Source: Ensifer adhaerens | GTDB taxonomy: Bacteria; Pseudomonadota; Alphaproteobacteria; Rhizobiales; Rhizobiaceae | Length of the DNA: 64,000 nucleotides | Direction: 5' to 3' | NCBI RefSeq assembly: GCF_020035535.1 | Contig: NZ_CP083351.1 | Coordinates: 620,001 to 684,000 of the forward strand | In this document: piece after piece, positions 1 to 64,000 of the stretch | Position numbering within the stretch: position 1 is the first letter of the stretch | How the letters are laid out: every line of letters starts with the position of its first letter | Translations under genes and position numbers: made by a program | Notes under the pieces: generated by a model | What the model was told of the DNA's origin: nothing | What the model saw: only the letters and a program-made list of their open reading frames with translations | The model's database searches: none

Positions 1-939
1 CGACTGAGGGAAAGTGTGAGCTGCCAGGTGGTGTTGCAGACGTCCGGCTTTACGCTCGATGCCCAAGAGAGCACCGCGCGTGCCATGAAATACCGCCATG
101 GCGGCGAAATCATCATCGTTACCCATAGCGGACGCGGATGGTTCGATCCTCTTGGTGACGAGAAAGGCGATGTGTTCGCTCTGGTAGCCCGTCTTGAGAA
201 CTGCACCTTTCTCGATGCGTGCGCGCGGGCTTGTGCGCTTGCGGGCGTCCAGCCATCGCATCCGATATGGCAGAATGAAGATTTTGAGCGCCCGAACTCA
301 CCGGCTGTTTGCGAGGAATGGGCCCGCCGGAGACCGCCATGGTCAGGCTCGGCGACTTGGCGTTACCTTTGCAAGCAGCGGCGCCTGCCGGTCTCCATCA
401 TCCGGGTTGCGGTCGAACAAGATATCCTGCGTGAAGGCCCATGCGGCAGCATGTGGGCAGCCCATACTGACGAGGCTGGCAGGGTTTGCGGATGGGAGGC
501 CCGCGGGCCGGAATGGCGCGGCTTTGCGACCGGCGGAGCCAAGGTCCTGTTTCGGTTCGGCTGCAGTCAGGCCACTCGCCTCTGTGTGACAGAGGCGGCA
601 ATTGACGCCATGAGCCTGGCGGCAATCGAAGGTATGCGGGACGACACTCTCTATTTGAGCACCGGAGGTGGCTGGGCGCCGGCGACTGCGGCCGCTCTGC
701 GCGGGCTTACAACAGGCTCGGAGATTAAGCTCGTCGCAGCGACGGACGCCAACGCGCAGGGAGATGCCTACGCTGATCGGCTGCGCGTAATCGCGGATGA
801 CGCTGGCTGTGCATGGGGTCGGCTTCGCCCCTCCTCCGACGATTGGAATGAACTTCTGAAACAGCGGGAAAAGGAAGGAATGGTGAGGAAGAAGGGCAGA
901 GGCGACGGGCCGCATCCCCGCCGGCCGCGTCAAGGCTAG
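1..939 (+). CDS. DUF3991/TOPRIM domain protein, 5' end outside window
   Basis: Plasmid-borne TOPRIM protein of the DUF3991 family, common in rhizobial mobile replicons next to ArdC and DUF736 genes; its exact role is unknown, but the TOPRIM fold binds metal and acts on nucleic acid in primases and topoisomerases. The frame is open to base 1, and the codons before the GTG at 16 continue the family pattern, so the true start lies upstream and the GTG is internal. The N-terminal half has the conserved GGEIIIVTHSGRGWFDPL block (about residues 30-47 counted from that GTG), followed by KGDVFAL. The C-terminal half shows the TOPRIM signature: VTEAAIDAMSLAA with the catalytic-type Glu, then a glycine-rich loop STGGGW and a DAN acidic motif (LVAATDANAQGDAYAD). 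Seen in sequence: domain motifs and open 5' edge. Function in replication or transfer is inference. Confidence 0.85.
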   Translation, partial: RLRESVSCQVVLQTSGFTLDAQESTARAMKYRHGGEIIIVTHSGRGWFDPLGDEKGDVFALVARLENCTFLDACARACALAGVQPSHPIWQNEDFERPNSPAVCEEWARRRPPWSGSATWRYLCKQRRLPVSIIRVAVEQDILREGPCGSMWAAHTDEAGRVCGWEARGPEWRGFATGGAKVLFRFGCSQATRLCVTEAAIDAMSLAAIEGMRDDTLYLSTGGGWAPATAAALRGLTTGSEIKLVAATDANAQGDAYADRLRVIADDAGCAWGRLRPSSDDWNELLKQREKEGMVRKKGRGDGPHPRRPRQG

Positions 940-1155
940 CTTCGCCCGGCTATGCCAGCTCCTGGTCGATGCAGTCCCGATCGCTGCCCGAACACCTGTC
1001 TGACCGCCCGGCATCGCGAGCCAGGGCAGGCTTCGATCGCCGAGGGCGAAGGGTTGCTTGCTGTAGGTCGCCTGTCGCCGTTGCAACGCGAAGCCATCGC
1101 GCGCGACAACGAAACACAAGCGCCGGCTCATAGCACCACTGATGGAGGGCGGAGC

Positions 1156-1556
1156 ATGAGCGCGCTCGGCGCCAAGAGCGAGGCGGCGTTGCGGGCAGCG
1201 ACGGCGCGGCTGCTCGACGGCCGCCCCGAGACCGATGGTGCGCTCACCGTCTCCAACCTGGCGCGCGAGGCGGGCGTCAGCTGGGCGACGGCGAACCGTG
1301 CGGCTGATCTTCTCGCCGAGTTCCGGGCGGCCCAAGCGCGTCACCGGCAGTCCTCCCCGAGGGCCCTCAAGGAGCGTCCGTGCACTCGAAGCCGCGCTGC
1401 GCGCCGTGCGCGGTACCGAGATTGCCGAACTGCGCGGCCTTGTCCGCCCGGTACATCCAGGTGTTGACGCTGCAGGACGCGGGCCGGAATGACGTCATCG
1501 AGAGGGTCTGCGGCAAGAACTGGCCTGATCCGCTAGTGCTGGGGTTGTCCCCCTGA
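1156..1556 (+). pseudogene. KfrA-like DNA-binding protein, broken by two frameshifts
   Basis: Starts with ATG at 1156 after a GGAGGG ribosome site. The first frame encodes an N-terminal helix-turn-helix region (LTVSNLAREAGVSWATANRA) like that of KfrA-type plasmid DNA-binding proteins. Near 1375 the coding signal moves to the next frame, which gives a charged helical stretch (RALEAALRAVRGTEIAELRG), and near 1449 it moves again to a third frame (YIQVLTLQDAGRNDVIERV) that ends at TGA 1554-1556. The three pieces together have the order and about the length of related rhizobial proteins: an N-terminal DNA-binding domain and an alpha-helical C-terminus. Each reading frame alone is truncated, so the gene is probably dead, unless the shifts are sequencing errors. 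Family assignment is from memory of similar proteins. Confidence 0.6.
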
Positions 1557-1762
1557 AGCGCGCCACGAGACGACGCTGGCTGAGAGGCGCGCATCATCCC
1601 GGTCGGTTTCTTCCGCGCGCCGATCATGGCCTGCGCCTCCTTCAGCTCGCCCGTCGAGGCAGGGCTCGGGTGTGGCAGACGCTGCCAGCCCGTCAACCCC
1701 GTTCCGCACCATAACCGAGAACAGGGTATGACGGGCAGGCTTCCCGCGTCTGCCCCTGTCGC

Positions 1763-1786
1763 CTCGCCCTCGACGGAGAGGGCGAG
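1763..1786 (+). promoter_or_regulatory. Perfect 9-bp hairpin just upstream of ardC
   Basis: CTCGCCCTC (1763-1771) pairs exactly with GAGGGCGAG (1778-1786) around a 6-base loop. The AAGGAGG ribosome site of ardC begins only about 4 bases later. It has no T-run, so it may be a weak terminator for the upstream pseudogene or a leader structure that affects ardC translation. Confidence 0.4.
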
Positions 1787-1801
1787 CTGAAGGAGGCACC
1801 C

Positions 1802-2719
1802 ATGACCAAAGATCGCAACCACCACACACCGACCGATATCTACGAGCGCGTCACCAGCCAGATCATCGCTGCCATCGAAGCCGGCGCCGGTGACTACCGG
1901 ATGCCCTGGCATCACGACGGATCAGCCATCACCACGCCCGTTAACGTCGCCTCAAGCAAGGCCTATCGCGGCATCAACATCCTCTCGCTCTGGGCCGCGG
2001 CGCACGGGGCCGGCTATCCCGCCGGTATCTGGGGTACCTACCGCCAATGGCAGGCGCTCGACGCCCAGGTTCGCAAGGGCGAACGCGGCCATCTGGTCGT
2101 GTTTTGGAAAACCACCGATCACGGGGCGGACGCCCAACACGGCGACGAGGATCGTGACGAGCCCGCCCGGCGTCTGTTCGCTCGCGGCTACACCGTCTTC
2201 AACTGCGCCCAAGTTGACGGCTACACACCGCCCGTGATGCCGGTGTTGGCCGAGGCTGAGCGGATCGATCGGGCCGAACGGTTCTGCGCGGCTCTCGGCA
2301 TCGACATCCGCCACGGCGGCTCGCAGGCCTATTACCGCCCGGCGACGGACCAGGTGCAGATGCCAAGATTTGCGTGCTTCCGCGACGCGGTCGCCTACTA
2401 CGCCGTGCTGCTCCATGAATGCGGCCACGCCTCCGGCGCAAGGCATCGCCTCGACCGCGATCTCTCCGGACGCTTCGGCTCGGCCGCCTACGCCATGGAA
2501 GAATGCACGGTCGAGCTTTTGAGCGCGATGATCTGCGCCGATCTCAACCTCAGCGTCGAACCGCGACCCGATCATGCCCGCTATATCGCCTCCTGGCTGG
2601 AAGTGCTGCGCGCCGACGCGCGCGCCATCTTCACCGCCGCGAGCAAGGCCCAGCAGATCGCCGACTGGATGCACGCGCAGGCGGGCGCCCGCCAGCACGA
2701 GGTCCGGGGCGCCGCATAG
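1802..2719 (+). CDS. ardC: ArdC-like antirestriction protein with zinc-metallopeptidase domain
   Basis: 305-residue ArdC-family protein. ArdC-type proteins bind single-stranded DNA and protect incoming plasmid DNA from restriction during conjugation. The N-terminal part (about residues 8-130, the former DUF1738) has the usual WHHDGS, SSKAYRGINILSLW and GTYRQWQALDAQVRKGERG motifs. The C-terminal half is a zincin-like metallopeptidase with the HECGH zinc motif in YYAVLLHECGHASGARHRL (around residue 205) and a downstream EECTVELLSA glutamate region. The ATG at 1802 follows AAGGAGG at a good distance. It lies between a decayed KfrA-like gene and the remnant of a second ArdC-type gene, so this family was probably duplicated here. 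Family call is confident; protection activity is inferred from the family. Confidence 0.88.
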   Translation: MTKDRNHHTPTDIYERVTSQIIAAIEAGAGDYRMPWHHDGSAITTPVNVASSKAYRGINILSLWAAAHGAGYPAGIWGTYRQWQALDAQVRKGERGHLVVFWKTTDHGADAQHGDEDRDEPARRLFARGYTVFNCAQVDGYTPPVMPVLAEAERIDRAERFCAALGIDIRHGGSQAYYRPATDQVQMPRFACFRDAVAYYAVLLHECGHASGARHRLDRDLSGRFGSAAYAMEECTVELLSAMICADLNLSVEPRPDHARYIASWLEVLRADARAIFTAASKAQQIADWMHAQAGARQHEVRGAA

Positions 2720-2919
2720 CCGCCCCTCAAACTCGATCGGTTGAGTACCGCAAGGCGCTCGCAACACCCCTCGAATCTGTCTCACGCGCCACCGATCGGA
2801 GTGCGCGGTTTGGCAAATGCCGCCGCGAAATCCGCCTGAGACAGCTTGACTGTCCAGATAAAATGCCGAACTCGGTAGTTGCTTCCTTTGCGCCGATGTT
2901 GGGATGACGCCTGAACTCG

Positions 2920-3072
2920 AGCCGAGGCCAGATTCATGCCGCCTACCTCCAGTCCTGGCTGCAGGTTCTGGCCGGCGACAAGCTGGCAATTTTCAGGCGG
3001 CGCATGCGCAGCGCGCAACTGCCTTCCTTCATGGGCTTCAGCCCGTCGAGGCTGAAAGGCGAAACGTATGGG
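2920..3072 (+). pseudogene. Remnant of a second ArdC-type C-terminus, frameshifted
   Basis: Two short pieces in different frames rebuild the C-terminal end of an ArdC/DUF1738 metallopeptidase. The frame from 2923 reads HAAYLQSWLQVLAGDKLAIF, which parallels YIASWLEVLRADARAIF in the intact ArdC upstream. Near 2990 the match continues in the frame of 2904 as AAHAQRATAFLHGLQP, a typical family ending. There is no start, no HExxH motif and no N-terminal domain. The wording differs from the intact copy, so this looks like a separate, mostly deleted paralogue rather than a recent tandem duplicate. Confidence 0.55.
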
Positions 3073-3078
3073 GTGACG

Positions 3079-3273
3079 TTAAGGTCGGTCGCCGCTTTTT
3101 AGCGGGGCCGGCTCCACGACCTTCTTCACGTGGTCGATCAGGTCGTCAGCCACGCTCATGTCCAGTTTCGCTGAGATCGAGGGTTTCTGGGGGTCGGTCC
3201 TCAGCTTCCGGGATTGCTTGATTTCAACGATGAACGGCTTGTCTGCTGACGCATTTTTCCCCCAGGCGACAAA
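3079..3273 (-). pseudogene. Possible degenerate coding fragment, function unknown
   Basis: The minus strand holds an open stretch between TGA at 3274-3276 and TAA at 3079-3081 that reads like protein: KPFIVEIKQSRKLRTD followed by KPSISAKLDMSVADDL. It has no ATG, GTG or TTG near its beginning, so it is not an intact gene. The amino-acid composition and the lysine-rich amphipathic pattern look coding, and I faintly recall similar small proteins on rhizobial plasmids, but I cannot name a family. Confidence 0.25.
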
Positions 3274-3276
3274 TCA

Positions 3277-3698
3277 CGACGAAACTCTATGGCTGATAGT
3301 TTGTCTCGCAAGCGGATCTTGGCCGAGGATCACGTAAGAAGCGTCTGGTGACCGTGGTAGTTGGCGTCGGGTTCGGCACGGTACAGCTATTCAACAGGAT
3401 CATTGATGCCGATCGCCACAGGCATATCCCGTTCGTTGATCACAGGGCACCATCCGCGGGCTCGATGTGGCATGTCTGACCGGACAACGGCTTCGCCTCG
3501 CTCTTGTTCCCGCAACGGTCTCCTTTGAAACTTTCATCCCCTGGCGGCATGCCGCCATTCCTCGCGAACAAGAAGGTTTCGCCAGCCCGCCCTCCACATG
3601 TGTTCCGGCCCTTCGGGTGCGCGCCGATCGTCCCCGTTCCTTGCGACTGCCATCGAGGCCGCAATGGAGCGGCCCGAAACAGCGAAAGGAATACGACA
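3277..3698. other. Intergenic stretch without recognised gene
   Basis: About 420 bases between the degenerate fragment and the DUF736 gene. I see no convincing coding sequence on either strand; the open frames here are overlapping and unrelated to known families. The end of the stretch carries the AAAGGA ribosome site of the DUF736 gene. Confidence 0.4.
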
Positions 3699-4007
3699 AT
3701 GGCTACCATCGGCACCTTCACCTCCTCCGAGAATGGCTTCACCGGCTCGATCCGCACCCTCGCCCTCAACGTCAAGGTCCGCATCTCCCGGGTCGATAAC
3801 CCCTCGGACAAAGGCCCGCAGTTTCGCATATTTGCCGGCGCGGTCGACCTCGGCGCCGCCTGGCAGAAGACCTCCGAGCAGGGTCGCGATTACCTCTCGG
3901 TCAAGCTCGACGATCCGAGCTTTCCCGCCCCGATCTACGCGACGCTGACCGGTGTCGAGAGCGAAGACGGCTACCAGCTGATCTGGTCCCGCACGAACCG
4001 GGACTGA
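3699..4007 (+). CDS. DUF736 family protein
   Basis: 102-residue DUF736 protein, a small single-domain family almost confined to rhizobial and related plasmids and integrative elements; its biochemical function is not established. The whole protein matches the family: [20 protein letters not shown] at the N-terminus, [18 protein letters not shown] in the middle and [19 protein letters not shown] near the end. The ATG at 3699 has AAAGGA about 8 bases upstream; the frame is open further upstream but those residues do not match the family. It is followed directly by a strong hairpin, so it is probably transcribed alone. Its presence with DUF3991 and ArdC marks the left part of the window as a plasmid backbone block. 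Confidence 0.85.
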
Positions 4008-4013
4008 CATCAA

Positions 4014-4039
4014 CCGGCCCCGCCGAGAGGCGGGGCCGG
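4014..4039 (+). terminator. 10-bp perfect GC-rich hairpin after DUF736 gene
   Basis: CCGGCCCCGC (4014-4023) pairs with GCGGGGCCGG (4030-4039) around a 6-base loop, starting 6 bases after the DUF736 stop codon. It lacks a clear T-run, but stem strength and position fit a terminator. Confidence 0.6.
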
Positions 4040-4260
4040 ATCTAGCGAAAAGGCGGCCACAACTCCATTCAAGCCCGGCCAACGGCGGTTTCCGCTTTGT
4101 GCACAGCTGCCGGCGGCTCGGGTCGCGGATCCGGGCAGAAAGGTTGGTCGATCAGCTGCCGAGGCTGGGCTCTTGCGGATCGCACCTTGGTACTTCCTAC
4201 AATTTCGCTTCCGGAGTGCAGCCGTTAGGATCGAGAGTCCGATCCAAAGTGCGGAACGAA

Positions 4261-5019
4261 ATGGCAGACGACCGAAGCTCACCACCCATAGTCAACCATC
4301 GCAGATTGTCGTTGTCTCTGAGGACGCTTCGATCGGCGCAGCGTCGCGAAGACCTTTACCCGGCTCTGGGCGAGCTTTGTCTTCAGTACGGTTTAGACCA
4401 TATGACGTTCCTCGTGGTCAGCAGCGGAGACGGTTTGGGTCCTTACCCCTATTACTGCACGACCTATCCCGATGCATGGACCGCGGTCTATATCGACAGC
4501 GGCTACTTCGACATCGATCCGGTGATTGATGTCGTGCGGTGGGGCTTTCTTCCGGTAGACTGGTCTTCCCTCGATCAGGCGTCAGGATCGGCCTCCCGCT
4601 TGTTTAAGAACGCCCGTGCCCACGGGATTGGATCACAAGGCTTGACGATGCCGATCCGGGGACCGCATGGCGAGCGCTGCCTCTTTTCCGTGACATCGAA
4701 GCTCCCCAGGCGGGAATGGTCGCGGATACGCGATTCAAGCATTCACGAGTTGCAGATCCTTTCGCATCATGTCCATGAGACGGTGTTTCACGCTATCGGT
4801 TTGCGTGAGCGAGACCGAATTCGCAGGCTGTCTCGGAGGGAAAGACAATGTCTGCAGTTACTCGCGATGGGGCGGATCTCCAAACAGATAGCAGCCGACT
4901 TGGGGATCTCGGAAAGCTCCGTCAGGTTGTATCTTCGCTCCGCAAGGTTCAAGCTTGGCGCTGTTACGAGCCACCACGCTGTCGCCAAGGCAAGCTTCCT
5001 AGAGCTGATCACGGTCTAA
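4261..5019 (+). CDS. LuxR-family acyl-homoserine-lactone receptor, no LuxI in window
   Basis: 252-residue LuxR-type regulator. The N-terminal autoinducer-binding domain (about residues 20-170) keeps the family ligand-pocket pattern: YPDAW then Y, YFDIDPVI with the DP pair, a later Trp in VRWGFLPVDW, and GSQGLTMPIRGPHGE. The C-terminal GerE-type helix-turn-helix runs from RRLSRRERQCLQLLAMGRIS to ISESSVRLYLRSARFKLGA. It should sense an acyl-homoserine lactone in the cytoplasm and switch on nearby genes. No luxI-type synthase lies in the window, so it is a solo or works with a synthase elsewhere. ATG 4261 was chosen because the domain begins soon after; a longer frame starts at 4099 without support. 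Three genes of a possible target operon follow on the same strand. I found no convincing lux-box palindrome in either neighbouring gap. Confidence 0.85.
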   Translation: MADDRSSPPIVNHRRLSLSLRTLRSAQRREDLYPALGELCLQYGLDHMTFLVVSSGDGLGPYPYYCTTYPDAWTAVYIDSGYFDIDPVIDVVRWGFLPVDWSSLDQASGSASRLFKNARAHGIGSQGLTMPIRGPHGERCLFSVTSKLPRREWSRIRDSSIHELQILSHHVHETVFHAIGLRERDRIRRLSRRERQCLQLLAMGRISKQIAADLGISESSVRLYLRSARFKLGAVTSHHAVAKASFLELITV

Positions 5020-5191
5020 GGCTTGTCAGGATTCCGAGGCCTTCAGCCGGATCTCCCGCAAAGATTAGCCTGTTCATTTCGATAGATTGGCTGTCGCTTC
5101 GCCTGGGTCACAAATGGCAGCCAGAAAACTCACCGGCGGCAGCGACGCAATCAAAAGGTGAAATTCTGTCCGCCCTATGATGGAGAAGGCG

Positions 5192-6259
5192 ATGGTGGAT
5201 CGCGCAACGATCGAACATTGGCGCAAGGCGCCCAGGCTTACGTCGTTTGCGGCGTTTTTTGAACGAACGGCAAGCGGCGCGGCCGGAGCACCTGACCTTG
5301 CTGAACCGAAACTTGATTTGAGCCTGCTCGACTTTGATCTCGAGGCCGCGGTCTTTTCGGACACGCATCGACGCCTTTGGGGACGCTTTGATAGTCACTA
5401 TTTCGCCAGCATTCCCTACAGGCTGGAAGAAGAAAACCGCCTGGGAGCGGCGATCCTTTCCTTTGCCTTAAGGGCTTGGGCTCGTAGCGGTGCAGCGACG
5501 ACCATATACACGCTCGGCACGGGGACAGGATGTCTAGCACGCACTCTCGCAACGCTTGGCAATGGTCGCATAGAGGCGCTTTGTTGCAGCCCGACGGCCG
5601 CCAACCGGGTATCTTTCGATGCAAACCGCGGAAGCGAACATGCCCAGTTTTTCCATGGGCCGTTCTTCGAGCTCACCGACGAAAGATACGCGACAGTTCC
5701 GGATCTTCTTCCATTTCGAAACGGATTTGACCTCCTCCTGGAGGACACGACGTTCCAAATGTACGATCGTGATCGCATAAAGCAGTTGGAGTTTGTCGTT
5801 CCGCGCATCCGTCCGGGTGGTGTCCTGGTGCAAGTTCAAAAGCTCGCACATGAGGATCGCGAGATCTACGAGGAACGCGAGCGCCAAAAAGATGACATCT
5901 TCAAAGCCCGCTTCTTTTCGACCGGGGACATTTCCAAGAAGAAGGAAGAGGTCCTCGACACGATGACGGGTCTCCAGGTCGACTTGGTCTCGACGGTTAC
6001 CGCTCTTAGGACGTTTTTTCGCTATTCGGTGCTGACCTGGAACAGCGGAAACTTCTACACTATCGTTTCGTCTAACTCACGGACGGCCATACTGGAGCTG
6101 ATCTCATTGATGGTGAAGCCGGCAATTCCGCCCCGTTACTGCTACCAACGTTTGCCGGTTGTAATCATCGATACCGACGCAGAGCCATTGGCGCCTGATC
6201 TTATCTGGCGAAGTGCTAAGACGATGGTGTCACTCGCCCCACGGCGCGTGGTCTCGTGA
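5192..6259 (+). CDS. Class I SAM-methyltransferase-like protein, substrate unknown
   Basis: 355-residue protein with a Rossmann-type methyltransferase core. The motif I region is IYTLGTGTGCLARTLATLG (about residues 108-126), a glycine-rich loop where S-adenosylmethionine would bind; motif II/III-like strands follow (RIEALCCSPTAANRVSF and FDLLLEDTTFQMYDR), then RIRPGGVLVQVQ, the post-catalytic strand. A flanking N-terminal region (about 90 residues) and a C-terminal extension (about 130 residues) have no family I recognise. ATG 5192 follows GGAG with a 6-base spacer; an upstream ATG at 5177 is an alternative with a poorer ribosome site. Its stop (6257-6259) lies one base before the next ATG (6261), so the pair is translationally coupled. 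Position behind a LuxR receptor suggests tailoring of a signal or secondary metabolite; that is inference. Confidence 0.65.
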   Translation: MVDRATIEHWRKAPRLTSFAAFFERTASGAAGAPDLAEPKLDLSLLDFDLEAAVFSDTHRRLWGRFDSHYFASIPYRLEEENRLGAAILSFALRAWARSGAATTIYTLGTGTGCLARTLATLGNGRIEALCCSPTAANRVSFDANRGSEHAQFFHGPFFELTDERYATVPDLLPFRNGFDLLLEDTTFQMYDRDRIKQLEFVVPRIRPGGVLVQVQKLAHEDREIYEERERQKDDIFKARFFSTGDISKKKEEVLDTMTGLQVDLVSTVTALRTFFRYSVLTWNSGNFYTIVSSNSRTAILELISLMVKPAIPPRYCYQRLPVVIIDTDAEPLAPDLIWRSAKTMVSLAPRRVVS

Positions 6260-6260
6260 G

Positions 6261-7655
6261 ATGAATACACGCTTGGCAGATGCAAATGACGTGCGGCGTA
6301 CTCTGTGTGAAGTCATGCCGCAGCTTGGCGCCTTTTGGAAACGGCCGCTTAAGGCCTATGCGTCGGCAGTTTACGAGATCGAGAAATTTCAGACTGAGAG
6401 CTCCGTACGTCATCAGGCCATGGAACTGCTCTGCAGATGTGTCGAGCGGGCGGCAAAGAGATCCGGTTACAGCGTCGAGGAAGGCCGAGGCGCTAGTCGA
6501 CAATTAATGGCGGCACCGGTGCTTCAGACTGGGCCCCATTGCCTGTTGCTGACCGAACCGGACGGGTTTTACACTCACTTGTTCAGTCTCTTGGGGCTCA
6601 CAACTCACCGGCACGAATGGTACATCGCGTACCATGCCTCGACCGTGAGCTTCGCTGAACGTGCAAAGAAGGGTCCCGGCTGGCTCTGGGTGGGAGATGA
6701 GCCGTTGAACGTCTTTGGCCTGCCCCGCAGCCGGATGGATTCATTCAGCATTTGCGGGACGGCCGGGCCCTATCGCTTCGCTCTTTCGAGCGCCAGCGGA
6801 GAACTGGCGCCAAACAGTCCTGCCGCCAAACTTCTTGCGGAGCTTCCTCCAGGGGAATTTGCGTCTGCTGCAGACGCGATCAGAGAGGCAAATCAGGTCC
6901 TGTGGCGCCGAAAGTTTCCCACCTCGGTCAAGCTGCTTCAGCTTGATGACTTCGACATCGCCGATTTGGTTGCGGAACATCTTGACGACGCATCATCCTG
7001 GATGTCGATCGAGTTCATCGGAAACGGCGAAATGGCCGGGAGCATCCTAACCGCAATGGATCGGCTGAACACAGGCTCTTTCAAGGGGTGGGTCCGGCGA
7101 ACGACGGATTTCTTCTGGGGCATGGAGAACGGTAGAATCGTTCCCCTTCACCTCAGCGATAACGTGCTCAGGGCGAAGAACACGTCGAACTTTGAAGTTA
7201 AGTTCCAGGTGGAAGCTATCGCTGACGCGCTTCGCCGGCGCGTACTGATACCAAGCCTTTATACGGTTTTCCTGGTGACCTCGATTCTGCCGGGGGTGCG
7301 GGTTCTGGGAGGATGTCGCCAGGTCATTTACTATCCCCTTATGCGCTACCTTGCTGCCCTTGGGTTCGAGCGGTCGCGCGAGGCACAGATTTTGGCCGAG
7401 CTGCGAAGGGATGGTTTGCCAGGGCTTTGGGGCCACCGCGTTTTGAAACCTGTTGGCGACGACCCGTTTGGCGAGCTCGAGTCTTTGGGCGGTGCCGCGA
7501 ACCCGCTTTCCCAATACGCGGAGGTGTCCCTAGCGCAATCGGCCGGCGATCTCGCAAGCTTTACCAGAGATCCACTCTGGGGCGACCTGTCTAACCAAAT
7601 AGCCAATGGGCTTGTCAGCGCAAGATCGGCCGAGTGGCGGTGGGCCGGGCTATGA
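6261..7655 (+). CDS. Orphan 464-residue protein coupled to the methyltransferase gene
   Basis: I do not recognise this protein. It is 464 residues long, soluble-looking, with no signal peptide and no obvious membrane span; a moderately hydrophobic stretch (LIPSLYTVFLVTSILPGVRVLGG, about residues 332-354) is too isolated to call a transmembrane helix. It has Trp- and His-containing clusters (HEWYIAYHASTVSF, about residues 116-129) that could line an active site. The ATG at 6261 starts one base after the upstream stop; the frame extends to 6213 inside the upstream gene, but the coupled ATG is the more natural start. It ends about 60 bases before the GNAT gene. The order LuxR, methyltransferase-like, orphan, GNAT suggests a small enzyme set; a new enzyme is possible but unproven. 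Confidence 0.6.
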   Translation: MNTRLADANDVRRTLCEVMPQLGAFWKRPLKAYASAVYEIEKFQTESSVRHQAMELLCRCVERAAKRSGYSVEEGRGASRQLMAAPVLQTGPHCLLLTEPDGFYTHLFSLLGLTTHRHEWYIAYHASTVSFAERAKKGPGWLWVGDEPLNVFGLPRSRMDSFSICGTAGPYRFALSSASGELAPNSPAAKLLAELPPGEFASAADAIREANQVLWRRKFPTSVKLLQLDDFDIADLVAEHLDDASSWMSIEFIGNGEMAGSILTAMDRLNTGSFKGWVRRTTDFFWGMENGRIVPLHLSDNVLRAKNTSNFEVKFQVEAIADALRRRVLIPSLYTVFLVTSILPGVRVLGGCRQVIYYPLMRYLAALGFERSREAQILAELRRDGLPGLWGHRVLKPVGDDPFGELESLGGAANPLSQYAEVSLAQSAGDLASFTRDPLWGDLSNQIANGLVSARSAEWRWAGL

Positions 7656-7715
7656 GTGCGCAAAGACGCGAGCGAGATTGTTTGACGGGTGTAACGCGTC
7701 TCACAGGAGGTCGGT

Positions 7716-8279
7716 ATGCCGAGTAGCGATGGAGCGGTCGTGCGACGTCTGTCCGTCAAGGACGTAGATATGTTTCGACGAATCCGTCTGGAAGCTCTTT
7801 CACACGAACCTCTTTCATATGCGAGCGTGTTTGCAGACTGGGTTCACCTCTCCGATCGTCAATGGCGCCAACATCTTCATCAGCCAGTGTTTGTCGCCCT
7901 GCTCAATGGGCAGCCTGTTGGCATGATGGGGCTCAGGGTAGAGTATGCCAGGAAAATGGCCCATCGCGCCAAGCTTGTCAGCGTCTATGTCCGCAAAAGC
8001 AGTCGCGGGACCGGCGTTGCCGCAAAGCTGTTGGACGGTGTGACCGAGCACGCCTTGGCACACGGAGTCCTTCAGCTTGAACTCGCCGTAAATGCCGAAA
8101 ATTCGCCAGCCATCCGCTTCTATGAGCGCCACGGCTTCATTGCGGTTGGGCGTATCCCGAACGGCTTCCTCGGTCTTGACAGGATGCACGATGAACTCAT
8201 CATGGTGCAGCGCTTGGCACCGCCTTATGGACCCGGTGTCGGAATATACCGGTTTCAAGGAATGAGCTCTTCGACGTAG
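7716..8279 (+). CDS. GNAT-family N-acetyltransferase
   Basis: 187-residue GCN5-related N-acetyltransferase. Such enzymes move an acetyl or other acyl group from acyl-CoA to an amine. The acyl-CoA-binding motif A is visible as LVSVYVRKSSRGTGVAAKLL (about residues 88-107, Q/RxxGxG/A type), followed by LQLELAVNAENSPAIRFYER and GF, the motif B region that closes the fold. The ATG at 7716 has AGGAGG about 6 bases upstream. It stands 60 bases behind the orphan gene on the same strand and probably belongs to the same transcript as the LuxR-adjacent genes. It could acylate a product made by the two upstream proteins or act as a self-protection enzyme; sequence alone does not decide. Confidence 0.85.
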   Translation: MPSSDGAVVRRLSVKDVDMFRRIRLEALSHEPLSYASVFADWVHLSDRQWRQHLHQPVFVALLNGQPVGMMGLRVEYARKMAHRAKLVSVYVRKSSRGTGVAAKLLDGVTEHALAHGVLQLELAVNAENSPAIRFYERHGFIAVGRIPNGFLGLDRMHDELIMVQRLAPPYGPGVGIYRFQGMSSST

Positions 8280-8522
8280 GTTTGTTCAATCGTTTTTGGG
8301 AACCTCTTTCGAAATTGGCGGTTGGCAGAATGCTGATGATCCATGATGCCGGGTTATTAGCAGGGCTCCGAGGATTACCCTTTCTCCGGCGGAGCCCAAT
8401 TTTTGCAACACATGTTTCCGGATCCCGTTGTCGCCTTCGGGCGCTTTCTTTGTCGCAACCTGCTGGCAATTTGGTTGGCCTCGGATTTTGGGCGCCAGTG
8501 GCGAAGAGAGAGGGCTGGAATA

Positions 8523-8696
8523 TCAGCCCCTACCCTCTCGACCGGGCTGCCCGGCTTCTGGTTTGTAGGATGCGAGCATTTGCAAAGCCTTTTCCGCTGC
8601 GGCCGGGCTGTCGGGTTTGATCCCGTGCGCACGGCACCACTCTTCGTGTGATCGTTTGATCGCATCCATGTCGAATGTAGAGAACGTGTTGCGCAT
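8523..8696 (-). CDS. Small 57-residue hypothetical protein
   Basis: A short gene with a strong ribosome site (GGAGG, 5 bases before the ATG at 8694-8696). It encodes a soluble 57-residue protein beginning MRNTFSTFDMDAIKRSHEEW, with WCRAHGIKPDSP in the middle and a helix AAEKALQMLASY before a Gly/Arg-rich tail. The pattern looks like a real rhizobial small protein rather than noise. Function unknown. It is convergent with the GNAT gene, with about 240 bases between them in which I see no other gene. Confidence 0.55.
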   Translation of the reverse strand: MRNTFSTFDMDAIKRSHEEWCRAHGIKPDSPAAAEKALQMLASYKPEAGQPGREGRG

Positions 8697-8913
8697 ATTT
8701 GCCTCCGCTTTGATACTGACGGTGGGAGACTATCATCAAGGGAAAACCGAAAAATCCTGCACAAGTGCTGGGTTTCCTTCTTCCTTGAGGTCATGCTGCA
8801 TGTCTTGAGGGCGCCTCAATCACATTTTGACGGTGTTCCTGCAGAAGCGCGTTCATTTTTGCTCTCGCCCCTTTCCGTGATAAGATGGTTGTGAGGTGAG
8901 CACGGAGGCAGCC

Positions 8914-9102
8914 GTGGATTGCTCCAACAGTTTCGAGATTACGTGTCTGCAGTGCAACGCACGCGAACGGTTGTCTTTCTCTGACATGGAGACGAGACTG
9001 ATCGTTCAGTGCAAAGTCTGTGCGGCAATTCGCAGTATGCGGAAAGAAGATATCCTCGAGATATGTCGCGACGCATCGCGACTTTCACGGCAGCGGCTTT
9101 GA
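8914..9102 (+). CDS. Small zinc-ribbon-like protein
   Basis: 62-residue protein with two CxxC pairs: CLQCNARERL near the N-terminus and CKVCAAIRSM in the middle, the spacing of a rubredoxin-knuckle zinc ribbon. The tail (MRKEDILEICRDASRL) is helical. GTG at 8914 is preferred because GGAGG lies 5 bases upstream; a GTG at 8896 in the same frame has a poor ribosome site. It may bind zinc and either nucleic acid or protein; no partner is evident. Confidence 0.5.
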   Translation: MDCSNSFEITCLQCNARERLSFSDMETRLIVQCKVCAAIRSMRKEDILEICRDASRLSRQRL

Positions 9103-9373
9103 GGCGCTCTTAACGCCCCGGCTCGGTGATCTTCGCCAAATCAAGGTGTCGCTTCGCATGAGGTCGGATTTGCAAATGCGCCAGAGAGGAGCCTCGTCCT
9201 TTTACGGCCAGAGGCTCAGTTAGGTTATGGCGGGCCACCGACGCGCAATCCGCAGTGGCAACTTCTACGGCACGGTAACCCGTTCAGGAATCGTACGCTC
9301 ATTTCGGGGTGTGGCAAGGTAGGCTTTTGAATGAGCGAGCCGAGTACGATCCACTAGTGACAGCTCGTGTCCG

Positions 9374-9637
9374 TTACCGCTTGAACCGGACTCCAGCCCC
9401 TCCGCCGTTTTCAGGAATGAACTCAATGCCGGCCGCTTCTAAAGCCTGTTGGATGGCCTTCAAGTTTGCGCTTGTTAAAGAGGTGACTCCGTCTTCTACT
9501 TCTGCGCGGCTTACGGTGGCGACTCCGATAGCAGCGGCCTTTGCAAGCTCTTTTGCGCTCCAACGCAGCAGCGCACGAGCGGCGCGTATTTGCGCGCCCG
9601 TGATTTCATTATCATCATGTGATTTCGAATTGATCAA
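9374..9637 (-). CDS. XRE-family helix-turn-helix regulator
   Basis: 87-residue cytoplasmic DNA-binding protein, one HTH_3/XRE domain. The recognition region is visible from ITGAQIRAARALLRWSAKEL through AAAIGVATVSRAEVEDG, followed by the third helix LKAIQQALEAAGIEFIPENG, a very common ending in rhizobial single-domain XRE regulators. It diverges from the 9779 gene, leaving about 140 bases that could hold its operator; I see no clear palindrome. Targets are unknown. The family call is firm. Confidence 0.82.
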   Translation of the reverse strand: MINSKSHDDNEITGAQIRAARALLRWSAKELAKAAAIGVATVSRAEVEDGVTSLTSANLKAIQQALEAAGIEFIPENGGGAGVRFKR

Positions 9638-9778
9638 GTCGGACTCGTGTGCTACCTAGACGTTACTTGAAACGCCAGTTCGCCTCGAATGGTGGGTATC
9701 AAGGGAACTGACGGCTACATCCGGTGCGGGAACACCGAATGCAGCCTGACCACAACCAAGCTTTAGGGAGCTCGGATC

Positions 9779-10318
9779 ATGGCTGATTCCGACAATACCA
9801 GAACTTTGTCTACGGTCACCCGAGGAGAATTTCATTCTCGCGTGGTGGCGTGTTTTCCCACATATCCTGAGGTTGCAGCCCATCAGAATCCAGGGTTTCG
9901 CCTTTCTGGCGATGATCCGGCGGTCGCTGTTTGGCAGGAGTGGTGTAGCGCCTGGCAACTTTTGAGCGAATCAAACGCGCAGCAGCAGCGGATCGAGGCA
10001 CGCCTATTCAAGGCGGCAGACGGCCCGGTTGAACGCGATCCCGACCACAGCGAAGCGCTCGAAGCCGAGGATCGCGCTGCGATTGCCGAGGAAGAAGCGG
10101 CGAAGGCTCTGTGGGACACGCCGGCGCAGTCGGCCGCCGGTGTGACCGCCAAACTGCACGCTATTCTCAGCCGCTCGCAGCCCTCACCCACCAATCCCGA
10201 TGAGCCGTGGCCGCAAATCCGCGGGGTGATGGCGGACCTCCTCGCGATCGATGCGGCTGGCGCGCCGCCCCGTCGGCTCGCCGTGCGCGAACGCGAAGCC
10301 GCGTTGCCGAATAGCTGA
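9779..10318 (+). CDS. Hypothetical acidic protein, 179 residues
   Basis: I do not recognise the family. The protein starts MADSDNTRTL at ATG 9779 after a GGGAG ribosome site. It has no signal peptide or membrane span. The middle (about residues 70-115) is strongly acidic and alanine-rich, with EALEAEDRAAIAEEEAAKAL, likely a coiled or long helix; the C-terminal part carries RGVMADLLAIDAAGAPPRR. Similar acidic proteins occur in rhizobial accessory regions, but I cannot assign a role. It is the last gene before the peptide transport operon and is separated from it by about 100 bases that contain a hairpin. Confidence 0.55.
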   Translation: MADSDNTRTLSTVTRGEFHSRVVACFPTYPEVAAHQNPGFRLSGDDPAVAVWQEWCSAWQLLSESNAQQQRIEARLFKAADGPVERDPDHSEALEAEDRAAIAEEEAAKALWDTPAQSAAGVTAKLHAILSRSQPSPTNPDEPWPQIRGVMADLLAIDAAGAPPRRLAVREREAALPNS

Positions 10319-10366
10319 GCACGCCACGCCCGCCTGGGCTCAAACAATCGGTTGATTTTCCCCGCG

Positions 10367-10381
10367 CCGGAGCCTCTCCGG
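10367..10381 (+). terminator. Short hairpin before the peptide transport operon
   Basis: CCGGAG (10367-10372) pairs with CTCCGG (10376-10381) around a 3-base loop, inside a larger CCCCG/CGGGG pairing. It lies between the acidic hypothetical gene and the binding-protein gene and could end the former or be part of the latter's leader. No T-run. Confidence 0.35.
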
Positions 10382-10422
10382 GGCGAACCCTTGACTCTGT
10401 CAAAAACAAGAAGGAACAACAC

Positions 10423-12027
10423 ATGAAACTGGGAAGCCCCTTTCGCCCCCGCCGGCTGACGGCGTTTCTGCTGTCCGTCGCGCTCGGCGCGTCGTTGATG
10501 TCGACGCCGGCCCGCGCCCAGGAGCAGGGCGAGCTGCGCATCGCCACGTCCTACAAGCTGATGACGCTTGATCCGCACTACGCCAACCTCAACGAGAACA
10601 CCTCGTTGCTCTCCCACATCTATGAGCGGCTGGTGTATCAGGATGAGGGCCTCGAGCTGAAGCCCGGGCTTGCCACCTCCTGGCGCGCGCTCTCCGACAC
10701 GCGATGGGAGTTCAAGCTACGCGACGGCGTGCGCTTCCATGACGGCTCCGTCTTCGATGCCGAGGACGTCGTCTATTCGATCGAACGCATCCGGGATTTC
10801 CTGAAGCCCCCGAGCGGCGGCTTTCGCGCCGCGCTGAGCGGCATCAAGGCGGTCTCGGCAATCGATCCGTTGACGGTGGTCATTGAGACCAACGGTGCCG
10901 CTCCTAACTTGCCACTCACCTTCTCCTCGATCTTCCTGATGAACAAGCCGGTGGATGGTTTTGAGACGACAGAGGCGCTTAATTCCGGAACGCCGCCGGT
11001 TGGTACCGGACCCTACCGGTTCGAAAGCTGGAGCTCCGGCGAAAGCCTGAGGTTGAGCCGCAACGACGCCTATTGGGGCGGCAAGCCCGCCTGGCTGAAG
11101 GTCGGGTTCCGGGTGATCGAGAGCCCGGCTGCCCGTGTGGCGGCGCTCAGCACCGGTGAGGTCGATGTCGCCGACGCCATTCCCGCCCGCGATGTCGATG
11201 CCTTGAAGCAGCGCGGCGCCTGGATTGCAAGCGTCGGTGCCGCCCGCATCAACTTCGTGCAGTTCGATGTGGCCCGCGACACCTTGCCCGGTGTGACCGA
11301 CAAGGCGGGAGCGCCGATCGCCAACCCGTTCAAGAACCCGCTCGTCCGCCGTGCGCTGGCGCTGGCAACCGATCGCGGTATTCTCGTCGACAAGATCCTC
11401 GCCGGTTATGGCACCGCCGCATCGCAGGTGTTTCCGACCGGCCTGCCGGGCACGTCGGCCAAGTTGCTGCCCGAGGCGCCGGACTATGAGCAGGCCAAGG
11501 CGCTGCTTGCCAAGGCCGGACATCCTGACGGGTTCAATCTGGTGCTTGCCGGTCCGGCCGGCCGTTATCCCGGCGACGCCGAGAGCCTGCAGGCAATCGC
11601 CCAAAGCTGGGCCCGGATCGGTATCAATGCCCAACCATCGGCAGCCCCGTTCTCGGTGTTCAACACCAAACGCGCTGCCGGCGACTATGCCATCTGGTAT
11701 GGCGGCACCTCCGGCGAGGCCGTCCACATCATCCTTCGCGCCCTGCTCGCCTCGCCGAACCCCGAACGCGGAACCGGAGCGCTGAACTTCGGCAAGTACC
11801 AGAACCCCGCATTCGACGAGATGCTGGCCAAGGCCGAGAGCATTGCGGTCGGTCCGGAACGGAATGCCGCATTGAGTTCGGCAACCGAGCTGGTGATGGC
11901 CGACCAGCCAATCATCCCGCTCTACCACTTCCACCATATCGTCGGTTACGGCCCGCGCATCGGCGCCTACGTCATGCATCCGCGCGGCTGGACGACGGCG
12001 ATGCAGACGATCGCTGCAACGGAGTAA
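10423..12027 (+). CDS. Peptide ABC transporter, periplasmic binding protein
   Basis: 534-residue family 5 extracellular solute-binding protein (DppA/OppA type), which captures peptides or similar ligands in the periplasm and passes them to the membrane permeases encoded next. A signal peptide is clear: a basic start (residues 1-11), a hydrophobic core LTAFLLSVALGASL and a cleavage site after TPARA near residue 32. The mature part shows family motifs: LDPHYANLNENTSLLSHIYE, ATSWRALSDTRWEFKLRDGV and RFHDGSVFDAEDVVYSIERI, and YWGGKPAWL later. Length is typical. It is the first gene of an operon with two permeases, a double ATPase, a CapA-family protein and peptidase T; the gap to the next gene is 6 bases. 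The linked peptidase T makes a peptide ligand likely. Confidence 0.9.
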   Translation: MKLGSPFRPRRLTAFLLSVALGASLMSTPARAQEQGELRIATSYKLMTLDPHYANLNENTSLLSHIYERLVYQDEGLELKPGLATSWRALSDTRWEFKLRDGVRFHDGSVFDAEDVVYSIERIRDFLKPPSGGFRAALSGIKAVSAIDPLTVVIETNGAAPNLPLTFSSIFLMNKPVDGFETTEALNSGTPPVGTGPYRFESWSSGESLRLSRNDAYWGGKPAWLKVGFRVIESPAARVAALSTGEVDVADAIPARDVDALKQRGAWIASVGAARINFVQFDVARDTLPGVTDKAGAPIANPFKNPLVRRALALATDRGILVDKILAGYGTAASQVFPTGLPGTSAKLLPEAPDYEQAKALLAKAGHPDGFNLVLAGPAGRYPGDAESLQAIAQSWARIGINAQPSAAPFSVFNTKRAAGDYAIWYGGTSGEAVHIILRALLASPNPERGTGALNFGKYQNPAFDEMLAKAESIAVGPERNAALSSATELVMADQPIIPLYHFHHIVGYGPRIGAYVMHPRGWTTAMQTIAATE

Positions 12028-12033
12028 GCTTGA

Positions 12034-13011
12034 ATGGATATGATCTCGGTCGCACTCGGAAGGCTGTCACAGGCCTTCCTGCTGCTCATCGCCATGTCGT
12101 TGATCGGCTTTATCGGCATCCACACCGTCGGCAATCCGGTCTTCAACGTCGTCAACATCGAAACCGCCACGCCCGAGGACATTCAGGCGGCAACCATCGC
12201 GCTCGGTCTCGACCAGCCGATCTGGCGGCAGTACCTGGTGTTCATCGGCAATGTCGTCAGCGGCAACTTCGGCACCTCCTACATCTACCATCAGCCGGCC
12301 TTTACGCTGGTGATGAGCAAACTGCCGGCGACACTTGAGCTGGCCTCGATCGCCATGCTGATCGCAGCCCCGCTCGGTACCGGGCTCGGTCTTCTCGCCG
12401 GTCGCCGCAGCGGCACGCTGTTCGACCGGACGCTGCTGAACGTTAGCGTCTCGGCGCTCAGCATTCCCTCATTCTGGCTGGCAATGATGCTGATCCTCGT
12501 CGGCGCCATCCTCACCGGCTGGTTTCCCTCCGGTGGCCGGGGGGCAACGGTGCGTATCCTCGGTGAGGACTGGAGCTGGCTCACCGCCAACGGATTGTGG
12601 CACCTGGTGCTGCCGGCACTGGCGCTCGCCATTCCCAACATCGCGTTGATCGCGCGGCTGTCGCGCTCCGGCACGATAGAGGTCGAGAGCCAGGACTTCA
12701 CTCGCTTCTGCCGCGCCAAGGGGCTGTCGTCACGACGGATCCTGATGCGCCACACGCTGCCGAACATCAGCGTGCCGATCGTGACGATCATCGGCCTGCA
12801 GTTCGGCGGCATGCTCGCCTTTGCCGTGGTGGTGGAATCGATCTTCTCGTGGCCGGGCGTCGGCAAGCTTCTGATCGACTCCATCCAGCTGCTCGACCGC
12901 CCGGTGGTGATGGTGACGCTCACCTTCATCGCCGTCGCCTTCGTCGTGCTCAACGCCCTCGTCGATCTTTTCTATGCCGTGCTCGATCCGCGCGTGCGCC
13001 TGTCTTCCTGA
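12034..13011 (+). CDS. Peptide ABC transporter permease, DppB type
   Basis: 325-residue inner-membrane permease of the binding-protein-dependent transport family. It has an N-terminal helix (AFLLLIAMSLIGFIGIHTVG), the DppB-type external segment with LGLDQPIWRQYLVFIGNVVSGNFGTSY, and five further membrane helices. The cytoplasmic EAA loop that contacts the ATPase is SQDFTRFCRAKGLSSRRILM with the following LPN (about residues 220-245). It pairs with the DppC-type permease encoded 11 bases downstream to form the channel. Start ATG 12034 lies 6 bases after the binding-protein stop codon. Substrate is probably a peptide, inferred from the operon. Confidence 0.9.
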   Translation: MDMISVALGRLSQAFLLLIAMSLIGFIGIHTVGNPVFNVVNIETATPEDIQAATIALGLDQPIWRQYLVFIGNVVSGNFGTSYIYHQPAFTLVMSKLPATLELASIAMLIAAPLGTGLGLLAGRRSGTLFDRTLLNVSVSALSIPSFWLAMMLILVGAILTGWFPSGGRGATVRILGEDWSWLTANGLWHLVLPALALAIPNIALIARLSRSGTIEVESQDFTRFCRAKGLSSRRILMRHTLPNISVPIVTIIGLQFGGMLAFAVVVESIFSWPGVGKLLIDSIQLLDRPVVMVTLTFIAVAFVVLNALVDLFYAVLDPRVRLSS

Positions 13012-13022
13012 AGGAGACCGTC

Positions 13023-13898
13023 ATGAAAGCCCAAATCCTGAGCGCACTTAAGAAGCGCCGACACGGACCGGTCATGACCGTGTCCAAAGTACTGCTCGTC
13101 AGCTACGTCCTCGTTGCCATCGCCGCACCGCTGATCGCACCTCAGAACCCCTATGATCCGCTGCAGATCTTTGGCTGGGAGGCATCGTCGCCGCCCGGAA
13201 CACTGGGTAGCGGTGGCTATCTCTATCTGCTTGGAACTGACGGGCTTGGCCGCGATATTGTCAGCACCATCCTCTATGGCCTGCGCATCAGCCTGGTCGT
13301 GTCGATCGTCAGCTCCGCGCTTGCCGCCCTGATCGGGCTCACCGCCGGGGTCAGTGCTGCCTACTTCGGCAAATGGGTCGATGTCGTCATCATGCGGCTC
13401 GTCGACCTGCAGCTCAGCCTGCCGACCATCCTGATTGCGTTGATTGCCATCGTCACGCTTGGACCGGGCATCGACCGGATCATCCTGGCGCTGATCATCG
13501 CCCAATGGGCGACCTATGCGCGGATCGCTCGTGGCGTCGCGCTGAGCGAAGTCAAGAAGCCCTACATGGATGCGGCCCGGCTGATGCGGCTGCCGACGTC
13601 AAGGATCCTCTTCCGTCACCTGCTGCCCAACAGCATCGCGCCGGCGATCACTCTGATCCCGATCGAGGTCGGTCATGCCGTGGCGTTGGAGGCGACGCTG
13701 TCCTTCCTGGGCTTGGGCGTTCCGATCGACAAGCCTTCGCTCGGCGCCGCCGTTGCCAACGGCTTCCAGTACCTGATGACCGGCCAATACTGGATCAGCC
13801 TGTTTCCAGGCCTCGCGCTCTTCGGCCTGATCGCTTCCATCAATCTTGTCGGCGAGGACGTTCGCCGCAGCCTCGATCCAAGGAACCAGACGCGATGA
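13023..13898 (+). CDS. Peptide ABC transporter permease, DppC type
   Basis: 291-residue second permease subunit. The N-terminus has a cytoplasmic basic segment, a first helix (VSKVLLVSYVLVAIAAPLIA) and the DppC-type loop with LGTDGLGRDIVSTILYGLRIS, then five membrane helices. The EAA loop is visible as YMDAARLMRLPTSRILFRHL followed by LPNSIAPAI. ATG 13023 is preceded by GAAGGAGA; a much longer open frame upstream overlaps the first permease and is spurious. The stop overlaps the ATPase start (ATGA at 13895-13898), showing translational coupling. Confidence 0.9.
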   Translation: MKAQILSALKKRRHGPVMTVSKVLLVSYVLVAIAAPLIAPQNPYDPLQIFGWEASSPPGTLGSGGYLYLLGTDGLGRDIVSTILYGLRISLVVSIVSSALAALIGLTAGVSAAYFGKWVDVVIMRLVDLQLSLPTILIALIAIVTLGPGIDRIILALIIAQWATYARIARGVALSEVKKPYMDAARLMRLPTSRILFRHLLPNSIAPAITLIPIEVGHAVALEATLSFLGLGVPIDKPSLGAAVANGFQYLMTGQYWISLFPGLALFGLIASINLVGEDVRRSLDPRNQTR

Positions 13899-15652
13899 CA
13901 TTGAACCAAGTGAACGCCGCCCTGCAGCCCTCCTCGCCTCCGTTGCCTTCCTCGCCGCTGGTGCCCGCGTCGCCGCCATTGTTGCGGGTCGAGAACCTTG
14001 GCCTTCGCCATCTGTCCAGGCTCGGCCCGACGACGATCCTGAGCGACGTCAGCTTCGAGCTCCGCCGCGGCGAGATCCTTGGCATCATTGGCGAGTCCGG
14101 TGCTGGCAAGTCGACCGTCGGCAACGCCATCCTCGGGCTGCTTGCGCCGGAGTTCCAGCAGACATCGGGAACGCTCAACTTCGACGGCAAGGCCTTGGAG
14201 GCGATGTCGGCGGGAGAGCGCGAAGCGCTTCGGGGCAAGCGCATCTCGGCAATCTTCCAGGATCATACCGCCTCGCTCGATCCGCTGATGAGCGTTGGCG
14301 CGCAGGTTGAGGAAACTTGCCTGGCGCTCGATCCAACCCTTTCGAGACGTCAGGCCCGCACCCGCGCCATCGATCTGCTGGCCCGGGTCGGCATTCCCGA
14401 GCCTGAGCGACGATTTGGCAACTACCCGCACCAGTTCTCCGGTGGCCAGCGGCAGCGCATCGTCATCGCCATCGCCCTTGCGGGGTCTCCCGACATCATC
14501 ATCGCCGACGAGCCGACCTCGGCACTCGATGCCACCGTGCAGAAGCAGGTGCTCGGATTGCTCAGAACCCTCGTCGACGATACCGGTGTCTCCGTCATTC
14601 TCGTCACCCACGACATGGGGGTGATCTCCGAGATTACCGACCGGGTGCTGGTCATGAAGAAGGGCCAGGTGGTCGAAGCGGATGACACGGTCACCATCCT
14701 CGATCAGCCGAACCACGACTATACCAGGAAGCTGCTTGCCGCTGTTCCACGGCTTCGCATTCCTGCAAGGGCAGCGAAGGTGGAGGACAAGACGGCACAC
14801 GCTGATGACAGTGGCGTTGACGACTGGTCCCGTGTCGCGGACAAGCTCGAACGTCCACTTCTTGTTGCCGAAGGCATATCGAAAGTGTTCTCTCCGCAGG
14901 GTTTCCATTGGGGCCTTGGCCGGAAACGGTCAAGCTCCGGTCTGCGTGATGTCGGCATTCGTCTGCAACGCGGGACGATCACCGGCATCGTCGGCGAGAG
15001 TGGCAGCGGCAAGACCACCTTCGGCCGGATCCTTGCCGGTCTAGACAGCGCCCATGAAGGTCGGATTGTGATCGGTGACAAAAGCTTTGAGGCTGCCTCA
15101 AGTGGCCGGCGCAGTGGTCTTCTCGGCCGGGTGCAGATGATCTTCCAGGATCCATCGGTATCGCTCAACCCACGGATGACCATCGGCGAGACGCTTGAGG
15201 AAAGCATCCGCTTCGGCGCCGGTGGGGGTTCCAGGGGCCGATCTGTGGCTGACACCGCGGCTGAGATGATGGATCGGCTCGGCCTTGCCCGCAGCCTGCT
15301 GTCCCGCCATCCGCATCAGCTCTCTGGTGGCCAGAAGCAGCGGGTCTGTATCGCCCGAGCGCTGCTTGCCGAGCCTCAGATCATTGTTGCCGACGAGCCG
15401 ACTTCGGCCCTCGACGTCTCGGCCCAGGCCGAGATCGTTACTCTGCTGAGGGAGACCATCGCAGAGCGGGATATGACCATGGTGTTCATCTCTCATGATC
15501 TCGCCATCGTCCAGGCACTGTGCAGCGCCGTCTACATCTTCAAGAACGGTCGGGTCGAGGACTTTGGGTCCTCGGACTTCATCTTCTCGCGCTCCGACAA
15601 TACCTACACCCGCACGCTGATTGCCGCCCGGCCAGAGCGCTTCACATGCTGA
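13895..15652 (+). CDS. Peptide ABC transporter ATPase, two fused nucleotide-binding domains
   Basis: 585-residue protein that combines the DppD- and DppF-type ATPases in one chain. Domain 1 (about residues 30-280) has Walker A GESGAGKST, signature SGGQRQR and Walker B IIIADEPTSALD. Domain 2 (about residues 325-580) has Walker A GESGSGKTT, signature LSGGQKQR and Walker B IIVADEPTSALD. Each domain carries a downstream switch histidine (VTHDMG and ISHDLA). Both sites therefore look competent. It powers the two permeases just upstream at the cytoplasmic face. The ATG at 13895 overlaps the permease stop. Fused ATPases of this kind are known in rhizobial peptide and glutathione transporters (GsiA-like). 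Confidence 0.9.
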   Translation: MTLNQVNAALQPSSPPLPSSPLVPASPPLLRVENLGLRHLSRLGPTTILSDVSFELRRGEILGIIGESGAGKSTVGNAILGLLAPEFQQTSGTLNFDGKALEAMSAGEREALRGKRISAIFQDHTASLDPLMSVGAQVEETCLALDPTLSRRQARTRAIDLLARVGIPEPERRFGNYPHQFSGGQRQRIVIAIALAGSPDIIIADEPTSALDATVQKQVLGLLRTLVDDTGVSVILVTHDMGVISEITDRVLVMKKGQVVEADDTVTILDQPNHDYTRKLLAAVPRLRIPARAAKVEDKTAHADDSGVDDWSRVADKLERPLLVAEGISKVFSPQGFHWGLGRKRSSSGLRDVGIRLQRGTITGIVGESGSGKTTFGRILAGLDSAHEGRIVIGDKSFEAASSGRRSGLLGRVQMIFQDPSVSLNPRMTIGETLEESIRFGAGGGSRGRSVADTAAEMMDRLGLARSLLSRHPHQLSGGQKQRVCIARALLAEPQIIVADEPTSALDVSAQAEIVTLLRETIAERDMTMVFISHDLAIVQALCSAVYIFKNGRVEDFGSSDFIFSRSDNTYTRTLIAARPERFTC

Positions 15653-15741
15653 GGGGTGCGTCGACCCTCAGCGAGCGGATCCAACCCGGAACCATCAGAT
15701 ATTCGAAACGGCTGGCGCGTGTCGCCCCAGAAAGTCCTCCC

Positions 15742-16977
15742 ATGCAACACCGCTTCACCCTCGCCGTTACCGGCCAGTCGCTGATCAAACATGACATCCG
15801 CGACATCACCGCTCCGGCATTCGCCAAGGTTCGCTCGCTGCTGCGCGAAGCCGATCTCGCCTTCACCAACTTCGAAGGCACGATCCTTGGACGTCACGGC
15901 GGCTGGCCGCTCAAGGGCTCGTTCTTCGGCTGCAGCGATCCGGTCGTGCTCGACACTCTGGAGGGTATCGGCTTCAAGGCGCTGTCGCTGTCGAACAACC
16001 ATGCCTTCGATCTCGGTCCCTCGGGCGTGCTCTCGACGCTCGAAGAGGTCGAGAAGCGCGGCTTCCTTCATGCCGGCCTCGGTCGCGACCACGCGGCTGC
16101 CTCACGGGCAAGCCGTGCGACGGTATCCGGGCGGCCGATTGCCATCGTTGCGATGGACGGCGGCCCCGGTCCCGACTTCATGTATGCCGCCAATGGCGAC
16201 GCCAATCGCCCGGCCCGTCCCGGCGTCAACCGGCTCGGGATTAGCCAGAGGATCGAGGTCGACGGTCCCGCCTTCGAGCAACTGGCAGCGATCCGCGACC
16301 AGGTCGGTTACACCGCGATCGATCTTGCCAATGACAGCCAGCCGGACGATCGCCCTGAGCTTGACCCGGAGACCGAGGTCGCCATTGCCCGCGCCGTGTT
16401 CCGGCGATCGGAGCGCTGCGGCCGCAGTGTGACCATCGATGAGAGGGATCTTTCCCGCAATCTTGCTGCGATCACGGCGGCGGCGCAGGACGGATCGTTG
16501 GTGGTCGCCTATCTGCACCATCATCATTGGGCGTCCGACTGGTATCAGGTTCCCGACTGGGTGAGTGCTGTCGCCCGCGCCTGCATCGAGGCCGGCGCCT
16601 CCCTGTTCGTCAGCCACGGTGCGCCGGTGCTGCAGCCGATCGAGATCTACCGCGGTCGGCCGATCTTCTATAGCCTCGGCAACTTCATCTTCCATGTCCG
16701 CTCCGAGAAATCGACCTGGACGGCGCCGGAGGTCTGGGAGAGCGTTGTGGCGGCGACAACCTTCGACGCCGACAACCGTCTCGTCGAGATCAGACTGCAT
16801 CCGGTCGTCATTGGCGGCGACGCGGCGTTGCTGGATGGTGTGCTGGAGCGGCGCCTGGCGCCGCATCTTGCAACCGGGGCCCGTGCCGAGCGCATCTTGC
16901 GGCGGCTGAAAGAACAATCGGCCGGGCTCGGCGTCGAAATCCAGGTCTCGGACGGCGTCGGCATCATCCGGGCCTAG
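15742..16977 (+). CDS. CapA-family (PGA_cap) metallophosphoesterase-like protein
   Basis: 411-residue protein of the CapA/PGA_cap family, related to poly-gamma-glutamate capsule proteins and built on a calcineurin-like phosphoesterase fold. Family motifs: FTLAVTGQSL at the start, ADLAFTNFEGTI, ALSLSNNHAFDLGPSGVLST, VVAYLHHHHWASDWYQVP (metal-binding His cluster), LFVSHGAPVLQPIE and PIFYSLGNFIFH. ATG 15742 starts at the domain; an ATG at 15646 overlaps the ATPase stop (ATGCTGA) and would add 32 residues, so translational coupling from there is an alternative. No signal peptide is visible with either start. In an operon with peptide import and peptidase T it may act on gamma-glutamyl or similar polymers, but the substrate is unknown. 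Confidence 0.8.
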   Translation: MQHRFTLAVTGQSLIKHDIRDITAPAFAKVRSLLREADLAFTNFEGTILGRHGGWPLKGSFFGCSDPVVLDTLEGIGFKALSLSNNHAFDLGPSGVLSTLEEVEKRGFLHAGLGRDHAAASRASRATVSGRPIAIVAMDGGPGPDFMYAANGDANRPARPGVNRLGISQRIEVDGPAFEQLAAIRDQVGYTAIDLANDSQPDDRPELDPETEVAIARAVFRRSERCGRSVTIDERDLSRNLAAITAAAQDGSLVVAYLHHHHWASDWYQVPDWVSAVARACIEAGASLFVSHGAPVLQPIEIYRGRPIFYSLGNFIFHVRSEKSTWTAPEVWESVVAATTFDADNRLVEIRLHPVVIGGDAALLDGVLERRLAPHLATGARAERILRRLKEQSAGLGVEIQVSDGVGIIRA

Positions 16978-17052
16978 TGGCTCGTTCTCCGCCCATTCCG
17001 ACACCGAATCGGGCCAAGTCATCTCGGCCCGCCCACCCACACGAGGACCATC

Positions 17053-18297
17053 ATGGACATTCGCCAGGAACTGATCAGCCGCTTCTTTCGCTATGCCGCG
17101 ATCGAGAGCCAAAGCAATGCCCGCGCGACTTGCCTGCCCTCCTCGCCCGGACAGGCAGCACTCGCCGCCCTCATCGCCGATGAGATGCGGGTGCTGGGCC
17201 TGGCAGACGTCCGCGTCGACGAACATGCCATCGTCACCGGGGTCAAACGCGGCAACCGGCCCGAAGCGCCGGCGATCGGCTTTATCGCCCATCTCGACAC
17301 CGTCGATGTCGGGCTCTCACCGTTCATCCGGCCGCAGATCCTCCGTTTCGACGGCAAGGATCTTTGCCTCAACGCCAAGGACGATATCTGGCTGCGCGTT
17401 GGCGAGCATCCGGAGATCCTCGGTTGGACCGGCGAGGATATGATCGTCAGTGACGGCACCAGCGTGCTCGGGGCCGACAACAAGGCGGCGATCGCCGTTA
17501 TCATGACGTTGCTTGCTCGGCTCGACCAGCAGACACATGGTGACGTGTTCGTCGCCTTCGTGCCCGACGAGGAGATCGGCTTGCGTGGCGCCAAGGCGCT
17601 GGATCTCGCCCGCTTTCCTTGCGACTTTGCCTATACGATCGACTGCTGCGAACTGGGCGAAGTGGTGCTCGAGACCTTCAATGCCGCCTCCGCCGAGATC
17701 GTCTTTACCGGTGTCAGCGCCCATCCGATGTCGGCCAAGGGCAGCCTCGTCAATCCACTGACGATGGCGATCGACTTCATCGCCCAGTTCGACCGCAACG
17801 ACACGCCCGAACACACCGCCGATCGCCAGGGCTTCTTCTGGTTCAAGGATCTCGTCGCCCATGACAGCGAAGCGACACTCACCTGCCTGATCCGCGACTT
17901 CGACAGCGATGGCTTTAATCAGCGCAAGCGGCGGATCGCCGAGGTGGCGGAGCGGGTCCGCTCAACCTACCCGACCGGCAACATTCGCTATCAGGTCACC
18001 GACACCTATCGAAACATCGCCACCAGCCTGGCGCACGACGACCGCGCCGCTCGCCTGTTGTTCGACGCCATGGACGGGCTTCAGATCGACAGGAAACTGA
18101 TCCCGATGCGCGGCGGTACCGATGGGGCCGTGCTCTCAGCCCGTGGCATTCCGACGCCGAACTTCTTTACCGGCGCCTATAACTTCCACTCGCGCTACGA
18201 GTTCCTGCCGATCCCGGCGTTCGAAAGTTCGTTTGAGGTCGCGTTGGGAGTTTGTCGGTTGGCGGTGATGAGCATATCGCCAAATTGTTTGACCTAA
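17053..18297 (+). CDS. pepT: Peptidase T-like tripeptide aminopeptidase (M20 family)
   Basis: 414-residue M20B metallopeptidase that removes the N-terminal residue from tripeptides in the cytoplasm. Two-zinc-site residues are visible: the His of FIAHLDTVD (about residue 81), the Asp of [11 protein letters not shown], the Glu pair in [11 protein letters not shown], the Asp of [10 protein letters not shown], and the late His in [18 protein letters not shown], a PepT hallmark, lies near residue 355. ATG 17053 follows CGAGGA. The C-terminus ([15 protein letters not shown]) is a little unusual: the family match ends around VCRLA, and immediately after the stop the minus-strand traG remnant begins, so the last residues may come from the junction. 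It is the last gene of the transport operon and would break down imported peptides. Confidence 0.85.
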
Positions 18298-18639
18298 AGC
18301 TGCAGTCATGGACTTGGTCGCGGGTACCCGATCAGCAACTGTTGCAAGGCGTGTTTCCTCCCGTATCGCGGCGATCAACAATGTCGCCGTGCTTCCGGCA
18401 AGGGCTCCCCAGGCCGCGTATTTTATGTTCGCGGAGCCTGCGCTCGTAAACAGGAGGACTGTGCCGATCGTGGCGGAGACGACATAGGGCGCGGCGATCC
18501 CGATCCGTCCGAGCGTCAGCCTCGCGGCTTCCGTTTTAGCAAACTCCGCAAGCCATTGTTCGATCCCGCTCATGCCGACGACCGCCATGACCATCAGCAC
18601 GACGGGCACGGATACGAAGGCAAGCTTATTCGCCGCCAT
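18290..18639 (-). pseudogene. traG: traG 5' remnant (conjugative coupling protein), truncated
   Basis: N-terminal piece of a Ti-type TraG/VirD4 coupling protein. From the ATG at 18637-18639 it reads [20 protein letters not shown], then [20 protein letters not shown] and a second membrane pair ([18 protein letters not shown] and [19 protein letters not shown]). The match to TraG fades after PATKSM near 18300; the Walker A and B motifs and more than 500 residues are missing. The break lies directly against the end of pepT. The frame continues to a stop at 18136 inside pepT, with unrelated sequence. The result is a non-functional coupling protein, so self-transfer with these genes is unlikely. 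Confidence 0.7.
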
Positions 18640-18840
18640 TGCCGAAGGCTCTGTTCCGATGGCAATCAACCGCGCCCGCTCGCCCTCGTCCGCATGAAGC
18701 TTGCGGCTAAGATCGACTAATGCCCCTAACAGGAGGGCGCGCTTTTCGTATCGCAAACCCGCCTTGACAATCAGGCCGCCGAGTTCGATTTTTTCTCGCG
18801 TATCCTTCTTTCGTTCGTCGGATGTCATCGTCTTCGCCAT
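18626..18840 (-). pseudogene. traD: traD, read-through into traG by a one-base deletion
   Basis: Small conjugal transfer protein of the Ti-plasmid traC-traD-traG set, normally about 71 residues. From ATG 18838-18840 it reads [20 protein letters not shown], then [19 protein letters not shown] and [17 protein letters not shown]. At about 18645-18650 one base seems to be missing: restoring it changes the end to EAFGNGGE and a TAA at 18626-18628, the usual family ending. As it stands the frame runs on into traG without a stop, down to 18136. A simple annotation may show one fused CDS, 18136-18840. Confidence 0.6.
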
Positions 18841-18844
18841 CCGC

Positions 18845-19135
18845 TCAAGCCTCGTCACTGCTGACCGGATTCGCGCCAGGGATGACCACCGCGGTCGATG
18901 GACCGGCGTCTCCATTCCCCCTCTTCCTTCCGGTCGTAGGATACTTCCCGCGGCGAAACCCAGTCGCGAGGTCTTCAAAGGCTGCGAGAAGCGCAATTTC
19001 TTCAATCGAGATTTCGCCAAGTCCCGCCTTGAGCGCAAGGTGGCCAATCCCTTCGGCCTCACGGGTCTCCGCCTGCCTCAGTTGTTCCTGGAGCTTGGCG
19101 ATTTCATTGCGAATTTTCGAGGAAGGTTTTTTCAT
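18845..19135 (-). CDS. traC: TraC-like conjugal transfer protein
   Basis: 96-residue protein of the Ti-type plasmid transfer system. The family features are a lysine-rich start ([19 protein letters not shown]), a coiled-coil [19 protein letters not shown] and the motif [19 protein letters not shown], followed by a basic, low-complexity tail. TraC works with TraA at the relaxosome; in Ti plasmids the gene lies beside oriT. The ATG at 19133-19135 was chosen over an upstream start because the family begins MKKPSSKIR. Its TGA is 4 bases upstream of the traD start. It looks intact, but its partners downstream are broken and traA is not in the window. Confidence 0.78.
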
Positions 19136-19645
19136 TCCGTTCGTCTCCCTGACTTTGGAAAGCTTGTCTTTCGAAGCCAGTTTTTCTGACTGGAGCGCGG
19201 AACGCACTATGGAGAATCCTACAATCGCCGAGGCGCAAGCTTTGATGAATGATCACGGTCGTTCCGAAGGAGCGGGTTTCAAGGGCGCATCCGGGCTCGC
19301 AATTGATGATGGCTGCGAAGCAGTTGGGTCTCCGCGGCGTCTCGGGGCTTAGAAACTGCCAGAACCTGCATGATTTCCTCCAGCATTGTTGCTCGGTGAG
19401 GAGATCAGCACGAATCGAAATCGTGCGTCAGTTGCAGGATTCTACATTCCTAGTTCGGATACGGGCCCGTGGTAGACGGGAGCGCCTGTAGAGAGTAACT
19501 CGGCTAGAGCTGCTTGATAGTGCACGCGAGGCCGTCGTTGCATCGTGAATTATAAAAATCTAATATAAATGCACGCGATGGGGCGCATCCAAGAATATCC
19601 CGTCATGGCAATCCGTTTCAGTCCCTGGGGCTTGGAGGGTAGGTC
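19136..19645. other. Intergenic region upstream of traC, possible degenerate oriT
   Basis: About 510 bases between traC and the caspase-like gene. It contains, on the minus strand, TGCGCCCTTG (complement of 19280-19289), the core of the IncQ/Ti-type nick region, and a second partial match CAATTGCG about 10 bases away. An exact inverted repeat GCACGA-N7-TCGTGC lies at 19408-19426. A 47-codon open frame from ATG 19209 has no family match. In Ti plasmids oriT sits just upstream of traC, as here, but the long dyads expected around the nick site are not clear. Confidence 0.35.
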
Positions 19646-21481
19646 ATGCAGTGGCGTGCGAAACTGAGATCCTGGATCCTTTCGGTCCCTATGCTCCTGC
19701 TCGTGGTCGGGCATGGCTTCGCCGAGGAGAATGGCAAGCGGCTTGCGCTCGTCGTCGGCATGGCGAACTACGTCGCGGCGGGAACGCTTCCCAATGCCGC
19801 TCGCGACGCTGAAGCATTCGGAACCTTCCTCAAGGGACAAGGATTTGAAACCGATCTTGTGCTCGACGCAGATCGCAGGGGACTTGCTGGCGCGCTTTCA
19901 AACTTTTCCCGCAAGATCGGGCCCGATGATGTCGCCCTGTTCTACTATGCCGGACACGGCATGCAGCTGCACGGAGAAAACTTTCTCATCGGCACGGACG
20001 CGAAGCTCGAGAGTGAGTTCGACGTTCCCGCCGAAACCATAGCCCTGTCGGAGATCATCAACGCGCTGGAGAAGCGCGCCCGGATATCGATGGTCTTCCT
20101 GGATGCCTGCCGCAACAACCCTCTCGCCAATCGGCTGAACACCGAAGTCGAAGGTGCCACCCGCGGTGGCGCAACCAGAGGCCTGGCACCGATCGAGACC
20201 CAAGGCGCCGGCACGCTCGTCGCCTTTGCGGCCGCACCCGGCCAAGTGGCAGCCGACGGCACCGATGGGCATTCGCCGTTTACCCGCGCCCTGATCGCCA
20301 ATCTCTCCGGTGCCGGGCTGGAAGTCGGCACCGCCTTCAAGCGGGTCGTGCGCGACGTGCGCAAGGAAACACAGGGCAAGCAGCAGCCGCAGATCCTGTC
20401 GTCGCTGTCGCTGGAGTTCTATTTCGGTCCGGAAACGGCAGCGCCACAGACCCCGACGGTGCAACCGGTCCAGCCGGCACTGGCGGTACAGGCGCCGGCT
20501 ACGGACCCCGTTGATCCTGAGGTAGAAGTAGATTTCAAGAAGGCGTTGAGGATCGGCACGCCCCGGATCTGGCGCTTCTTCTTGGAAAAGCACCGGACCG
20601 GAGAGTATGCGGAACTCGGGCGTCGGACGTTAGCGCAGATCGAGCCTGCATCGGTGCGCAATCAGTCGCATCTGCCACAGTCCGTCGAAGCGAGACTTTT
20701 GCCAGATAAGGAGCAGAGGCGGAACGTCCAGCTAGCGCTTGCGGCCAAGGGGTTTGCCACGGGCGTACCCGATGGCGTTTTTGGTGGACAGACGCGCGAG
20801 GCGATCAAAAGCTACCAGCGCAGCAAAGGCGAAGGCGGCTCGGGTTTTATCACCGAGAGGACGGCCGAGAGCCTCGGCATCAAGGTGAACCTTGCCGCCG
20901 ACGGAATCTATAGTTCGGCGACGGCGCGCACTTATGACATCAAGGATCTTACGGGTCTTGAAACAGACGAACGCGTCCTTGCCGCCGTGAGGTGCACGAG
21001 CTACGAGCCGTCCGTTTATGGCGCCTTCGGGGGACATTTCTACGTCGCTGTGCGAACCGGACCGTCGCTCGCGTCCTATGCAGAGATCGTCGCCAAGCGA
21101 TGCGGTGCTCGCCTCGCCTCGATCACGTCGGAGGCTGAGAACGCATTCGTCGCGTCGCTCTTCAACTCCGACCCCAACTTTTTCGATATGGGTTTTTACG
21201 TTCCGGACAAGATCAGCTACAAGGTCGGGCCGTGGATCGGCTTGGTTCAAGACCCGCAAGGCAAGGAGCCAAGAGGCGGCTGGCATTGGAACAACGGCGA
21301 GGCGATGACCTATTCAAAGTGGTGGTCAGGCGGGCCAAACGAGTTCAAACCAGGAAACGACCTTGCGATGTACTACACTCAGCGCGACGGTCGGCTCGAC
21401 ATGAAGAGCACCTTTGTCAACACATGGCATGACATGGGGACCAAGAACACGAGCCCGAGCCTGGTGCTGGAATTTGAATAG
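19646..21481 (+). CDS. Secreted caspase-like protein with peptidoglycan-binding and C-type-lectin-like domains
   Basis: 611-residue predicted exported protein. Residues 1-26 form a signal peptide (basic start, hydrophobic WILSVPMLLLVVGHG). Residues about 30-260 are a peptidase C14 (caspase-like) domain: KRLALVVGMANY, the catalytic His in FYYAGHGMQ (H104) and the catalytic Cys in VFLDACRNNP (C155). After a Pro/Thr-rich linker, residues about 350-412 match a PG_binding_1 domain (GVPDGVFGGQTREAIKSYQR). The C-terminal 160 residues look like a C-type-lectin-like domain: CGARLASITSEAENAF, PWIGLVQDP, WHWNNGEAMTYSKWWSGGPN and NTWHDMG. Caspase-like proteins with peptidoglycan-binding modules are known in rhizobia; the lectin-like end is unusual. 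No neighbour shares its strand closely. Substrate and role are unknown. Confidence 0.82.
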   Translation: MQWRAKLRSWILSVPMLLLVVGHGFAEENGKRLALVVGMANYVAAGTLPNAARDAEAFGTFLKGQGFETDLVLDADRRGLAGALSNFSRKIGPDDVALFYYAGHGMQLHGENFLIGTDAKLESEFDVPAETIALSEIINALEKRARISMVFLDACRNNPLANRLNTEVEGATRGGATRGLAPIETQGAGTLVAFAAAPGQVAADGTDGHSPFTRALIANLSGAGLEVGTAFKRVVRDVRKETQGKQQPQILSSLSLEFYFGPETAAPQTPTVQPVQPALAVQAPATDPVDPEVEVDFKKALRIGTPRIWRFFLEKHRTGEYAELGRRTLAQIEPASVRNQSHLPQSVEARLLPDKEQRRNVQLALAAKGFATGVPDGVFGGQTREAIKSYQRSKGEGGSGFITERTAESLGIKVNLAADGIYSSATARTYDIKDLTGLETDERVLAAVRCTSYEPSVYGAFGGHFYVAVRTGPSLASYAEIVAKRCGARLASITSEAENAFVASLFNSDPNFFDMGFYVPDKISYKVGPWIGLVQDPQGKEPRGGWHWNNGEAMTYSKWWSGGPNEFKPGNDLAMYYTQRDGRLDMKSTFVNTWHDMGTKNTSPSLVLEFE

Positions 21482-21581
21482 TCACTCGTGCCAGTTTCGA
21501 TACAGGGTGACTTTCCACAATCAGTTGGTTCAGGGCTGGAATTTGCGGTCCCTGGTTATGTTCGTGCATTTTGATAGCCCT

Positions 21582-22481
21582 TCACGAACGAGGTTGGCGT
21601 GTAGAACGTTGAACGGTCTCTGCTGTACGGTGCGTCCTTGATATTGCGCGTCTGCGTTCGCGAGATCGGGCCTGCTTTCTGGCGGTGCGCAATTCCTCAA
21701 GGTTGGGTAGCCACCAGCCGCGCCTATGATCCGGCTCGACGCGCGCTGGCCAAGTTGAAACCAATTCGCGCAGCGTTGCTAGCCGCCAGGAGGCCCAGAC
21801 AAACTCCATCAGGCTGTTGTCCATAAAGGGATAGAAACTGGAGAAATTTCGAGGGACGATCTCCTGCGAAATCCCGATGAATACGACGACGCCGTAGGTC
21901 TGCGTTGATACAACGCGCCCAAGGTCAGGAGGGAATATGGGCGGGACGGGGTATCGGCGCCTTCGCCGTTCATTGGTCTTGTTTCGGGCTTGCGTCTCTT
22001 CGAATGATCCGCGCAAGCTAAGGCGTCGTAGCTTTCGTGCGTCCGGTTCGTTTCGGCGCGCTGCGGCCTCGATCGTCGCCCATCGTTTCTTGAAGTCATC
22101 ATAGGATCGAAACGGGACACGCCACGTCTTTGTATCCTCATCCCAATGCGCCCAGGGGATCTGCCTCAGTTCGCCGACAATGGTCCTGGAGTATGGTGTG
22201 CGCAGGCGAAGATCATCTGCGACTTCAAGGTATGGGCTGACGATCGGGTCGAACTCGAAAGCGTCTTTCCCCTTCTCGTCGGCAAACGGATCGCTTTGCG
22301 ATAATTGCCGATCCATCCACCTGGCGAACCGGCGTTCGGCTGTCTTGCCGGGGACAAACCAGTTTCGCCTGTCGTCATTCCATCGCGCTCGAGGAAACTC
22401 CCGTCGAAATTGCTCAAGCGTCTCCCGGTCGTAGGGAAACGAAACATACGCCCCGAGAGGAGTTGCTGATTGGCCCGACAT
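21582..22481 (-). CDS. HARP-like repeat protein, function unknown
   Basis: 299-residue protein. Two segments look alike: residues 12-58 with FRREFPRARWNDDRRNWFVP and residues 85-135 with LRQIPWAHWDEDTKTWRVPF. Both have the pattern of a hydrophobic stretch, a small helix, W-x-D/E-x(2-3)-R/K-x-W-x-V-P, which resembles the HARP fold of SMARCAL1-type annealing helicases, where it binds DNA. There is no helicase domain here. The rest is very rich in Arg, with RRRRRYPVPP near residue 190 and a basic tail, which would fit nucleic-acid binding. The ATG at 22481 has GGAGG about 12 bases upstream. The HARP relation is my reading of the pattern and needs a profile search. Confidence 0.55.
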   Translation of the reverse strand: MSGQSATPLGAYVSFPYDRETLEQFRREFPRARWNDDRRNWFVPGKTAERRFARWMDRQLSQSDPFADEKGKDAFEFDPIVSPYLEVADDLRLRTPYSRTIVGELRQIPWAHWDEDTKTWRVPFRSYDDFKKRWATIEAAARRNEPDARKLRRLSLRGSFEETQARNKTNERRRRRYPVPPIFPPDLGRVVSTQTYGVVVFIGISQEIVPRNFSSFYPFMDNSLMEFVWASWRLATLRELVSTWPARVEPDHRRGWWLPNLEELRTARKQARSRERRRAISRTHRTAETVQRSTRQPRS

Positions 22482-22642
22482 TGTATTGCAGCGCCTCCTC
22501 CTCGTTTGAACCGCGTTGTCATTCCATCAATGGGATAACGAGCGCGTGCGGTCACCGTTCCCAAGGGGGCAATTTTCGGATTGGTTCAGCAGAAAGGATT
22601 TACCAGGATCAGCAACAACGGCCTTTGCACGCACCCCCATGC

Positions 22643-22668
22643 GGAACCAACTACGCTCGCCGATGGTT
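22643..22668 (+). promoter_or_regulatory. EcfG/RpoE2-like promoter, hydrolase gene
   Basis: GGAAC (22643-22647), 17-base spacer, GGTT (22665-22668), about 90 bases upstream of the alpha/beta hydrolase ATG. The spacer is one base longer than in most copies in this window, so it is a weaker call. Confidence 0.4.
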
Positions 22669-22755
22669 CTTCAACCTTGGGAGCTGGACAGCCAGCATTC
22701 CCGGTTGGAGAAGTGACGGGACGGTTCTCGGCCGTTCATCGAATGGAGGTTCGCG

Positions 22756-23625
22756 ATGGACAGCCTGGTGCGACATCGGAGGATCACGATTTCTGGAACT
22801 GATACCTTCTATCGCGAGGCCGGTCAGCAAAGTTCCCCGGTGATCTTGCTCCCGCACGGATATCCCTGTTCATCCTATGAATTTCGCAATCTGATGCCTC
22901 GGCTTGCCGACCGTTGGCGCCTCATCGCCCCGGACTTTCCCGGCGCCGGTTACAGTGGGACGCCAGAGGATTTTGCTTACAGCTTCGATGGGTACGCTGT
23001 GTTCCTCGAGAACTTCGTCGACGCTCTTCAGATCGATCGCTTCATTCTCTACTTGCATGATTTTGGATCGCCCATTGGCATCCGGCTGGCCATCAGAAAG
23101 CCAGAACGCATAGCCGCGCTAATCATTCAAAACGGTGATATTCCCTATGAAGATGCTTTGGGTCCCAAGTACGCCGAAATCGAAGAGGCCTGGACCCTTC
23201 CAGATCCGGAGATGAGACGTACATTGGCGGCAGCGGTCAGCGAAGAGGCTTTCGAGGACGAGTTTCTGAATGATTTGAAGTGCTCCCTAGCAGACGCTAT
23301 CTCTCCTGATCTTTGGAGGTTGCATTGGTCACTCATGACCCCAAAGCGAAAAGAGATCGCAGTCGACCTTATCGTCGGATTGAAAGAGAACCGGGCATGG
23401 TTTCCTCAGCATCGCAAATATCTGCGCGAGCACCAGCCGCCCACTCTGATCGTTTGGGGACCAAATGACCACTATATGCCGGAGAAGTCCGCAAGAGCCT
23501 ATCTGCGCGATCTTCCCACGGCTGAACTCCATCTTCTCGACGGAGGGCATTGGCTTCTTGAAACGCATCTCGATGAAGCAGCCGAACTTATCCGCGGTTT
23601 TCTTGGACGCGTTCACGCGGTCTGA
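22756..23625 (+). CDS. Alpha/beta-hydrolase (epoxide hydrolase/haloalkane dehalogenase-like)
   Basis: 289-residue cytoplasmic alpha/beta hydrolase. Motifs in order: ILLPHGYPCSSYEFRNLMP (the HGxP oxyanion region, about residues 29-47), LIAPDFPGAGYSG, the nucleophile elbow LHDFGSPIG with Asp in the nucleophile position (about residue 101), the acid region IVWGPNDHYMPE and the catalytic His in DGGHWLLETH near the C-terminus. An Asp nucleophile points to the epoxide hydrolase or haloalkane dehalogenase branch rather than esterases. ATG 22756 follows GGAGG closely. A weak stress-type promoter lies about 90 bases upstream. The substrate cannot be told from sequence. Confidence 0.82.
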   Translation: MDSLVRHRRITISGTDTFYREAGQQSSPVILLPHGYPCSSYEFRNLMPRLADRWRLIAPDFPGAGYSGTPEDFAYSFDGYAVFLENFVDALQIDRFILYLHDFGSPIGIRLAIRKPERIAALIIQNGDIPYEDALGPKYAEIEEAWTLPDPEMRRTLAAAVSEEAFEDEFLNDLKCSLADAISPDLWRLHWSLMTPKRKEIAVDLIVGLKENRAWFPQHRKYLREHQPPTLIVWGPNDHYMPEKSARAYLRDLPTAELHLLDGGHWLLETHLDEAAELIRGFLGRVHAV

Positions 23626-23652
23626 GCGGCGCGTGATCAACCGACAGCTTCC

Positions 23653-24243
23653 TCATGCCGCGGCTTCATGTTCTTCTCGCGCTGCTCCCCACACCTCCTT
23701 GGCGGCATCAAGGTTCAAGTAGGCAATCCCCAAGCCAACGATAAGATCGGGCCATGCAGAAGGCCAGAGATAGGCGGTTACGAGGCCCGCGGAGATAATG
23801 GCAACATTGGCGAGAGCATCGTTGCGAGCTGACAGGAATGCCGCCCGCGTCAGTGAGCCGCTGGCATGGCGGTGGGCAACAAGCAGATACGCGCAACACA
23901 GGTTGACGACCAGAGCACCCAGGCCGGTCAAACTGAGCGCAAACGGTTCAGGCGGGATTGGAGCCAGGACCTGGTGCCACCCCGTCCAGAGGAAGGCCAA
24001 AGCAGGCAACAACAGGATGAGCGCCATTGCCATCGCTACTCGGGCGCGGCTATGTGCCGACCATGCCATAGCGAAAAAGATGAGCAGGTTGACGGAGGCA
24101 TCTTCAAAGAAATCGGCACTGTCGGCCAGCAGAGACGCCGATCCGATGCGCAAGGCAACGATGAACTCAATGCCGAAATAAGCAAGATTTGCAAGGGCTA
24201 CGATCAATACCGCGCGCCGGAGCGTCTGATCAATGGGCGGCAT
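23653..24243 (-). CDS. Cation diffusion facilitator-like membrane protein
   Basis: 196-residue inner-membrane protein with about six hydrophobic helices, such as VLIVALANLAYFGIEFIVAL and MAMALILLLPALAFLWTGW. It resembles the transmembrane half of CDF (ZnT/CzcD-type) metal exporters: LLADSADFFEDASVN has the Asp pair of the metal site in helix 2 and SARNDALANVAIISAGL matches helix 5. The first position of the helix-5 site, usually His or Asp, appears as Arg or Asn here, and the cytoplasmic C-terminal domain of typical CDFs is absent. It may be a shortened transporter with altered metal choice. ATG 24243 follows GAGGG with a 7-base spacer. It is convergent with the hydrolase gene. Confidence 0.7.
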   Translation of the reverse strand: MPPIDQTLRRAVLIVALANLAYFGIEFIVALRIGSASLLADSADFFEDASVNLLIFFAMAWSAHSRARVAMAMALILLLPALAFLWTGWHQVLAPIPPEPFALSLTGLGALVVNLCCAYLLVAHRHASGSLTRAAFLSARNDALANVAIISAGLVTAYLWPSAWPDLIVGLGIAYLNLDAAKEVWGAAREEHEAAA

Positions 24244-24437
24244 GTTACATCCCTCGCAAGGCAATGATGACGTATAGAGGCATCATTACCTGATTCAAGG
24301 ACTGGGTGCGAGGCGCGTTGGCAGCCACTTGCGGTATGGTCGCGTCAGAGTGCTTGGCAACTGGTGGACCGTCGTTTGCCGAAAACGGGTTCAGCCACCA
24401 CGTCCGACCTATGATAGCCGGGAGCGCCTGTAGTTTG

Positions 24438-27400
24438 TCACCGAAAATCCCGTGTCTTCACCTTGATCGCATCAAGATGCAGGTACGGATCGACTATGTC
24501 GCGCGGCCGAGGACCCTTGAGCATTCCTCGTGGATCGGGTGCCGGCGCCCCGCGATGAAACTCGTCGCCTCGACCGTGAGGCAGAGGGAAGTCGGCATCA
24601 CGATCGCCAACACTGGCGAGCTCGCCGGACAGGTCGGTCAGCCGGTGGGCTATCAGGTGGACCACATCGCCCTCCTTTTGGATCCGGCCATAGATGCCGA
24701 GCATGCCGGCGCCCAGCACGACGCGGCGGTATTTCTCGAAGGTCTTTGCCCAGACGACGAGATTGGCAATGCCGGTCTCGTCCTCGATGGTGATGAACAT
24801 CACGCCCTTTGCGGAACCTGGTCGCTGGCGGACGAGCACGAGGCCGGCGGCCTCAAGCCATTTGCCGTCGCGCGACTGCATTGCTTCCCGGCAGGAGGCG
24901 ACGCGGCGCTTCGTCAGATCCGCGCGCAGGAACGCAAGTGGATGCTCACGCAGCGTCAGCCCGACATGGCCGAAGTCCTCGACCACCTCGCCTCCCGATG
25001 TCATGGGGTTCAGCGCTATAGCCGGTTCGTCGAGCTCGGCCACGGTCCGGTTCTCGCGCTCCGACGCCGCCTCAAAGAGCGGCAAAGGTTCGTCGCGCAG
25101 CGCCTTGATCGCCCAGAGCGCCTCGCGGCGGGCAAGGTTCAGCGAAGGCCTGAATGCATCGGCTTCGGCGAGCTCGACAAGCGAGGCGGCAGGTACGCCG
25201 GCGCGGCGCCAGATATCGTCGACGCTCTCGAAGGCGCCCTCCGCGCGCACAGCGACGAGTGTGGCCGCGTCAGCATTCGCAAGCCCCTTGACCATTCGCA
25301 ACCCAAGGCGGACGGCAAACCGGCTTTCGTCGCCGGTCGGTTCCAGTGTGCAATCCCAGCGGCTCTGATTGATGCAGACCGGCCGAACTTCCACCCCGTG
25401 CTCGCGCGCGTCGCGAACGATCTGGGCCGGTGCGTAGAACCCCATCGGCTGGGCATTGAGGAGGGCCGCGCAAAAGACATCCGGATGCCAGCATTTCAGC
25501 CAGGAGGACGCATACGCGATCAGCGCGAAGGAAGCGGCATGGCTTTCCGGGAAACCGTAGCTGCCGAAGCCTTCCAGCTGCCGGAATGTCTTTTCGGCAA
25601 AGTCCGGCTCATAGCCGTTCGCCACCATGCCGGCGATCAGCTTCTTGCCGAACTTCGAAACACCGCCGGTGTGCTTGAAGGTCGCCATGGCGCGCCTGAG
25701 CTGATCCGCTTCGCCAGGCGTGAAGCCGGCACATTCGATTGCCACCCGCATCGCCTGTTCCTGAAAGAGCGGCACACCGAGCGTCTTGCCGAGCACCTCT
25801 TCCAGTTCCGGCTTCGGATAGTCGACCGTCTCCTTGCCCTCGCGGCGCCGCAGATACGGATGGACCATGTCGCCCTGGATCGGACCGGGGCGCACGATCG
25901 CCACCTCGATGACGAGGTCATAGAAGGTGCGCGGCTTGATCCTTGGCAGCATCGACATCTGCGCACGGCTTTCGATCTGGAAGGTGCCGAGCGTATCGGC
26001 GCGTCGGATCATCGCGTAGGTTCGAGGGTCTTCCGGCGGGATTCTGGCAAGGTCGATATTGATACCCTTGTGCTCGGCCAGAAGATTGAAGCCTCGCTTC
26101 ATGCACGAGAGCATGCCGAGCGCCAGGCAATCGACCTTCATGAACTTCAGGATATCAATGTCGTCCTTGTCCCATTCGATCACCTGGCGCTCGGCCATTG
26201 CCGCCGGCTCGATCGGCACCAGTTCATCAAGGCGATCATGGGTCAGCACGAAGCCACCTGGATGCTGCGACAGGTGACGCGGCGCACCCATCAATTGGCG
26301 GGCAAGGTCCAGCGTCAGGCGCAGGCGCCGGTCGCCAAGATTGAGGTTCAGTTCCTCGGCATGTTTTTCACCGACATCCTCACCCCATCCCCAGACCTGG
26401 GACGAAAGCATCTTCGTCATGTCCTCGGGCAACCCCAGCGCCTTGCCAACGTCGCGAATGGCGCCTTTCGACCGGTAACGGATGACGGTCGAACAGAGTG
26501 CCGCATGGAAGCGGCCATAGGTGTCGAACACCCATTGCATGACGATCTCGCGGCGCTCGTGCTCGAAGTCGACATCGATGTCGGGCGGTTCGCGCCGCTC
26601 CTCGGAGACAAAGCGTTCGAAGAGGAGATCGTTGGTATCAGGATCGATCGAGGTGATGCCGAGCACATAACAAACGGAAGAATTGGCGGCCGATCCCCTG
26701 CCCTGGCACAAAATGTCCTTCGAGCGCGCGAAGCGGACGATCGCGTTCACCGTCAGAAAGTAGGGCGCATATTGGAGCCTCTCGATCAGCCGCAGTTCAT
26801 GTTCAAGGTTCCGCCTGACCTTGTCCGGCAACCCCTCGGGATAGCGCCAGACCGCACCTTCCCAAGTCAATTGCTCCAACGTCTGCTGTGCTGTCAGCTC
26901 CGGATTGGAGCGCTCCTCCGGATATTGATAGGCGAGCTCGTCGAGCGAGAAGCGGCACCGGTCGAGGATCTCGATCGTGCGATCGAGTGCTTCCTGATAG
27001 TGTGGGAAGAGACGCACCATTTCTTCCGGGGGCTTCAAGTAGCGGTCGGCATGGCGCTCGCGCCTGAAACCCGCTTCATCGATGGTGATGTTGTGACGGA
27101 TACAGGTGACGACATCCTGAAGGATGCGCCGCTCGGGAACATGAAACAGAACGTCGTTGGTTACGACAGTCGTCACGCCTGACGCCCTGGCCATATTTGC
27201 GAGCCGATGGAGCCGCAGCTGGTCGTTCGGCCGGCGCCGGAGTGTCAGCGCCAGATAGCTGCGGTCGCCAAAGGCTTGCCCCAGATGGCGAAGCTGCAGC
27301 GCCAACTGGTCATCGGCTTCACCTGGAACAAGAACGACAATCAGGCCTTGGCCATAGGCAACGAGATCGTCCCAGCCAACCCGGCATTTCGCTTTCCCGC

Positions 27401-27704
27401 CACGCTTTTTGCCGAGCGACAGCAACCGGCAAAGGCGGGCATAAGCCGGCCGATCGGTCGGGTAGACTAGCACGGAGAGACCGTCGTCGAGATCGAGCCG
27501 GCAACCGACGATCAGCCGCACGCCGGTGTCTCTCGCTGCCTGGTGCGCCCTGACGATGCCGGCGAGGCTGTTGCGATCGACGATCGCCAGCGCGTCGATC
27601 TTGAGTTCTGCAGCGCGCTGAAACAGCTCCTCCAAGGATGAGGCCCCACGCAGGAAAGAAAAGTGCGAGGTCACCTGCAGCTCGGCATAGCGCGGCGCCG
27701 TCAT
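24438..27704 (-). CDS. dnaE2: Error-prone DNA polymerase III alpha subunit DnaE2 (ImuC)
   Basis: 1088-residue translesion polymerase of the ImuA-ImuB-DnaE2 mutasome, which bypasses damage and drives SOS mutagenesis. The N-terminus is a PHP domain ([20 protein letters not shown]). The polymerase core shows [17 protein letters not shown] and the catalytic aspartates in [14 protein letters not shown] (about residues 395-408); [19 protein letters not shown] follows in the fingers. A C-terminal OB fold is indicated by [16 protein letters not shown]. Length is typical for DnaE2. The start overlaps the imuB stop by 4 bases, so the two are coupled. The long open frame on the opposite strand is a high-GC shadow. 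Confidence 0.95.
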
Positions 27705-29221
27705 GCGAATATCCCATGCAGGAACCAGCGATGGCTGCCGGTTTCACCATGTTCGCCGTCGCCGGAGCGAAAGATCCAGTAGCGCTCGCCGGCGTCATCC
27801 TCGACCTGGAAATAATCGCGCACAGCCACGAGCTCGGCATCGCGCTTCCACCATTCGCCAAAGACGCGCTCCGGACCGTCGGCGCGGCGAACGCGCCTTC
27901 TAACGCCCCGCCAGGTGAAGCTGACCGGAGGATGGTCGGGAAGGAGCGCCATGGTTTCGATCGGTTCGGGATGAAGAAGAAGGCGCGTCGGCCGCGGCCA
28001 GTGACCGGACCAGGTCTCGCCCGCATCCGGCGCCATCGGGGCAATGCGGGCGATGGAGCGCTCAGGCACATCGCTTGCGACCGGCGCGAAGCGGAACAGC
28101 CGGCGCTGGCCGATCCGGTTGCCGATAATGTCGATCAGGCCGGAGACATCGGCCTCCGGCTCCTCGACCAGCGAGGAAATCACCTGAGTGGCGATGAGCG
28201 GCTCGGCATGGCTTGCCGTCAACGACATGATCTCGATCCCGAAACCCGGATCGATGGTTTCGATGCGGTCGGTCAAAAGACGCGTCAAGCGCTGGAAGTC
28301 GCGGACGGGCGTGGTGGTTCCTGCCCGGATCGCCTGATAGGAGTTGTCGACGCGGTGAAACAGAAGATCGACCCGACGCGCGCCGAGACCCTTTTCCTCA
28401 AGCAACCGGCAGAGCATAGCCACGAGTTTGGCCGTATAGCGCGCGATCGTCTCGGCTGCAGCGATCGGTTCGCCAAAGGAGCGCCGGACCTCAATGAGCT
28501 CAGGCGTGCGGATCGGTTCGATCGGCTCGGCGATGCGGCCGGCCGCCTGGTCGAGACGCCGACCGAGTTCCGGTCCGAAGCGCAAGGCGAGCGGCGCGCG
28601 CGGCTGACGGTCGATGTCGCCGATTGTGTTGAAGCCGAGAACACGAAGATCATGGACGATCGATGGTTCGAGCCTGAGTGCTGCGATCGGCAGATTGGCA
28701 AGAAGCTCTCGCTGAACACCAGGTGCAATGGCAATCGTCGGCTGAGCCAGATACTCAGCCGCATGGGCAGCACCCCAGGTGTCGGCAACCGCGGCGCGCG
28801 CGGCGGTGCCCGATCCATGGAAGCGATTGACCATGCCCGAGAGCATCAGTGCTTCGCCACCATGCAGATGATCGGCGCCTGATGTGTCGATCACCAGGCC
28901 GTCGGGCGGATCGGCGGCAACGATCGGCGCATAACGCTGCAGCGCCCAGAGTGCCAGGCGGTCGAGCGCCTCGGCGTCGGCCACGGGATCTGCATCCATG
29001 ACGACGAGATCGGTCACGAGCGCCTGTGCCTTGGTCGCCGCCATGCCAATCCTCAAACCCGCAGCATGTGCTGCAGCATTTGCCGCCATGACCACCCTTC
29101 GGCGTTCGCGGCGGCCAATGAGGACAAGTGGAGCGTCAGCCGGCGGCGCGGTGTCGGCGAGCTTCCGCCTCAGACGGTCCGTCGGCCAGGTCGGAAGGAA
29201 CAGCGATACGACCCTTGGCAT
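27701..29221 (-). CDS. imuB: ImuB, catalytically inactive Y-family polymerase-like protein
   Basis: 506-residue partner of DnaE2 that links it to the replication clamp. It has the Y-family layout, but the catalytic acidic motifs are lost: the N-terminal motif is [16 protein letters not shown] in place of the Asp-containing loop, and the second is [16 protein letters not shown]. This is the normal state for ImuB. The ATG at 29219-29221 ([10 protein letters not shown]) matches the family start; an upstream start in the same frame would overlap imuA deeply. Even so it overlaps the imuA 3' end by 86 bases. The C-terminal region ends with a conserved block ([20 protein letters not shown]). Operon imuA-imuB-dnaE2. 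Confidence 0.92.
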
Positions 29222-29897
29222 CGGGGGCCTCCACTTCGAAATCTGCACTTTCGCCGGCGCGGCAACGGATAAGCTCGACGAGCCAGCGCGCGCGGCCGAC
29301 GCCGGGAACGGGTAGTGGCGCCGAAGGCAGGACGGAAACCCGCCAGCGTGTCGTCGAAGCGGTCGGCTGCCCGAAATCCGAGGCCTCCGTCTGCCTTCGC
29401 CAGCGGCGGATCGCGATCCCGATTGTCCCTGAGCTTTCGGCTGCAAGCTGCAACCGGCGCGAGGCCGTCATCGAAAGGCGGGCCAGTTCGCCAGCGACGA
29501 CGCTGAGACCCCCATGACGCAAGCCTTCCTCCATGCAGGAAAGAAGCGCCTTCTCGTCTCCGGCCTCCACGAATATGACGCGGCCCGGCGATAGGCCCAC
29601 CTGGGCGAGCGCCGGCGCGAAGAGGTCTGGGCGTGTCACGCACCAGAGCACCTTGCCCTTCGAGCGGGCAGCGATGCCGGCGCAAAAGAGTGCCGCAGCC
29701 GCGCCGTCGATGGCGCCATTGCCGCCGCCGGCGACCTCGTGAAGCGCGCCAAGCGAAAGCCCCCCGCCGGGCAAGCGTTGATCGATGGCGGCGACGCCGA
29801 AAGGCAGGACCTTTCGCCCGCGGCCGCTTGTGCCTTGGAGACGCTGGATGCGGTCGCGAAGTTCTGAGACGACGGTATTGTCGACTGGACGGGGCAT
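29136..29897 (-). CDS. imuA: ImuA, RecA-like SOS mutagenesis protein
   Basis: 253-residue first gene of the imuA-imuB-dnaE2 operon. ImuA is a RecA/SulA-like protein that helps the mutasome. The visible motifs are LPFGVAAIDQRLPGGGLSLG with the glycine-rich turn (about residues 30-50), LHEVAGGGNGAIDGAAAALF, VLWCVTRPDLFAPAL, and a family-typical end ([20 protein letters not shown]). ATG 29897 lies about 50 bases downstream of a LexA box. Its 3' end overlaps imuB by 86 bases, which makes coordinated expression likely. Confidence 0.88.
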   Translation of the reverse strand: MPRPVDNTVVSELRDRIQRLQGTSGRGRKVLPFGVAAIDQRLPGGGLSLGALHEVAGGGNGAIDGAAAALFCAGIAARSKGKVLWCVTRPDLFAPALAQVGLSPGRVIFVEAGDEKALLSCMEEGLRHGGLSVVAGELARLSMTASRRLQLAAESSGTIGIAIRRWRRQTEASDFGQPTASTTRWRVSVLPSAPLPVPGVGRARWLVELIRCRAGESADFEVEAPDAKGRIAVPSDLADGPSEAEARRHRAAG

Positions 29898-29947
29898 TTT
29901 GGAAGGAACAGCTCCCTGGGACTATGCATGAGTCTTTCTGTTGATAT

Positions 29948-29962
29948 GTTCTCTATTTGTTC
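29948..29962. promoter_or_regulatory. LexA (SOS) box, GTTC-N7-GTTC
   Basis: GTTC at 29948-29951, 7 bases, GTTC at 29959-29962: an exact copy of the alphaproteobacterial LexA recognition site. It lies 50 bases upstream of imuA (minus strand) and 150 bases upstream of the SRAP gene (plus strand), so one box could control the imuA-imuB-dnaE2 operon and the divergent SRAP-dinB pair. Confidence 0.85.
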
Positions 29963-30112
29963 CTTTTCGTGTTGCGAGTCAACCGACCTTCAGGGCAAGA
30001 GGTTCTGGCAAATGCAACTCAAGGGAAAGGCGGCCCTGACATCGAACCAAGGCGGCAGCTGCCGGTCTTCGTTGGTATGAAGTGCAGCGGATTGGAAGCG
30101 GGGAGGATTGAA

Positions 30113-30781
30113 ATGTGCAACCTCTACAACATCACGACCACGCGCGACGCGGTGATGCAGTTTACCAAGGCCCTGCGCGACAGGGCCGGCTGGAACGAGC
30201 CTTCGCTTGACGTCTATCCGGGCTACCAGGCGCCGGTCGTGCGTGTCCGCCAAGACGGCCAGCGCGAGATCACGCGCACCACCTGGGGCATGCCCTCCCC
30301 ACCTGAAGTCGTGAAGAACTATGATCACGGCGTCACCAATATCCGCAATCTCAATTCGCCGCACTGGCGGCGGTGGCTCGGTCAAACCAGCCGCTGCGTC
30401 GTGCCGTTCACCTCGTTTGCCGAGCCTGATCCGGCAGCGAAGGTCCCAGGAGGCAAGATCCCGAACGCCTGGTTTGCAGGCAACAACGACCGGCCCTTGA
30501 TGTTCTTTGCCGGGTTCTGGACGCCCTGGAAGGGTGTCAGGCGCGTGCGCGACGGCGAGCGCGAATACGAGCTCTTCGGCTTCCTCACCACGTCGCCGAA
30601 CGAGATCGTCGCTCCCATCCACTTCAAGGCGATGCCGGTGATGCTGACGACGCCTGGGGAAGTGGACCTGTGGCTCACCGGATCCTGGGGCGAGATCAAG
30701 CATCTGCAACGGCCTCTTCCGGGCAACATGCTGGTGATCGTCGAGCCGCCAGCAGCACCGACCGAAGGTCTGCTGCTGTGA
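30113..30781 (+). CDS. SOS response-associated peptidase (SRAP, YedK/HMCES type)
   Basis: 222-residue SRAP-domain protein. These proteins bind abasic sites in single-stranded DNA and form a stable crosslink through Cys2, shielding the lesion. The key residues are present: Cys2 after the start (MCNLYNITTT), Asn in GVTNIRNLNSPHW, Glu in PFTSFAEPDP and His in IHFKAMPVML. The start is ATG 30113, because Cys must follow Met directly; GGGAGG lies upstream. The frame extends further upstream to 29957 but would block the chemistry. It diverges from the imuA operon and shares its LexA box, and dinB follows by about 40 bases, so an SOS-induced SRAP-dinB pair is likely. Confidence 0.92.
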   Translation: MCNLYNITTTRDAVMQFTKALRDRAGWNEPSLDVYPGYQAPVVRVRQDGQREITRTTWGMPSPPEVVKNYDHGVTNIRNLNSPHWRRWLGQTSRCVVPFTSFAEPDPAAKVPGGKIPNAWFAGNNDRPLMFFAGFWTPWKGVRRVRDGEREYELFGFLTTSPNEIVAPIHFKAMPVMLTTPGEVDLWLTGSWGEIKHLQRPLPGNMLVIVEPPAAPTEGLLL

Positions 30782-30821
30782 CCGCTCATTCGGCTACGAC
30801 AGCACCGCCGAGTTGACGGCC

Positions 30822-31904
30822 ATGGAAACGGCTGTCCGATTACGCAAGATCATCCACGTTGACATGGATGCTTTCTATGCCTCCGTCGAGCAACGGGACA
30901 ATCCTGAGCTCCGCGGGTTCCCGATCGCTGTCGGCCATGGCGAAGCGCGCGGCGTCGTGGCAGCGGCAAGCTATGAGGCGCGCAAGTTCGGCGTCCATTC
31001 GGCCATGCCGTCGGTAACGGCCAAACGCAAATGCCCCGACCTGATATTCGTGAGACCGCGCTTTGATGCCTATCGCGCGGTGTCTCAGGAGATTCACGCG
31101 ATTTTTGCGCAGTACACGCCGCTGATCGAGCCGTTGTCGCTCGATGAGGCCTATCTCGACGTGACCGAGAACCTGAAGGGAATGGAGGTTGCAACCGAGA
31201 TTGCCGAGGAAATCCGCGGGCAGATCAAGGCCCGGACCGGACTGACGGCGTCCGCCGGCGTTTCCTACAATAAGTTTCTCGCCAAGATGGCGTCCGACCA
31301 GAGGAAGCCCGACGGCCTCTTCGTCATCACGCCGAAAAATGGCCCGGCCTTCGTCGAGGCCCTACCGGTCAAGAAGTTTCATGGCGTCGGGCCGGCAACG
31401 ACTGAACGCATGCACAGGCTCGGCATAGAAACGGGAGCCGACCTCAGGGCGCGCGACATTGCCTTTTTGCAGCAGCACTTCGGTAAGTCAGGGCCATATT
31501 TCTATTGGATCGCCCGCGGTGTCGATGAACGGCAGGTCAAACCCGACCGGGTGCGCAAGTCGATCGGCGCGGAAGATACCTTCTCCACCGACATCCACGA
31601 TTTCGAGGCGGCGCGCTCAGGCCTTCAGCCGCTGATCGAGAAGGTCTGGCGCTATTGCGAGGTCAACCGCATTCACGCAAAGACGGTAACGCTGAAGGTG
31701 AAATGGGGAGATTTCACGCAGATAACCCGAAGCAAGACCGTCACCGCTCCGATCGCAAGCGCAGGCGAACTCGCCGACGTCTCGAGGCTGCTGCTCTCAC
31801 CCCTTTTTCCTCTCACGAAAGGTATTCGCCTTTTGGGCGTGTCGCTGTCATCGCTCGAAAAAAGGGCAGTGGAAGACAGGCCCCAGCTTGCCTTCGCGCT
31901 CTAA
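30822..31904 (+). CDS. dinB: DNA polymerase IV (Y-family)
   Basis: 360-residue translesion polymerase. The palm aspartates are present in IIHVDMDAFYASVEQRDNPE (about residues 12-31) and in LSLDEAYLDVT (about residues 103-113). The steric gate region, the fingers and the little-finger domain (KSIGAEDTFSTDIHDFEAA, about residues 245-263) follow, and the end is typical. ATG 30822 is used; a TTG at 30813 is an alternative. It lies 40 bases behind the SRAP gene on the same strand. DinB supports bypass of bulky and oxidised bases; here it is probably SOS-induced through the upstream LexA box. Confidence 0.93.
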   Translation: METAVRLRKIIHVDMDAFYASVEQRDNPELRGFPIAVGHGEARGVVAAASYEARKFGVHSAMPSVTAKRKCPDLIFVRPRFDAYRAVSQEIHAIFAQYTPLIEPLSLDEAYLDVTENLKGMEVATEIAEEIRGQIKARTGLTASAGVSYNKFLAKMASDQRKPDGLFVITPKNGPAFVEALPVKKFHGVGPATTERMHRLGIETGADLRARDIAFLQQHFGKSGPYFYWIARGVDERQVKPDRVRKSIGAEDTFSTDIHDFEAARSGLQPLIEKVWRYCEVNRIHAKTVTLKVKWGDFTQITRSKTVTAPIASAGELADVSRLLLSPLFPLTKGIRLLGVSLSSLEKRAVEDRPQLAFAL

Positions 31905-31965
31905 TTTGGCGCCCGCTCAACCATAGGGTCCGGCTGACGCACTGCGGCGCGCAATCGGTATTTGA

Positions 31966-32064
31966 TCAGCGTGTTGCTTTGCTCCACAACGGCCCGGTCC
32001 ATAAAAGAACCAATGCCGCTGCAAGCGGCAGAGCCATGATAATTACAAGTACAAGAGCTCCCAT
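31966..32064 (-). CDS. 32-residue single-span membrane peptide
   Basis: A tiny open frame with a good ribosome site (GAGGAAAA, about 4 bases before ATG 32062-32064) that encodes 32 residues: MGALVLVIIMALPLAAALVL, then a short polar end. The hydrophobic core is just long enough for one membrane helix. It starts 10 bases after the end of the frameshifted DUF6766 gene on the same strand, as in a two-gene operon. Function unknown. Being so short, it could be chance, but the ribosome site, position and composition argue for a gene. Confidence 0.4.
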   Translation of the reverse strand: MGALVLVIIMALPLAAALVLLWTGPLWSKATR

Positions 32065-32073
32065 GGGTTTTCC

Positions 32074-32488
32074 TCAAGGCCTGTGTTGATGCGGCTGGCC
32101 CGTAGGTCGACCACCATAATGGTCATCGAGCCTGTCGATGACCGCCTTGCCCTTTTCCGGGTCAAGAGGCTTCAGCAATTCATCCAGCTTTGCTTCGACC
32201 CGGTCCGTCCCCTCCTTCGATTGCGGAGAGCCGACGAACAGGAAAAACGCGAGACCCCCAACCTGCCAAAGGAGTTGCAGGAATTCCGACTGCCAGTTTT
32301 CCAGCGTATCGCGCGACATTTCGATAACATATGCGGCTGTCTCTGGCGATTGCCCCAATGCACTCTGCTGATCGACATACGCAAACCCCGAACACCCAAT
32401 GACCAACCAGCGAAAGCAAAAATAGGATCAGGGTGACCCAGGCGTAGCCGTATGCGTACCAGATCGAACGGATTTTCGGCTCGCTCAT
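32074..32488 (-). pseudogene. DUF6766-like membrane protein, single-base frameshift
   Basis: Two overlapping frames together form a DUF6766-like protein. The first, from ATG 32486-32488, reads SIWYAYGYAWVTLILFLLSL then VGHWVFG, a membrane helix. The match then continues in the second frame as FAYVDQQSA, later DTLENWQSEFLQLLWQVGGL and AFFLFVGSPQSKEG, to a stop at 32074. The switch falls in a run of four G on the minus strand (32386-32389): three G would restore one frame of about 137 residues. Such a slip may be a real mutation or a sequencing error. The family pattern of two helices flanking a SEFLQ motif is clear. Confidence 0.6.
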
Positions 32489-32590
32489 CGTTCATGTTCC
32501 GTCTTTAGCGTCTTTCTTGCCGAACATTAAGGAGATTGCTTTGTTCCTCGCGGGCCTCGTCAAACGGTCGCAGGTGGTTTGGGATAGCGG

Positions 32591-33523
32591 TCAATCTTTC
32601 TCATCGCCGGGCGAACGCGGTGACGTTGTCTGCTCCAGTTCTGCGTTCAGTTCCGCGCCGACGAGGATGATGATGGTCGATACCCATATCCAAAGCATGA
32701 ACCCGATTAGTGCCCCCATGGTACCGTAGGTGGCGTTGTAGTCCGCGAAATTGTCGACATAGAAGGAGAACAGCAGCGAAACCGGTAACCAGCAGATTGT
32801 GGCGATCGCTGCCCCCCAGGTGAACCATCTGGATTTTTGCGGCTCGCGATCAGGCCCATAGCGGTAGATCAAAGTGATGCCCACCCCGACCAGGAGAAGA
32901 AGCAACGGCCATCGCAAGAACTTCGCCAATCCTTCTACCCATGCATCGAGGTAAAGTGTGGCAAGAATGGCCGGCATTACCGCTATCAAAGCAATCAGCA
33001 GCGCCAGGAAGACGAGCCCGGCCAGGGTGAAAAAGAGGCTGAGCAGGGTGAGACGAATGAAGCTTCGTTCCTCCGTTTCGTCATAGGCAATGTTGATCGC
33101 CTCGAAAAGCGAGGCAACTCCGTTGCGCGCGCTCCAAAGCGCAACGAGCAATCCAGCGATGAATCCGAAGCTGAGGCTGGATGCTTTCTGGGACACCAAG
33201 GATTCCAGTTGCTGGGAAACCAATTGAAGCGATTGTGACGGCAAGACGTCAGACAGGTTTGCCAATTGTCCACCGATTGCAGAGGGGTCCGAAACAAGGC
33301 CGTATATCGACACAAGCGAAGTCAGTGCCGGAAAGACAGCAAGTAAGACATAGAATGTCACACCCGCCGCGACGAGCGTCACCTTGTCTTCGCTGACCTG
33401 GGAGGCTACCCGGAAGAGGATTTCCTTGAGTTCATGCATTGAAACATCGCTGTTGCCGAAGAAAGGTCGCTTCGGTGTGTTCGAGCGCACGGGGTTTGTC
33501 TCTTTCGTCGACCTTGTGATCAA
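32591..33523 (-). CDS. YihY/BrkB-family inner membrane protein
   Basis: Up to 310 residues, with six membrane helices, of the YihY (formerly RNase BN, BrkB) family; function not established. Family blocks: LVAAGVTFYVLLAVFPALTS (about residues 50-69), FGFIAGLLVALWSARNGVAS, FEAINIAYDETEERSFIRLT, and DYNATYGTMGALIGFMLWIW near the end. The start is uncertain: TTG at 33523 gives the usual N-terminal length, but a stress-type promoter -10 lies only about 9 bases upstream of it, so ATG 33437-33439 (MHELKEIL) may be the real start. YihY proteins recur in rhizobial stress regulons. Confidence 0.8.
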   Translation of the reverse strand: MITRSTKETNPVRSNTPKRPFFGNSDVSMHELKEILFRVASQVSEDKVTLVAAGVTFYVLLAVFPALTSLVSIYGLVSDPSAIGGQLANLSDVLPSQSLQLVSQQLESLVSQKASSLSFGFIAGLLVALWSARNGVASLFEAINIAYDETEERSFIRLTLLSLFFTLAGLVFLALLIALIAVMPAILATLYLDAWVEGLAKFLRWPLLLLLVGVGITLIYRYGPDREPQKSRWFTWGAAIATICWLPVSLLFSFYVDNFADYNATYGTMGALIGFMLWIWVSTIIILVGAELNAELEQTTSPRSPGDEKD

Positions 33524-33531
33524 TGCAGTCC

Positions 33532-33557
33532 AACTTTTGATTTCCCCATCTTGTTCC
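33532..33557 (-). promoter_or_regulatory. EcfG/RpoE2-like promoter, yihY
   Basis: Minus strand GGAAC (33557-33553), 17-base spacer, AGTT (33535-33532). One base longer and with A in place of C/G in the -10, so a weaker call. It lies just upstream of the longest yihY start. Confidence 0.4.
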
Positions 33558-33883
33558 GTAACAGCGCGAACAGTTTGGCGCGCACCGGCGTTATCGGTCG
33601 TTCCTGTTCATGAAGCTTGATGGGCTGAATAGTTTCATCGTCTTCCTGAGGCGAAACGTCCGCCTGCTGCCTCTCTCTCTATCCGAGGGAGGTGCTCGGG
33701 AAGGCACCGTGATCTTCCGGGAAACGCCAACCGAGATAGGTTCGGCCAACAGAGTGAATATTCGACAATTCATCGCGTTTGCAACGACGACTAGGTCCGG
33801 GCGACAGCATCTTCCTGCCGCCGTTCGTTTCATGCTCGCCAACCGGTGAGGGACGGCCTCAGGTCGCTCAATATCTTGCGCAA
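33558..33883. other. Stretch without confident gene
   Basis: About 330 bases between yihY and the DUF982 gene. Open frames exist on both strands, for example a minus-strand frame with LVVVANAMNCRIFTLLAEP, faintly like a host-attachment protein start, but none has a convincing start, ribosome site or family match. Confidence 0.35.
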
Positions 33884-34180
33884 TCAGGTGTATGCCTTCT
33901 CGATCCGCTCAGGCGTTCGCAACGTCGCAATCGCAGTTGGCACCATGCCGGCTTCAAGGCAAGCACCGACGAAGGCCTCGCGCGCGACGGCAGCGGGCGT
34001 GGCCCGCTTCAAGGCGCCGCGGCAGCTGCGCACAGCGCCTTCGTAACCGCGGCCACTGCGTGTCGGCCACTCGTTTTCCAGGAAGTCGAGGGCAGCGTGA
34101 ACAGAGAAAAACAGACGCTCGGAACCGGATTGCAGCCGAACCGACAAGGGAACGGTCCATGGTATTTCTGGGGTGTGCAT
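33884..34180 (-). CDS. DUF982 domain protein
   Basis: 98-residue DUF982 protein, a small family mostly limited to rhizobia; function unknown. The pattern fits throughout: a Trp-containing start (MHTPEIPWTVPLSVRL), LFFSVHAALDFLENEWPTRS, then GYEGAVRSCRGALKR and AREAFVGACLEAGM. Cytoplasmic, no membrane span. ATG 34178-34180 is the only sensible start. No stress-type promoter is visible directly upstream. The gene stands between the yihY and DUF2188 genes, in the stress-related region. Confidence 0.75.
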   Translation of the reverse strand: MHTPEIPWTVPLSVRLQSGSERLFFSVHAALDFLENEWPTRSGRGYEGAVRSCRGALKRATPAAVAREAFVGACLEAGMVPTAIATLRTPERIEKAYT

Positions 34181-34248
34181 GTTTTATACTCCCTGATGTT
34201 GCGTGTGGAGAAGTGATTTTATCAATCCAATTGTCAGGCCGTTTGAGC

Positions 34249-34605
34249 TCAGCGACGTCGAGAAAGACGGAGCAGGAAATTCATTACCAGCACTGCACTG
34301 GTCGCCAGCAGGAAAATTTTTAGCGGTCCCGCTCGATCGGCTTGCTGTTCCGCAATTTGCGGCCTGGTATCGATGACTTCTGTTTGGGGACGGTCAAATC
34401 CGGAAGATGTTTGTTCGTGCCAACGACCTTTGGCGTCCTGAAACTCGATCTGTTCGTCAGAGCCAGGGGCTTCATGTTGGTTCGCGGCGATCTTTGCCGC
34501 GGCTAGCGCATCGCCATGCGTTGAGAAGGTTTCAGAAAAGCCATCGTTGACCTTGTAGGCCCAACCTCCGTCGTGCTGTACGACTTCATATCTGATTTTT
34601 TGCAT
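34249..34605 (-). CDS. DUF2188 domain protein with C-terminal membrane anchor
   Basis: 118-residue protein. Residues about 2-65 match DUF2188: MQKIRYEVVQHDGGWAYKVN, FSTHGDALAAAKIAANQH and IEFQDAKGRWHEQ. A linker of about 30 residues follows, and a single hydrophobic helix (KIFLLATSAVLVMNFLLRL) ends the protein with an Arg-rich tail, so the domain probably faces the cytoplasm from the inner membrane. ATG 34603-34605 has GGGAGGG about 5 bases upstream; a longer open frame upstream has no support. A degenerate promoter (GCAAC-N16-TGTT) may lie upstream. Function unknown. Confidence 0.75.
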   Translation of the reverse strand: MQKIRYEVVQHDGGWAYKVNDGFSETFSTHGDALAAAKIAANQHEAPGSDEQIEFQDAKGRWHEQTSSGFDRPQTEVIDTRPQIAEQQADRAGPLKIFLLATSAVLVMNFLLRLSRRR

Positions 34606-34744
34606 GCGACCCTCCCCCTTTGATGAGGTAAGAACAATCAGGATTGAAACTGGTTGCGCGCATCGGTACCCCACCCTTTCCCAACGCGGTGCAATGAGGA
34701 AGCCGACAGGACGTTGGCCCACTCGCCGTTTGACGAAGACGCGC

Positions 34745-35269
34745 CTACTTCAACGCCCGGGCCATTTCCAGGTGATGCTTAAGCACAGGAAGCGTCTTGG
34801 CTGCCCATGCCTTAAGGTCAGGGTTGTCGCCGCTGTCGGCGTAGCGTCCAAAGATATCGACTGCGTCTTCATGAGCGTCGATCTGGTTGTCGCGGTACTC
34901 GTCGGTGAACTCGGCGCCCTGCAGTTCCTTAAGCTTGCCCAGGGCTTCGTTTTGATCTTCTGACATGGTGCTGGTCGCTGCAGCCTTGACCTTACCGCTG
35001 TCCAAAAGCTGTTTGAGCTCGCTGGTTGTCTTCTGGTGATCTTGCATCATCTGTTGGGCGAACGTCTTTGTCGCCGCGTCGGCGCGCTCCAAAGCCAGCC
35101 TGCTCGTTTCGATTTCGTACATATCGCTCATCGAGACTTCCTTGACGAAGTCCTCCGTCTTCGGCGCCGCCCCGACAAGGCTGTTGATGCCGGACTTTTC
35201 CGCAGCAGATTGGGCAAGGACCGATGTCGCGGCCAGGATCAAAGCCGCAGTCAGCGTAATCGTTCGCAT
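34745..35269 (-). CDS. DUF4142 periplasmic ferritin-like protein
   Basis: 174-residue exported protein. The signal peptide is clear (MRTITLTAALILAATSVLAQ, cleavage near residue 19-20). The mature part is the DUF4142 four-helix bundle: DFVKEVSMSDMYEIETSRLA, TKTFAQQMMQDHQKTTSELK, then FTDEYRDNQIDAHEDAVDIF and LPVLKHHLEMARAL. DUF4142 proteins are linked to stress survival in rhizobia and other soil bacteria; metal binding is possible but not shown. ATG 35267-35269 follows GGGAGAG. A full-match EcfG/RpoE2-type promoter ends 30 bases upstream. Confidence 0.88.
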   Translation of the reverse strand: MRTITLTAALILAATSVLAQSAAEKSGINSLVGAAPKTEDFVKEVSMSDMYEIETSRLALERADAATKTFAQQMMQDHQKTTSELKQLLDSGKVKAAATSTMSEDQNEALGKLKELQGAEFTDEYRDNQIDAHEDAVDIFGRYADSGDNPDLKAWAAKTLPVLKHHLEMARALK

Positions 35270-35298
35270 TGACGTCTCTCCCGTGTTCGATTTGCTCG

Positions 35299-35323
35299 AA
35301 CCACGGAGCCGTCAAGTTGTTCC
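35299..35323 (-). promoter_or_regulatory. EcfG/RpoE2 promoter, DUF4142 gene
   Basis: Minus strand GGAAC (35323-35319), 16-base spacer, GGTT (35302-35299), 30 bases upstream of the ATG. Exact match to the alphaproteobacterial general-stress promoter. Confidence 0.75.
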
Positions 35324-35427
35324 TCAATCCGACTGCACCGATCGATCTTTATCCACGCAGACGCCCCGGTCAGTTGAGGGCTTTCGGACTGCCCCTGCGG
35401 AACGGACACATTGTGGTCCAAGGCCCG

Positions 35428-35727
35428 TTAAAAGTCGCGCGGAGGAACAAACAAGCAGATAGTGCGCCCGGTGTGCGACCCGTTCGTCGAACACCAATGA
35501 TATTCACCGTCAGGCGATTGTCGGATCCTAGAGTCTTTGTAGGGAATAGTCTCACCGGTCGCATTTACGATGAAGCCCTGGGGGCGCTCACCGATGTCGG
35601 CGGCGGGTACCTCGCGACAATCGAAGTTCGAGCAACAGGACATTGGATAGCTCCAGCCGCTGGGGGCGTCATGGGCGAGAGCGGGGAATGCGAGCAGGCA
35701 AAAGCCAAGAGCAATGGAAATCCGCAT
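35428..35727 (-). CDS. Small exported hypothetical protein
   Basis: 99-residue predicted periplasmic protein. The signal peptide is MRISIALGFCLLAFPALAHD, cleavage after ALA near residue 18. The mature part has four Cys (SYPMSCCSNFDCREVPA and HWCSTNGSHTGRTICLF), suggesting disulfides, and the sequence WSYPMSCCSNFDC that recurs in rhizobial exported proteins of unknown function. ATG 35725-35727 has GAGGAAA upstream; the frame extends upstream without support. It converges with nothing and sits between the DUF4142 and pyruvate-oxidase-like genes. Confidence 0.65.
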   Translation of the reverse strand: MRISIALGFCLLAFPALAHDAPSGWSYPMSCCSNFDCREVPAADIGERPQGFIVNATGETIPYKDSRIRQSPDGEYHWCSTNGSHTGRTICLFVPPRDF

Positions 35728-35865
35728 CGTGGTGGTTTCCTCGTTAATCGCGCTCGAAATCAAGCGCTATGGGACGGAACCACAGACGGCGAAAAATGAT
35801 CCATCGCCACGAACCTACCCCTTCAGCGCTGCTGAGGCTCTAATGGCAGAGAACCTCCTCGGCTT

Positions 35866-35890
35866 GGAACAACCAATGCCACTGTTGGTT
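35866..35890 (+). promoter_or_regulatory. EcfG/RpoE2 promoter, pyruvate-oxidase-like gene
   Basis: GGAAC (35866-35870), 16-base spacer, GGTT (35887-35890), 35 bases upstream of ATG 35926. Exact consensus match. Confidence 0.75.
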
Positions 35891-35925
35891 TAGGGGACAA
35901 TTTGAGGCAAGAAGAGGACGCGACA

Positions 35926-37680
35926 ATGGCCAATGCTGCACAGGTGCTCGTCGATTGTCTGATCGCATGGAAGGTCGATCGGGTTTATGGCCTGCCGGGA
36001 GATGGTATCAATGGCATCATCGAAGCGTTGAGACAGCGCCGCGAAGAGGTCGAGTTCATCCAGGTTCGCCATGAACAATCCGCCGCCTTCATGGCCTGTG
36101 CTCACGCAAAGCTGACGGGCCGGCTCGGCGTATGTCTTGCGACCTCCGGCCCGGGCGGCACCAACCTGTTGACCGGCCTTTATGATGCCAAGCTGGATCA
36201 GATGCCGGTGCTTGCGATTACCGGAATGCAATATCATGACCTTGCCTCCACCTTCACGCAACAGGATGTCGACCTCACCCAGGTTATGGAAGACGTCTCA
36301 ACGTTCAACGCGCAGGTGTCGGATGCAGCGCACATGGAGAATATCGCTAATCTCGCCTGCCGCAGCGCCCTTTCAACACGCAGCGTGGCCCACATTTCCA
36401 TTGCCAGCGATCGACAGGAGGAAGGGGAAGCCTCTCGCTCAAGACGCAATCTGAAAGGGCATGTTTCCGCGCGCTACTTCAAACCCGAACCGGTCCCGCA
36501 AGCAGGGCTTATTGACGACGCAGCTCGGATCTTGAACGCGAGCGGCAAGACGGCCATTCTTGTTGGACGCGGCGCGCTTGAGGCGGGGCGAAAGGTCCGC
36601 CTTCTTGCAGAACGCCTGGCAGCTCCTGTCGTCAAGGCATTGCTCGGCAAAACCGTCCTTGACGACAGGGACGAATTCTCGATGGGCGGCATCGGCATCC
36701 TCGGAACAGCCGCTTCCCAGAGTGCACTTTCGGAATGCGATACACTCGTGATCATTGGCTCGAGCTTTCCCTATATCGAATATTATCCAAGGCCCGGGAC
36801 CGCCCGGTGCATCCAGATCGATTGCGACGCGCAGCGTATAGGCCTGCGGTACCCGGTCGACGTCGGTCTCGTTGGTGATGCTGAAGCTGTTCTTGATCGA
36901 CTATTGCCGAAGCTCGATCAGGCAAGCGACAGTACTTTCCTCAAAATCTGCCAAGAGCGCTCGCGCAACTGGCGAGAAAAGATGGAGATCTTGCAAGGAG
37001 AAGAGTGTTCTCCTCTGAAACCTGCTCCGGTTGTCAAGGCGTTTGGAAGAAGGATTGCTCCGAACGGAGTGGTGATCGCTGACTCCGGGCAGAATACCGA
37101 GCTTGCGGCAAGACATCTCGATCTGACGGCAAACAACGCGTTCCTTGTGTCTGGCGCTCTCGCTTCGATGGCAAGCGCGCTTCCTTATGCGATTGCGGCC
37201 GGCATCACCTTCCCAGGACGGCCGATCTATGCCGTTGTCGGCGACGGCGGCCTAGCGATGCAGCTCGGCGAATACTCAACAGCGGTTCGTCACCGGATCC
37301 CGCTGAAGCTGCTGGTGATTTGCAACGGAATGTTAAACCAGATCGCCTGGGAGCAGATGATGTTTCTTGGTCATCCGCAATTTGGATGTGAACTCGCGCC
37401 AATCGATTTCGCGCTTGCTGCCAGGGCCATGGGCGGGGAAGGCTATACAATTCGAGAGTTTAGCGAAATTGAAGCGGTCATGAATGAGGTGTTTTCACAC
37501 GACAGTCCGTCCATTATCCAGGCCTATGTGGATCGCTACGAGCCGATGATGCCGCCGATCATGCCCGCTGACTATTCGAGAAACTTCCAAAAGTCGCTTG
37601 AGGAGACGCCCGGAAAAGACCGGATCAGGGCGAATGTCGCGCGCGAGCCTTTGAAAAGCATGATGGAGCGCAAGGCTTAG
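35926..37680 (+). CDS. Thiamine-diphosphate-dependent enzyme, pyruvate oxidase-like
   Basis: 584-residue ThDP enzyme of the acetolactate synthase/pyruvate oxidase family. The N-terminal domain has GLPGDGINGIIEAL and the activating Glu in FIQVRHEQSAAFMA (about residue 50), plus ATSGPGGTNLLTGLYDAKLD. The C-terminal domain has the ThDP-binding GDG motif (AVVGDGGLAMQLGEYSTAV, about residues 430-448) ending with ICNGMLNQIAWEQ. It lies closer to pyruvate oxidases (PoxB, which turn pyruvate into acetate and pass electrons on) than to acetolactate synthases, but reactions cannot be separated by eye. ATG 35926 follows GAGGA; a TTG at 35902 is an alternative. A full-match stress promoter lies 35 bases upstream, like stationary-phase control of poxB in E. 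coli. Confidence 0.82.
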   Translation: MANAAQVLVDCLIAWKVDRVYGLPGDGINGIIEALRQRREEVEFIQVRHEQSAAFMACAHAKLTGRLGVCLATSGPGGTNLLTGLYDAKLDQMPVLAITGMQYHDLASTFTQQDVDLTQVMEDVSTFNAQVSDAAHMENIANLACRSALSTRSVAHISIASDRQEEGEASRSRRNLKGHVSARYFKPEPVPQAGLIDDAARILNASGKTAILVGRGALEAGRKVRLLAERLAAPVVKALLGKTVLDDRDEFSMGGIGILGTAASQSALSECDTLVIIGSSFPYIEYYPRPGTARCIQIDCDAQRIGLRYPVDVGLVGDAEAVLDRLLPKLDQASDSTFLKICQERSRNWREKMEILQGEECSPLKPAPVVKAFGRRIAPNGVVIADSGQNTELAARHLDLTANNAFLVSGALASMASALPYAIAAGITFPGRPIYAVVGDGGLAMQLGEYSTAVRHRIPLKLLVICNGMLNQIAWEQMMFLGHPQFGCELAPIDFALAARAMGGEGYTIREFSEIEAVMNEVFSHDSPSIIQAYVDRYEPMMPPIMPADYSRNFQKSLEETPGKDRIRANVAREPLKSMMERKA

Positions 37681-37855
37681 CAGGTGCGAAGGATCAGTCA
37701 GCGAGTGCTAAAAAACATCCCATAAGCGAGGGTAACGCGTGTATACAACACGCGCCGATTGCCACTGCGCAGGCCTATAATCAGGCCTTTTCCGCAAGGA
37801 TACAGGTTCGACGGGCGTGTCGTGCGAGGGCGCAAGCTGCGTGGGCGTCTCGTCG

Positions 37856-37996
37856 TCAATCATCAGGGCCGTTCGATTGATCAGGCGCGCGTGAAACCGG
37901 CTGGTCCTTTTCGGTCGCGCCGGGCGTCCAGAACACGACGTAAATGGCTGCCAGGAAAAGCGCGAGCGCCGTAATCGTCACAACGAACTTGGCCAT
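37856..37996 (-). CDS. Small single-span membrane protein
   Basis: 46-residue protein, MAKFVVTITALALFLAAIYV followed by FWTPGATEKDQ and a polar tail: one membrane helix, N-in. The ATG at 37994-37996 (AAGG upstream) is chosen because a full-match stress promoter ends at 38038; a longer start at 38027-38029 (adding 11 basic residues) would leave almost no leader. Function unknown; similar small stress-induced membrane proteins are common in rhizobia. Confidence 0.5.
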   Translation of the reverse strand: MAKFVVTITALALFLAAIYVVFWTPGATEKDQPVSRAPDQSNGPDD

Positions 37997-38037
37997 GCCG
38001 GCCTTGGCTTTTCGATCCGTATCTTTCATGCGCAGCG

Positions 38038-38062
38038 AACCGTCGAGGTGCAATTAGGTTCC
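38038..38062 (-). promoter_or_regulatory. EcfG/RpoE2 promoter, small membrane protein gene
   Basis: Minus strand GGAAC (38062-38058), 16-base spacer, GGTT (38041-38038), about 42 bases upstream of ATG 37996. Confidence 0.7.
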
Positions 38063-38407
38063 TTGGCGCTTTTTGGCGACAGGCATCCGGAATGCCGCCC
38101 TGATCCAAGCTTAATTGATGACTGCGCACGTGCTGAAATTATTCGAGGAGTAGCGTGACCGGGAGCCGATGGAGATTGTGGTAGTTGCGGACGCTCGCGA
38201 AACACGCTCTGCGGTGCTGGCATGTGGTCTCAGCGGTCTCGTAAAAGCCGCTCTCCTGACGCGTTGTTCACAAACAACGGTCGCCTCGGAGAGATTTCCT
38301 ACCTTGGAGCGGAACCTGGTTCTCATGCTTGCAGGCAGATGCAATCCGTGAGACCTGGAGGCGCCTGGCGGGGGCGGCGGCCAAGCCTCGCGGATCTTCT
38401 CCTTCGC
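38063..38407. other. Stretch without recognised gene
   Basis: About 345 bases. A 60-codon plus-strand frame from 38169 (starts MEIVVVADARE) has no ribosome site or family match, and the opposite frames look like shadows. I see no repeat or RNA gene. Confidence 0.35.
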
Positions 38408-39256
38408 TTACCGGCTCCAGATCCGTTTTGCTCCTGCATCGGCAAGTGTGCGATGGACGGCTTCAGCCTTCGTGGCTGCGATGTCGACTGAGACCTCGAT
38501 CTCGCCTCTAAGGGGAGCATCGTCGCGCGCCCCTTGTTCATGGGAAAAATCTCCCCCTGAGGCAGTCAACCCTGCGGTGTTTCGCTCCGTTGCCGACCCC
38601 ACGAATATGTCCGGCCTCGACACGGCCTGTTGCTGAACCAGATGTTCGACGGCGAGATCCGCAGCCTGGCGCGTCTCGAACGTTGCGCAGATCGTACTTG
38701 AGCGGTCCTCTCGCCCCGGGTTAGACGCGACTGGCGATCCAGAAGGGGCGTCGCCGCTTCCTGCGGCCGCCTCTTCCTTGTCTATGGCAAACAAGAGGTC
38801 TCCGTCTGAATTGCGAACGCGCACCAGCCAATCCGTCTGCTCCTCCTCCCCTTCAACAAACTCTCGCAGAATTTCCCGGGCCGCACGCAATGCCTCTTTT
38901 CGCGCGGCTTCAAGGCTTGGCATGATGGAAGGTGGTGTCCGATTGATGCCGGCACTGTCTCTATACTCGAAGACATAGGTGGCGGTACCATCGCCGTGGC
39001 TCACCGCCGCCGCGGCAACTTCGTCGAAATTACCATTGCTTCTCGCGTCATATTCATTGGCGGCAGCGCTGAAGGCTGCGGTTTGGACAAGAAGCGCCTT
39101 GGCGTGGTCGATCGCGGCCACATCGTCCGTCGGTTCGTTGAGCTTGGCCATGTCGACAGTGATCGACTCCCCACCCTCTCCGCAAAAATGCACCCGGTGA
39201 ATGTCCTGTCCGCCAGCACCGGTCGTGCGCACGACCTCGACATTGATAATCTGCAT
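38408..39256 (-). CDS. Two-domain stress-island protein, DUF6894-like plus C-terminal repeat domain
   Basis: 282-residue soluble protein of no named function. The middle (about residues 90-160) resembles DUF6894: YVFEYRDSAG, SLEAARKEALRAAREILREF and WLVRVRNSDGDLLFAID. The C-terminal third (about 185-282) is a separate domain seen in other rhizobial stress proteins: STICATFETRQAADLAVEHL, SRPDIFVGSATE, GEIEVSVDIAATK and ALADAGAKRIWSR-like ending, which alternates strands and helices like a small ferredoxin-type fold. The N-terminus (MQIINVEVVRTTGAGGQDIH) is a further short module. ATG 39254-39256 is the natural start. No stress promoter with the full consensus is visible upstream. Confidence 0.6.
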   Translation of the reverse strand: MQIINVEVVRTTGAGGQDIHRVHFCGEGGESITVDMAKLNEPTDDVAAIDHAKALLVQTAAFSAAANEYDARSNGNFDEVAAAAVSHGDGTATYVFEYRDSAGINRTPPSIMPSLEAARKEALRAAREILREFVEGEEEQTDWLVRVRNSDGDLLFAIDKEEAAAGSGDAPSGSPVASNPGREDRSSTICATFETRQAADLAVEHLVQQQAVSRPDIFVGSATERNTAGLTASGGDFSHEQGARDDAPLRGEIEVSVDIAATKAEAVHRTLADAGAKRIWSR

Positions 39257-39716
39257 GAAGACCTCCGTTGGTCCGTGATCTGCCGCATGACATCCCGGTT
39301 CGTTGAAAAGCGCCTACTGCGGACGGGTCGGCCGAGCAATGACACCTTAAAACATCTCGTTTGCGCAATTGTTCCCCATCGCTTGCAGGCCTGGACTGCG
39401 CTCGCCTGGGCTCTGGAAAATCCTTTGCAGCGCTTCGGTTAGGGCGCCTAAGGGACAAGGTCCACCAGCGTCACCTCTATTTTGCGCGAGGCGCAGTCGA
39501 CAGGAAGATGAAGGGCGCCGTCCCGCGCCTTTCGGTCCGACCACGGCGTCGCCTCTGTGAGGTTCACCGCAGGTATCCATTGCCTCGATTAGACGAAAGC
39601 CGACGGTCGCTTCGTACCGTGACATCATGGTGATGGCTGCCGTCTCGACAAGAACAAGGATGGTGATCAGCAGGCTGTCACAGGCGCAGTCCTTTGGACT
39701 CCGCGTCCAGGGTGCT
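39257..39716. other. Stretch without confident gene
   Basis: About 460 bases between the 39256 gene and the cytochrome gene. A minus-strand frame 39347-39628 (starts MMSRYEATVGFRLIEAMD) could be a 93-residue protein, but I see no ribosome site or family match. No RNA or repeat seen. Confidence 0.35.
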
Positions 39717-40781
39717 TCAGTGCTTTGGAGCGAGTTGCGAAAAATAAGCCGCGACATCTGCAATATCCTCATCCGACAGCCTGCGCGCGGCGCTCTGCAT
39801 GATCGGGCTGAAACGGGTTCCACCCCTTTGCCCCTCTCGAAACAGGCGTAGCTGAGTGGCGATGTAGAGCGCTGATTGTCCTTCGATATCTGGATAAACC
39901 GGATTGCGCGCGCTGCCTTCATGGCAGCCAGAACACGCGGGCACGTTGTCGGTGGGGCGGCCCCGGCGTGCGATCACTTCGCCGCGCATGGCACCGTCGT
40001 TTTGATCGCTGACCCTGGTTTTGCGCGGCAAAGCCGAAAAATGCCGTGCGAGCGCTGGCAGATGTAGCCGGTCCACCGCTTGGACGGAGAGTTGCATGAT
40101 GCCGCTTGGACGACGCCCGTCGGCATAGGCACGCAGAGTTTCAAGAAGATATATCTCACTCTGTCCGGCAATCGGCGGTGTGAGCGGGCTGCGCCCCATG
40201 CCATCGACGCCGTGACAGCGGCTGCATTCTGTCAGGACGCCTTCGCATCCCGGCGTCTGTCCTTGACGCGTCGGTGCTTCTGTGTGAACCAGTGCCCGGT
40301 AGGTCACGGGCTCCATTGATGGAAGATGGCGCAAGAAAGCAACCATTGCCCAGACTTCGTCATCGCGCGCCTGTGTTGGCCAGGCGGGCATCCCTGTGTA
40401 GCGTACACCATGCTTCACGATGCGGAAGAGCTCCCCATCCTTCCATGTTTCAACGACGCCCGCCAAGTCTGGGGGTTGTGGTAACATGGCGAGCGCGGCG
40501 GCCGAACGGGGTTCACCTGGCGCGCCGTGGCAGATGGCACAACCGCGTGCGAAATGGCCGGCGGCCGGTTGGAGCCCTTCACGAGGAAGTTGGTTTGGAA
40601 CGTCGACCCAGAGCGCATAGTTGCGAATGGACGAGCGCATGGCGAAATGCAAGAACCACTCCGTGATCTTCCAATGCCCGGTGGATGCTGCGACATTGAA
40701 GAAACCAGTCCAGGCAATGAAGACCACAAGGAATGGTAGGACAGCAAGCCCGATGGCGAGATTTCTCCCTCGGACGCGCAT
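39717..40781 (-). CDS. Membrane-anchored triheme cytochrome c
   Basis: 354-residue c-type cytochrome, last gene of the cytochrome oxidase operon. An N-terminal hydrophobic helix (LAIGLAVLPFLVVFIAWTGF) anchors it to the inner membrane with the rest in the periplasm. Three heme c sites are visible: CAICH (about residue 81), CSRCH (about 187) and CSGCH (about 284), with later Met residues as likely axial ligands (MPAW, MQLS, MQSAARR). The double-cytochrome layout resembles electron donors to oxidases or alcohol dehydrogenase cytochrome subunits. Its ATG overlaps the stop of the ctaG-like gene by one base, so it probably delivers electrons to the neighbouring caa3-type oxidase. Confidence 0.85.
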   Translation of the reverse strand: MRVRGRNLAIGLAVLPFLVVFIAWTGFFNVAASTGHWKITEWFLHFAMRSSIRNYALWVDVPNQLPREGLQPAAGHFARGCAICHGAPGEPRSAAALAMLPQPPDLAGVVETWKDGELFRIVKHGVRYTGMPAWPTQARDDEVWAMVAFLRHLPSMEPVTYRALVHTEAPTRQGQTPGCEGVLTECSRCHGVDGMGRSPLTPPIAGQSEIYLLETLRAYADGRRPSGIMQLSVQAVDRLHLPALARHFSALPRKTRVSDQNDGAMRGEVIARRGRPTDNVPACSGCHEGSARNPVYPDIEGQSALYIATQLRLFREGQRGGTRFSPIMQSAARRLSDEDIADVAAYFSQLAPKH

Positions 40782-41419
40782 TACAAAGCCCTCCGCCGGG
40801 GTTCGCCGAAGAGCCCCGCCAATAGCGCGACACCCCCTGCAAGATAGCTGGCCGCCCCAAGCAGCAACATGATGACGGCGCCCAACTGCTGATCCTGCGC
40901 TGCGGTGAGTGTTGTTCCGAAGCAGGTTACGTCACTGTCTCCGTAAAGCGGGCGGGCGCTCAAGCCCAGGAGAGCACCGAGCAAAGTCATATGGATCGTG
41001 GTGAGCAACAGAGCGAAGGCACCGGCCGCTTGGCAGGCGGCTTTGCTGGTGCTTGCGGCGGCGAGACAGGATAGCCAGAGGAAGAGCCCGGCTACAAGAA
41101 AGCTGACCTGCTCTGCCACTGTGCCGGCTAGGGAGCTTTCGGCCCAACGGCGCGCTGCCGGTGCATGCCATCCCCAGACAACGACGAGCTCAACAAGCGA
41201 GGCAACGATTGGCCACGACGCGGCGTTCGACGTCCTTGCCTGAGCGAGGCGGTGTTTCAGACCAAGCGCCAACAGCGGAGCGACGATGGCTAAGATGCCC
41301 ATGTGGGCCAGCATATGCGCGGTTATCGATCCGCGCCAAAGGATAAGCAGCGGCCCCAGCCAGATCGAGGCGAGGATGGCTGTCCCAAGCGCTAAAAATA
41401 ACCCGCTCATCGCAGGCAC
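40781..41419 (-). CDS. ctaG: CtaG-type (caa3) cytochrome oxidase assembly protein
   Basis: 212-residue membrane protein with six to seven helices, of the caa3_CtaG family that helps to assemble caa3-type oxidases. Family pattern: ITAHMLAHMGILAIVAPLLA with the His pair (about residues 33-52), VVVWGWHAPAARRWAE and LTTIHMTLLGALLGLSARPL, again with a membrane His. This is not the copper chaperone CtaG/Cox11. It lies between the DUF-like third gene and the triheme cytochrome, with overlaps at both ends, all within one operon. Confidence 0.8.
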   Translation of the reverse strand: MPAMSGLFLALGTAILASIWLGPLLILWRGSITAHMLAHMGILAIVAPLLALGLKHRLAQARTSNAASWPIVASLVELVVVWGWHAPAARRWAESSLAGTVAEQVSFLVAGLFLWLSCLAAASTSKAACQAAGAFALLLTTIHMTLLGALLGLSARPLYGDSDVTCFGTTLTAAQDQQLGAVIMLLLGAASYLAGGVALLAGLFGEPRRRAL

Positions 41420-41787
41420 TCCGAAATGAAAATCGTCGGCATGGCCGTCAGTAAGACGGCGACGAAACTCAGACCCGAAAGCAGCAGCGTTGCAAAGCCT
41501 TGGAACAGGACCCGGTCATGACGCGTCGGGTCGTCATGCGGGGGATCGTGAGCACCAAACCCCCATTGTCGCCAGGCAAGGAATGCCGAGAGAGCGATCC
41601 CCGTCAGGGCTGCGATGGTCGCGAACGCGATCCCTGTGCGCAGTGACCCGAACTCCGTGCCGAACAGTCCCGGCTTTGCACAGAAGACGGCGGCGCTGAG
41701 ATAACAAAGGAGAAAGTGGAAAGCCCATATCGCCGGCGCGGTGAAAAGGGTCCAGAGAGACTCGATCTCTTTTGGCAGCAGGCGCAT
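41407..41787 (-). CDS. Small oxidase-operon membrane protein
   Basis: 126-residue protein with three to four membrane helices (APAIWAFHFLLCYLSAAVFC, GIAFATIAALTGIALSAFLA, GLSFVAVLLTAMPTIFISEC). It occupies the place of a small unnamed subunit or assembly factor often found between the CoxAC fusion gene and ctaG in rhizobial oxidase operons. The motif LWTLFTAPAIWAFHF is typical of that group. ATG 41785-41787 overlaps the coxAC stop by one base (ATGA type). Whether it is a subunit IV-like component or a biogenesis factor is unknown. Confidence 0.65.
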   Translation of the reverse strand: MRLLPKEIESLWTLFTAPAIWAFHFLLCYLSAAVFCAKPGLFGTEFGSLRTGIAFATIAALTGIALSAFLAWRQWGFGAHDPPHDDPTRHDRVLFQGFATLLLSGLSFVAVLLTAMPTIFISECLR

Positions 41788-44303
41788 CAAAGCACCTCCG
41801 GAAACAAGCCAACCACGGAAAATGTGACCGTGGTGGTGATCGTCTGGAAATGCCAGTAGAGAGCGAGGTTGCGGATATCCATGTCGTGGCTGGGGGTGAG
41901 GCGGCCGGCAAAACTGCGGGCAAGACAATAGCCAAGCATCACAGCACCGACAGCCGCATGAGCTATGGCCCACCCGACCAGCACCCAGACGATTGCCGCA
42001 TAGACATGGGCGGTTGGGTCCATGCCATGCGACCAGGGGCCGTTAAGCCCTGCGACTGATGCGGCGGTCGCAAGCGCAAGCGCTGTTGAAAGCGCGGCAC
42101 GACAAGGGACGACTTCTCCCCTGCTGTTGAAGTGTCGCGCCGCCAGCGTGACGAGCCAGCCTGCGACAAAGAGGGTGGCTGAAATGAGCGGCCAGGTCAT
42201 GCCCGGCCCGGTCAAGCCTGCAGTGAAATCGTCGTGGACCGTCCAGTAGAAGAAATAGCCGAACACCAGGCTGGCAAACGCCGTGCTGTCTCCAATCATC
42301 GTAATGAACATAGCCCACCAGCCGACGGAAGCGGGCCCCGAAGCGTAGAGCGGCAAGCAAAGCCCAAGCCCGATATCTTTTTCAGTTTTCTCGGGAATCT
42401 CGGCCGTTCCGGTCCAAAGCCAATAAAGAATGGCGCAAAAGCACATCAGGGCAGCAATCGCGGTTACGATCCACCACTTAAACGTAAGGGCGACGAAAAC
42501 CGCACCGAGCGAGAAGGCCGAGACGATGGTGACATAGGAGGTGCCGCCGACCCTCAAGACCTGTTCTGGCCGCGCGTCGAGCACCGAAGTGATCAGCCCT
42601 TCGCGTCGTCCCTCCCTGGCGTCGGGGAGATACCAACGTCCTTCCGAAATTTCGCGGGCGAGTGTCGGCTGCTCCCAAAGGGGATAGCGGCTCGAGATAT
42701 GCGGGATTGAACGCACACCCCAGTTTTCTTCAGGCTCGCTGATCCACTCGAGCGTGCCGGCGTTCCAGGGGTTCTGTTCTTCGCGTTCTTGCCGGTGTTT
42801 CGGACGAACGACGTCGACCACCACGAGTGCTACGCCAGCCGCAAACAAAAATGCTCCGATGCTGGAAATAAGGTTCAGCCAGTTCCACCCGAGGTCGTCC
42901 GGGTAGGTGAAGACCCTGCGCGGCATGCCGAGAAGACCGGTCAGATGCATCGGAAAGAAGGTGACGTTGAAGCCGGTGAACATCAGCCAGAAGGCGGTGC
43001 GGCCGAGCCGATCAGATAAATGTTTTCCATCGATCAGCGGATAGTAATAGTAGATACCCGCGACCACGGGAAAAAGCATGCCGCCAATTAAGACGTAGTG
43101 CAGGTGGGCAACGACAAAGTAGGTGTCATGGGCCTGCCAGTCGAAGGGCGCGATCGCCACCATCATTCCCGTCAAACCGCCGATCACGAAGATGACGATA
43201 CCGCCGGCTCCGAAAAGCATCGGCGTCGAGACGATGACCCGACCGGCAAGCATGGTTGCGATGAAAACGAAGATCTGTACGGCCGTGGGGATCGCCACGG
43301 CCTCTGAGGCCGCCGAGAAGAACGCGAGCGATATTTGTGGCAGCCCGGTTGTAAACATGTGGTGGACCCACAGTCCGAAAGAAAGAAAGCCCGTGCCCAC
43401 TGCGGCAAGCACGATCCACGAATAGCCAACGATTGGCCGTTGGGCGAAGGTCGGCACGATCATCGCCATCAGCGCGATTGCGGGCAAGAAGATGATGTAG
43501 ACCTCGGGATGGCCGAAAATCCAGAACAGGTGTTGCCAAAGCAACGGATCACCGCCGCGCGCTGGATCGAAGAATGGCCAATCGAACATCCGCTGAAGTT
43601 CGAACAACAGGTCCCCGGCAATTAAGGGCGGAAAGGCGAAGAGGATCATGCCTGCGACGATCAGCAGGTACCACGCAAAAAGAGGCATAAGATTGATGCG
43701 CATGCCGGGCGCACGGCATTTCATGATGCCAACGATCAGCTCGACCGCGGCCGCGATCGAAGCGACCTCGATGAAGGAGAGACCAAGGAGCCAGATGTCG
43801 GCGCCGATCCCTGACAGTTCCTCGTCTGTTGCAAGCGGCGGATACATGAACCAGCCTGATGACGGTGCGGCGTTGAAGAAAATCGAACCGCAGACAAAAA
43901 CTCCTCCGAGAAAGAAGCTCCAGAAACCGAAGGCACCAAGCCGGGGAAACGGCAATTCCCTTGCGCCGATCATTGGGGGCAACAGGAAGATCGCCACAGC
44001 CTCGAAGATCGGCACAGCAAACAGGAACATCATGACCGTGCCATGCAGCGTAAAGGCCTGGTTGTAGAAGTCGGCCGAGACAAGGTCGTTGTCGGGCACA
44101 GCAAGCTGAGCACGCATGATGAGCGCCAGGACGCCGGAAAAGAGCAAAAATGAAAACGCAGTCGTCGCGTACCAGAGCCCCACCTGGGTGTTGTTGACGC
44201 TTGTCCAATAGCGCCATCCGGTCGGATTTTCCCAGACTTTGCGCAGGCGCTCGGTCTGCGCCTGACGCTCTTCATCGCTTATGGGCGCACTCGGACAGGT
44301 CAT
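41787..44303 (-). CDS. coxAC: Cytochrome c oxidase subunit I-III fusion
   Basis: 838-residue fusion of CoxA (subunit I) and CoxC (subunit III). The CoxA part (about residues 20-560) has the heme and CuB ligands: His in AFTLHGTVMMFLFAVP, FGHPEVYIIFLPAIALM with the proton-channel Glu and the His-Tyr crosslink pair, GLWVHHMFTTG with the CuB His pair, and FVVAHLHYVLIG with the heme a and a3 His. The CoxC part (about 600-838) has helices including SVGWWAMFITMIGDSTAFAS and ends with YWHFQTITTTVTFSVVG. Such fusions are known in several alphaproteobacteria and thermophiles. Its ATG overlaps coxB by 4 bases. The enzyme reduces O2 to water and pumps protons across the inner membrane. Confidence 0.92.
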   Translation of the reverse strand: MTCPSAPISDEERQAQTERLRKVWENPTGWRYWTSVNNTQVGLWYATTAFSFLLFSGVLALIMRAQLAVPDNDLVSADFYNQAFTLHGTVMMFLFAVPIFEAVAIFLLPPMIGARELPFPRLGAFGFWSFFLGGVFVCGSIFFNAAPSSGWFMYPPLATDEELSGIGADIWLLGLSFIEVASIAAAVELIVGIMKCRAPGMRINLMPLFAWYLLIVAGMILFAFPPLIAGDLLFELQRMFDWPFFDPARGGDPLLWQHLFWIFGHPEVYIIFLPAIALMAMIVPTFAQRPIVGYSWIVLAAVGTGFLSFGLWVHHMFTTGLPQISLAFFSAASEAVAIPTAVQIFVFIATMLAGRVIVSTPMLFGAGGIVIFVIGGLTGMMVAIAPFDWQAHDTYFVVAHLHYVLIGGMLFPVVAGIYYYYPLIDGKHLSDRLGRTAFWLMFTGFNVTFFPMHLTGLLGMPRRVFTYPDDLGWNWLNLISSIGAFLFAAGVALVVVDVVRPKHRQEREEQNPWNAGTLEWISEPEENWGVRSIPHISSRYPLWEQPTLAREISEGRWYLPDAREGRREGLITSVLDARPEQVLRVGGTSYVTIVSAFSLGAVFVALTFKWWIVTAIAALMCFCAILYWLWTGTAEIPEKTEKDIGLGLCLPLYASGPASVGWWAMFITMIGDSTAFASLVFGYFFYWTVHDDFTAGLTGPGMTWPLISATLFVAGWLVTLAARHFNSRGEVVPCRAALSTALALATAASVAGLNGPWSHGMDPTAHVYAAIVWVLVGWAIAHAAVGAVMLGYCLARSFAGRLTPSHDMDIRNLALYWHFQTITTTVTFSVVGLFPEVL

Positions 44304-45292
44304 CTGAGCCCCTTCAACCAGGCAGCAATCGTGCGAATGTCCTCACGCGGGAGCATTGAAAAGGCCGGCATATTTGCTCCGGGCTTCACCGCATCGGGCG
44401 CGAGGATAAAGCGGGCAATGTTGTCCTTGGTGTTTGTGGTCGCGCCAGCGCCCAGGGTTAGTCTTGATCCAAGATGAGTGAGGTCTGGCCCAAGCGTGGC
44501 GGACGCCTCGGTCCCGCCAACACGGTGACAGGCGCCGCAACCGTGCTTGACGAACAAGTCAGCTGCTTTGCCATCCGGCTGGGTCGCCGGCTTTGTTTGA
44601 GCCGTCCGCCAGGTATCGTAAGCGCTCTGCTCCATGACGATCACAGTCAGTGCCATCAGTGCGTGCGAGGTGCCGCAATATTCTGCGCAGGGCCCGCGAT
44701 AAACGCCCGTCTTGTTCGCGATGACGGACAATCGGTTTTGCCGGCCGGGGATCATGTCCATCTTGCCGGCGAGCGAGGGTATCCAAAAGGAATGGATGAC
44801 ATCGTCACTCCTCAAGACGAACTCGATCTGGCGGCCGGCCGGCAGCCGGATTTCATTGGCAGTCACAATCGGCGGCCCCGGATGGAGGTAGACCACTTGC
44901 CACCAGTATTGACGGGCCGTGACCTCGATGCGAATGGCCGGCTCGCTGGTCGCGGCGAACGGTCTGAGCGAAGGAATGAGCCAAAACGCGTAGGCAAGAA
45001 GAACCAGAGTGGCGATCGACGGCGTCACCGCCCCACCCCACAGAACGATCGCGTTTGCGGCTTCTTCGCCAATGGTTTGTCGGCGGCTGCGAAGGGCAAA
45101 GCAAAGCATCGCGATGACGCCTAGCCAGATTAGTCCAGCCGCGACTGTCATTGTGACGAGCAAGCCAAAGGTCCCATTTGCCTCCATCCCCGCCGGGCTC
45201 AAGGCGGACTGAGCTCCTTGGCACCCCGTTAGAGTGGACAAGACCACAAGTAGTCGGCGCGGCAGGACGCAAATGTCCCTCCCTCCGAGCAT
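44300..45292 (-). CDS. coxB: Cytochrome c oxidase subunit II with fused cytochrome c (caa3 type)
   Basis: 330-residue first gene of the oxidase operon. A lipoprotein-type signal (LVVLSTLTGC, lipobox Cys near residue 24) is followed by two membrane helices. The CuA site is complete: HSFWIPSLAGKMD upstream and CAEYCGTSHALM (about residues 209-220). At the C-terminus a heme c domain has CGACH (about residue 258) and a later Met ligand (ANMPAFSMLP), which makes this a caa3-type subunit II that accepts electrons from cytochrome c. The next gene overlaps by 4 bases. A full-match stress-type promoter lies 49 bases upstream. Confidence 0.9.
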   Translation of the reverse strand: MLGGRDICVLPRRLLVVLSTLTGCQGAQSALSPAGMEANGTFGLLVTMTVAAGLIWLGVIAMLCFALRSRRQTIGEEAANAIVLWGGAVTPSIATLVLLAYAFWLIPSLRPFAATSEPAIRIEVTARQYWWQVVYLHPGPPIVTANEIRLPAGRQIEFVLRSDDVIHSFWIPSLAGKMDMIPGRQNRLSVIANKTGVYRGPCAEYCGTSHALMALTVIVMEQSAYDTWRTAQTKPATQPDGKAADLFVKHGCGACHRVGGTEASATLGPDLTHLGSRLTLGAGATTNTKDNIARFILAPDAVKPGANMPAFSMLPREDIRTIAAWLKGLR

Positions 45293-45340
45293 TTTCCAAC
45301 CAGGCGTGGCGTCTTCCTTTCCATATTCAGCTCATCGCTT

Positions 45341-45365
45341 AACCCGGCGCACCCAGCAAAGTTCC
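45341..45365 (-). promoter_or_regulatory. EcfG/RpoE2 promoter, cytochrome oxidase operon
   Basis: Minus strand GGAAC (45365-45361), 16-base spacer, GGTT (45344-45341), 49 bases upstream of coxB. Exact consensus match. Confidence 0.72.
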
Positions 45366-45407
45366 GCACGTTAGGGGCCAGGATTTTAGGGACTACCATA
45401 GACCAGG

Positions 45408-45432
45408 GGAACCATTCTTGCGGCCGGCGGTT
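45408..45432 (+). promoter_or_regulatory. EcfG/RpoE2 promoter, 45515 gene
   Basis: GGAAC (45408-45412), 16-base spacer, GGTT (45429-45432), 83 bases upstream of ATG 45515. It diverges from the oxidase promoter 43 bases away. Confidence 0.65.
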
Positions 45433-45514
45433 AGGAACCTCCCGCACTCGGGGGTCGGGTTCCATTGTACAGCGTGACCGCCGGTAGTTTTCTCCATGAC
45501 CATGGGAGGGTCTA

Positions 45515-45784
45515 ATGGTGGAAGCAGGGTCAGAAATATTCGACCGACAGATCGGCCAAGCGGAGCTTGAGATGCTCCAACGCACGTTCGATCGCGTTTG
45601 TCTTTGGCGCAACATTTCCAAGGACACCAAAAGAGCGGAACGGCTCGCGCGCTATTTGACTGGACTTTTCCGCAATGGCATTTGCGACGAGGCGACGCTC
45701 TTTGAGAATGCAATGTGGTTGGAGCGTCCACGTTCGACCATTGTGCCACTTCGCCGGGGGATGCCATTGCGACCGCTCGATTGA
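45515..45784 (+). CDS. Small hypothetical protein, rhizobial type
   Basis: 89-residue soluble protein with no named domain. It begins MVEAGSEIFDRQIGQAELEM and carries a helical core (LQRTFDRVCLWRNISKDTK, ERLARYLTGLFRNGICDEAT) like a group of small rhizobial proteins whose function is unknown. GGGAGGG lies about 5 bases upstream of ATG 45515. A stress-type promoter lies upstream. The C-terminal end (ERPRSTIVPLRRGMPLRPLD) looks less ordered. Reasonable, not certain. Confidence 0.55.
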   Translation: MVEAGSEIFDRQIGQAELEMLQRTFDRVCLWRNISKDTKRAERLARYLTGLFRNGICDEATLFENAMWLERPRSTIVPLRRGMPLRPLD

Positions 45785-45930
45785 TCGCGGCCGGACCTGC
45801 GCGCAAAGGCAGTGGAAAATGGACGCGCCTTTTACCCGTGCCGTTTAACAGCAGCCGTTCTGACGTTGCTGTTCGCCCGACATCGATCGGCGCTCGGCGC
45901 CTGCTATGCGATGAGCGGGTTGCACCACCC

Positions 45931-45955
45931 GGAACAACCTGCCTGCTCGCCAGTT
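45931..45955 (+). promoter_or_regulatory. EcfG/RpoE2-like promoter, SDR gene 46045
   Basis: GGAAC (45931-45935), 16-base spacer, AGTT (45952-45955). The -10 has A in place of C/G. About 90 bases upstream of the SDR ATG. Confidence 0.45.
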
Positions 45956-46044
45956 GTGAAGGGCTCGCCTGAAAGTTAAGGCAAACCGAAGCGCGACCGG
46001 ATAACGGGGAGCATCTTGCGTGACGCTTCAACGAGAGGTGGACG

Positions 46045-46830
46045 ATGCAGCCGACGGGACGCAGTGTGGCCCTGGTTACCGGAGCCGGTTCGGGAATTGG
46101 AAGGGCGGTAGCCGAAAGGCTTGCGGCATTTCAAGTCAACATCGGTGCTCTCGGAAGGACCGCAGACGAGCTCAAGGAAACGGTTACAACAATCCGCTCT
46201 CGTGGCGGCAATGCCGTGGCCCTTGAAGCTGATATTGCGGACGAGAAACAGATGCGCGCAGCCGTTGCGCAACTGATCGCGACCTACGGCAGGCTCGACA
46301 TCGTGGTTGCCAATGCCGGCGTCAACGGGGTCTGGGCCCCAATCGATGACCTTAAGCCTTTCGAATGGGACAATACGATCGAGGTTAACCTGCGTGGCAC
46401 CTACCTGACACTCCACTTTTGCGTTCCTCACCTTAAGGCCGCCGGAGCTGGGGCAATCGTGATCGTCTCATCGATTAATGGGACGAGGACCTTTACGACA
46501 CCGGGCGCAACCGCCTATGCGGCAACGAAAGCTGCGCAACTGGCCATAGCTCAGCAACTTGCATTGGAACTCGGCAAATATCATATACGCGTCAACGCCG
46601 TTTGCCCGGGTGCGATCAAAACGTCGATTGGCGACAACAGCACCCTGCGGGGAAAAGCCGAAACCGCCGTACCTGTCGAGTGGCCTGATGGCGATATTCC
46701 GCTGACGGGTGGCGAACCCGGCGAACCCGAACAGGTTGCCGCCGTAATCCAGTTCCTGGTATCGAACGACGCAAAGCACGTAACGGGCACTCCGATCTGG
46801 GTGGATGGCGGCCAGGGGTTGCTGCGGTAG
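46045..46830 (+). CDS. Short-chain dehydrogenase/reductase
   Basis: 261-residue classical SDR. Cofactor loop TGAGSGIG (about residues 12-19), NAG (VVANAGVNG, about residue 92), and the catalytic Ser and Tyr-Lys pair in IVIVSSINGTRTF and TAYAATKAAQLA (Y and K about residues 157 and 161). The ending VTGTPIWVDGGQGLLR is typical of NAD(P)-dependent reductases of the FabG type. It should oxidise or reduce an alcohol or ketone, substrate unknown. ATG 46045 follows GAGAGGTGG. A stress-like promoter lies upstream. It stands alone between two oppositely oriented groups. Confidence 0.85.
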   Translation: MQPTGRSVALVTGAGSGIGRAVAERLAAFQVNIGALGRTADELKETVTTIRSRGGNAVALEADIADEKQMRAAVAQLIATYGRLDIVVANAGVNGVWAPIDDLKPFEWDNTIEVNLRGTYLTLHFCVPHLKAAGAGAIVIVSSINGTRTFTTPGATAYAATKAAQLAIAQQLALELGKYHIRVNAVCPGAIKTSIGDNSTLRGKAETAVPVEWPDGDIPLTGGEPGEPEQVAAVIQFLVSNDAKHVTGTPIWVDGGQGLLR

Positions 46831-47131
46831 GTCGATGACGATTTTGCGACGTGCCCATGCCAGAGTCGGGCGGAAAACTCCCGGTACCACCCTGACGAAT
46901 TTGGAAAGCTCGCCTATCACGACCGATGACCCCCTTCCGATCATGGCGAAAAAACACGAGTTCAATAAAGTTTCCGACAACGGTGGGCGGGCGGTCGTGC
47001 GTGCTCTTCCACGAGGATGTGCGGACCTGCTGACTGGCTATCTGAACAAGCATGAGGGGGCTAAAGCAACGAAAACGGTGCAATCCGAGGACCGGCGCGT
47101 TTTCTCGTCGTCGACATGTTGGCCAAAGCGT
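46831..47131. other. Stretch without recognised gene
   Basis: About 300 bases after the SDR gene. A plus-strand frame (46805-47608) runs through and overlaps the HD gene on the opposite strand; it has no family match and is probably spurious. Confidence 0.35.
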
Positions 47132-47635
47132 TTAATCCGGCCCCACATCAGCGTGTGTGTGTGTTGGGACGTGACGTGCGGCTTTCTCGAGAAGACGAAT
47201 CCTATGCCTGTATGCTGCGCCGCTTTTTCCTTGCGCTTCAACCTGCGCAAGATTGTCCTTCAAATCGGCGAGCTTCACCGCAAGGCTCAGTGGGTGGGTC
47301 GCTGCGCGGATAGTCAGCGCGTCCTTGGTTTCGTCGAGCCGCTGCGTAAGGTTTTCCACGGCAGCGACAACCTGGGGCGAGAAACCGCATTCGAGCAGCC
47401 TTGCCGAAGTCCAGCCCGGCCCCTTTTCGAGGACGTCGTGGAGCAATGCCACAGCTTTGGCCTTGTGGCCGGCGACCGCATCGCAAACGCGCTCACAGTG
47501 GCGGATATACGGCTCTCCGGCCTTATCCGTCTGACCGGCATGCGCCTTGACTGCAACGCTTCTTGCCAAGTTCAGTTCCTCGGATGCAGACAAGAGCCGG
47601 CTGTTTGAGTGAGGGGGATCGTTGAAGCCTTCCAT
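47132..47635 (-). CDS. HD-domain protein, possible small alarmone hydrolase
   Basis: 167-residue protein of the RelA/SpoT-type HD superfamily, without a synthetase domain. Visible motifs: VKAHAGQTDKAGEPYIRHCE (the HxGQ..G.PYxxH start, about residues 29-48), LLHDVLEKGPGW with the HD pair (about residue 65), ENLTQR and LAVKLADLKDNL (later Asp). This is the pattern of stand-alone hydrolases (MESH1/SAH-like) that could break down ppGpp. One feature differs: the acidic residue after HDxxE, usually Asp or Glu, is Lys. It starts one base after the CBS gene stop on the same strand, so it belongs to the DUF2934-CBS-HD operon under a stress promoter. Confidence 0.65.
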   Translation of the reverse strand: MEGFNDPPHSNSRLLSASEELNLARSVAVKAHAGQTDKAGEPYIRHCERVCDAVAGHKAKAVALLHDVLEKGPGWTSARLLECGFSPQVVAAVENLTQRLDETKDALTIRAATHPLSLAVKLADLKDNLAQVEAQGKSGAAYRHRIRLLEKAARHVPTHTHADVGPD

Positions 47636-47636
47636 T

Positions 47637-48071
47637 TCAATGCGGCCTTTTATTATGCGCGCCGCCCGGGCCCGTGACGTCCCTCAGACCGATGCCGGCA
47701 ACCGAGGGGTCTCGCCGTGCGGCATCTGCCAGCGAAACGATCCCGACGAGACGCTTGTTGTGGTCGACAACCGGCAATCGGCGCACCTGCTGTTGCCCCA
47801 TGTTGCCTGCCACATCGGATACATCTTCGTCCTCAAAGCAGTATTTCACGTCGTTGGTCATGATCTCGCCAACCCGCATGGTGTGATCGCGATCTTCTGC
47901 GACACAGCGAATGACGATGTCACGGTCAGTGATCATTCCTACCAGGCGATCGTTGTCGGCCACCGGAAGGAAGCCGACGTCGTTTTGCGCCATTTCCTTC
48001 GCCGCGGTCGCGATCGTGTCCTCAGGACTGAGAACACGTACGTCCCGCGTCATGATGTCTACGATGCGCAT
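47637..48071 (-). CDS. CBS-domain pair protein
   Basis: 144-residue cytoplasmic protein made of two CBS motifs: MRIVDIMTRDVRVLSPEDTI, FLPVADNDRLVGMITDRDIV (about residues 1-55) and VGEIMTNDVKYCFEDEDVSD, RRLPVVDHNKRLVGIVSLAD (about 67-125). CBS pairs bind adenine nucleotides and act as energy sensors; here no effector domain is attached. The family is common in rhizobial stress regulons, where copies such as this one are strongly induced. ATG 48069-48071 follows AAAGGAG. It lies about 20 bases downstream of the DUF2934 gene and overlaps nearly with the HD gene, so the three probably share one transcript. Confidence 0.85.
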   Translation of the reverse strand: MRIVDIMTRDVRVLSPEDTIATAAKEMAQNDVGFLPVADNDRLVGMITDRDIVIRCVAEDRDHTMRVGEIMTNDVKYCFEDEDVSDVAGNMGQQQVRRLPVVDHNKRLVGIVSLADAARRDPSVAGIGLRDVTGPGGAHNKRPH

Positions 48072-48090
48072 GGTATGCTCCTTTCGTCTC

Positions 48091-48315
48091 TTACCCCTCG
48101 TCGGCCGGTCGACCGGCTGCGCCGCGTGGAGCGGTCGATGGCGCGACCACGGTTCCAGTGGCACTGTCCGCCTCCTGGCTTGAAGGGGGGCGCTTGCGCT
48201 TTGCCATCTCGCGGCTTGCCTGCTCCCAATGTCGTCTATCCTCGCCGTCGGGGCATCCTTCGCTTTCCCATATCGCATAGGCGCGCCGACGAATGAGTTC
48301 GTCCGTGTCGCTCAT
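48091..48315 (-). CDS. DUF2934 domain protein
   Basis: 74-residue protein with the DUF2934 motif MSDTDELIRRRAYAIWESEG, then CPDGEDRRHWEQASREM, followed by a disordered tail (Ser/Ala/Pro-rich). DUF2934 proteins are small, often stress-induced, and of unknown function. ATG 48313-48315 has GAGGG upstream; a longer open frame has no support. It is the first gene of a likely operon with the CBS and HD genes. A full-match stress promoter ends 37 bases upstream. Confidence 0.78.
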   Translation of the reverse strand: MSDTDELIRRRAYAIWESEGCPDGEDRRHWEQASREMAKRKRPPSSQEADSATGTVVAPSTAPRGAAGRPADEG

Positions 48316-48351
48316 GACAATCAGCCCTCCTCGAAGTTGTTTGCAGGAGCA

Positions 48352-48376
48352 AACCGTGGAACCGCGCGTTTGTTCC
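48352..48376 (-). promoter_or_regulatory. EcfG/RpoE2 promoter, DUF2934-CBS-HD operon
   Basis: Minus strand GGAAC (48376-48372), 16-base spacer, GGTT (48355-48352), 37 bases upstream of the DUF2934 ATG. Confidence 0.75.
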
Positions 48377-48958
48377 CATCGCGCCTCAACGATCCAAACA
48401 CACCGCCCGGGTTTCGGAACGTTTGTGCAAAAAGCGTGTTTGGCAGGTCCAAACGGATGGCTGGGATACAGATTGATGTCATGCAAGCAGGGATCATTTA
48501 TCGTCGTGCGAATACGCCTGGGTCCGGGCGCAAGTTTTGCAAAGCTTTGCCCCACGGCGGCAGCTATCGTGCCACACGGAGCGGATTACGAAAACTCGCT
48601 GCCTGAAACCGCGATTGCCCACGGCTGCTTCACCTCACCTTTTGGAGGCGAACTCCCTTCGTTTCATCCGTCTGTCCGGCGTAAAGCAAGCGATACGCGA
48701 TGAGAAGCGATGCTTGTACCGCACGGGACGGCACGGACATGTACGCCGGGATATCCACATTTTACTTGGAAGTGAGCGACAGGCCTCACGGAAGATCGCT
48801 TCCTCGACGCGTCCGATAGGTGCGGTGAGGTTCGTTCGTTCAACGAGCAAAACAACGTGCGGCGGTCGTTCTTGGCGCAACCCATGTCCACAACAAACGC
48901 GCATTCAGGGCCGCTGCACATCCTACCAAGGAGGCTTGCAGGTCGAAACCTAGCGCTA
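48377..48958. other. Stretch without recognised gene
   Basis: About 580 bases between the stress promoter of the DUF2934 operon and the end of glgX. Several open frames on both strands overlap one another and have no ribosome site or family match. A sequence like a stress promoter at about 48418 has no gene behind it. Confidence 0.4.
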
Positions 48959-51007
48959 CTACGTATCTGCCAAGAAAACGACAACGCTTTGCCCCGGTAC
49001 CAGCTCAACGACGTTCGCCGCGCGGTCGGAAAAATCGCCAGTGCCGCTATCGAGAACGCGTCGCCACCGTAAGCCTTCCTTGTATTCGCGCGGAAGCATG
49101 AAATGGCACTCCTCGCCTGCATTCATGACGATCAGGAGATCGGCCTGTTGCCCATCGCCTAGAAGCAGCATGCCGACGATGCTGGTTTTGGGATCCTCCC
49201 ACAGCTGCTGAGACATTACTTGTCCCTCGGCCGCGAACCACCGAACTGCCTCCTCATCCAGAAATTGATTTTGCTTGACCAGTCCATGGCCACTTCGAAA
49301 TGCAACTACCGATCGGCAGAACTCCAGAAAATCGGGATTTGCTGCACCCCAATCGATCCAGCCCGTCGAATTGTCCTGGCAATAACTATTGTTGTTTCCG
49401 GCTTGGCTGTTGCCGAGCTCATCCCCGCCAAGGATCATCGGTACGCCCTGGCTCAGCATCAAGGTTGCCAAAAGGGCTCGGCGCCGGCAAAAACGCCTTT
49501 CTGTAATCTCGCGATCCTCCGTCGGACCTTCAGCGCCGAGATTGTCCGAATGATTGGCGCTATGACCGTCCTGATTTTCTTCGCCGTTTGCGGCGTTATG
49601 CCGTTCGTTAAAAGAAACCACATCTGCAAGTGTGAACCCGTCATGGGCGCTCACCAGGTTGATCGAGGACGTGGCGGTCCGCCCGGCATGGTTGAACTCT
49701 ACCGACGACCCGGCCAGCCTTTGGGCGAGGGAAGGTAGCATTCCTTCGTCTCTGCGCCAGAAGCGCCTGACGTCATCTCGGAAACGGTCGTTCCATTCAC
49801 GAAACGGGGGCGGAAAGCCGCCGAGTTGGTAGCCTCCGTCGCCGACGTCCCACGGCTCGGCAATGAGCTTTACGCCGGCCAGCACCGGATCCTGCCGGAT
49901 CGCGTCGAAGAAACCGCCCTCCCTGTCGAAGTCGAGGTCTTCGCGGCCCAATGCACTTGCAAGATCGAAGCGAAAGCCATCGACATGCATTGCCGTCACC
50001 CAATAGCGAAGACTGTCCAGCACCATCCGCAAAACCATCGGATGAGCGACATTGAGGGTGTTGCCAGTTCCGGTCGTGTCGAACGTGTGCCGAAACTCTT
50101 GCGGAGACTGCCTGTAGTAGCTCATGTTGTCGATCCCCCGAAACCCAAGAGTGGGACCCAGTTCCGACCCCTCGGCCGTATGGTTGTAAACGACGTCGAG
50201 GATCACCTCGATGCCGGCCGCGTGAAATGCCTTTACCGCTGACTTGAATTCCTGGATGCTCCCAGATGACAGATATCTCGGCTCTGGCGCGAAATATCCC
50301 AGGGGTTGATATCCCCAGTAGTTGCTCAACCCTTTGTCAATGAGATGCTGGTCGTCGACGAAGTGTTGCACCGGCAAGAGTTCAATTGCGGTGATGCCGA
50401 GACGCGTCAGGTGGTCGATGATCACAGGATGTGCCATGCCGCGAAACGTACCACGCACCTCATCTGGGATCTTAGGGTGCAACATCGTCAAACCGCGCAC
50501 ATGCGCTTCGTAGATGATGGTGTCGTTCCAGGGGCGCCGGATCGCCTCTTCTCCAGACCAGTCGAAATCAGGGTCCTGAACGACAGCCTTTACCATGAAG
50601 GGGGCGCTGTCACGTTCATCGAAGCTCAGGTCAGCTTGTGCGTCTCCGACCTGATAACCGAACAGTGCATCATGCCATTGCAAGCGGCCGAAGATCTGTT
50701 TTGCATACGGGTCTAGCAACAGCTTATTGTGATTAAAACGGTGTCCGTTGGCCGGGTCGTACGGGCCATGGACCCGATACCCATATATGGTGCCCGGCGA
50801 AAGTCCGGCGATAAACCCAGACCAGATGTCCCCCTCTCTGTTGGGGAGGGCAAGCCGGGCGGTCTCTCTTTTGCCATCCTTCGCGAACAGGCACAGCTCA
50901 ACCTTTTCCGCGTGCGCAGAAAACAGGGCAAAATGGGTCCCCTCGCCCGTGAATTCGGCGCCAAGTTCCGGTTTGAGCGAGTCGAGTTCGGTAAATGATA
51001 GGTCCAT
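48959..51007 (-). CDS. glgX: Glycogen debranching enzyme GlgX
   Basis: 682-residue GH13 enzyme that cuts the alpha-1,6 branch points of glycogen or limit dextrin, in the cytoplasm. An N-terminal CBM48 domain (AEFTGEGTHFALFSAHAEKV, about residues 18-37) precedes the barrel. The conserved regions are DVVYNHTAEG (I), MHVDGFRFDLASAL with the nucleophile Asp (II), LIAEPWDVGDGGYQLG with the acid Glu (III) and NLVSAHDGFTLADV with the third Asp (IV). GlgX hallmarks such as GNNNSYCQDN are present. ATG 51005-51007 has GGGGAG close by. It diverges from treZ; each has its own stress-type promoter in the 190-base gap. Together with TreZ and GlgA it links glycogen and trehalose turnover. Confidence 0.93.
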   Translation of the reverse strand: MDLSFTELDSLKPELGAEFTGEGTHFALFSAHAEKVELCLFAKDGKRETARLALPNREGDIWSGFIAGLSPGTIYGYRVHGPYDPANGHRFNHNKLLLDPYAKQIFGRLQWHDALFGYQVGDAQADLSFDERDSAPFMVKAVVQDPDFDWSGEEAIRRPWNDTIIYEAHVRGLTMLHPKIPDEVRGTFRGMAHPVIIDHLTRLGITAIELLPVQHFVDDQHLIDKGLSNYWGYQPLGYFAPEPRYLSSGSIQEFKSAVKAFHAAGIEVILDVVYNHTAEGSELGPTLGFRGIDNMSYYRQSPQEFRHTFDTTGTGNTLNVAHPMVLRMVLDSLRYWVTAMHVDGFRFDLASALGREDLDFDREGGFFDAIRQDPVLAGVKLIAEPWDVGDGGYQLGGFPPPFREWNDRFRDDVRRFWRRDEGMLPSLAQRLAGSSVEFNHAGRTATSSINLVSAHDGFTLADVVSFNERHNAANGEENQDGHSANHSDNLGAEGPTEDREITERRFCRRRALLATLMLSQGVPMILGGDELGNSQAGNNNSYCQDNSTGWIDWGAANPDFLEFCRSVVAFRSGHGLVKQNQFLDEEAVRWFAAEGQVMSQQLWEDPKTSIVGMLLLGDGQQADLLIVMNAGEECHFMLPREYKEGLRWRRVLDSGTGDFSDRAANVVELVPGQSVVVFLADT

Positions 51008-51098
51008 GCACTCCCCTCTCTTGAGGACTTCGGGCAGGTCGCACTTTGGGCAGATCGCACTTTCGGCAATGTAAAACCGGTGAAGCGACAGGGGTGCG

Positions 51099-51123
51099 AA
51101 CCCGTAGGTCCCTGATTTGTTCC
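51099..51123 (-). promoter_or_regulatory. EcfG/RpoE2 promoter, glgX
   Basis: Minus strand GGAAC (51123-51119), 16-base spacer, GGTT (51102-51099). The -10 lies about 92 bases upstream of the glgX ATG. Confidence 0.7.
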
Positions 51124-51148
51124 GGGGAAAGTCGAGCTATCGGTTGTC

Positions 51149-51173
51149 GGAACGAATGCGCGTGCCTGAAGTT
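51149..51173 (+). promoter_or_regulatory. EcfG/RpoE2-like promoter, treZ
   Basis: GGAAC (51149-51153), 16-base spacer, AGTT (51170-51173), 26 bases upstream of the treZ ATG. The -10 has A in place of C/G, but distance is ideal. Confidence 0.5.
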
Positions 51174-51198
51174 CTGGGGCGGCAACAGGGACAACTCG

Positions 51199-52962
51199 AT
51201 GGAAACCTTTGAAAAACCGCGCTGGGGCGCAAGGATGCTGTCGCCCGACAAGGCCTTCTTTCCGATATGGGCGCCGGACTGTAATTCTATGCGCTTGGCG
51301 CTCGGCGACCGCGTTGTCGACATGCATGCCGATGAAGATGGCTGGTTTTCCGTAACTTGCGCTGCGACGCCTGGCTCACTCTATCAGTTCGTGCTGCCGG
51401 ACGGCACCAGAGTGAGTGATCCCGCTTCTCGAGCCCAGGCCAAAGGGGTGGAAGGACCTTCGATTCTTACGCCGCCGAGGGATCCGGCACTCTCGCGCCA
51501 GTGGCAGGGCCGCGCCTGGGAAGAGGCGATAATATACGAAATTCACATTGGTACGTTCACCGAAGAAGGAACGTTCCTCGGTGCAATTCCTCGTCTTGCC
51601 GAGCTCGCAGCATGCGGAATTACCGCAATCGAATTAATGCCCGTCGCGCAGTTCTCGGGCTTGCGCGGCTGGGGTTACGACGGGGTGCTGCAATTTGCGC
51701 CCCACCATAGCTACGGACCGCCTCAGGCGCTGAAGGCATTGATCGATGCCGCACATCAGGTGGGCCTGATGGTTCTGCTTGACGTCGTATATAACCATTT
51801 CGGACCGCACGGGAACGCGCTGCCACAATATGCCAGCCAGTTCTTTGAGGACGGACGGACGACCCCATGGGGCAAGGCTGTCGCTTTCGACAATCTCAAC
51901 GTGCGGCATTATTTTCTCGAAAATGCGCTCTACTGGCTGAGAGGCTTCGGTTTCGACGGCCTGCGGCTTGATGCGGTTCAGCATATCAAGGGCACTCGAA
52001 AACCGGACTTCCTTTCCGAGTTGGCGGAGACCGTTTCAAAAGCTTTCCCAGGAACGCCCACCCACCTCATCGTTGAAGACGATGAACGCAGGCGCGACCT
52101 GATCGAATATCGTCAAGGACGCCGACTGATGTTTGACGCCAGTTGGAACGACGACTTCCATCATGCGGCCCATACCTTGGTGACGCAAGAAACAACCGGT
52201 CACTACGAGCCTTATGCGGATGCTCCATCACGGATGCTGGCCGAGGCAATCGCAATCGGCTTTCCGGTTGCCGCCGCTGAAATTGCCGAGCCTGTCACCC
52301 CAAGGGCACGTGTGGCGTTCCTTCAGAACCACGACCAAGTCGGCAATCGGGCAAAGGGGGAGCGTTTGCGGAGCCTGGTCGGAGATTCCGTCATGGACGT
52401 CTTGATGTCTTTGTTGCTTCTGTCGCCTCAGATACCGCTTCTATTCATGGGGGACGATTACGGAGAAACACAGCCCTTTCTCTATTTCGCCGACTACGAT
52501 GGCGAACTCGCTGAAGCAATTCGACGTGGTCGTTTCGAAGAAGCAGAAAACTTTGGGTGGGAACGCGCCAAAGATACTGGAACTTTGCCAGATCCCATCG
52601 GTGTTGCGGCTTTTAGCACCTCTAAACTGGACTGGGCCCGTGCCCGACTGCCTCAGGGGCTCCGCCGCCGCTCCCAGCTAAACGAACTTACCCGTATACG
52701 CGCACGCTACGTTATGCCTTTGCGCGCCCTGCAAGATTGCACCATCCTTCCGACGTCACAGGGTGTCGTAGCGGTCGACTGGCGTTTCGATGACGGGACA
52801 TTGAAGATGCGGGCGAACCTGTCGCAATCTCCACAATCGATACCGCGGCCGGGCGATGCGATCATATGGTCGATCGGCTGGCATTGCGACAAGGTCGGCG
52901 TGCTGGCCGCCCCGGGTATCGTCGTATCGGTCGGCCCTCCAAAGCAAGGGGGATTTAAGTGA
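51199..52962 (+). CDS. treZ: Malto-oligosyltrehalose trehalohydrolase TreZ
   Basis: 587-residue GH13 enzyme that releases trehalose from maltooligosyl-trehalose, the second step of the TreY-TreZ route from glycogen. After an N-terminal E-set/CBM48 part, the barrel shows IIYEIHIGTFTEEGTFLGAI (about residues 112-131), MVLLDVVYNHFGPHGN, GFDGLRLDAVQHI with the nucleophile Asp, THLIVEDDERR with the acid region and AFLQNHDQVGNRAKGE. PLLFMGDDYGETQPFLYF is a TreZ hallmark. ATG 51199 has AGGG upstream; the longer open frame is unsupported. Its stop overlaps the start of udgX. TreY is not in the window and must be elsewhere if this route works. Trehalose protects against desiccation and osmotic stress. 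Confidence 0.92.
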   Translation: METFEKPRWGARMLSPDKAFFPIWAPDCNSMRLALGDRVVDMHADEDGWFSVTCAATPGSLYQFVLPDGTRVSDPASRAQAKGVEGPSILTPPRDPALSRQWQGRAWEEAIIYEIHIGTFTEEGTFLGAIPRLAELAACGITAIELMPVAQFSGLRGWGYDGVLQFAPHHSYGPPQALKALIDAAHQVGLMVLLDVVYNHFGPHGNALPQYASQFFEDGRTTPWGKAVAFDNLNVRHYFLENALYWLRGFGFDGLRLDAVQHIKGTRKPDFLSELAETVSKAFPGTPTHLIVEDDERRRDLIEYRQGRRLMFDASWNDDFHHAAHTLVTQETTGHYEPYADAPSRMLAEAIAIGFPVAAAEIAEPVTPRARVAFLQNHDQVGNRAKGERLRSLVGDSVMDVLMSLLLLSPQIPLLFMGDDYGETQPFLYFADYDGELAEAIRRGRFEEAENFGWERAKDTGTLPDPIGVAAFSTSKLDWARARLPQGLRRRSQLNELTRIRARYVMPLRALQDCTILPTSQGVVAVDWRFDDGTLKMRANLSQSPQSIPRPGDAIIWSIGWHCDKVGVLAAPGIVVSVGPPKQGGFK

Positions 52963-53621
52963 TCGGAGCCCCCAATGGCAAAGTCCGCCGTGTCCAAACA
53001 GGTCCGGCCCTTTCCCACGAACATGCTCATGGTCGGTCACTCAGCGTGATCGAGAGGGAGGCTCACGGGTGCCAGCGATGCGATCTTTACAGGAACGCGA
53101 CGCAACTTGTTTTCGGGGAAGGGCCGCCCGATGCCAGGCTCGTTCTCGTCGGCGAACAGCCGGGCGACAAGGAGGACGTTGCGGGACGTCCCTTTGTCGG
53201 CCCCGCCGGCACTGTTTTGACAGAATGCCTCGGCGAAGCCGGCATTGAACGCGCAGACTGTTATCTGACAAATGCCGTCAAGCACTTCAAATACGAGCAA
53301 CGCGGCAAGCGCCGCTTACATTCGAGGCCAAATGCGGGTGAAATACAACGCTGCGCCTGGTGGCTAGGCGCCGAACTCGAACACATTCACCCACACGTCG
53401 TCGTCGCTCTCGGGGCAACGGCGGCAAGAACGCTGCTCGGCCCAGGCGTCAAGGTGAGGACAGATCGCGGTAAAGCGATCGATCTGGGCCTGGGTTTCTG
53501 GATACTTGTGACGATACATCCTTCATATCTTTTGCGGATCCGGGGTCGGGAAAGCGCTGAACGCGAACGCTCAGATTTCATCTCAGATTTGAAGGTGGCC
53601 CTCGAACTTCAGCGAGCGTAA
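52959..53621 (+). CDS. udgX: UdgX-type uracil-DNA glycosylase
   Basis: 220-residue uracil-DNA glycosylase of the family 4-related UdgX group. It has the UdgX A-motif GEQPGDKEDVAGRPFVGPAG (residues 65-84, with Gln in place of Asn/Ala) and the insertion loop RGKRRLHSRP (residues 115-124), in which His121 corresponds to the residue that bonds covalently to the abasic sugar in characterised UdgX. The end motif TIHPSYLLRI (about residues 185-194) is also present. An iron-sulfur cluster is expected; CxxC at residues 38-41 and Cys132 are candidate ligands. The start is GTG 52959, overlapping the treZ TGA (GTGA), with AGGGGGA upstream. UdgX removes uracil and stays crosslinked to DNA. Confidence 0.9.
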   Translation: MIGAPNGKVRRVQTGPALSHEHAHGRSLSVIEREAHGCQRCDLYRNATQLVFGEGPPDARLVLVGEQPGDKEDVAGRPFVGPAGTVLTECLGEAGIERADCYLTNAVKHFKYEQRGKRRLHSRPNAGEIQRCAWWLGAELEHIHPHVVVALGATAARTLLGPGVKVRTDRGKAIDLGLGFWILVTIHPSYLLRIRGRESAERERSDFISDLKVALELQRA

Positions 53622-53630
53622 CGCGGGCGC

Positions 53631-53801
53631 TTAAAAAACCAGCATCCAGATACCTCGCCAAAACAGTGAGTTCGGCGAAGCCAAGCGTTCGTCTTCATCA
53701 GAAACGTTGACGCGTGAGCGTGGTTTCCGGTCTGCGACCACCTTTCGCAGATTTGGCAGATACGGGTAAGCGACGATCCGGGCTAGGAGTTTCTGGGTCA
53801 T
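53631..53801 (-). CDS. 56-residue hypothetical stress-regulated protein
   Basis: A small gene with a very strong ribosome site (GAGGAGGAGG) 6 bases before the ATG at 53799-53801. It encodes 56 residues: MTQKLLARIVAYPYLPNLRK, a basic middle (ADRKPRSRVNVSDEDERLAS) and an aromatic end (FWRGIWMLVF). It may associate with membranes through its hydrophobic ends. A full-match stress promoter lies 26 bases upstream, a strong sign that this is real. It converges with udgX. Confidence 0.6.
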   Translation of the reverse strand: MTQKLLARIVAYPYLPNLRKVVADRKPRSRVNVSDEDERLASPNSLFWRGIWMLVF

Positions 53802-53826
53802 GATGTCCTCCTCCTCTTCAAAGGCA

Positions 53827-53851
53827 AACGACTTCTTGGCCGTATCGTTCC
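53827..53851 (-). promoter_or_regulatory. EcfG/RpoE2 promoter, 53801 small gene
   Basis: Minus strand GGAAC (53851-53847), 16-base spacer, CGTT (53830-53827), 26 bases upstream of the ATG. Confidence 0.72.
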
Positions 53852-53881
53852 GCCATTCTGAAAACGACTGCGACGCTTTCC

Positions 53882-53906
53882 GGAACCATTGAACATGGCC
53901 CCGGTT
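53882..53906 (+). promoter_or_regulatory. EcfG/RpoE2 promoter, 53956 gene
   Basis: GGAAC (53882-53886), 16-base spacer, GGTT (53903-53906), 50 bases upstream of ATG 53956. It is back to back with the promoter at 53827-53851. Confidence 0.72.
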
Positions 53907-53955
53907 TTATTCGGAGCCCCAGAGAGTGGCTTGAGGAGAAACGGAGGGCCAAACG

Positions 53956-54318
53956 ATGGCGAAGCACCTGGATGAACGCGGCGACCCGCAAACCGCAACC
54001 CATAACGCCGACAGGACCGACTTTTCCGCCCGCGAGACCCGCCAGGCCGGTATGGGCGCCCGCGTATTCCTGGTGCTGGCAGCAAGTCTGGTTCTCGCGC
54101 TGGTGATATGGGGCGCCCTAGAATGGGCACAACGTGAGCAAGCCGGTCCTACAGCAAACCATGAGACGCAACCCGCACCCTCCAAGCTGCCAGATGCCGA
54201 GCAACGTCCAAGCACGGAAAATCCGCAGGGCCAGGTTCCAACGGATCGAGATCCGAAGCCACAGTCGGGCAGCGGCGCGCCGAGAGAAAGCACCGCGCCC
54301 GATGACACCAACAGATGA
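53956..54318 (+). CDS. Single-span membrane protein with disordered tail
   Basis: 120-residue protein with one membrane helix (MGARVFLVLAASLVLALVIW, about residues 33-52), a short cytoplasmic N-terminus (MAKHLDERGDPQTATHNADR) and a long Pro/Ser/Gln-rich periplasmic or cytoplasmic tail. No domain recognised. GGAGGG lies about 8 bases upstream of ATG 53956. It has its own stress-type promoter and precedes glgA by about 85 bases, which holds a further promoter. Function unknown. Confidence 0.6.
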   Translation: MAKHLDERGDPQTATHNADRTDFSARETRQAGMGARVFLVLAASLVLALVIWGALEWAQREQAGPTANHETQPAPSKLPDAEQRPSTENPQGQVPTDRDPKPQSGSGAPRESTAPDDTNR

Positions 54319-54346
54319 AGGCTCTCGTAGTTGCCGGCCACTGGCG

Positions 54347-54371
54347 GGAACATAGCCGGAGGACCAGGGTT
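54347..54371 (+). promoter_or_regulatory. EcfG/RpoE2 promoter, glgA
   Basis: GGAAC (54347-54351), 16-base spacer, GGTT (54368-54371), 32 bases upstream of the glgA ATG. Confidence 0.72.
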
Positions 54372-54402
54372 GGACGACCAAAGCATTGGGCAGGAGCGGG
54401 TC

Positions 54403-55863
54403 ATGCAAATTCTGGCGGTCGCAGCTGAGATTTATCCTTTGATTAAGACAGGTGGCCTTGCGGATGTCACCGGTTCGCTTCCAAAGGCGCTGAAGCAATT
54501 TGGAGTGCACACGCGCACACTTGTGCCGGGCTATCCGGAAGTCTTGGCAGCGCTTGAAGGTAGTTCGGTGCTGCGTCATTACGGCAACGTTTTCGGCGTC
54601 GAGGGACGCCTGCTTGGTGGACGCGCGCGTGGTCTCGACATCATTGTGTTTGATGCGCCAGAGCTCTTTGTGCGATCGGGAGGACCTTACGGCCCCTGTG
54701 GCACACTGGGGTATGAGGACAATTGGAAACGTTTCGCCGCTTTTTCATGGGTTGCGTCTGATATCGCCGAAAGAGGGCTGGCGGGCTGGTACCCTTCGCT
54801 CGTGCATGCGCATGATTGGCACTCCGCACTTGCTCTTGCCTACCTCAAATATTGCGGAAATGGGGATATCCCTCGCATTCTTACCCTGCATAATTTATCG
54901 TTTCAGGGCCAGTTTCCAGCTCGTCACTTTGCTGAGTTGGGGCTTCCGGATGAATGCTATGGAGCCGATTGCCTCGAATATTACGGGGATATAAGCTATT
55001 TGAAAGCTGGTCTCACCTCTGCCGATACGATCACCGTGGTCAGCCCGACCTATGCGCGCGAAATCATGTCTCCCACGCAAGGCATGGGACTTGAAGGTGT
55101 CATCAACGCGCGCCGCGACGATGTTGTCGGTATCGTTAATGGCATAGACACCGACATCTGGGATCCGTCATGCGACCCGCACATCGAACATCACTATTCG
55201 GCACGCGTTCCTCTGCGTCGGCTAGCCAATCGTGCCACGCTTCTTAAGTCGTTGGGGCTGCCCCAAACGCGTGGGCTCGTTTTTGCCAGTGTTAATCGGC
55301 TTACCTGGCAAAAGGGCATGGATCTGCTCGCTGGACTTGTCGATGAGATCGCAGACCTTGGTGGTAAGCTAATCGTGCATGGCCAAGGCGACCATGCGAT
55401 CGAACAGCTCTTCCTGCGCGCTGCAGATAGGCATCCCCGGCACGTAGCCGTCGTGATCGGCTATGACGAGGCGCTCGCCCATAGGATCCACGCTGGCGCC
55501 GATGCCATGCTTGTTCCCTCCCGTTTTGAGCCCTGCGGGCTGACCCAGCTATATGCTTTGCGCTATGGCTGTGTTCCAATCGTCTCTCGGACAGGCGGCT
55601 TAGCCGAGACAGTCATCGATGCCAACGATGCCGCCGTGCACGCGCGGGCGGCCACCGGGATCCAGTTCGCGCCGATCGACGCCGGCGGGCTGAGGCATGC
55701 GCTCCATCGGGCCTTCAAGCTGCATCGTCGCCATCGCGGCTGGGAGAAGTTATGCCGTCAGGCAATGAAGGCAGATTGTTCCTGGGCGCGCAGCGCCTCG
55801 CAGTATATAGAAGTGTACGGCAACGCCCTTAGCCAAGGCGGCCTACTTAGGGAAAGTGCCTAA
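54403..55863 (+). CDS. glgA: Glycogen synthase
   Basis: 486-residue GT5 enzyme that extends the alpha-1,4 chain from ADP-glucose. The family start with the ADP-glucose-binding motif is clear: MQILAVAAEIYPLIKTGGLA (residues 1-20, KTGGL near residue 15). The N-terminal domain also has HAHDWHSALALAYLK. In the C-terminal domain, NRLTWQKGMDLLAGL and VPSRFEPCGLTQLYALRYGC (the Glu-containing donor site, about residues 370-389) are visible, with VSRTGGLAETVID. ATG 54403 has CAGGAG upstream; the frame extends to 54331 without support. With GlgX and TreZ it forms the carbon-storage part of the stress island; no glgB or glgC is in the window. Confidence 0.93.
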   Translation: MQILAVAAEIYPLIKTGGLADVTGSLPKALKQFGVHTRTLVPGYPEVLAALEGSSVLRHYGNVFGVEGRLLGGRARGLDIIVFDAPELFVRSGGPYGPCGTLGYEDNWKRFAAFSWVASDIAERGLAGWYPSLVHAHDWHSALALAYLKYCGNGDIPRILTLHNLSFQGQFPARHFAELGLPDECYGADCLEYYGDISYLKAGLTSADTITVVSPTYAREIMSPTQGMGLEGVINARRDDVVGIVNGIDTDIWDPSCDPHIEHHYSARVPLRRLANRATLLKSLGLPQTRGLVFASVNRLTWQKGMDLLAGLVDEIADLGGKLIVHGQGDHAIEQLFLRAADRHPRHVAVVIGYDEALAHRIHAGADAMLVPSRFEPCGLTQLYALRYGCVPIVSRTGGLAETVIDANDAAVHARAATGIQFAPIDAGGLRHALHRAFKLHRRHRGWEKLCRQAMKADCSWARSASQYIEVYGNALSQGGLLRESA

Positions 55864-55917
55864 TGGATGAAGTGAGCAGAGAGACGAAGCTTCCGCCCGC
55901 GCAGTTGGGATTTGAAG

Positions 55918-56178
55918 CTACAGCCGATCTACAAACTTGTTGAACCGGCTCAATTTGCCGTCCGCGGTCTTATCTTGATGAAGAAACAGTAGCTTATTGT
56001 GGTCGAAGATCTGAAAAAACTCCTCCCAGGAAATGGGCTCCAGGTTTTCTTCGGGCTCGCCAAAGTCTATCCGCAAGATGCCGCCATTAAGCGCTGCCTT
56101 CCGCGCGGGGCGTCCCTTCCTCGCCTCAGCCCAATGCCGGATCTCATCATGGTTGTCAGTTGTCTGGGCCTCACTCAT
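55918..56178 (-). CDS. Small hypothetical protein, sometimes annotated next to glycogen genes
   Basis: 86-residue soluble protein: MSEAQTTDNHDEIRHWAEAR, then a basic part, then RIDFGEPEENLEPISWEEFF and FDHNKLLFLHQDKTADGKLS. This pattern is a known rhizobial small protein of unknown function (it is at times mislabelled as a branching enzyme). ATG 56176-56178 is preferred; starts at 56185 and further upstream are alternatives. It converges with glgA. A full-match stress promoter lies 40 bases upstream. Confidence 0.65.
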   Translation of the reverse strand: MSEAQTTDNHDEIRHWAEARKGRPARKAALNGGILRIDFGEPEENLEPISWEEFFQIFDHNKLLFLHQDKTADGKLSRFNKFVDRL

Positions 56179-56217
56179 GAAACACATACTCCTTGCGTCT
56201 AGTCGTTTCGGGCACAC

Positions 56218-56242
56218 AACCGACGCCGCTTGAGTTTGTTCC
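56218..56242 (-). promoter_or_regulatory. EcfG/RpoE2 promoter, 56178 gene
   Basis: Minus strand GGAAC (56242-56238), 16-base spacer, GGTT (56221-56218), 40 bases upstream of the ATG. Confidence 0.72.
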
Positions 56243-56298
56243 GGAGCGGCACATTTCGACAAGGAGGCCGACTTCTCGGCGCTCTACATTGGGCGTCC

Positions 56299-56937
56299 TT
56301 AATTCAGCCCGTAGGGACTCTCCAGGTGAATGGCGACCATCATCTCATGCAGCCACTGGTCCAGGGGTTGGGACCTGCAACGCGAGGCGACCGAAACAAT
56401 CGCGCGTTCAAGCGTGCGTTCGACCAAGTAGTCCGCGGCCTCTGCATTTGGGGTAAGCTGGCGTGCTCTCAGGCGCAATCCCGGTATGAGGTCGATCACT
56501 GATTGGTCGGGAACACCCAGACCGGCAGGAGCGAGGGTAGACAGGTTCTGCAAGTACTCTTCGAAAACAGCACTAACCAGGTCCGCCGAGCCTGCGCATT
56601 TGCTCAGGCGGGCAACGGACTTGAAGCGCTCCGGCACATTCATCGTGTCATATCCGCTGTAGAAGATCACCGGCACCGATCGACGAACAAGCTCGTCGGC
56701 AACCGGAAAAATCAGCTCTCCGTTGAGGTTGATGTCGAGCACGGCGACCTGGATGTCATCAGCCGACGAGAGGCTCTCCATCGCCTCGCGAAGGGTGGGC
56801 GCGGGCCCTATAATGGTCGCCCCAGCGCGTTCGAGCCATAGTGCGATGTCGTTTGCGACAAAGAACTCGTCCTCCGCAACCAGAATCCGCAAATGCTGGA
56901 GATCGGGCACCATCTGTTGTCTGATGTTCTTGGCCAC
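56299..56937 (-). CDS. Response regulator, receiver domain with unknown C-terminus
   Basis: 212-residue protein. The receiver domain (about residues 15-130) has the acidic pocket AEDEFFVANDIALWLERAGA (E22/D23), the phosphorylated Asp in VAVLDINLNGELIF (D68), Ser in VIFYSGYD and Lys in ARLSKCAGSADLV. The C-terminal 80 residues have no DNA-binding or enzymatic domain I know: LTPNAEAADYLVERTLERAI and SQPLDQWLHEMMVAIHLESP. Single-domain-like regulators of this type often relay phosphate or bind partner proteins. Its ATG lies one base past the stop of the 57289 gene on the same strand, so the two, and probably the BON gene upstream, share a transcript. No histidine kinase is near. Confidence 0.78.
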   Translation of the reverse strand: MAKNIRQQMVPDLQHLRILVAEDEFFVANDIALWLERAGATIIGPAPTLREAMESLSSADDIQVAVLDINLNGELIFPVADELVRRSVPVIFYSGYDTMNVPERFKSVARLSKCAGSADLVSAVFEEYLQNLSTLAPAGLGVPDQSVIDLIPGLRLRARQLTPNAEAADYLVERTLERAIVSVASRCRSQPLDQWLHEMMVAIHLESPYGLN

Positions 56938-56938
56938 G

Positions 56939-57289
56939 TCACTCCTTCCTGCGCGGTAGGCGGGTTCTGGCGGGGCGCCGGCTCTCGATAGCTCTTTGAA
57001 GCCTGGTTGCCAGGATCAGAATACGATCCGGAATATCGTTTAACTGGGCCGGCGCGCTGATGCTGGCGGTCGCTCCAGCCTCCGGCTCTATCGACTGAGG
57101 TTCAGGAATAGTAACCTGTCGCTTCTGATCACGGTCGCTCCTAGAAGACATAATCTCGTTCCTCGCCTTCTCTCGCGCCCATTCTTTGCTGTCTTCGATA
57201 AGATCCAGTAACGATACCCCGGCTTGACCAACATGCCAAGCCTTGCCTGAAGCAATCACAATTGAACGCGGCTTAGTGGGGCCCGACAT
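56939..57289 (-). CDS. Hypothetical protein between BON and response-regulator genes
   Basis: 116-residue protein (from ATG 57287-57289) with no recognised domain. It starts MSGPTKPRSIVIASGKAWHV, then VSLLDLIEDSKEWAREKARN, and ends with a helix and a basic tail (RILILATRLQRAIESRRPAR). No signal peptide. A TTG at 57415, overlapping the BON stop, gives a longer version with 42 extra residues; start choice is uncertain. Its stop almost touches the next ATG, so it is in an operon with the response regulator. It could be a partner of that regulator, which is inference from position only. Confidence 0.5.
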   Translation of the reverse strand: MSGPTKPRSIVIASGKAWHVGQAGVSLLDLIEDSKEWAREKARNEIMSSRSDRDQKRQVTIPEPQSIEPEAGATASISAPAQLNDIPDRILILATRLQRAIESRRPARTRLPRRKE

Positions 57290-57411
57290 TTCTTTGGTAC
57301 ATTGCTCGGTGACACGCGCGGTTTGCGGTTTTTTCTGCGTCGGAATCAGAATTTGCCCGCCCGAAATCCCGTCCGGCAGGCGTCCCAAACGATCACGTAG
57401 AATTCCGAAGC

Positions 57412-58056
57412 TCAAAAGGTCTCGCCCTGCCTGGCTGAAGGAGCGTTATCGGAGGAACGAACACGCAAATTGTTCTGGACGTGGGTGACCCCGGACACCA
57501 TTTCGGCGCAATCCTCTGCGCGGCGCTTGTCTTGCCGGCTCGATACCTCGCCCGCCAGGGTGACCTCGCCCGAGGCTACAGCAACATCGATGTCGGACGC
57601 GTCGAGCCAGGGATCGTCGGTCAGCCGATCGTTAACGTCTTCTTCGATCCGTTCGTCTGCCCTTGTGTACCCTTTGGGTCCCTTTCCACGGAACTGGTCG
57701 GCTCTGCGTCGGGAAGCTGCCTCCTCATCGCCAAACCACGAGGCAACCTCATCGCCGGCCCGATCCATGAGCCCGCGCTCCCGACCAAAGCGATCGTTTC
57801 GGCGCTGCTCATAACGGCCGCGTTCCGCACCATAGCGGTCCTGGTCGCGATATGATCCCGAAGGACCATAGGACGGGTAATCAAGGTCATCTGTTCGCCA
57901 ATCCGACTGCTCGGCTCGGTCATAATCGGAAAGCGGGTCACTATTGCCATAGTTGTGGCTTGAAAATTCCCCACGTCGTTGGTTCCCATACTCACCCGAG
58001 CGCGAACCATGTCGACGACCGTAGCGTTCTTCCCTTTCGTAGCGGTCCTGTGCCAT
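57412..58056 (-). CDS. BON-domain stress protein with charged N-terminal region
   Basis: 214-residue protein. Residues 1-120 are low-complexity and charged, with many Arg, Asp, Tyr and Gly (DRYEREERYGRRHGSRSGEY) and then DRAGDEVASWFGDEEAASRR, a typical lead-in found in rhizobial BON proteins. The BON domain (about residues 140-205) has RIEEDVNDRLTDDPWLDASD, IDVAVASGEVTLAGEVSSRQ and AEMVSGVTHVQNNLRV. BON domains in other proteins contact membranes or lipids. No signal peptide, so it is probably cytoplasmic. ATG 58054-58056 follows AGGAGGA. A full-match stress promoter lies 46 bases upstream. It is likely the first gene of an operon with the next two. Confidence 0.85.
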   Translation of the reverse strand: MAQDRYEREERYGRRHGSRSGEYGNQRRGEFSSHNYGNSDPLSDYDRAEQSDWRTDDLDYPSYGPSGSYRDQDRYGAERGRYEQRRNDRFGRERGLMDRAGDEVASWFGDEEAASRRRADQFRGKGPKGYTRADERIEEDVNDRLTDDPWLDASDIDVAVASGEVTLAGEVSSRQDKRRAEDCAEMVSGVTHVQNNLRVRSSDNAPSARQGETF

Positions 58057-58101
58057 GGGTAAATCCTCCTGATTGGCTGGCTCTTACTTGAACCGCCACA
58101 C

Positions 58102-58126
58102 AACCCGCAACAACCCAACCGGTTCC
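58102..58126 (-). promoter_or_regulatory. EcfG/RpoE2 promoter, BON-regulator operon
   Basis: Minus strand GGAAC (58126-58122), 16-base spacer, GGTT (58105-58102), 46 bases upstream of the BON gene ATG. Confidence 0.75.
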
Positions 58127-58157
58127 GCGCTGAACAGGCCAACGTTACAAAATGCCG

Positions 58158-59123
58158 TCACCTTTGCCCATTGCTGTGGATTCGCCAGAGCACCAGTAGG
58201 CCGATGCAAAGCGCCGCGCCCGCTGCGATATCAACAGAGCCGACCACGCGTCCGTTGCCTAAATCGCCCTCTACGTGGCCAGGGGTTTTAATCGGGCCAA
58301 AGAGGTTACCGTGGCTATTTCCGGTTCGCGCCGACCGACGCAGAGAACGCAACATCATGCCGGCCAATATTCGTGTGGTCAGATTGGGAGCGATGAGGTG
58401 GGCAAATCGGGCGACATTCGTCAGGATGCCGAAAGTTGTCGTCGGGCGCGGATTTGCCGCTAACCGGACAATTGCCCGAGCAGCCTTGCGAGGACTGTAG
58501 GCTCCGACCGGAACCGGCAGCTCACGACCGGTATAGTTTGCTCCATGCGATAGCCCAGGAGTGTTGAGAAACGTGGGGTATACGTCGCAAATGTGGATGT
58601 TCGGTTGATCGGCGAGCTCGGCTCGCAAAGCCTCCGAGAAACCCTTGAGGCCAAACTTGCTGGCCGAATAGGCAGACGCAAAGGGTGCCGCCGCCAGACC
58701 TCCTACCGAGATCATGTTGATGAAGACCCCGCGGCCCTGTTTCTTGAAAATCGGAATCGCGGCGTAGGCATCGTTGATGTGACCAATTAAATTTGTTCGA
58801 ATGATGCTCTCATGCGCTTCTACAGGCGTGTCTTCAAACTTGCCGACTGCGCCGGTACCGGCGTTGCTGAACCATACGTCGATGCGGCCAAAGCTGAGCG
58901 CTTTTTCGGCGAGACGCCGTACCTCTACCATTTTGCCTATGTCAGTTGGTTCGACGAGAACCTCCGCCCCTAGCTCCCGGCAGGTCTTGGCAACGGCCTG
59001 AAGCCCACCGCCGTCGCGCGCTGCAAGCACTAGACGGGCCTTGTTTCGAGCAAACTCCTCCGCCACCGCCTGCCCGAGGCCGGACGAGGCTCCCGTAATC
59101 ACCACTACGGCATCTTTTGGCAT
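58158..59123 (-). CDS. SDR family oxidoreductase with C-terminal membrane helix
   Basis: 321-residue short-chain dehydrogenase. TGASSGLG cofactor loop (about residues 10-17), VWFSNAGTGAVG (NAG), catalytic Ser in FINMISVGGLAAAP and YxxxK in SAYSASKFGLKGF (about residues 153-157). It belongs to the subgroup with a C-terminal extension: after about residue 240 come Arg-rich parts and a final hydrophobic helix (VDIAAGAALCIGLLVLWRIH), which suggests a membrane anchor. ATG 59121-59123 follows GGGGATAG. Substrate unknown. No full-match stress promoter sits directly upstream on its strand, though the island's plus-strand promoter at 59318 is close. Confidence 0.82.
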   Translation of the reverse strand: MPKDAVVVITGASSGLGQAVAEEFARNKARLVLAARDGGGLQAVAKTCRELGAEVLVEPTDIGKMVEVRRLAEKALSFGRIDVWFSNAGTGAVGKFEDTPVEAHESIIRTNLIGHINDAYAAIPIFKKQGRGVFINMISVGGLAAAPFASAYSASKFGLKGFSEALRAELADQPNIHICDVYPTFLNTPGLSHGANYTGRELPVPVGAYSPRKAARAIVRLAANPRPTTTFGILTNVARFAHLIAPNLTTRILAGMMLRSLRRSARTGNSHGNLFGPIKTPGHVEGDLGNGRVVGSVDIAAGAALCIGLLVLWRIHSNGQR

Positions 59124-59317
59124 GATCTATCCCCTTCTCATAACCACATCGTCAGGCGTCTCCCATCCGGCACCGGGCAGATACGCTTCGAGGGAAGGGC
59201 AAACAGGCAGGTTTGCAGAGAGGTTGCCGCTGCCCCGCGCCGATACTTCGAAAGTCGAGCCCAACTTTTGAGAAGGGCTGGGGTTCCATGTTCGCCGAGC
59301 AGAGTGCCGGGCGGGTG

Positions 59318-59342
59318 GAACCATCAGGGGCGCCCACCGTTT
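59318..59342 (+). promoter_or_regulatory. EcfG/RpoE2 promoter, 59378 gene
   Basis: GGAAC (59318-59322), 16-base spacer, CGTT (59339-59342), 36 bases upstream of ATG 59378. Best-matching copy in the window. Confidence 0.75.
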
Positions 59343-59377
59343 TGGAATGCACAGTCAAGAGTTGAAGGAGATAGGCG

Positions 59378-59755
59378 ATGGAGATCGTTGGCAATCAGAT
59401 GTTATCGGAGCATTCCGGCGATGTAACAATCGAATGGGTCGGCGACCAAGGGGAAGTCGTGTCAGTTCGCGTTCCCGTCTCAGAGGCGGAAGGCGCGAGC
59501 CGGGAAACGGCGTTTGATCGTGCGAAGCAAATTTTGAGGGGCGTTACCGAGTTCGCCGAAGCTTCGAGCGGACTGAAAGACGATTTCGCCGGCCGGGGGC
59601 AGTCCAAACCGAGCGCGCGGCGCCGCCATGACGGTGAAGCATTGGAGGAGCAGCTGGTGGAAGGTCTGGAAAGCTCTTTTCCTGCAAGCGACCCCGTCGC
59701 TCCGACAAGCAGCGCCGTTGCAACCGGCCGCACGGACCCAACCAAAGCGCAATGA
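59378..59755 (+). CDS. Small acidic hypothetical protein, stress-regulated
   Basis: 125-residue soluble protein of unknown function. The start (MEIVGNQMLSEHSGDVTIEW) leads to a strand-rich part and a helix (TAFDRAKQILRGVTEFAEAS). The C-terminal segment has EALEEQLVEGLESSFPASDP, a motif that recurs at the ends of many small rhizobial stress proteins. ATG 59378 follows GAAGGAGA. A full-match promoter lies 36 bases upstream. Confidence 0.7.
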   Translation: MEIVGNQMLSEHSGDVTIEWVGDQGEVVSVRVPVSEAEGASRETAFDRAKQILRGVTEFAEASSGLKDDFAGRGQSKPSARRRHDGEALEEQLVEGLESSFPASDPVAPTSSAVATGRTDPTKAQ

Positions 59756-59808
59756 CAATGCGATGCTCGGACGCTCATTGTCTCTGGATCAGTCATCCGC
59801 AAAGAGTG

Positions 59809-59833
59809 GGAACCGTTTTTGAACGAACGGGTT
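59809..59833 (+). promoter_or_regulatory. EcfG/RpoE2 promoter, DUF1236 gene 59863
   Basis: GGAAC (59809-59813), 16-base spacer, GGTT (59830-59833), 30 bases upstream of ATG 59863. Confidence 0.72.
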
Positions 59834-59862
59834 TGACGCAAGCAATCCAAGGAGGTTTGACC

Positions 59863-60150
59863 ATGAAGAAAATCATTCTTGCAGGCATTCTGGCCGGTTT
59901 ATCGTTCAGCGGAATCGCACTGGCGCAAACCGCAACCGTGACTGTGCCCGGCGAGGTTCGCACCTACGTCCTGAAACAGAAGAGCCCATCCGTGAAGTTT
60001 AAGGGAGATGTTGTCGTCGGCACGCGTGTGCCGGACAGCGTTCAGATACTAACGATCCCGGATCAGCCTGACTACGGATACGTGGTGCTCAATGACCAAA
60101 GAGTGGTTATCAACACCAAGACCCACGAGGTGGTCGAAATCGTGCAGTAA
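59863..60150 (+). CDS. DUF1236 exported protein, short form
   Basis: 95-residue periplasmic protein. Signal peptide MKKIILAGILAGLSFSGIAL ending ALAQ near residue 22. The mature part is a DUF1236-type domain: TVPGEVRTYVLKQKSPSV, VVVGTRVPDSVQILTIPD and YGYVVLNDQRVVINTKTHEV. DUF1236 domains recur in rhizobial exported proteins with no known function. ATG 59863 follows GGAGG. A full-match stress promoter lies 30 bases upstream. A longer DUF1236 protein is encoded at 62624-63403. Confidence 0.8.
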   Translation: MKKIILAGILAGLSFSGIALAQTATVTVPGEVRTYVLKQKSPSVKFKGDVVVGTRVPDSVQILTIPDQPDYGYVVLNDQRVVINTKTHEVVEIVQ

Positions 60151-60636
60151 TTGCTCTGAGTTTTAGACCGAGCAGTGAAATCCCACCGCAGTAGAGCGGG
60201 CGGCTGAACGCGACCTTGTTTACGTGTCCGACAAGGACCCGGGTCATAGCCGCTCGCGGTCGAAAGGGCGCTCATGCTATGGCCAGACGGCGCTTCTGTC
60301 ACGGACGGGAGTGCGCGATAAAACGCATCAAGGCCCTTGGGCTTCCGCCCGCAAAGGAGACCTCCAAGTGACGGGCTAGATGTACGAGGCAGAAAGCCAA
60401 GTATGGCAACTCACAGTTTTCGCCACTGCACCCCCTCGAATCCGCTTGCGGCACAGACAGCTACGATCCAACAACGCCTCTCAAGCAGCATTTACAAGTG
60501 AGAGAAGTTGGTCTTCAGTTGGACTTCAGGAGGCAGCGAGGACGGCGCATTCGAAGGCGCCTTCACGGGATGATCTTGGAGGAAATCGGCGAGCTCGTGG
60601 AGCGAGACGCGGAAGGCAGCTGTGAACGACGCCCGA
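60151..60636. other. Stretch without confident gene
   Basis: About 490 bases. A plus-strand frame (60498-60842) contains MILEEIGELVERDAE after an in-frame stretch, but it overlaps the CBS gene and has no ribosome site. I see no RNA gene, repeat or promoter here. Confidence 0.35.
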
Positions 60637-61074
60637 TCATTGTTTCAGCTTCTGCAAGCCAGATTCGACCAACGAAGCCACACCGGGATGCCGGCCGACT
60701 ATATCATTCAAGGCGAGGATACCGACGGCTCTTCGGGTCTCGTCGATCACCACCAAGCGACGGTGTCCCGCATCCACCATTTTTTGCGCCACCCCCAGTA
60801 TATTGTCGTCCGCAAAGCAAGTTTCCGCCGAGACCTTCATGAATTCGTAGACTGCGGTCGTCGACGCCAACCCCTTGGCAACAACCTTCACGACAAGGTC
60901 CCTGTCTGTGACGATTCCCAAAATGGCTCCCACGCTGGGAGCTTCAACAGGCAGCATACTGACGCCCGCCTCACTCATCAGACGAGCGGCCGATTGCGCG
61001 CTGTCGTTGGGCGAGATCGAATAGACAGTCCGGGTCATGAGCGATCGGGCCGATTGTGCGTCAGGGGCGTCCAT
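60637..61074 (-). CDS. CBS-domain pair protein
   Basis: 145-residue cytoplasmic two-CBS protein: ARSLMTRTVYSISPNDSAQS, LPVEAPSVGAILGIVTDRDL (about residues 9-60) and VYEFMKVSAETCFADDNILG, RRLVVIDETRRAVGILALND (about 80-130). Its job is probably to sense adenine nucleotides. The ATG at 61072-61074 has AGGAG with an 8-base spacer; longer open frames start at 61185 without support. It differs clearly from the CBS protein at 47637, so the two are separate members of a family. No stress promoter is visible upstream. Confidence 0.8.
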   Translation of the reverse strand: MDAPDAQSARSLMTRTVYSISPNDSAQSAARLMSEAGVSMLPVEAPSVGAILGIVTDRDLVVKVVAKGLASTTAVYEFMKVSAETCFADDNILGVAQKMVDAGHRRLVVIDETRRAVGILALNDIVGRHPGVASLVESGLQKLKQ

Positions 61075-61469
61075 TGGCGAGGCTCCTGCCGTTGATCGAC
61101 GCCGGGACATGGATTTCATCCACCGGCTGTTTTGGGTGTGGAAGGTCGACATGATCGGGAGGCACAACCTGCTGCCGCAGGACATTTCTTCTACCAGGCC
61201 GGTATCCGTACCATTCGGGATGTCTTTGACGGGGCGGCAACTGCTTCAATGGGGGTCTCACGGGATCTAAACCTTTCTATAACTCATGAGAGCAACGCTC
61301 TTCTTGAGGGTTCGTTCCAACCGCGGGTCGAAGTCACCTAAAACAAAATCACTCTGTCGTTCCCAAACACGCAACGAGAAGGCCGCTTCTCGTTGCGTGC
61401 CGACCAGCGACAGATGATCCTGGCACACCTGCCGCCGACAGGGACAGGAAACTATATAGGCAGGCGAAA

Positions 61470-61964
61470 TCAGGCAGCCTTTGCCTTAACGTTGGCAGCA
61501 GTCAACGCCAGTTTGCTCAAGAGCTTGTCGGTGTTGCCTTCTTCCTGCAGCGTCTGATCCAAAAGTGATACGGCCTCGATCAGGCCAAGTTGTTTCGCCC
61601 AGGTCTTGAGGGTGCCGTACCGAGCGATTTCGTAGTGTTCCACCGCTTGAGCCGCAGAAATCAGGCCGGCGTCGAGCGCCGGGCTGCCCTTGAATTCCTC
61701 TATGATCTCTTCCCCCTCGGCGATGAGGCCCTGAATAGCTTCGCAAGTCTTCCCTTGAGCGCGTTTGCCGATTATCTCGAATACCTGCTGCAAGCGCTCA
61801 ACATGGTCCTCCGTCTCTTCGCGGTGCTTTTCAAATGCGGCCTTGCTATCAGGTAGCTGCGCTGCCCGTGCCATCTTCGGCAGCGCCTTCAGTATCTGCC
61901 TTTCCGCATAGTAGATGTCTTTCAAAGTTTCATAAAACAGAGTGTCGAGTGTTTTGTCCGGCAT
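61470..61964 (-). CDS. YciE/DUF892 ferritin-like protein
   Basis: 164-residue protein of the DUF892 (YciE) family, a ferritin-like four-helix bundle linked to stress and metal handling. Features: LFYETLKDIYYAERQILKAL, FEKHREETEDHVERLQQVFE with the EH(x)ExxxH-type ligands, AAQAVEHYEIARYGTLKTWA and LLDQTLQEEGNTDKLLSKLA. The pairs Glu-His-His across helices fit a di-iron site. ATG 61962-61964 follows GGAGGG. A stress-like promoter lies 35 bases upstream, back to back with one for the next gene. Confidence 0.88.
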   Translation of the reverse strand: MPDKTLDTLFYETLKDIYYAERQILKALPKMARAAQLPDSKAAFEKHREETEDHVERLQQVFEIIGKRAQGKTCEAIQGLIAEGEEIIEEFKGSPALDAGLISAAQAVEHYEIARYGTLKTWAKQLGLIEAVSLLDQTLQEEGNTDKLLSKLALTAANVKAKAA

Positions 61965-61998
61965 GGTGCCCTCCGTTGGCCAGTGGTGAGGCGCACAC

Positions 61999-62023
61999 AA
62001 CATTTCGACTGCGCAAAGGTTCC
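61999..62023 (-). promoter_or_regulatory. EcfG/RpoE2-like promoter, YciE-type gene
   Basis: Minus strand GGAAC (62023-62019), 16-base spacer, TGTT (62002-61999). The -10 has T in place of C/G; the distance to the ATG (35 bases) is ideal. Confidence 0.5.
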
Positions 62024-62029
62024 CATCCG

Positions 62030-62054
62030 GGAACAAAAACCCGCCTTTCGACTT
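62030..62054 (+). promoter_or_regulatory. EcfG/RpoE2-like promoter, 62120 gene
   Basis: GGAAC (62030-62034), 16-base spacer, ACTT (62051-62054), 66 bases upstream of ATG 62120. Weaker -10; interesting mainly because it is back to back with 61999-62023. Confidence 0.35.
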
Positions 62055-62119
62055 TGAAGCGTCAACGCACGCCATTGCTGGCGTAATGGTGGTGCGCAAC
62101 ACTTGAGGGAGAACTCACA

Positions 62120-62350
62120 ATGCAACAGGACAACACCGGTTCAACTCACATCAAGCCGGTTGGAGCGAAGCGCGGACGCAGAAAGGCCATCCGTCCGTTC
62201 GAATCCGTATTTCGGGGTCACTACGATCTGACCGAGTTTATCGCGAAATACCGCTTGGCGCCCTTGCAAGCGCGAGAGATTTTCGAGCGTGTGGGGCCAG
62301 CCCGCGCCGCGCTCGACAAGTATATGGCGGCGCACGAGGGGAGCCGCTAA
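62120..62350 (+). CDS. Small basic hypothetical protein
   Basis: 76-residue protein with an Arg/Lys-rich N-terminal half (MQQDNTGSTHIKPVGAKRGR, then RKAIRPFESVF) and a helical end (FIAKYRLAPLQAREIFERVG and ARAALDKYMAAHEGSR). No signal peptide. It could bind nucleic acid; no family recognised. ATG 62120 follows GAGGGAGA. Function unknown. Confidence 0.6.
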   Translation: MQQDNTGSTHIKPVGAKRGRRKAIRPFESVFRGHYDLTEFIAKYRLAPLQAREIFERVGPARAALDKYMAAHEGSR

Positions 62351-62623
62351 GCAAGCCCGACGTTTGGCGGAGAACACGCCGCGACGGCCCTTCGGGTCGA
62401 AGGACGCGCTTTTTACAATTTCCCCCTGCTCTTTAAGTGGCGTCTTCATCATCCGGAGGGGGCAAGTACGGCTTCCCTGATCGCCGCTTGCGCAGCGGTT
62501 GACTGCTCGACAATCTTGGCGGGCGACCCTGCGGAACGGCGGGGCGAAGGGATAGAGGGAGACGCGGAAGCGCTACTGGAGGCGTGGAGCCGTCCGGAAA
62601 TCCAGACGGCTCATCGTTAACGG

Positions 62624-63403
62624 CTAGGCGAGGATCAATACAATTTCGAGCGAAGAAGGATCGACGATCGCGATCCGGCCGTCGGCCAGGACGAAGAACA
62701 GGTAACCTTCATAGCGAGGAACAACTTTTACGATCCGCGTCGGAAGCGGTCTCAGCTTGACCTTCGTTGCCTGGGGAACCACGACGCCGACCGCAACATC
62801 GAAGTCGACGTCAATAGGTCGTACCTTTTCTTCGCGGATCACCTGTGTAATTTCGGTCTTTTGCTTGACAGTCACATTTGTCGTAGTCGAATTGGAACCC
62901 TGTGTTTCCTGGGTCGACTGGGATTTGCTCTGGTTTGACTGTTTCGTGCTACCTTGATCGGTGTTCTGCTCCGTGGAGCTCTGACCGTTGCCTGACTGCG
63001 TGTTCGCGCCACTTTGTTGCTGATCGCTTTGTTTCTGATCCGAGCTGCTTTCAGACTTGCCCGGCTGTTGTGTCTTGTTCATATCAGGCTTTTTTTGCTC
63101 GGTCGCAGATTGTTGCGTATCTGACTTTTGAGTATCGGCTGACTTCTTTTTGTGTTTCGTTGAGCCTTGAGTTTCATTCTGCTGTGTTGCCCCCTGCGTC
63201 TCGTTTTGTTGCGTTGAGCCTTGCGTCTTGGACTCCTTACTCTTTTGGCCATCGCCCGTCGGGCATTGCGTACCAGCCGGGCATTTTGTCGATTGACCCT
63301 GTTCGGTCTGCCCCTGCGTGTTTTGCTGCGTTTGGGCGAAGGCTGGAACGCCAACGGTGCTGAGGCTTAGCGCCAAGGTGCTTGTGATAAGAATGTTTGG
63401 CAT
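62624..63403 (-). CDS. DUF1236 exported protein with long Gln/Ser/Thr-rich repeats
   Basis: 259-residue periplasmic protein. Signal peptide MPNILITSTLALSLSTVGVP ending AFAQ near residue 24. Residues about 25-175 are low complexity, rich in Gln, Ser, Thr and Lys, with an approximate repeat (TQGSTQQNE, TQGATQQNE, TQGSTKH). The final 75 residues are a DUF1236-type domain: KVRPIDVDFDVAVGVVVPQA, RIVKVVPRYEGYLFFVLAD and GRIAIVDPSSLEIV. The disordered region could span or bind the envelope, a possibility only. ATG 63401-63403 follows GGAG. A full-match stress promoter lies 37 bases upstream. Confidence 0.82.
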   Translation of the reverse strand: MPNILITSTLALSLSTVGVPAFAQTQQNTQGQTEQGQSTKCPAGTQCPTGDGQKSKESKTQGSTQQNETQGATQQNETQGSTKHKKKSADTQKSDTQQSATEQKKPDMNKTQQPGKSESSSDQKQSDQQQSGANTQSGNGQSSTEQNTDQGSTKQSNQSKSQSTQETQGSNSTTTNVTVKQKTEITQVIREEKVRPIDVDFDVAVGVVVPQATKVKLRPLPTRIVKVVPRYEGYLFFVLADGRIAIVDPSSLEIVLILA

Positions 63404-63439
63404 TGGAACTCTCCAACTGGTTGGTCCGCACTGCCGCCT

Positions 63440-63464
63440 AACCATCACGTTTTTCTAATGTTCC
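63440..63464 (-). promoter_or_regulatory. EcfG/RpoE2 promoter, long DUF1236 gene
   Basis: Minus strand GGAAC (63464-63460), 16-base spacer, GGTT (63443-63440), 37 bases upstream of the ATG. Confidence 0.75.
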
Positions 63465-64000
63465 TTTCGCGTTGAATTTCCCGTGTAAATTCAGGTGCCG
63501 GCGCTGGCGGTGCTCTTAAGCCTAAGCCGCAGAGGGTCGGTGCAGTCGTTGAGGGAAGGCACGGATGGAAGATGCCAATGATCGCCTCTGCCCAATCTGA
63601 CAGGGCTTGCCCAGGGATCTTGGCGACCCTTCCTCTAGCGCCGTGCTGCGCCAGCGCCAGCACCTGCGCGGCAACGATTTCATCGGAGTACATTGTTGAC
63701 GACGATGCCCGATCTTTCCGAGGGGCGTTCCACCCGCTCGAGTTCGGTGATCGCCGCTCGAGCACCCGTCAAACAATCCGGCAGACGGTCATTGGCCTCC
63801 TTGACACCATGTTCCACCCTGCGTGACTTGCCGGTTCGTGCGTTGTCGCCCCAGCCTCCGGTGGAGAGCATGTGCGTTGGCGCGACTTTAGGCATCATGG
63901 ACTCAGGGCCATCTGGTTATGCAGCCCGCTGAGGCGAGGATTGCGGTCGTCGGATACAGGCTACAGCCCGTCAGTATGCGCAGCCAGTAGCACCGGCGCG
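63465..64000. other. Right end of window, no confident gene
   Basis: About 535 bases. Several overlapping open frames on both strands (for example 63693-63932 plus, 63445-63765 minus) have no family match or clear ribosome site. Part of a gene continuing outside the window cannot be excluded. Confidence 0.35.

Follow-up and report, generated by a model that had tools for sequence, protein, structure and literature searches.

An ECF15-type promoter set concentrated on an accessory plasmid of Ensifer adhaerens, with a candidate EcfG2 partner switch

The DNA analysed (the window) was the 64,000-nt stretch 620,001–684,000 of Ensifer adhaerens NZ_CP083351.1, a plasmid of 735.7 kb, and the part studied was located at 33532–63464 of the window. 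The sites and genes in this part were as follows.

33532..33557, - strand: weak site, N17 spacer, AGTT, 92 nt 5' of yihY; 0/3 orthologue upstreams
35299..35323, - strand: ECF15-type promoter GGTT, 29 nt 5' of the DUF4142 gene; kept in 2/3 orthologue upstreams
35866..35890, + strand: ECF15-type promoter GGTT, 35 nt 5' of the TPP-enzyme (pyruvate-oxidase-like) gene; kept in 8/8 orthologue upstreams
38038..38062, - strand: ECF15-type promoter GGTT, 8 nt 5' of a 57-aa membrane-protein gene
45341..45365, - strand: ECF15-type promoter GGTT, 48 nt 5' of coxB; kept in 0/12 orthologue upstreams
45408..45432, + strand: ECF15-type promoter GGTT, 82 nt 5' of gene 45515
45931..45955, + strand: AGTT-type site, 89 nt 5' of SDR gene 46045; 4/28 orthologue upstreams
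47555..47579, - strand: exact match within an HD-domain gene, probably by chance
48352..48376, - strand: ECF15-type promoter GGTT, 36 nt 5' of the DUF2934 ORF
51099..51123, - strand: ECF15-type promoter GGTT, 91 nt 5' of glgX; CGTT site in 7/11 orthologue upstreams
51149..51173, + strand: AGTT-type site, 25 nt 5' of treZ; 2/10 orthologue upstreams
53827..53851, - strand: ECF15-type promoter CGTT, 25 nt 5' of gene 53631–53801
53882..53906, + strand: ECF15-type promoter GGTT, 49 nt 5' of gene 53956
54347..54371, + strand: ECF15-type promoter GGTT, 31 nt 5' of glgA; site in 3/9 orthologue upstreams
56218..56242, - strand: ECF15-type promoter GGTT, 39 nt 5' of gene 55918–56178; site in 10/11 orthologue upstreams
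56299..56937, - strand: REC-sigma2 gene, 212 aa, candidate anti-anti-sigma; N-terminal receiver, C-terminal EcfG2-like sigma region 2
56939..57415, - strand: NepR-like ORF, 158 aa as annotated, candidate EcfG2 anti-sigma; C-terminal part NepR-like
57412..58056, - strand: BON-domain protein gene (Pfam BON), head of an apparent operon
58102..58126, - strand: ECF15-type promoter GGTT, 45 nt 5' of the BON gene
59317..59341, + strand: ECF15-type promoter CGTT, 36 nt 5' of gene 59378; site in 10/16 orthologue upstreams
59809..59833, + strand: ECF15-type promoter GGTT, 29 nt 5' of a DUF1236 gene; site in 11/15 orthologue upstreams
61294..61318, - strand: exact match, doubtful, next start 219 nt away
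61999..62023, - strand: TGTT-type site, 34 nt 5' of the YciE-type gene; site in 14/21 orthologue upstreams
62030..62054, + strand: weak site ACTT, 65 nt 5' of gene 62120; 0/3 orthologue upstreams
63440..63464, - strand: ECF15-type promoter GGTT, 36 nt 5' of the long DUF1236 gene

The window contained 20 exact matches to GGAAC-N16-(C/G)GTT, while shuffled sequences had a mean of 1.02 and a maximum of 6, and 0/100 shuffles reached 20. Seventeen of the 20 fell within 33532–63464, and 15 of these 17 were located 8–91 nt 5' of a start codon in the correct orientation (RefSeq starts; the DUF2934 gene was absent from the PLSDB table and was taken as ORF 48091–48315 on the - strand). The site density claimed by the initial annotation was thus confirmed. 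The five weaker sites it had listed (yihY, SDR, treZ, YciE and 62120) were also present, with -10 elements of AGTT, AGTT, AGTT, TGTT and ACTT, respectively; its additional site at 22643 existed, but with a spacer of 17 nt.

Exact sites numbered 82 on the whole plasmid versus 17 for the reversed pattern, and 220 versus 160 in the whole genome, which leaves 138 versus 143 for the other two replicons jointly; the whole plasmid was enriched by this comparison. In a spacer scan of the whole plasmid, 82 sites were found at 16 nt and 5–23 at each other spacing from 10 to 23. Among 360 letter permutations the motif ranked first on the plasmid (remaining permutations: mean 14.5, maximum 68), and the permutation scoring 68 was this motif again in overlapping form. 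A site was present in 85/252 orthologue upstreams, where 4.1 were expected. With GGAAC and a 16-nt spacer at 82 sites, and with this conservation, a dense ECF15 (EcfG/RpoE2-family) promoter set on the accessory replicon is well supported. The best 30-kb windows of the plasmid held 17–18 sites, and density peaked in the studied stretch. The proposal of a stress regulon island on one accessory replicon held as regards the dense promoter set, but the enrichment was plasmid-wide and formed no single island. Site enrichment was also found on several other rhizobial plasmids.

The label EcfG/RpoE2-type is well supported for the family, ECF15, but the exact sites of the stretch were mainly GGTT (13/17) and less often CGTT (4/17), unlike canonical EcfG1/RpoE2 sites. 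For upstream-placed sites, the base before GTT was A14/C11/G31/T5 on the plasmid versus A0/C12/G1/T1 on the chromosome (1.6 Mb); the plasmid form was mostly GGTT or AGTT and the chromosomal form CGTT (p 3e-6). The C of the EcfG1-target consensus CGTT occurred in 11/61 plasmid sites. This base drifted among orthologues, glgX having G here and C in 7/7 relatives with a site. On most other plasmids G and C were in excess alike. In the available text, CGTT was the -10 of seven mapped S. meliloti promoters that RpoE2 raises, five of them on pSymB; these were listed since RpoE6 raises them too and are not a random sample.

An EcfG-family sigma gene was found on the plasmid at C3:615108-615620, some 4.4 kb ahead of the window and 61 kb from the REC-sigma2 gene. 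Its product is, by sequence, an EcfG2/RpoE5-type member of the ECF15 group, with identities of 75% to S. meliloti RpoE5 (pSymB) and 48% to Rhizobium etli EcfG2 (p42f); it shared 40% with EcfG1, the top score among the other sigmas of the genome, the C2 copy aside. The best PDB match was 5uxx, which we take to be an EcfG-NepR structure. HWE kinases were encoded on the same plasmid. The ecfG2 promoter GGAAC-N16-CATT was conserved at 20/21 Ensifer loci tested and on C3, C2, pSymB and pT173c; in 2.5 kb searched on p42f, neither this promoter nor a NepR-like gene was found. The published promoter of S. meliloti rpoE5, a gene raised by RpoE2, is the same as the conserved one in the text available. 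Earlier work on R. etli, as far as its accessible text goes, described the EcfG2 subgroup as plasmid-borne and the EcfG2 targets as lacking the EcfG1 motif (matched in 1/19 units).

The BON, NepR-like and REC-sigma2 genes probably form one operon, as indicated by gene overlap and spacing. A NepR-like HMM matched the small window protein with E 9e-18 (this protein being one of 9 seeds), and a profile built without it matched it with E 4.6e-5. In hhalign, the family gave 80.4% (E 1.3e-5) against NepR versus 0.8% (E 0.073) for the reversed control, and 43.7% (E 2.4e-4) against one NepR alone. The three weakest matches of the profile among 101 genomes were canonical NepR genes, and 0/10 members matched the Pfam NepR model PF18557 at E up to 10. 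Judged from these profile comparisons, the small protein is a remote NepR homologue, and the linkage of its family to ecfG2 in relatives makes it a candidate inhibitor of the EcfG sigma.

The REC-sigma2 protein consisted of a receiver (18–106) followed by a sigma2 domain (150–200), and region 4 was absent; PhyR has sigma-like regions 2 and 4 and then a C-terminal receiver. Across 34 sequences, receiver residues E22, D23 and D68 were invariant and K113 occurred in 90% or more, which predicts a functional receiver as in PhyR. The likeness of the sigma2 domain to EcfG2 scored 46.1 bits, whereas PhyR scored 12.4 and 11.0 bits; on this comparison the domain is homologous and closest to EcfG2, not PhyR. 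PhyR parts in this reverse order appear to be undescribed, and the accessible portions of the literature surveyed (PMC6180224, PMC3892343) proposed no REC-sigma2 partner or -10 class for EcfG2/RpoE5.

In 101 genomes, NepR-like genes were linked to EcfG2 (10/20 vs 1/81, p 1e-7), and so were REC-sigma2 genes (4/20 vs 1/81, p 0.005). NGTT sites were dense around EcfG2 at 80 loci in other genomes. The RGTT-to-CGTT excess ratio of EcfG2 genomes was 1.42 with NepR-like and 0.30 without, a grouping made post hoc, and CGTT was likewise commoner in genomes with EcfG2. Some of these genomes (G024, G051, G106) had no RGTT excess; genome G087 had RGTT excess, NepR-like and REC-sigma2, while none of its listed EcfG matches after the first scored above 117.5 bits.

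A plasmid-wide stress regulon, read mainly by the plasmid EcfG2 with a NepR-like/REC-sigma2 partner switch, is a reading we consider evenly balanced; the sigma-to-site assignment, protein binding, phosphorylation and direction of regulation given here are what we infer. The studied stretch would be the densest part of a general-stress regulon with ECF15-type promoters (GGAAC, 16 nt, NGTT, a purine being favoured before GTT), and the EcfG2/RpoE5-type sigma would be their most likely direct reader. EcfG2 would be held by the NepR-like anti-sigma, encoded just upstream of REC-sigma2 in an operon that is itself preceded by a promoter of the regulon. A histidine kinase would phosphorylate the receiver of REC-sigma2, whose EcfG2-like region 2 would then take the anti-sigma and leave EcfG2 free; this would be PhyR logic, with a receiver and part of EcfG2 arranged the other way round. 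Input from the chromosomal PhyR-NepR-EcfG1 system probably comes through ecfG2 transcription from its GGAAC-N16-CATT promoter. In favour of this reading are the site controls and conservation, the -10 difference between replicons, the plasmid EcfG2 with its conserved promoter, the REC-sigma2 and NepR-like comparisons, the linkage of both to EcfG2 and the HWE kinases. Weighing against it are the near-absence of RpoE5 targets in S. meliloti, the R. etli EcfG2 targets, the p42f search, the drift of the base before GTT, the equal G and C excess on most other plasmids, the genomes that break the EcfG2-RGTT pattern, the 61 kb between ecfG2 and REC-sigma2, the missing Pfam NepR match, the scarcity of REC-sigma2 among EcfG2 loci and the shared promoters of the Sphingopyxis paralogues.

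The main alternative, plausible but of distinctly lower probability than even, is that chromosomal EcfG1 (RpoE2) reads the island directly, GGTT/AGTT being weaker sites used under strong stress only and EcfG2 and its neighbours being minor or quiet. In the available text of PMC6180224, S. meliloti RpoE2 raised about 100 promoters and RpoE5 overexpression almost none (one putative target); however, a quiet RpoE5 could reflect an unrecognised anti-sigma. Sphingopyxis GSR promoters, as described in the accessible part of PMC7083833, have flexible -10 boxes, GGTT included, with lower output away from CGTT, and the same promoters are read by both EcfG paralogues. EcfG1-only genomes also showed a small RGTT excess (730 vs 613), but their RGTT-to-CGTT excess ratio was 0.32, compared with 1.42 in genomes carrying EcfG2 and NepR-like, and the -10 element differs between replicons of one genome. 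Since an EcfG-family sigma is encoded on the plasmid and candidate switch components lie in the window, chromosomal RpoE2 need not regulate directly.

It is unlikely, though worth weighing, that the NepR-like protein answers to chromosomal PhyR, with EcfG2 as no more than a second output of the established switch. In its favour, NepR-like was found at 56/82 EcfG2 loci and REC-sigma2 at 13/82, so that REC-sigma2 cannot be a general EcfG2 regulator; the bit scores of the sigma2 domain argue against this alternative. We think it still less probable that REC-sigma2 is a direct competitor, its sigma2 binding core RNA polymerase or EcfG2 partners and dampening the response, or a phosphate sink for GSR kinases. 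It lacks the region 4 present in PhyR, and the nearest PDB matches of its receiver were Sma0114 and SdrG, which are single-domain regulators; however, a NepR-like gene lay beside it at the Ensifer loci examined, and residues around the EcfG2 motif DDLVQET were altered to AADxLVERT in the REC-sigma2 family, a change in sigma region 2.2 that should weaken polymerase binding. Chance matches on a GC-rich plasmid have a negligible probability: motif matches alone do not prove function and 2/17 sites of the stretch were badly placed, but a chance origin of the sites in bulk is refuted by the controls (shuffling, pattern reversal, altered spacing and letter permutation) and by conservation among orthologues.

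The EcfG2 scheme has the three kinds of component seen in PhyR-NepR-EcfG, namely a sigma of the ECF15 group, a small protein resembling NepR and a protein that combines a receiver with a sigma-like domain; unlike that system, it is plasmid-borne, with the receiver first, region 4 absent, sigma2 nearest EcfG2 and the small protein outside Pfam NepR. R. etli EcfG2 and S. meliloti RpoE5 (ECF15) belong to the same sigma subgroup; an RsiA-like ORF adjoining rpoE5 had been noted earlier (PMC6180224). The S. meliloti RpoE2 regulon, in the available text, is alike in promoter architecture and many gene types and is spread over chromosome and megaplasmids, whereas here a single accessory plasmid holds nearly all of the excess, in the GGTT/AGTT form. 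Compared with Sma0114 and SdrG, which are single-domain GSR regulators, REC-sigma2 adds a C-terminal sigma-like output domain.

Plasmid-borne EcfG2/RpoE5 sigmas have for years been orphans with few known targets. EcfG2 now gains candidates for both its anti-sigma and its anti-anti-sigma, along with a conserved promoter for its own gene and a set of candidate targets. A broader version is tentative and somewhat improbable: rhizobial accessory plasmids would carry a second self-contained general-stress switch that drives a private GGAAC-N16-RGTT promoter class poorly read by EcfG1, and its anti-anti-sigma would have arisen independently of PhyR, by fusion of a response-regulator receiver to region 2 of the sigma that the plasmid itself encodes, in the opposite order. 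On this broader version the stress regulon would belong to the plasmid. The results also suggest that mimicry of sigma factors may have more than one evolutionary origin and that a plasmid can combine stress genes with a switch of their own.

The window contained 20 exact GGAAC-N16-SGTT sites (S = C or G) versus 1.02 in shuffled sequence, so the excess claimed in the initial annotation was confirmed. In the promoter-dense stretch (33532-63464), 17 exact sites were found, and 15 of the 17 lay 8-91 nt before a start, which upholds their placement upstream of genes. The whole accessory plasmid (C3) had 82 sites versus 17 for the reversed pattern; spacings of 10-23 other than 16 gave at most 23 sites each, and the real motif ranked first among 360 letter permutations. 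One unrelated permuted pattern, GACGA-N16-STTG, occurred 55 times on the plasmid, 10 of them from 653.5 kb on (permutation mean 14.5). From 82 loci of relatives, 252 upstream regions of 250 nt were collected for orthologues of window genes; 85 carried an exact GGAAC-N16-NGTT, with 4.1 expected from other spacings. The best-kept sites were those of the TPP gene (8/8), the 86-aa gene at 55918-56178 (10/11), DUF1236 (11/15), YciE (14/21), glgX (7/11), gene 59378 (10/16) and UdgX (5/7). The sites of coxB (0/12), HD (0/5), SDR 46045 (4/28) and the two CBS genes (1/23 and 1/22) were not kept in the orthologue upstreams. The sites of the stretch are real.

The plasmid has 735,709 bases in a genome of 8.13 Mb whose other two replicons are larger; a matching annotated record is Ensifer adhaerens W2-A plasmid p1 (NZ_CP083345.1, offset 275 bases). 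The stretch encodes enzymes for trehalose and glycogen (treZ, glgX, glgA), a cluster for cytochrome oxidase, a pyruvate-oxidase-like TPP enzyme, BON, CBS, DUF1236, DUF4142 and YciE-type proteins, and many small proteins. Elsewhere in the window were a caspase-family protein gene (19646-21481, +) and a cluster of error-prone polymerase, ImuA, SOS peptidase and dinB genes (24438-31904). Gathering of stress sites on one accessory replicon held, while a separate island did not, the 82 versus 17 extending over the whole plasmid. Since the whole genome had only 220 sites versus 160 for the reversed pattern, it is the plasmid that accounts for the excess. Ten other rhizobial plasmid records were compared, nine chosen as encoding an EcfG2 relative and pSymA as comparison.

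Sites and reversed-pattern matches on other rhizobial plasmids
pMhuNZP2235a: 24 versus 5
pT173c: 71 versus 27
pRetTAL182e: 18 versus 7
pSymB: 69 versus 31
p42f: 23 versus 11
Corn53 AB: 72 versus 43
Shinella pZ25: 57 versus 36
pSymA: 37 versus 26
pAtCFBP7129a: 16 versus 13
Agrobacterium pA: 6 versus 7

Three plasmid genes were of regulatory interest.

615108-615620 of the plasmid, about 4.4 kb before the window: EcfG2-type ECF15 sigma gene
56299-56937 of the window (-): REC-sigma2, 212 aa, annotated 'response regulator'
56939-57415 of the window (-): longer annotated ORF whose C-terminal part is a NepR-like protein

The plasmid sigma shared 40% identity with the chromosomal EcfG1, 83% with a second copy on the second replicon (C2), 75% with the S. 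meliloti pSymB gene (RpoE5) and 48% with the R. etli p42f gene (EcfG2). EcfG1 lay together with NepR and PhyR on the chromosome (C1), and a Pfam NepR search of the genome gave matches on the chromosome only. A second PhyR/NepR pair was present elsewhere on it (385747-394694), with four exact general stress response (GSR)-type sites within 8 kb. Near EcfG2 relatives in other genomes, the ratio of NGTT sites to the other-spacing background was 6-17 in Ensifer (22 loci) and 5-11 outside it (58 loci), G being highest in both. A GGAAC-N16-CATT promoter preceded ecfG2 by about 34-59 nt, some of the starts being estimates, in 20 of the 21 Ensifer loci examined as well as in C3, C2, pSymB and pT173c. 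The same promoter is printed for S. meliloti rpoE5 in PMC6180224, where RpoE2 raises the gene.

The base before GTT was counted in upstream-placed sites, defined on home-made gene calls whose starts agreed with RefSeq in 10 of 14 checked (other-spacing background at most 0.9 per base). A/C/G/T were 14/11/31/5 on the plasmid, 0/12/1/1 on the chromosome (1.6 of 4.19 Mb) and 3/3/4/2 on the second replicon (0.52 of 3.20 Mb); C versus non-C differed between chromosome and plasmid (p 3.3e-6). Plasmid sites also tended to GTTnGA. The glgX site had CGTT in 7/7 relatives with a site, and the G and C excess was alike on several other plasmids; thus the base before GTT drifts. These two observations oppose a strict split, and it is more apt to call the plasmid -10 class relaxed, with purines preferred. 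The published R. etli EcfG1 motif is GGAAC-N16-CGTT, with none found for EcfG2 (PMC3892343), and Sphingopyxis EcfG paralogues have common promoters with flexible -10 boxes (PMC7083833).

In REC-sigma2, Pfam put a receiver at 18-106 and a sigma2 domain of the PhyR type at 150-200, both slightly below cut-off. Profile comparison with EcfG2 gave 96.8% (E 2.5e-10, identity 37% over 62 columns), and by HMM the sigma2 domain scored 46.1 bits with EcfG2, 27.8 with EcfG1, and 12.4 and 11.0 with the two PhyRs. In PDB comparison, the front part matched Sma0114 and SdrG first, then PhyR receivers, and the back part matched region 2 of SigR (1h3l) and of 5uxx, an EcfG entry. REC-sigma2 has parts like those of PhyR, but the domain order is reversed, region 4 is absent and sigma2 is nearest EcfG2; a PhyR was therefore ruled out. 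It may work in PhyR's manner. Not all of the 51 homologues had sigma2, and names, if any, were general response-regulator names or 'hypothetical'. The sigma2 domain exceeded 80 bits in 13 of 82 EcfG2 loci, with a receiver in front in the 12 inspected (all but locus L138). As REC-sigma2 is in a minority, the remaining loci must rely on PhyR or on another factor. A second ecfG2/REC-sigma2/NepR-like cluster occurred at 35151-38298 of the second replicon; the open frame of its REC-sigma2 is missing the first part of the receiver, and this copy seems to have decayed.

The NepR-like family (49-76 aa) adjoins REC-sigma2. Its core resembles NepR in profile comparison (hhalign 80.4%, E 1.3e-5; reversed NepR control 0.8%, E 0.073), and the three weakest matches of a 22-member profile in 101 genomes were canonical NepR genes. 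It was present at E<0.01 in 56 of 82 EcfG2 loci (8 supplied seeds), at most 500 nt from ecfG2 in 38 and at most 3 kb in 49; none was found below E 0.05 in the 1.6 Mb of chromosome searched. One RsiA-like ORF next to rpoE5 had been noted (PMC6180224), and R. etli EcfG2 is reported with no anti-sigma or response-regulator gene nearby (PMC3892343).

Among 101 genomes of the host's family (100 genera), 20 had EcfG2 at a presence line of 190 bits. NepR-like was found in 10/20 of these versus 1/81 others (p 1e-7), and REC-sigma2 in 4/20 versus 1/81 (p 0.005). The sole exception for both was genome G087, with REC-sigma2 and NepR-like at 158331 and 181111 of its own contig C3, no EcfG2 above 190 bits, and an RGTT (R = A or G) excess of 34 vs 9. 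The distance between REC-sigma2 and ecfG2 was 0.3 kb in genome G106, 0.9 kb in G098 and 1.8 kb in G009, but 61 kb on our plasmid. The ratio of RGTT to CGTT excess was 1.42 (1.11-1.72) in EcfG2 genomes with NepR-like and 0.30 (-0.05 to 0.63) in those without, a split chosen after the data were seen; EcfG1-only genomes gave 0.32 (0.00-0.58).

Earlier work had already described plasmid-borne EcfG2, the RsiA-like ORF by rpoE5 and the presence of GSR genes on megaplasmids of rhizobia. In the literature search (full texts of open-licence papers), neither a regulator with the receiver first and sigma2 last nor an EcfG2/NepR-like/REC-sigma2 plasmid module came up. The strongest contrary fact to an EcfG2 switch is that overexpressing RpoE5 in S. 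meliloti yielded a single putative target (PMC6180224); RpoE5 could have been kept inactive by an unrecognised anti-sigma.

Just past the window, the same plasmid encodes two HWE kinases and additional receivers. Loci L002 (33551-38666) and L003 (4211-7213), at 685-707 kb, hold a CheB-CheR-PAS-HWE kinase of 1162 aa and an HWE kinase-receiver, and the region also has an ATPase-only fragment and single receivers; these are candidate sensors. L003 further carries two type I secretion gene sets (9480-16971 and 21220-29251; 709-729 kb), each with a large repeat protein. Two paralogous plasmid proteins of 147-148 aa (525956-526402 and 255251-255694, both -) have a different N-terminal part and a sigma2-like C-terminus (42 bits each to the REC-sigma2 C-terminal HMM), and are perhaps further inputs to the proposed EcfG2 switch.

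In the proposed EcfG2 switch, EcfG1 would raise ecfG2 via the CATT promoter, and the apparent BON/NepR-like/REC-sigma2 operon would be driven from the site at 58102 of the window. Under stress, an HWE kinase would phosphorylate REC-sigma2, which would pull NepR-like off EcfG2, and the freed EcfG2 would turn on the plasmid promoters.
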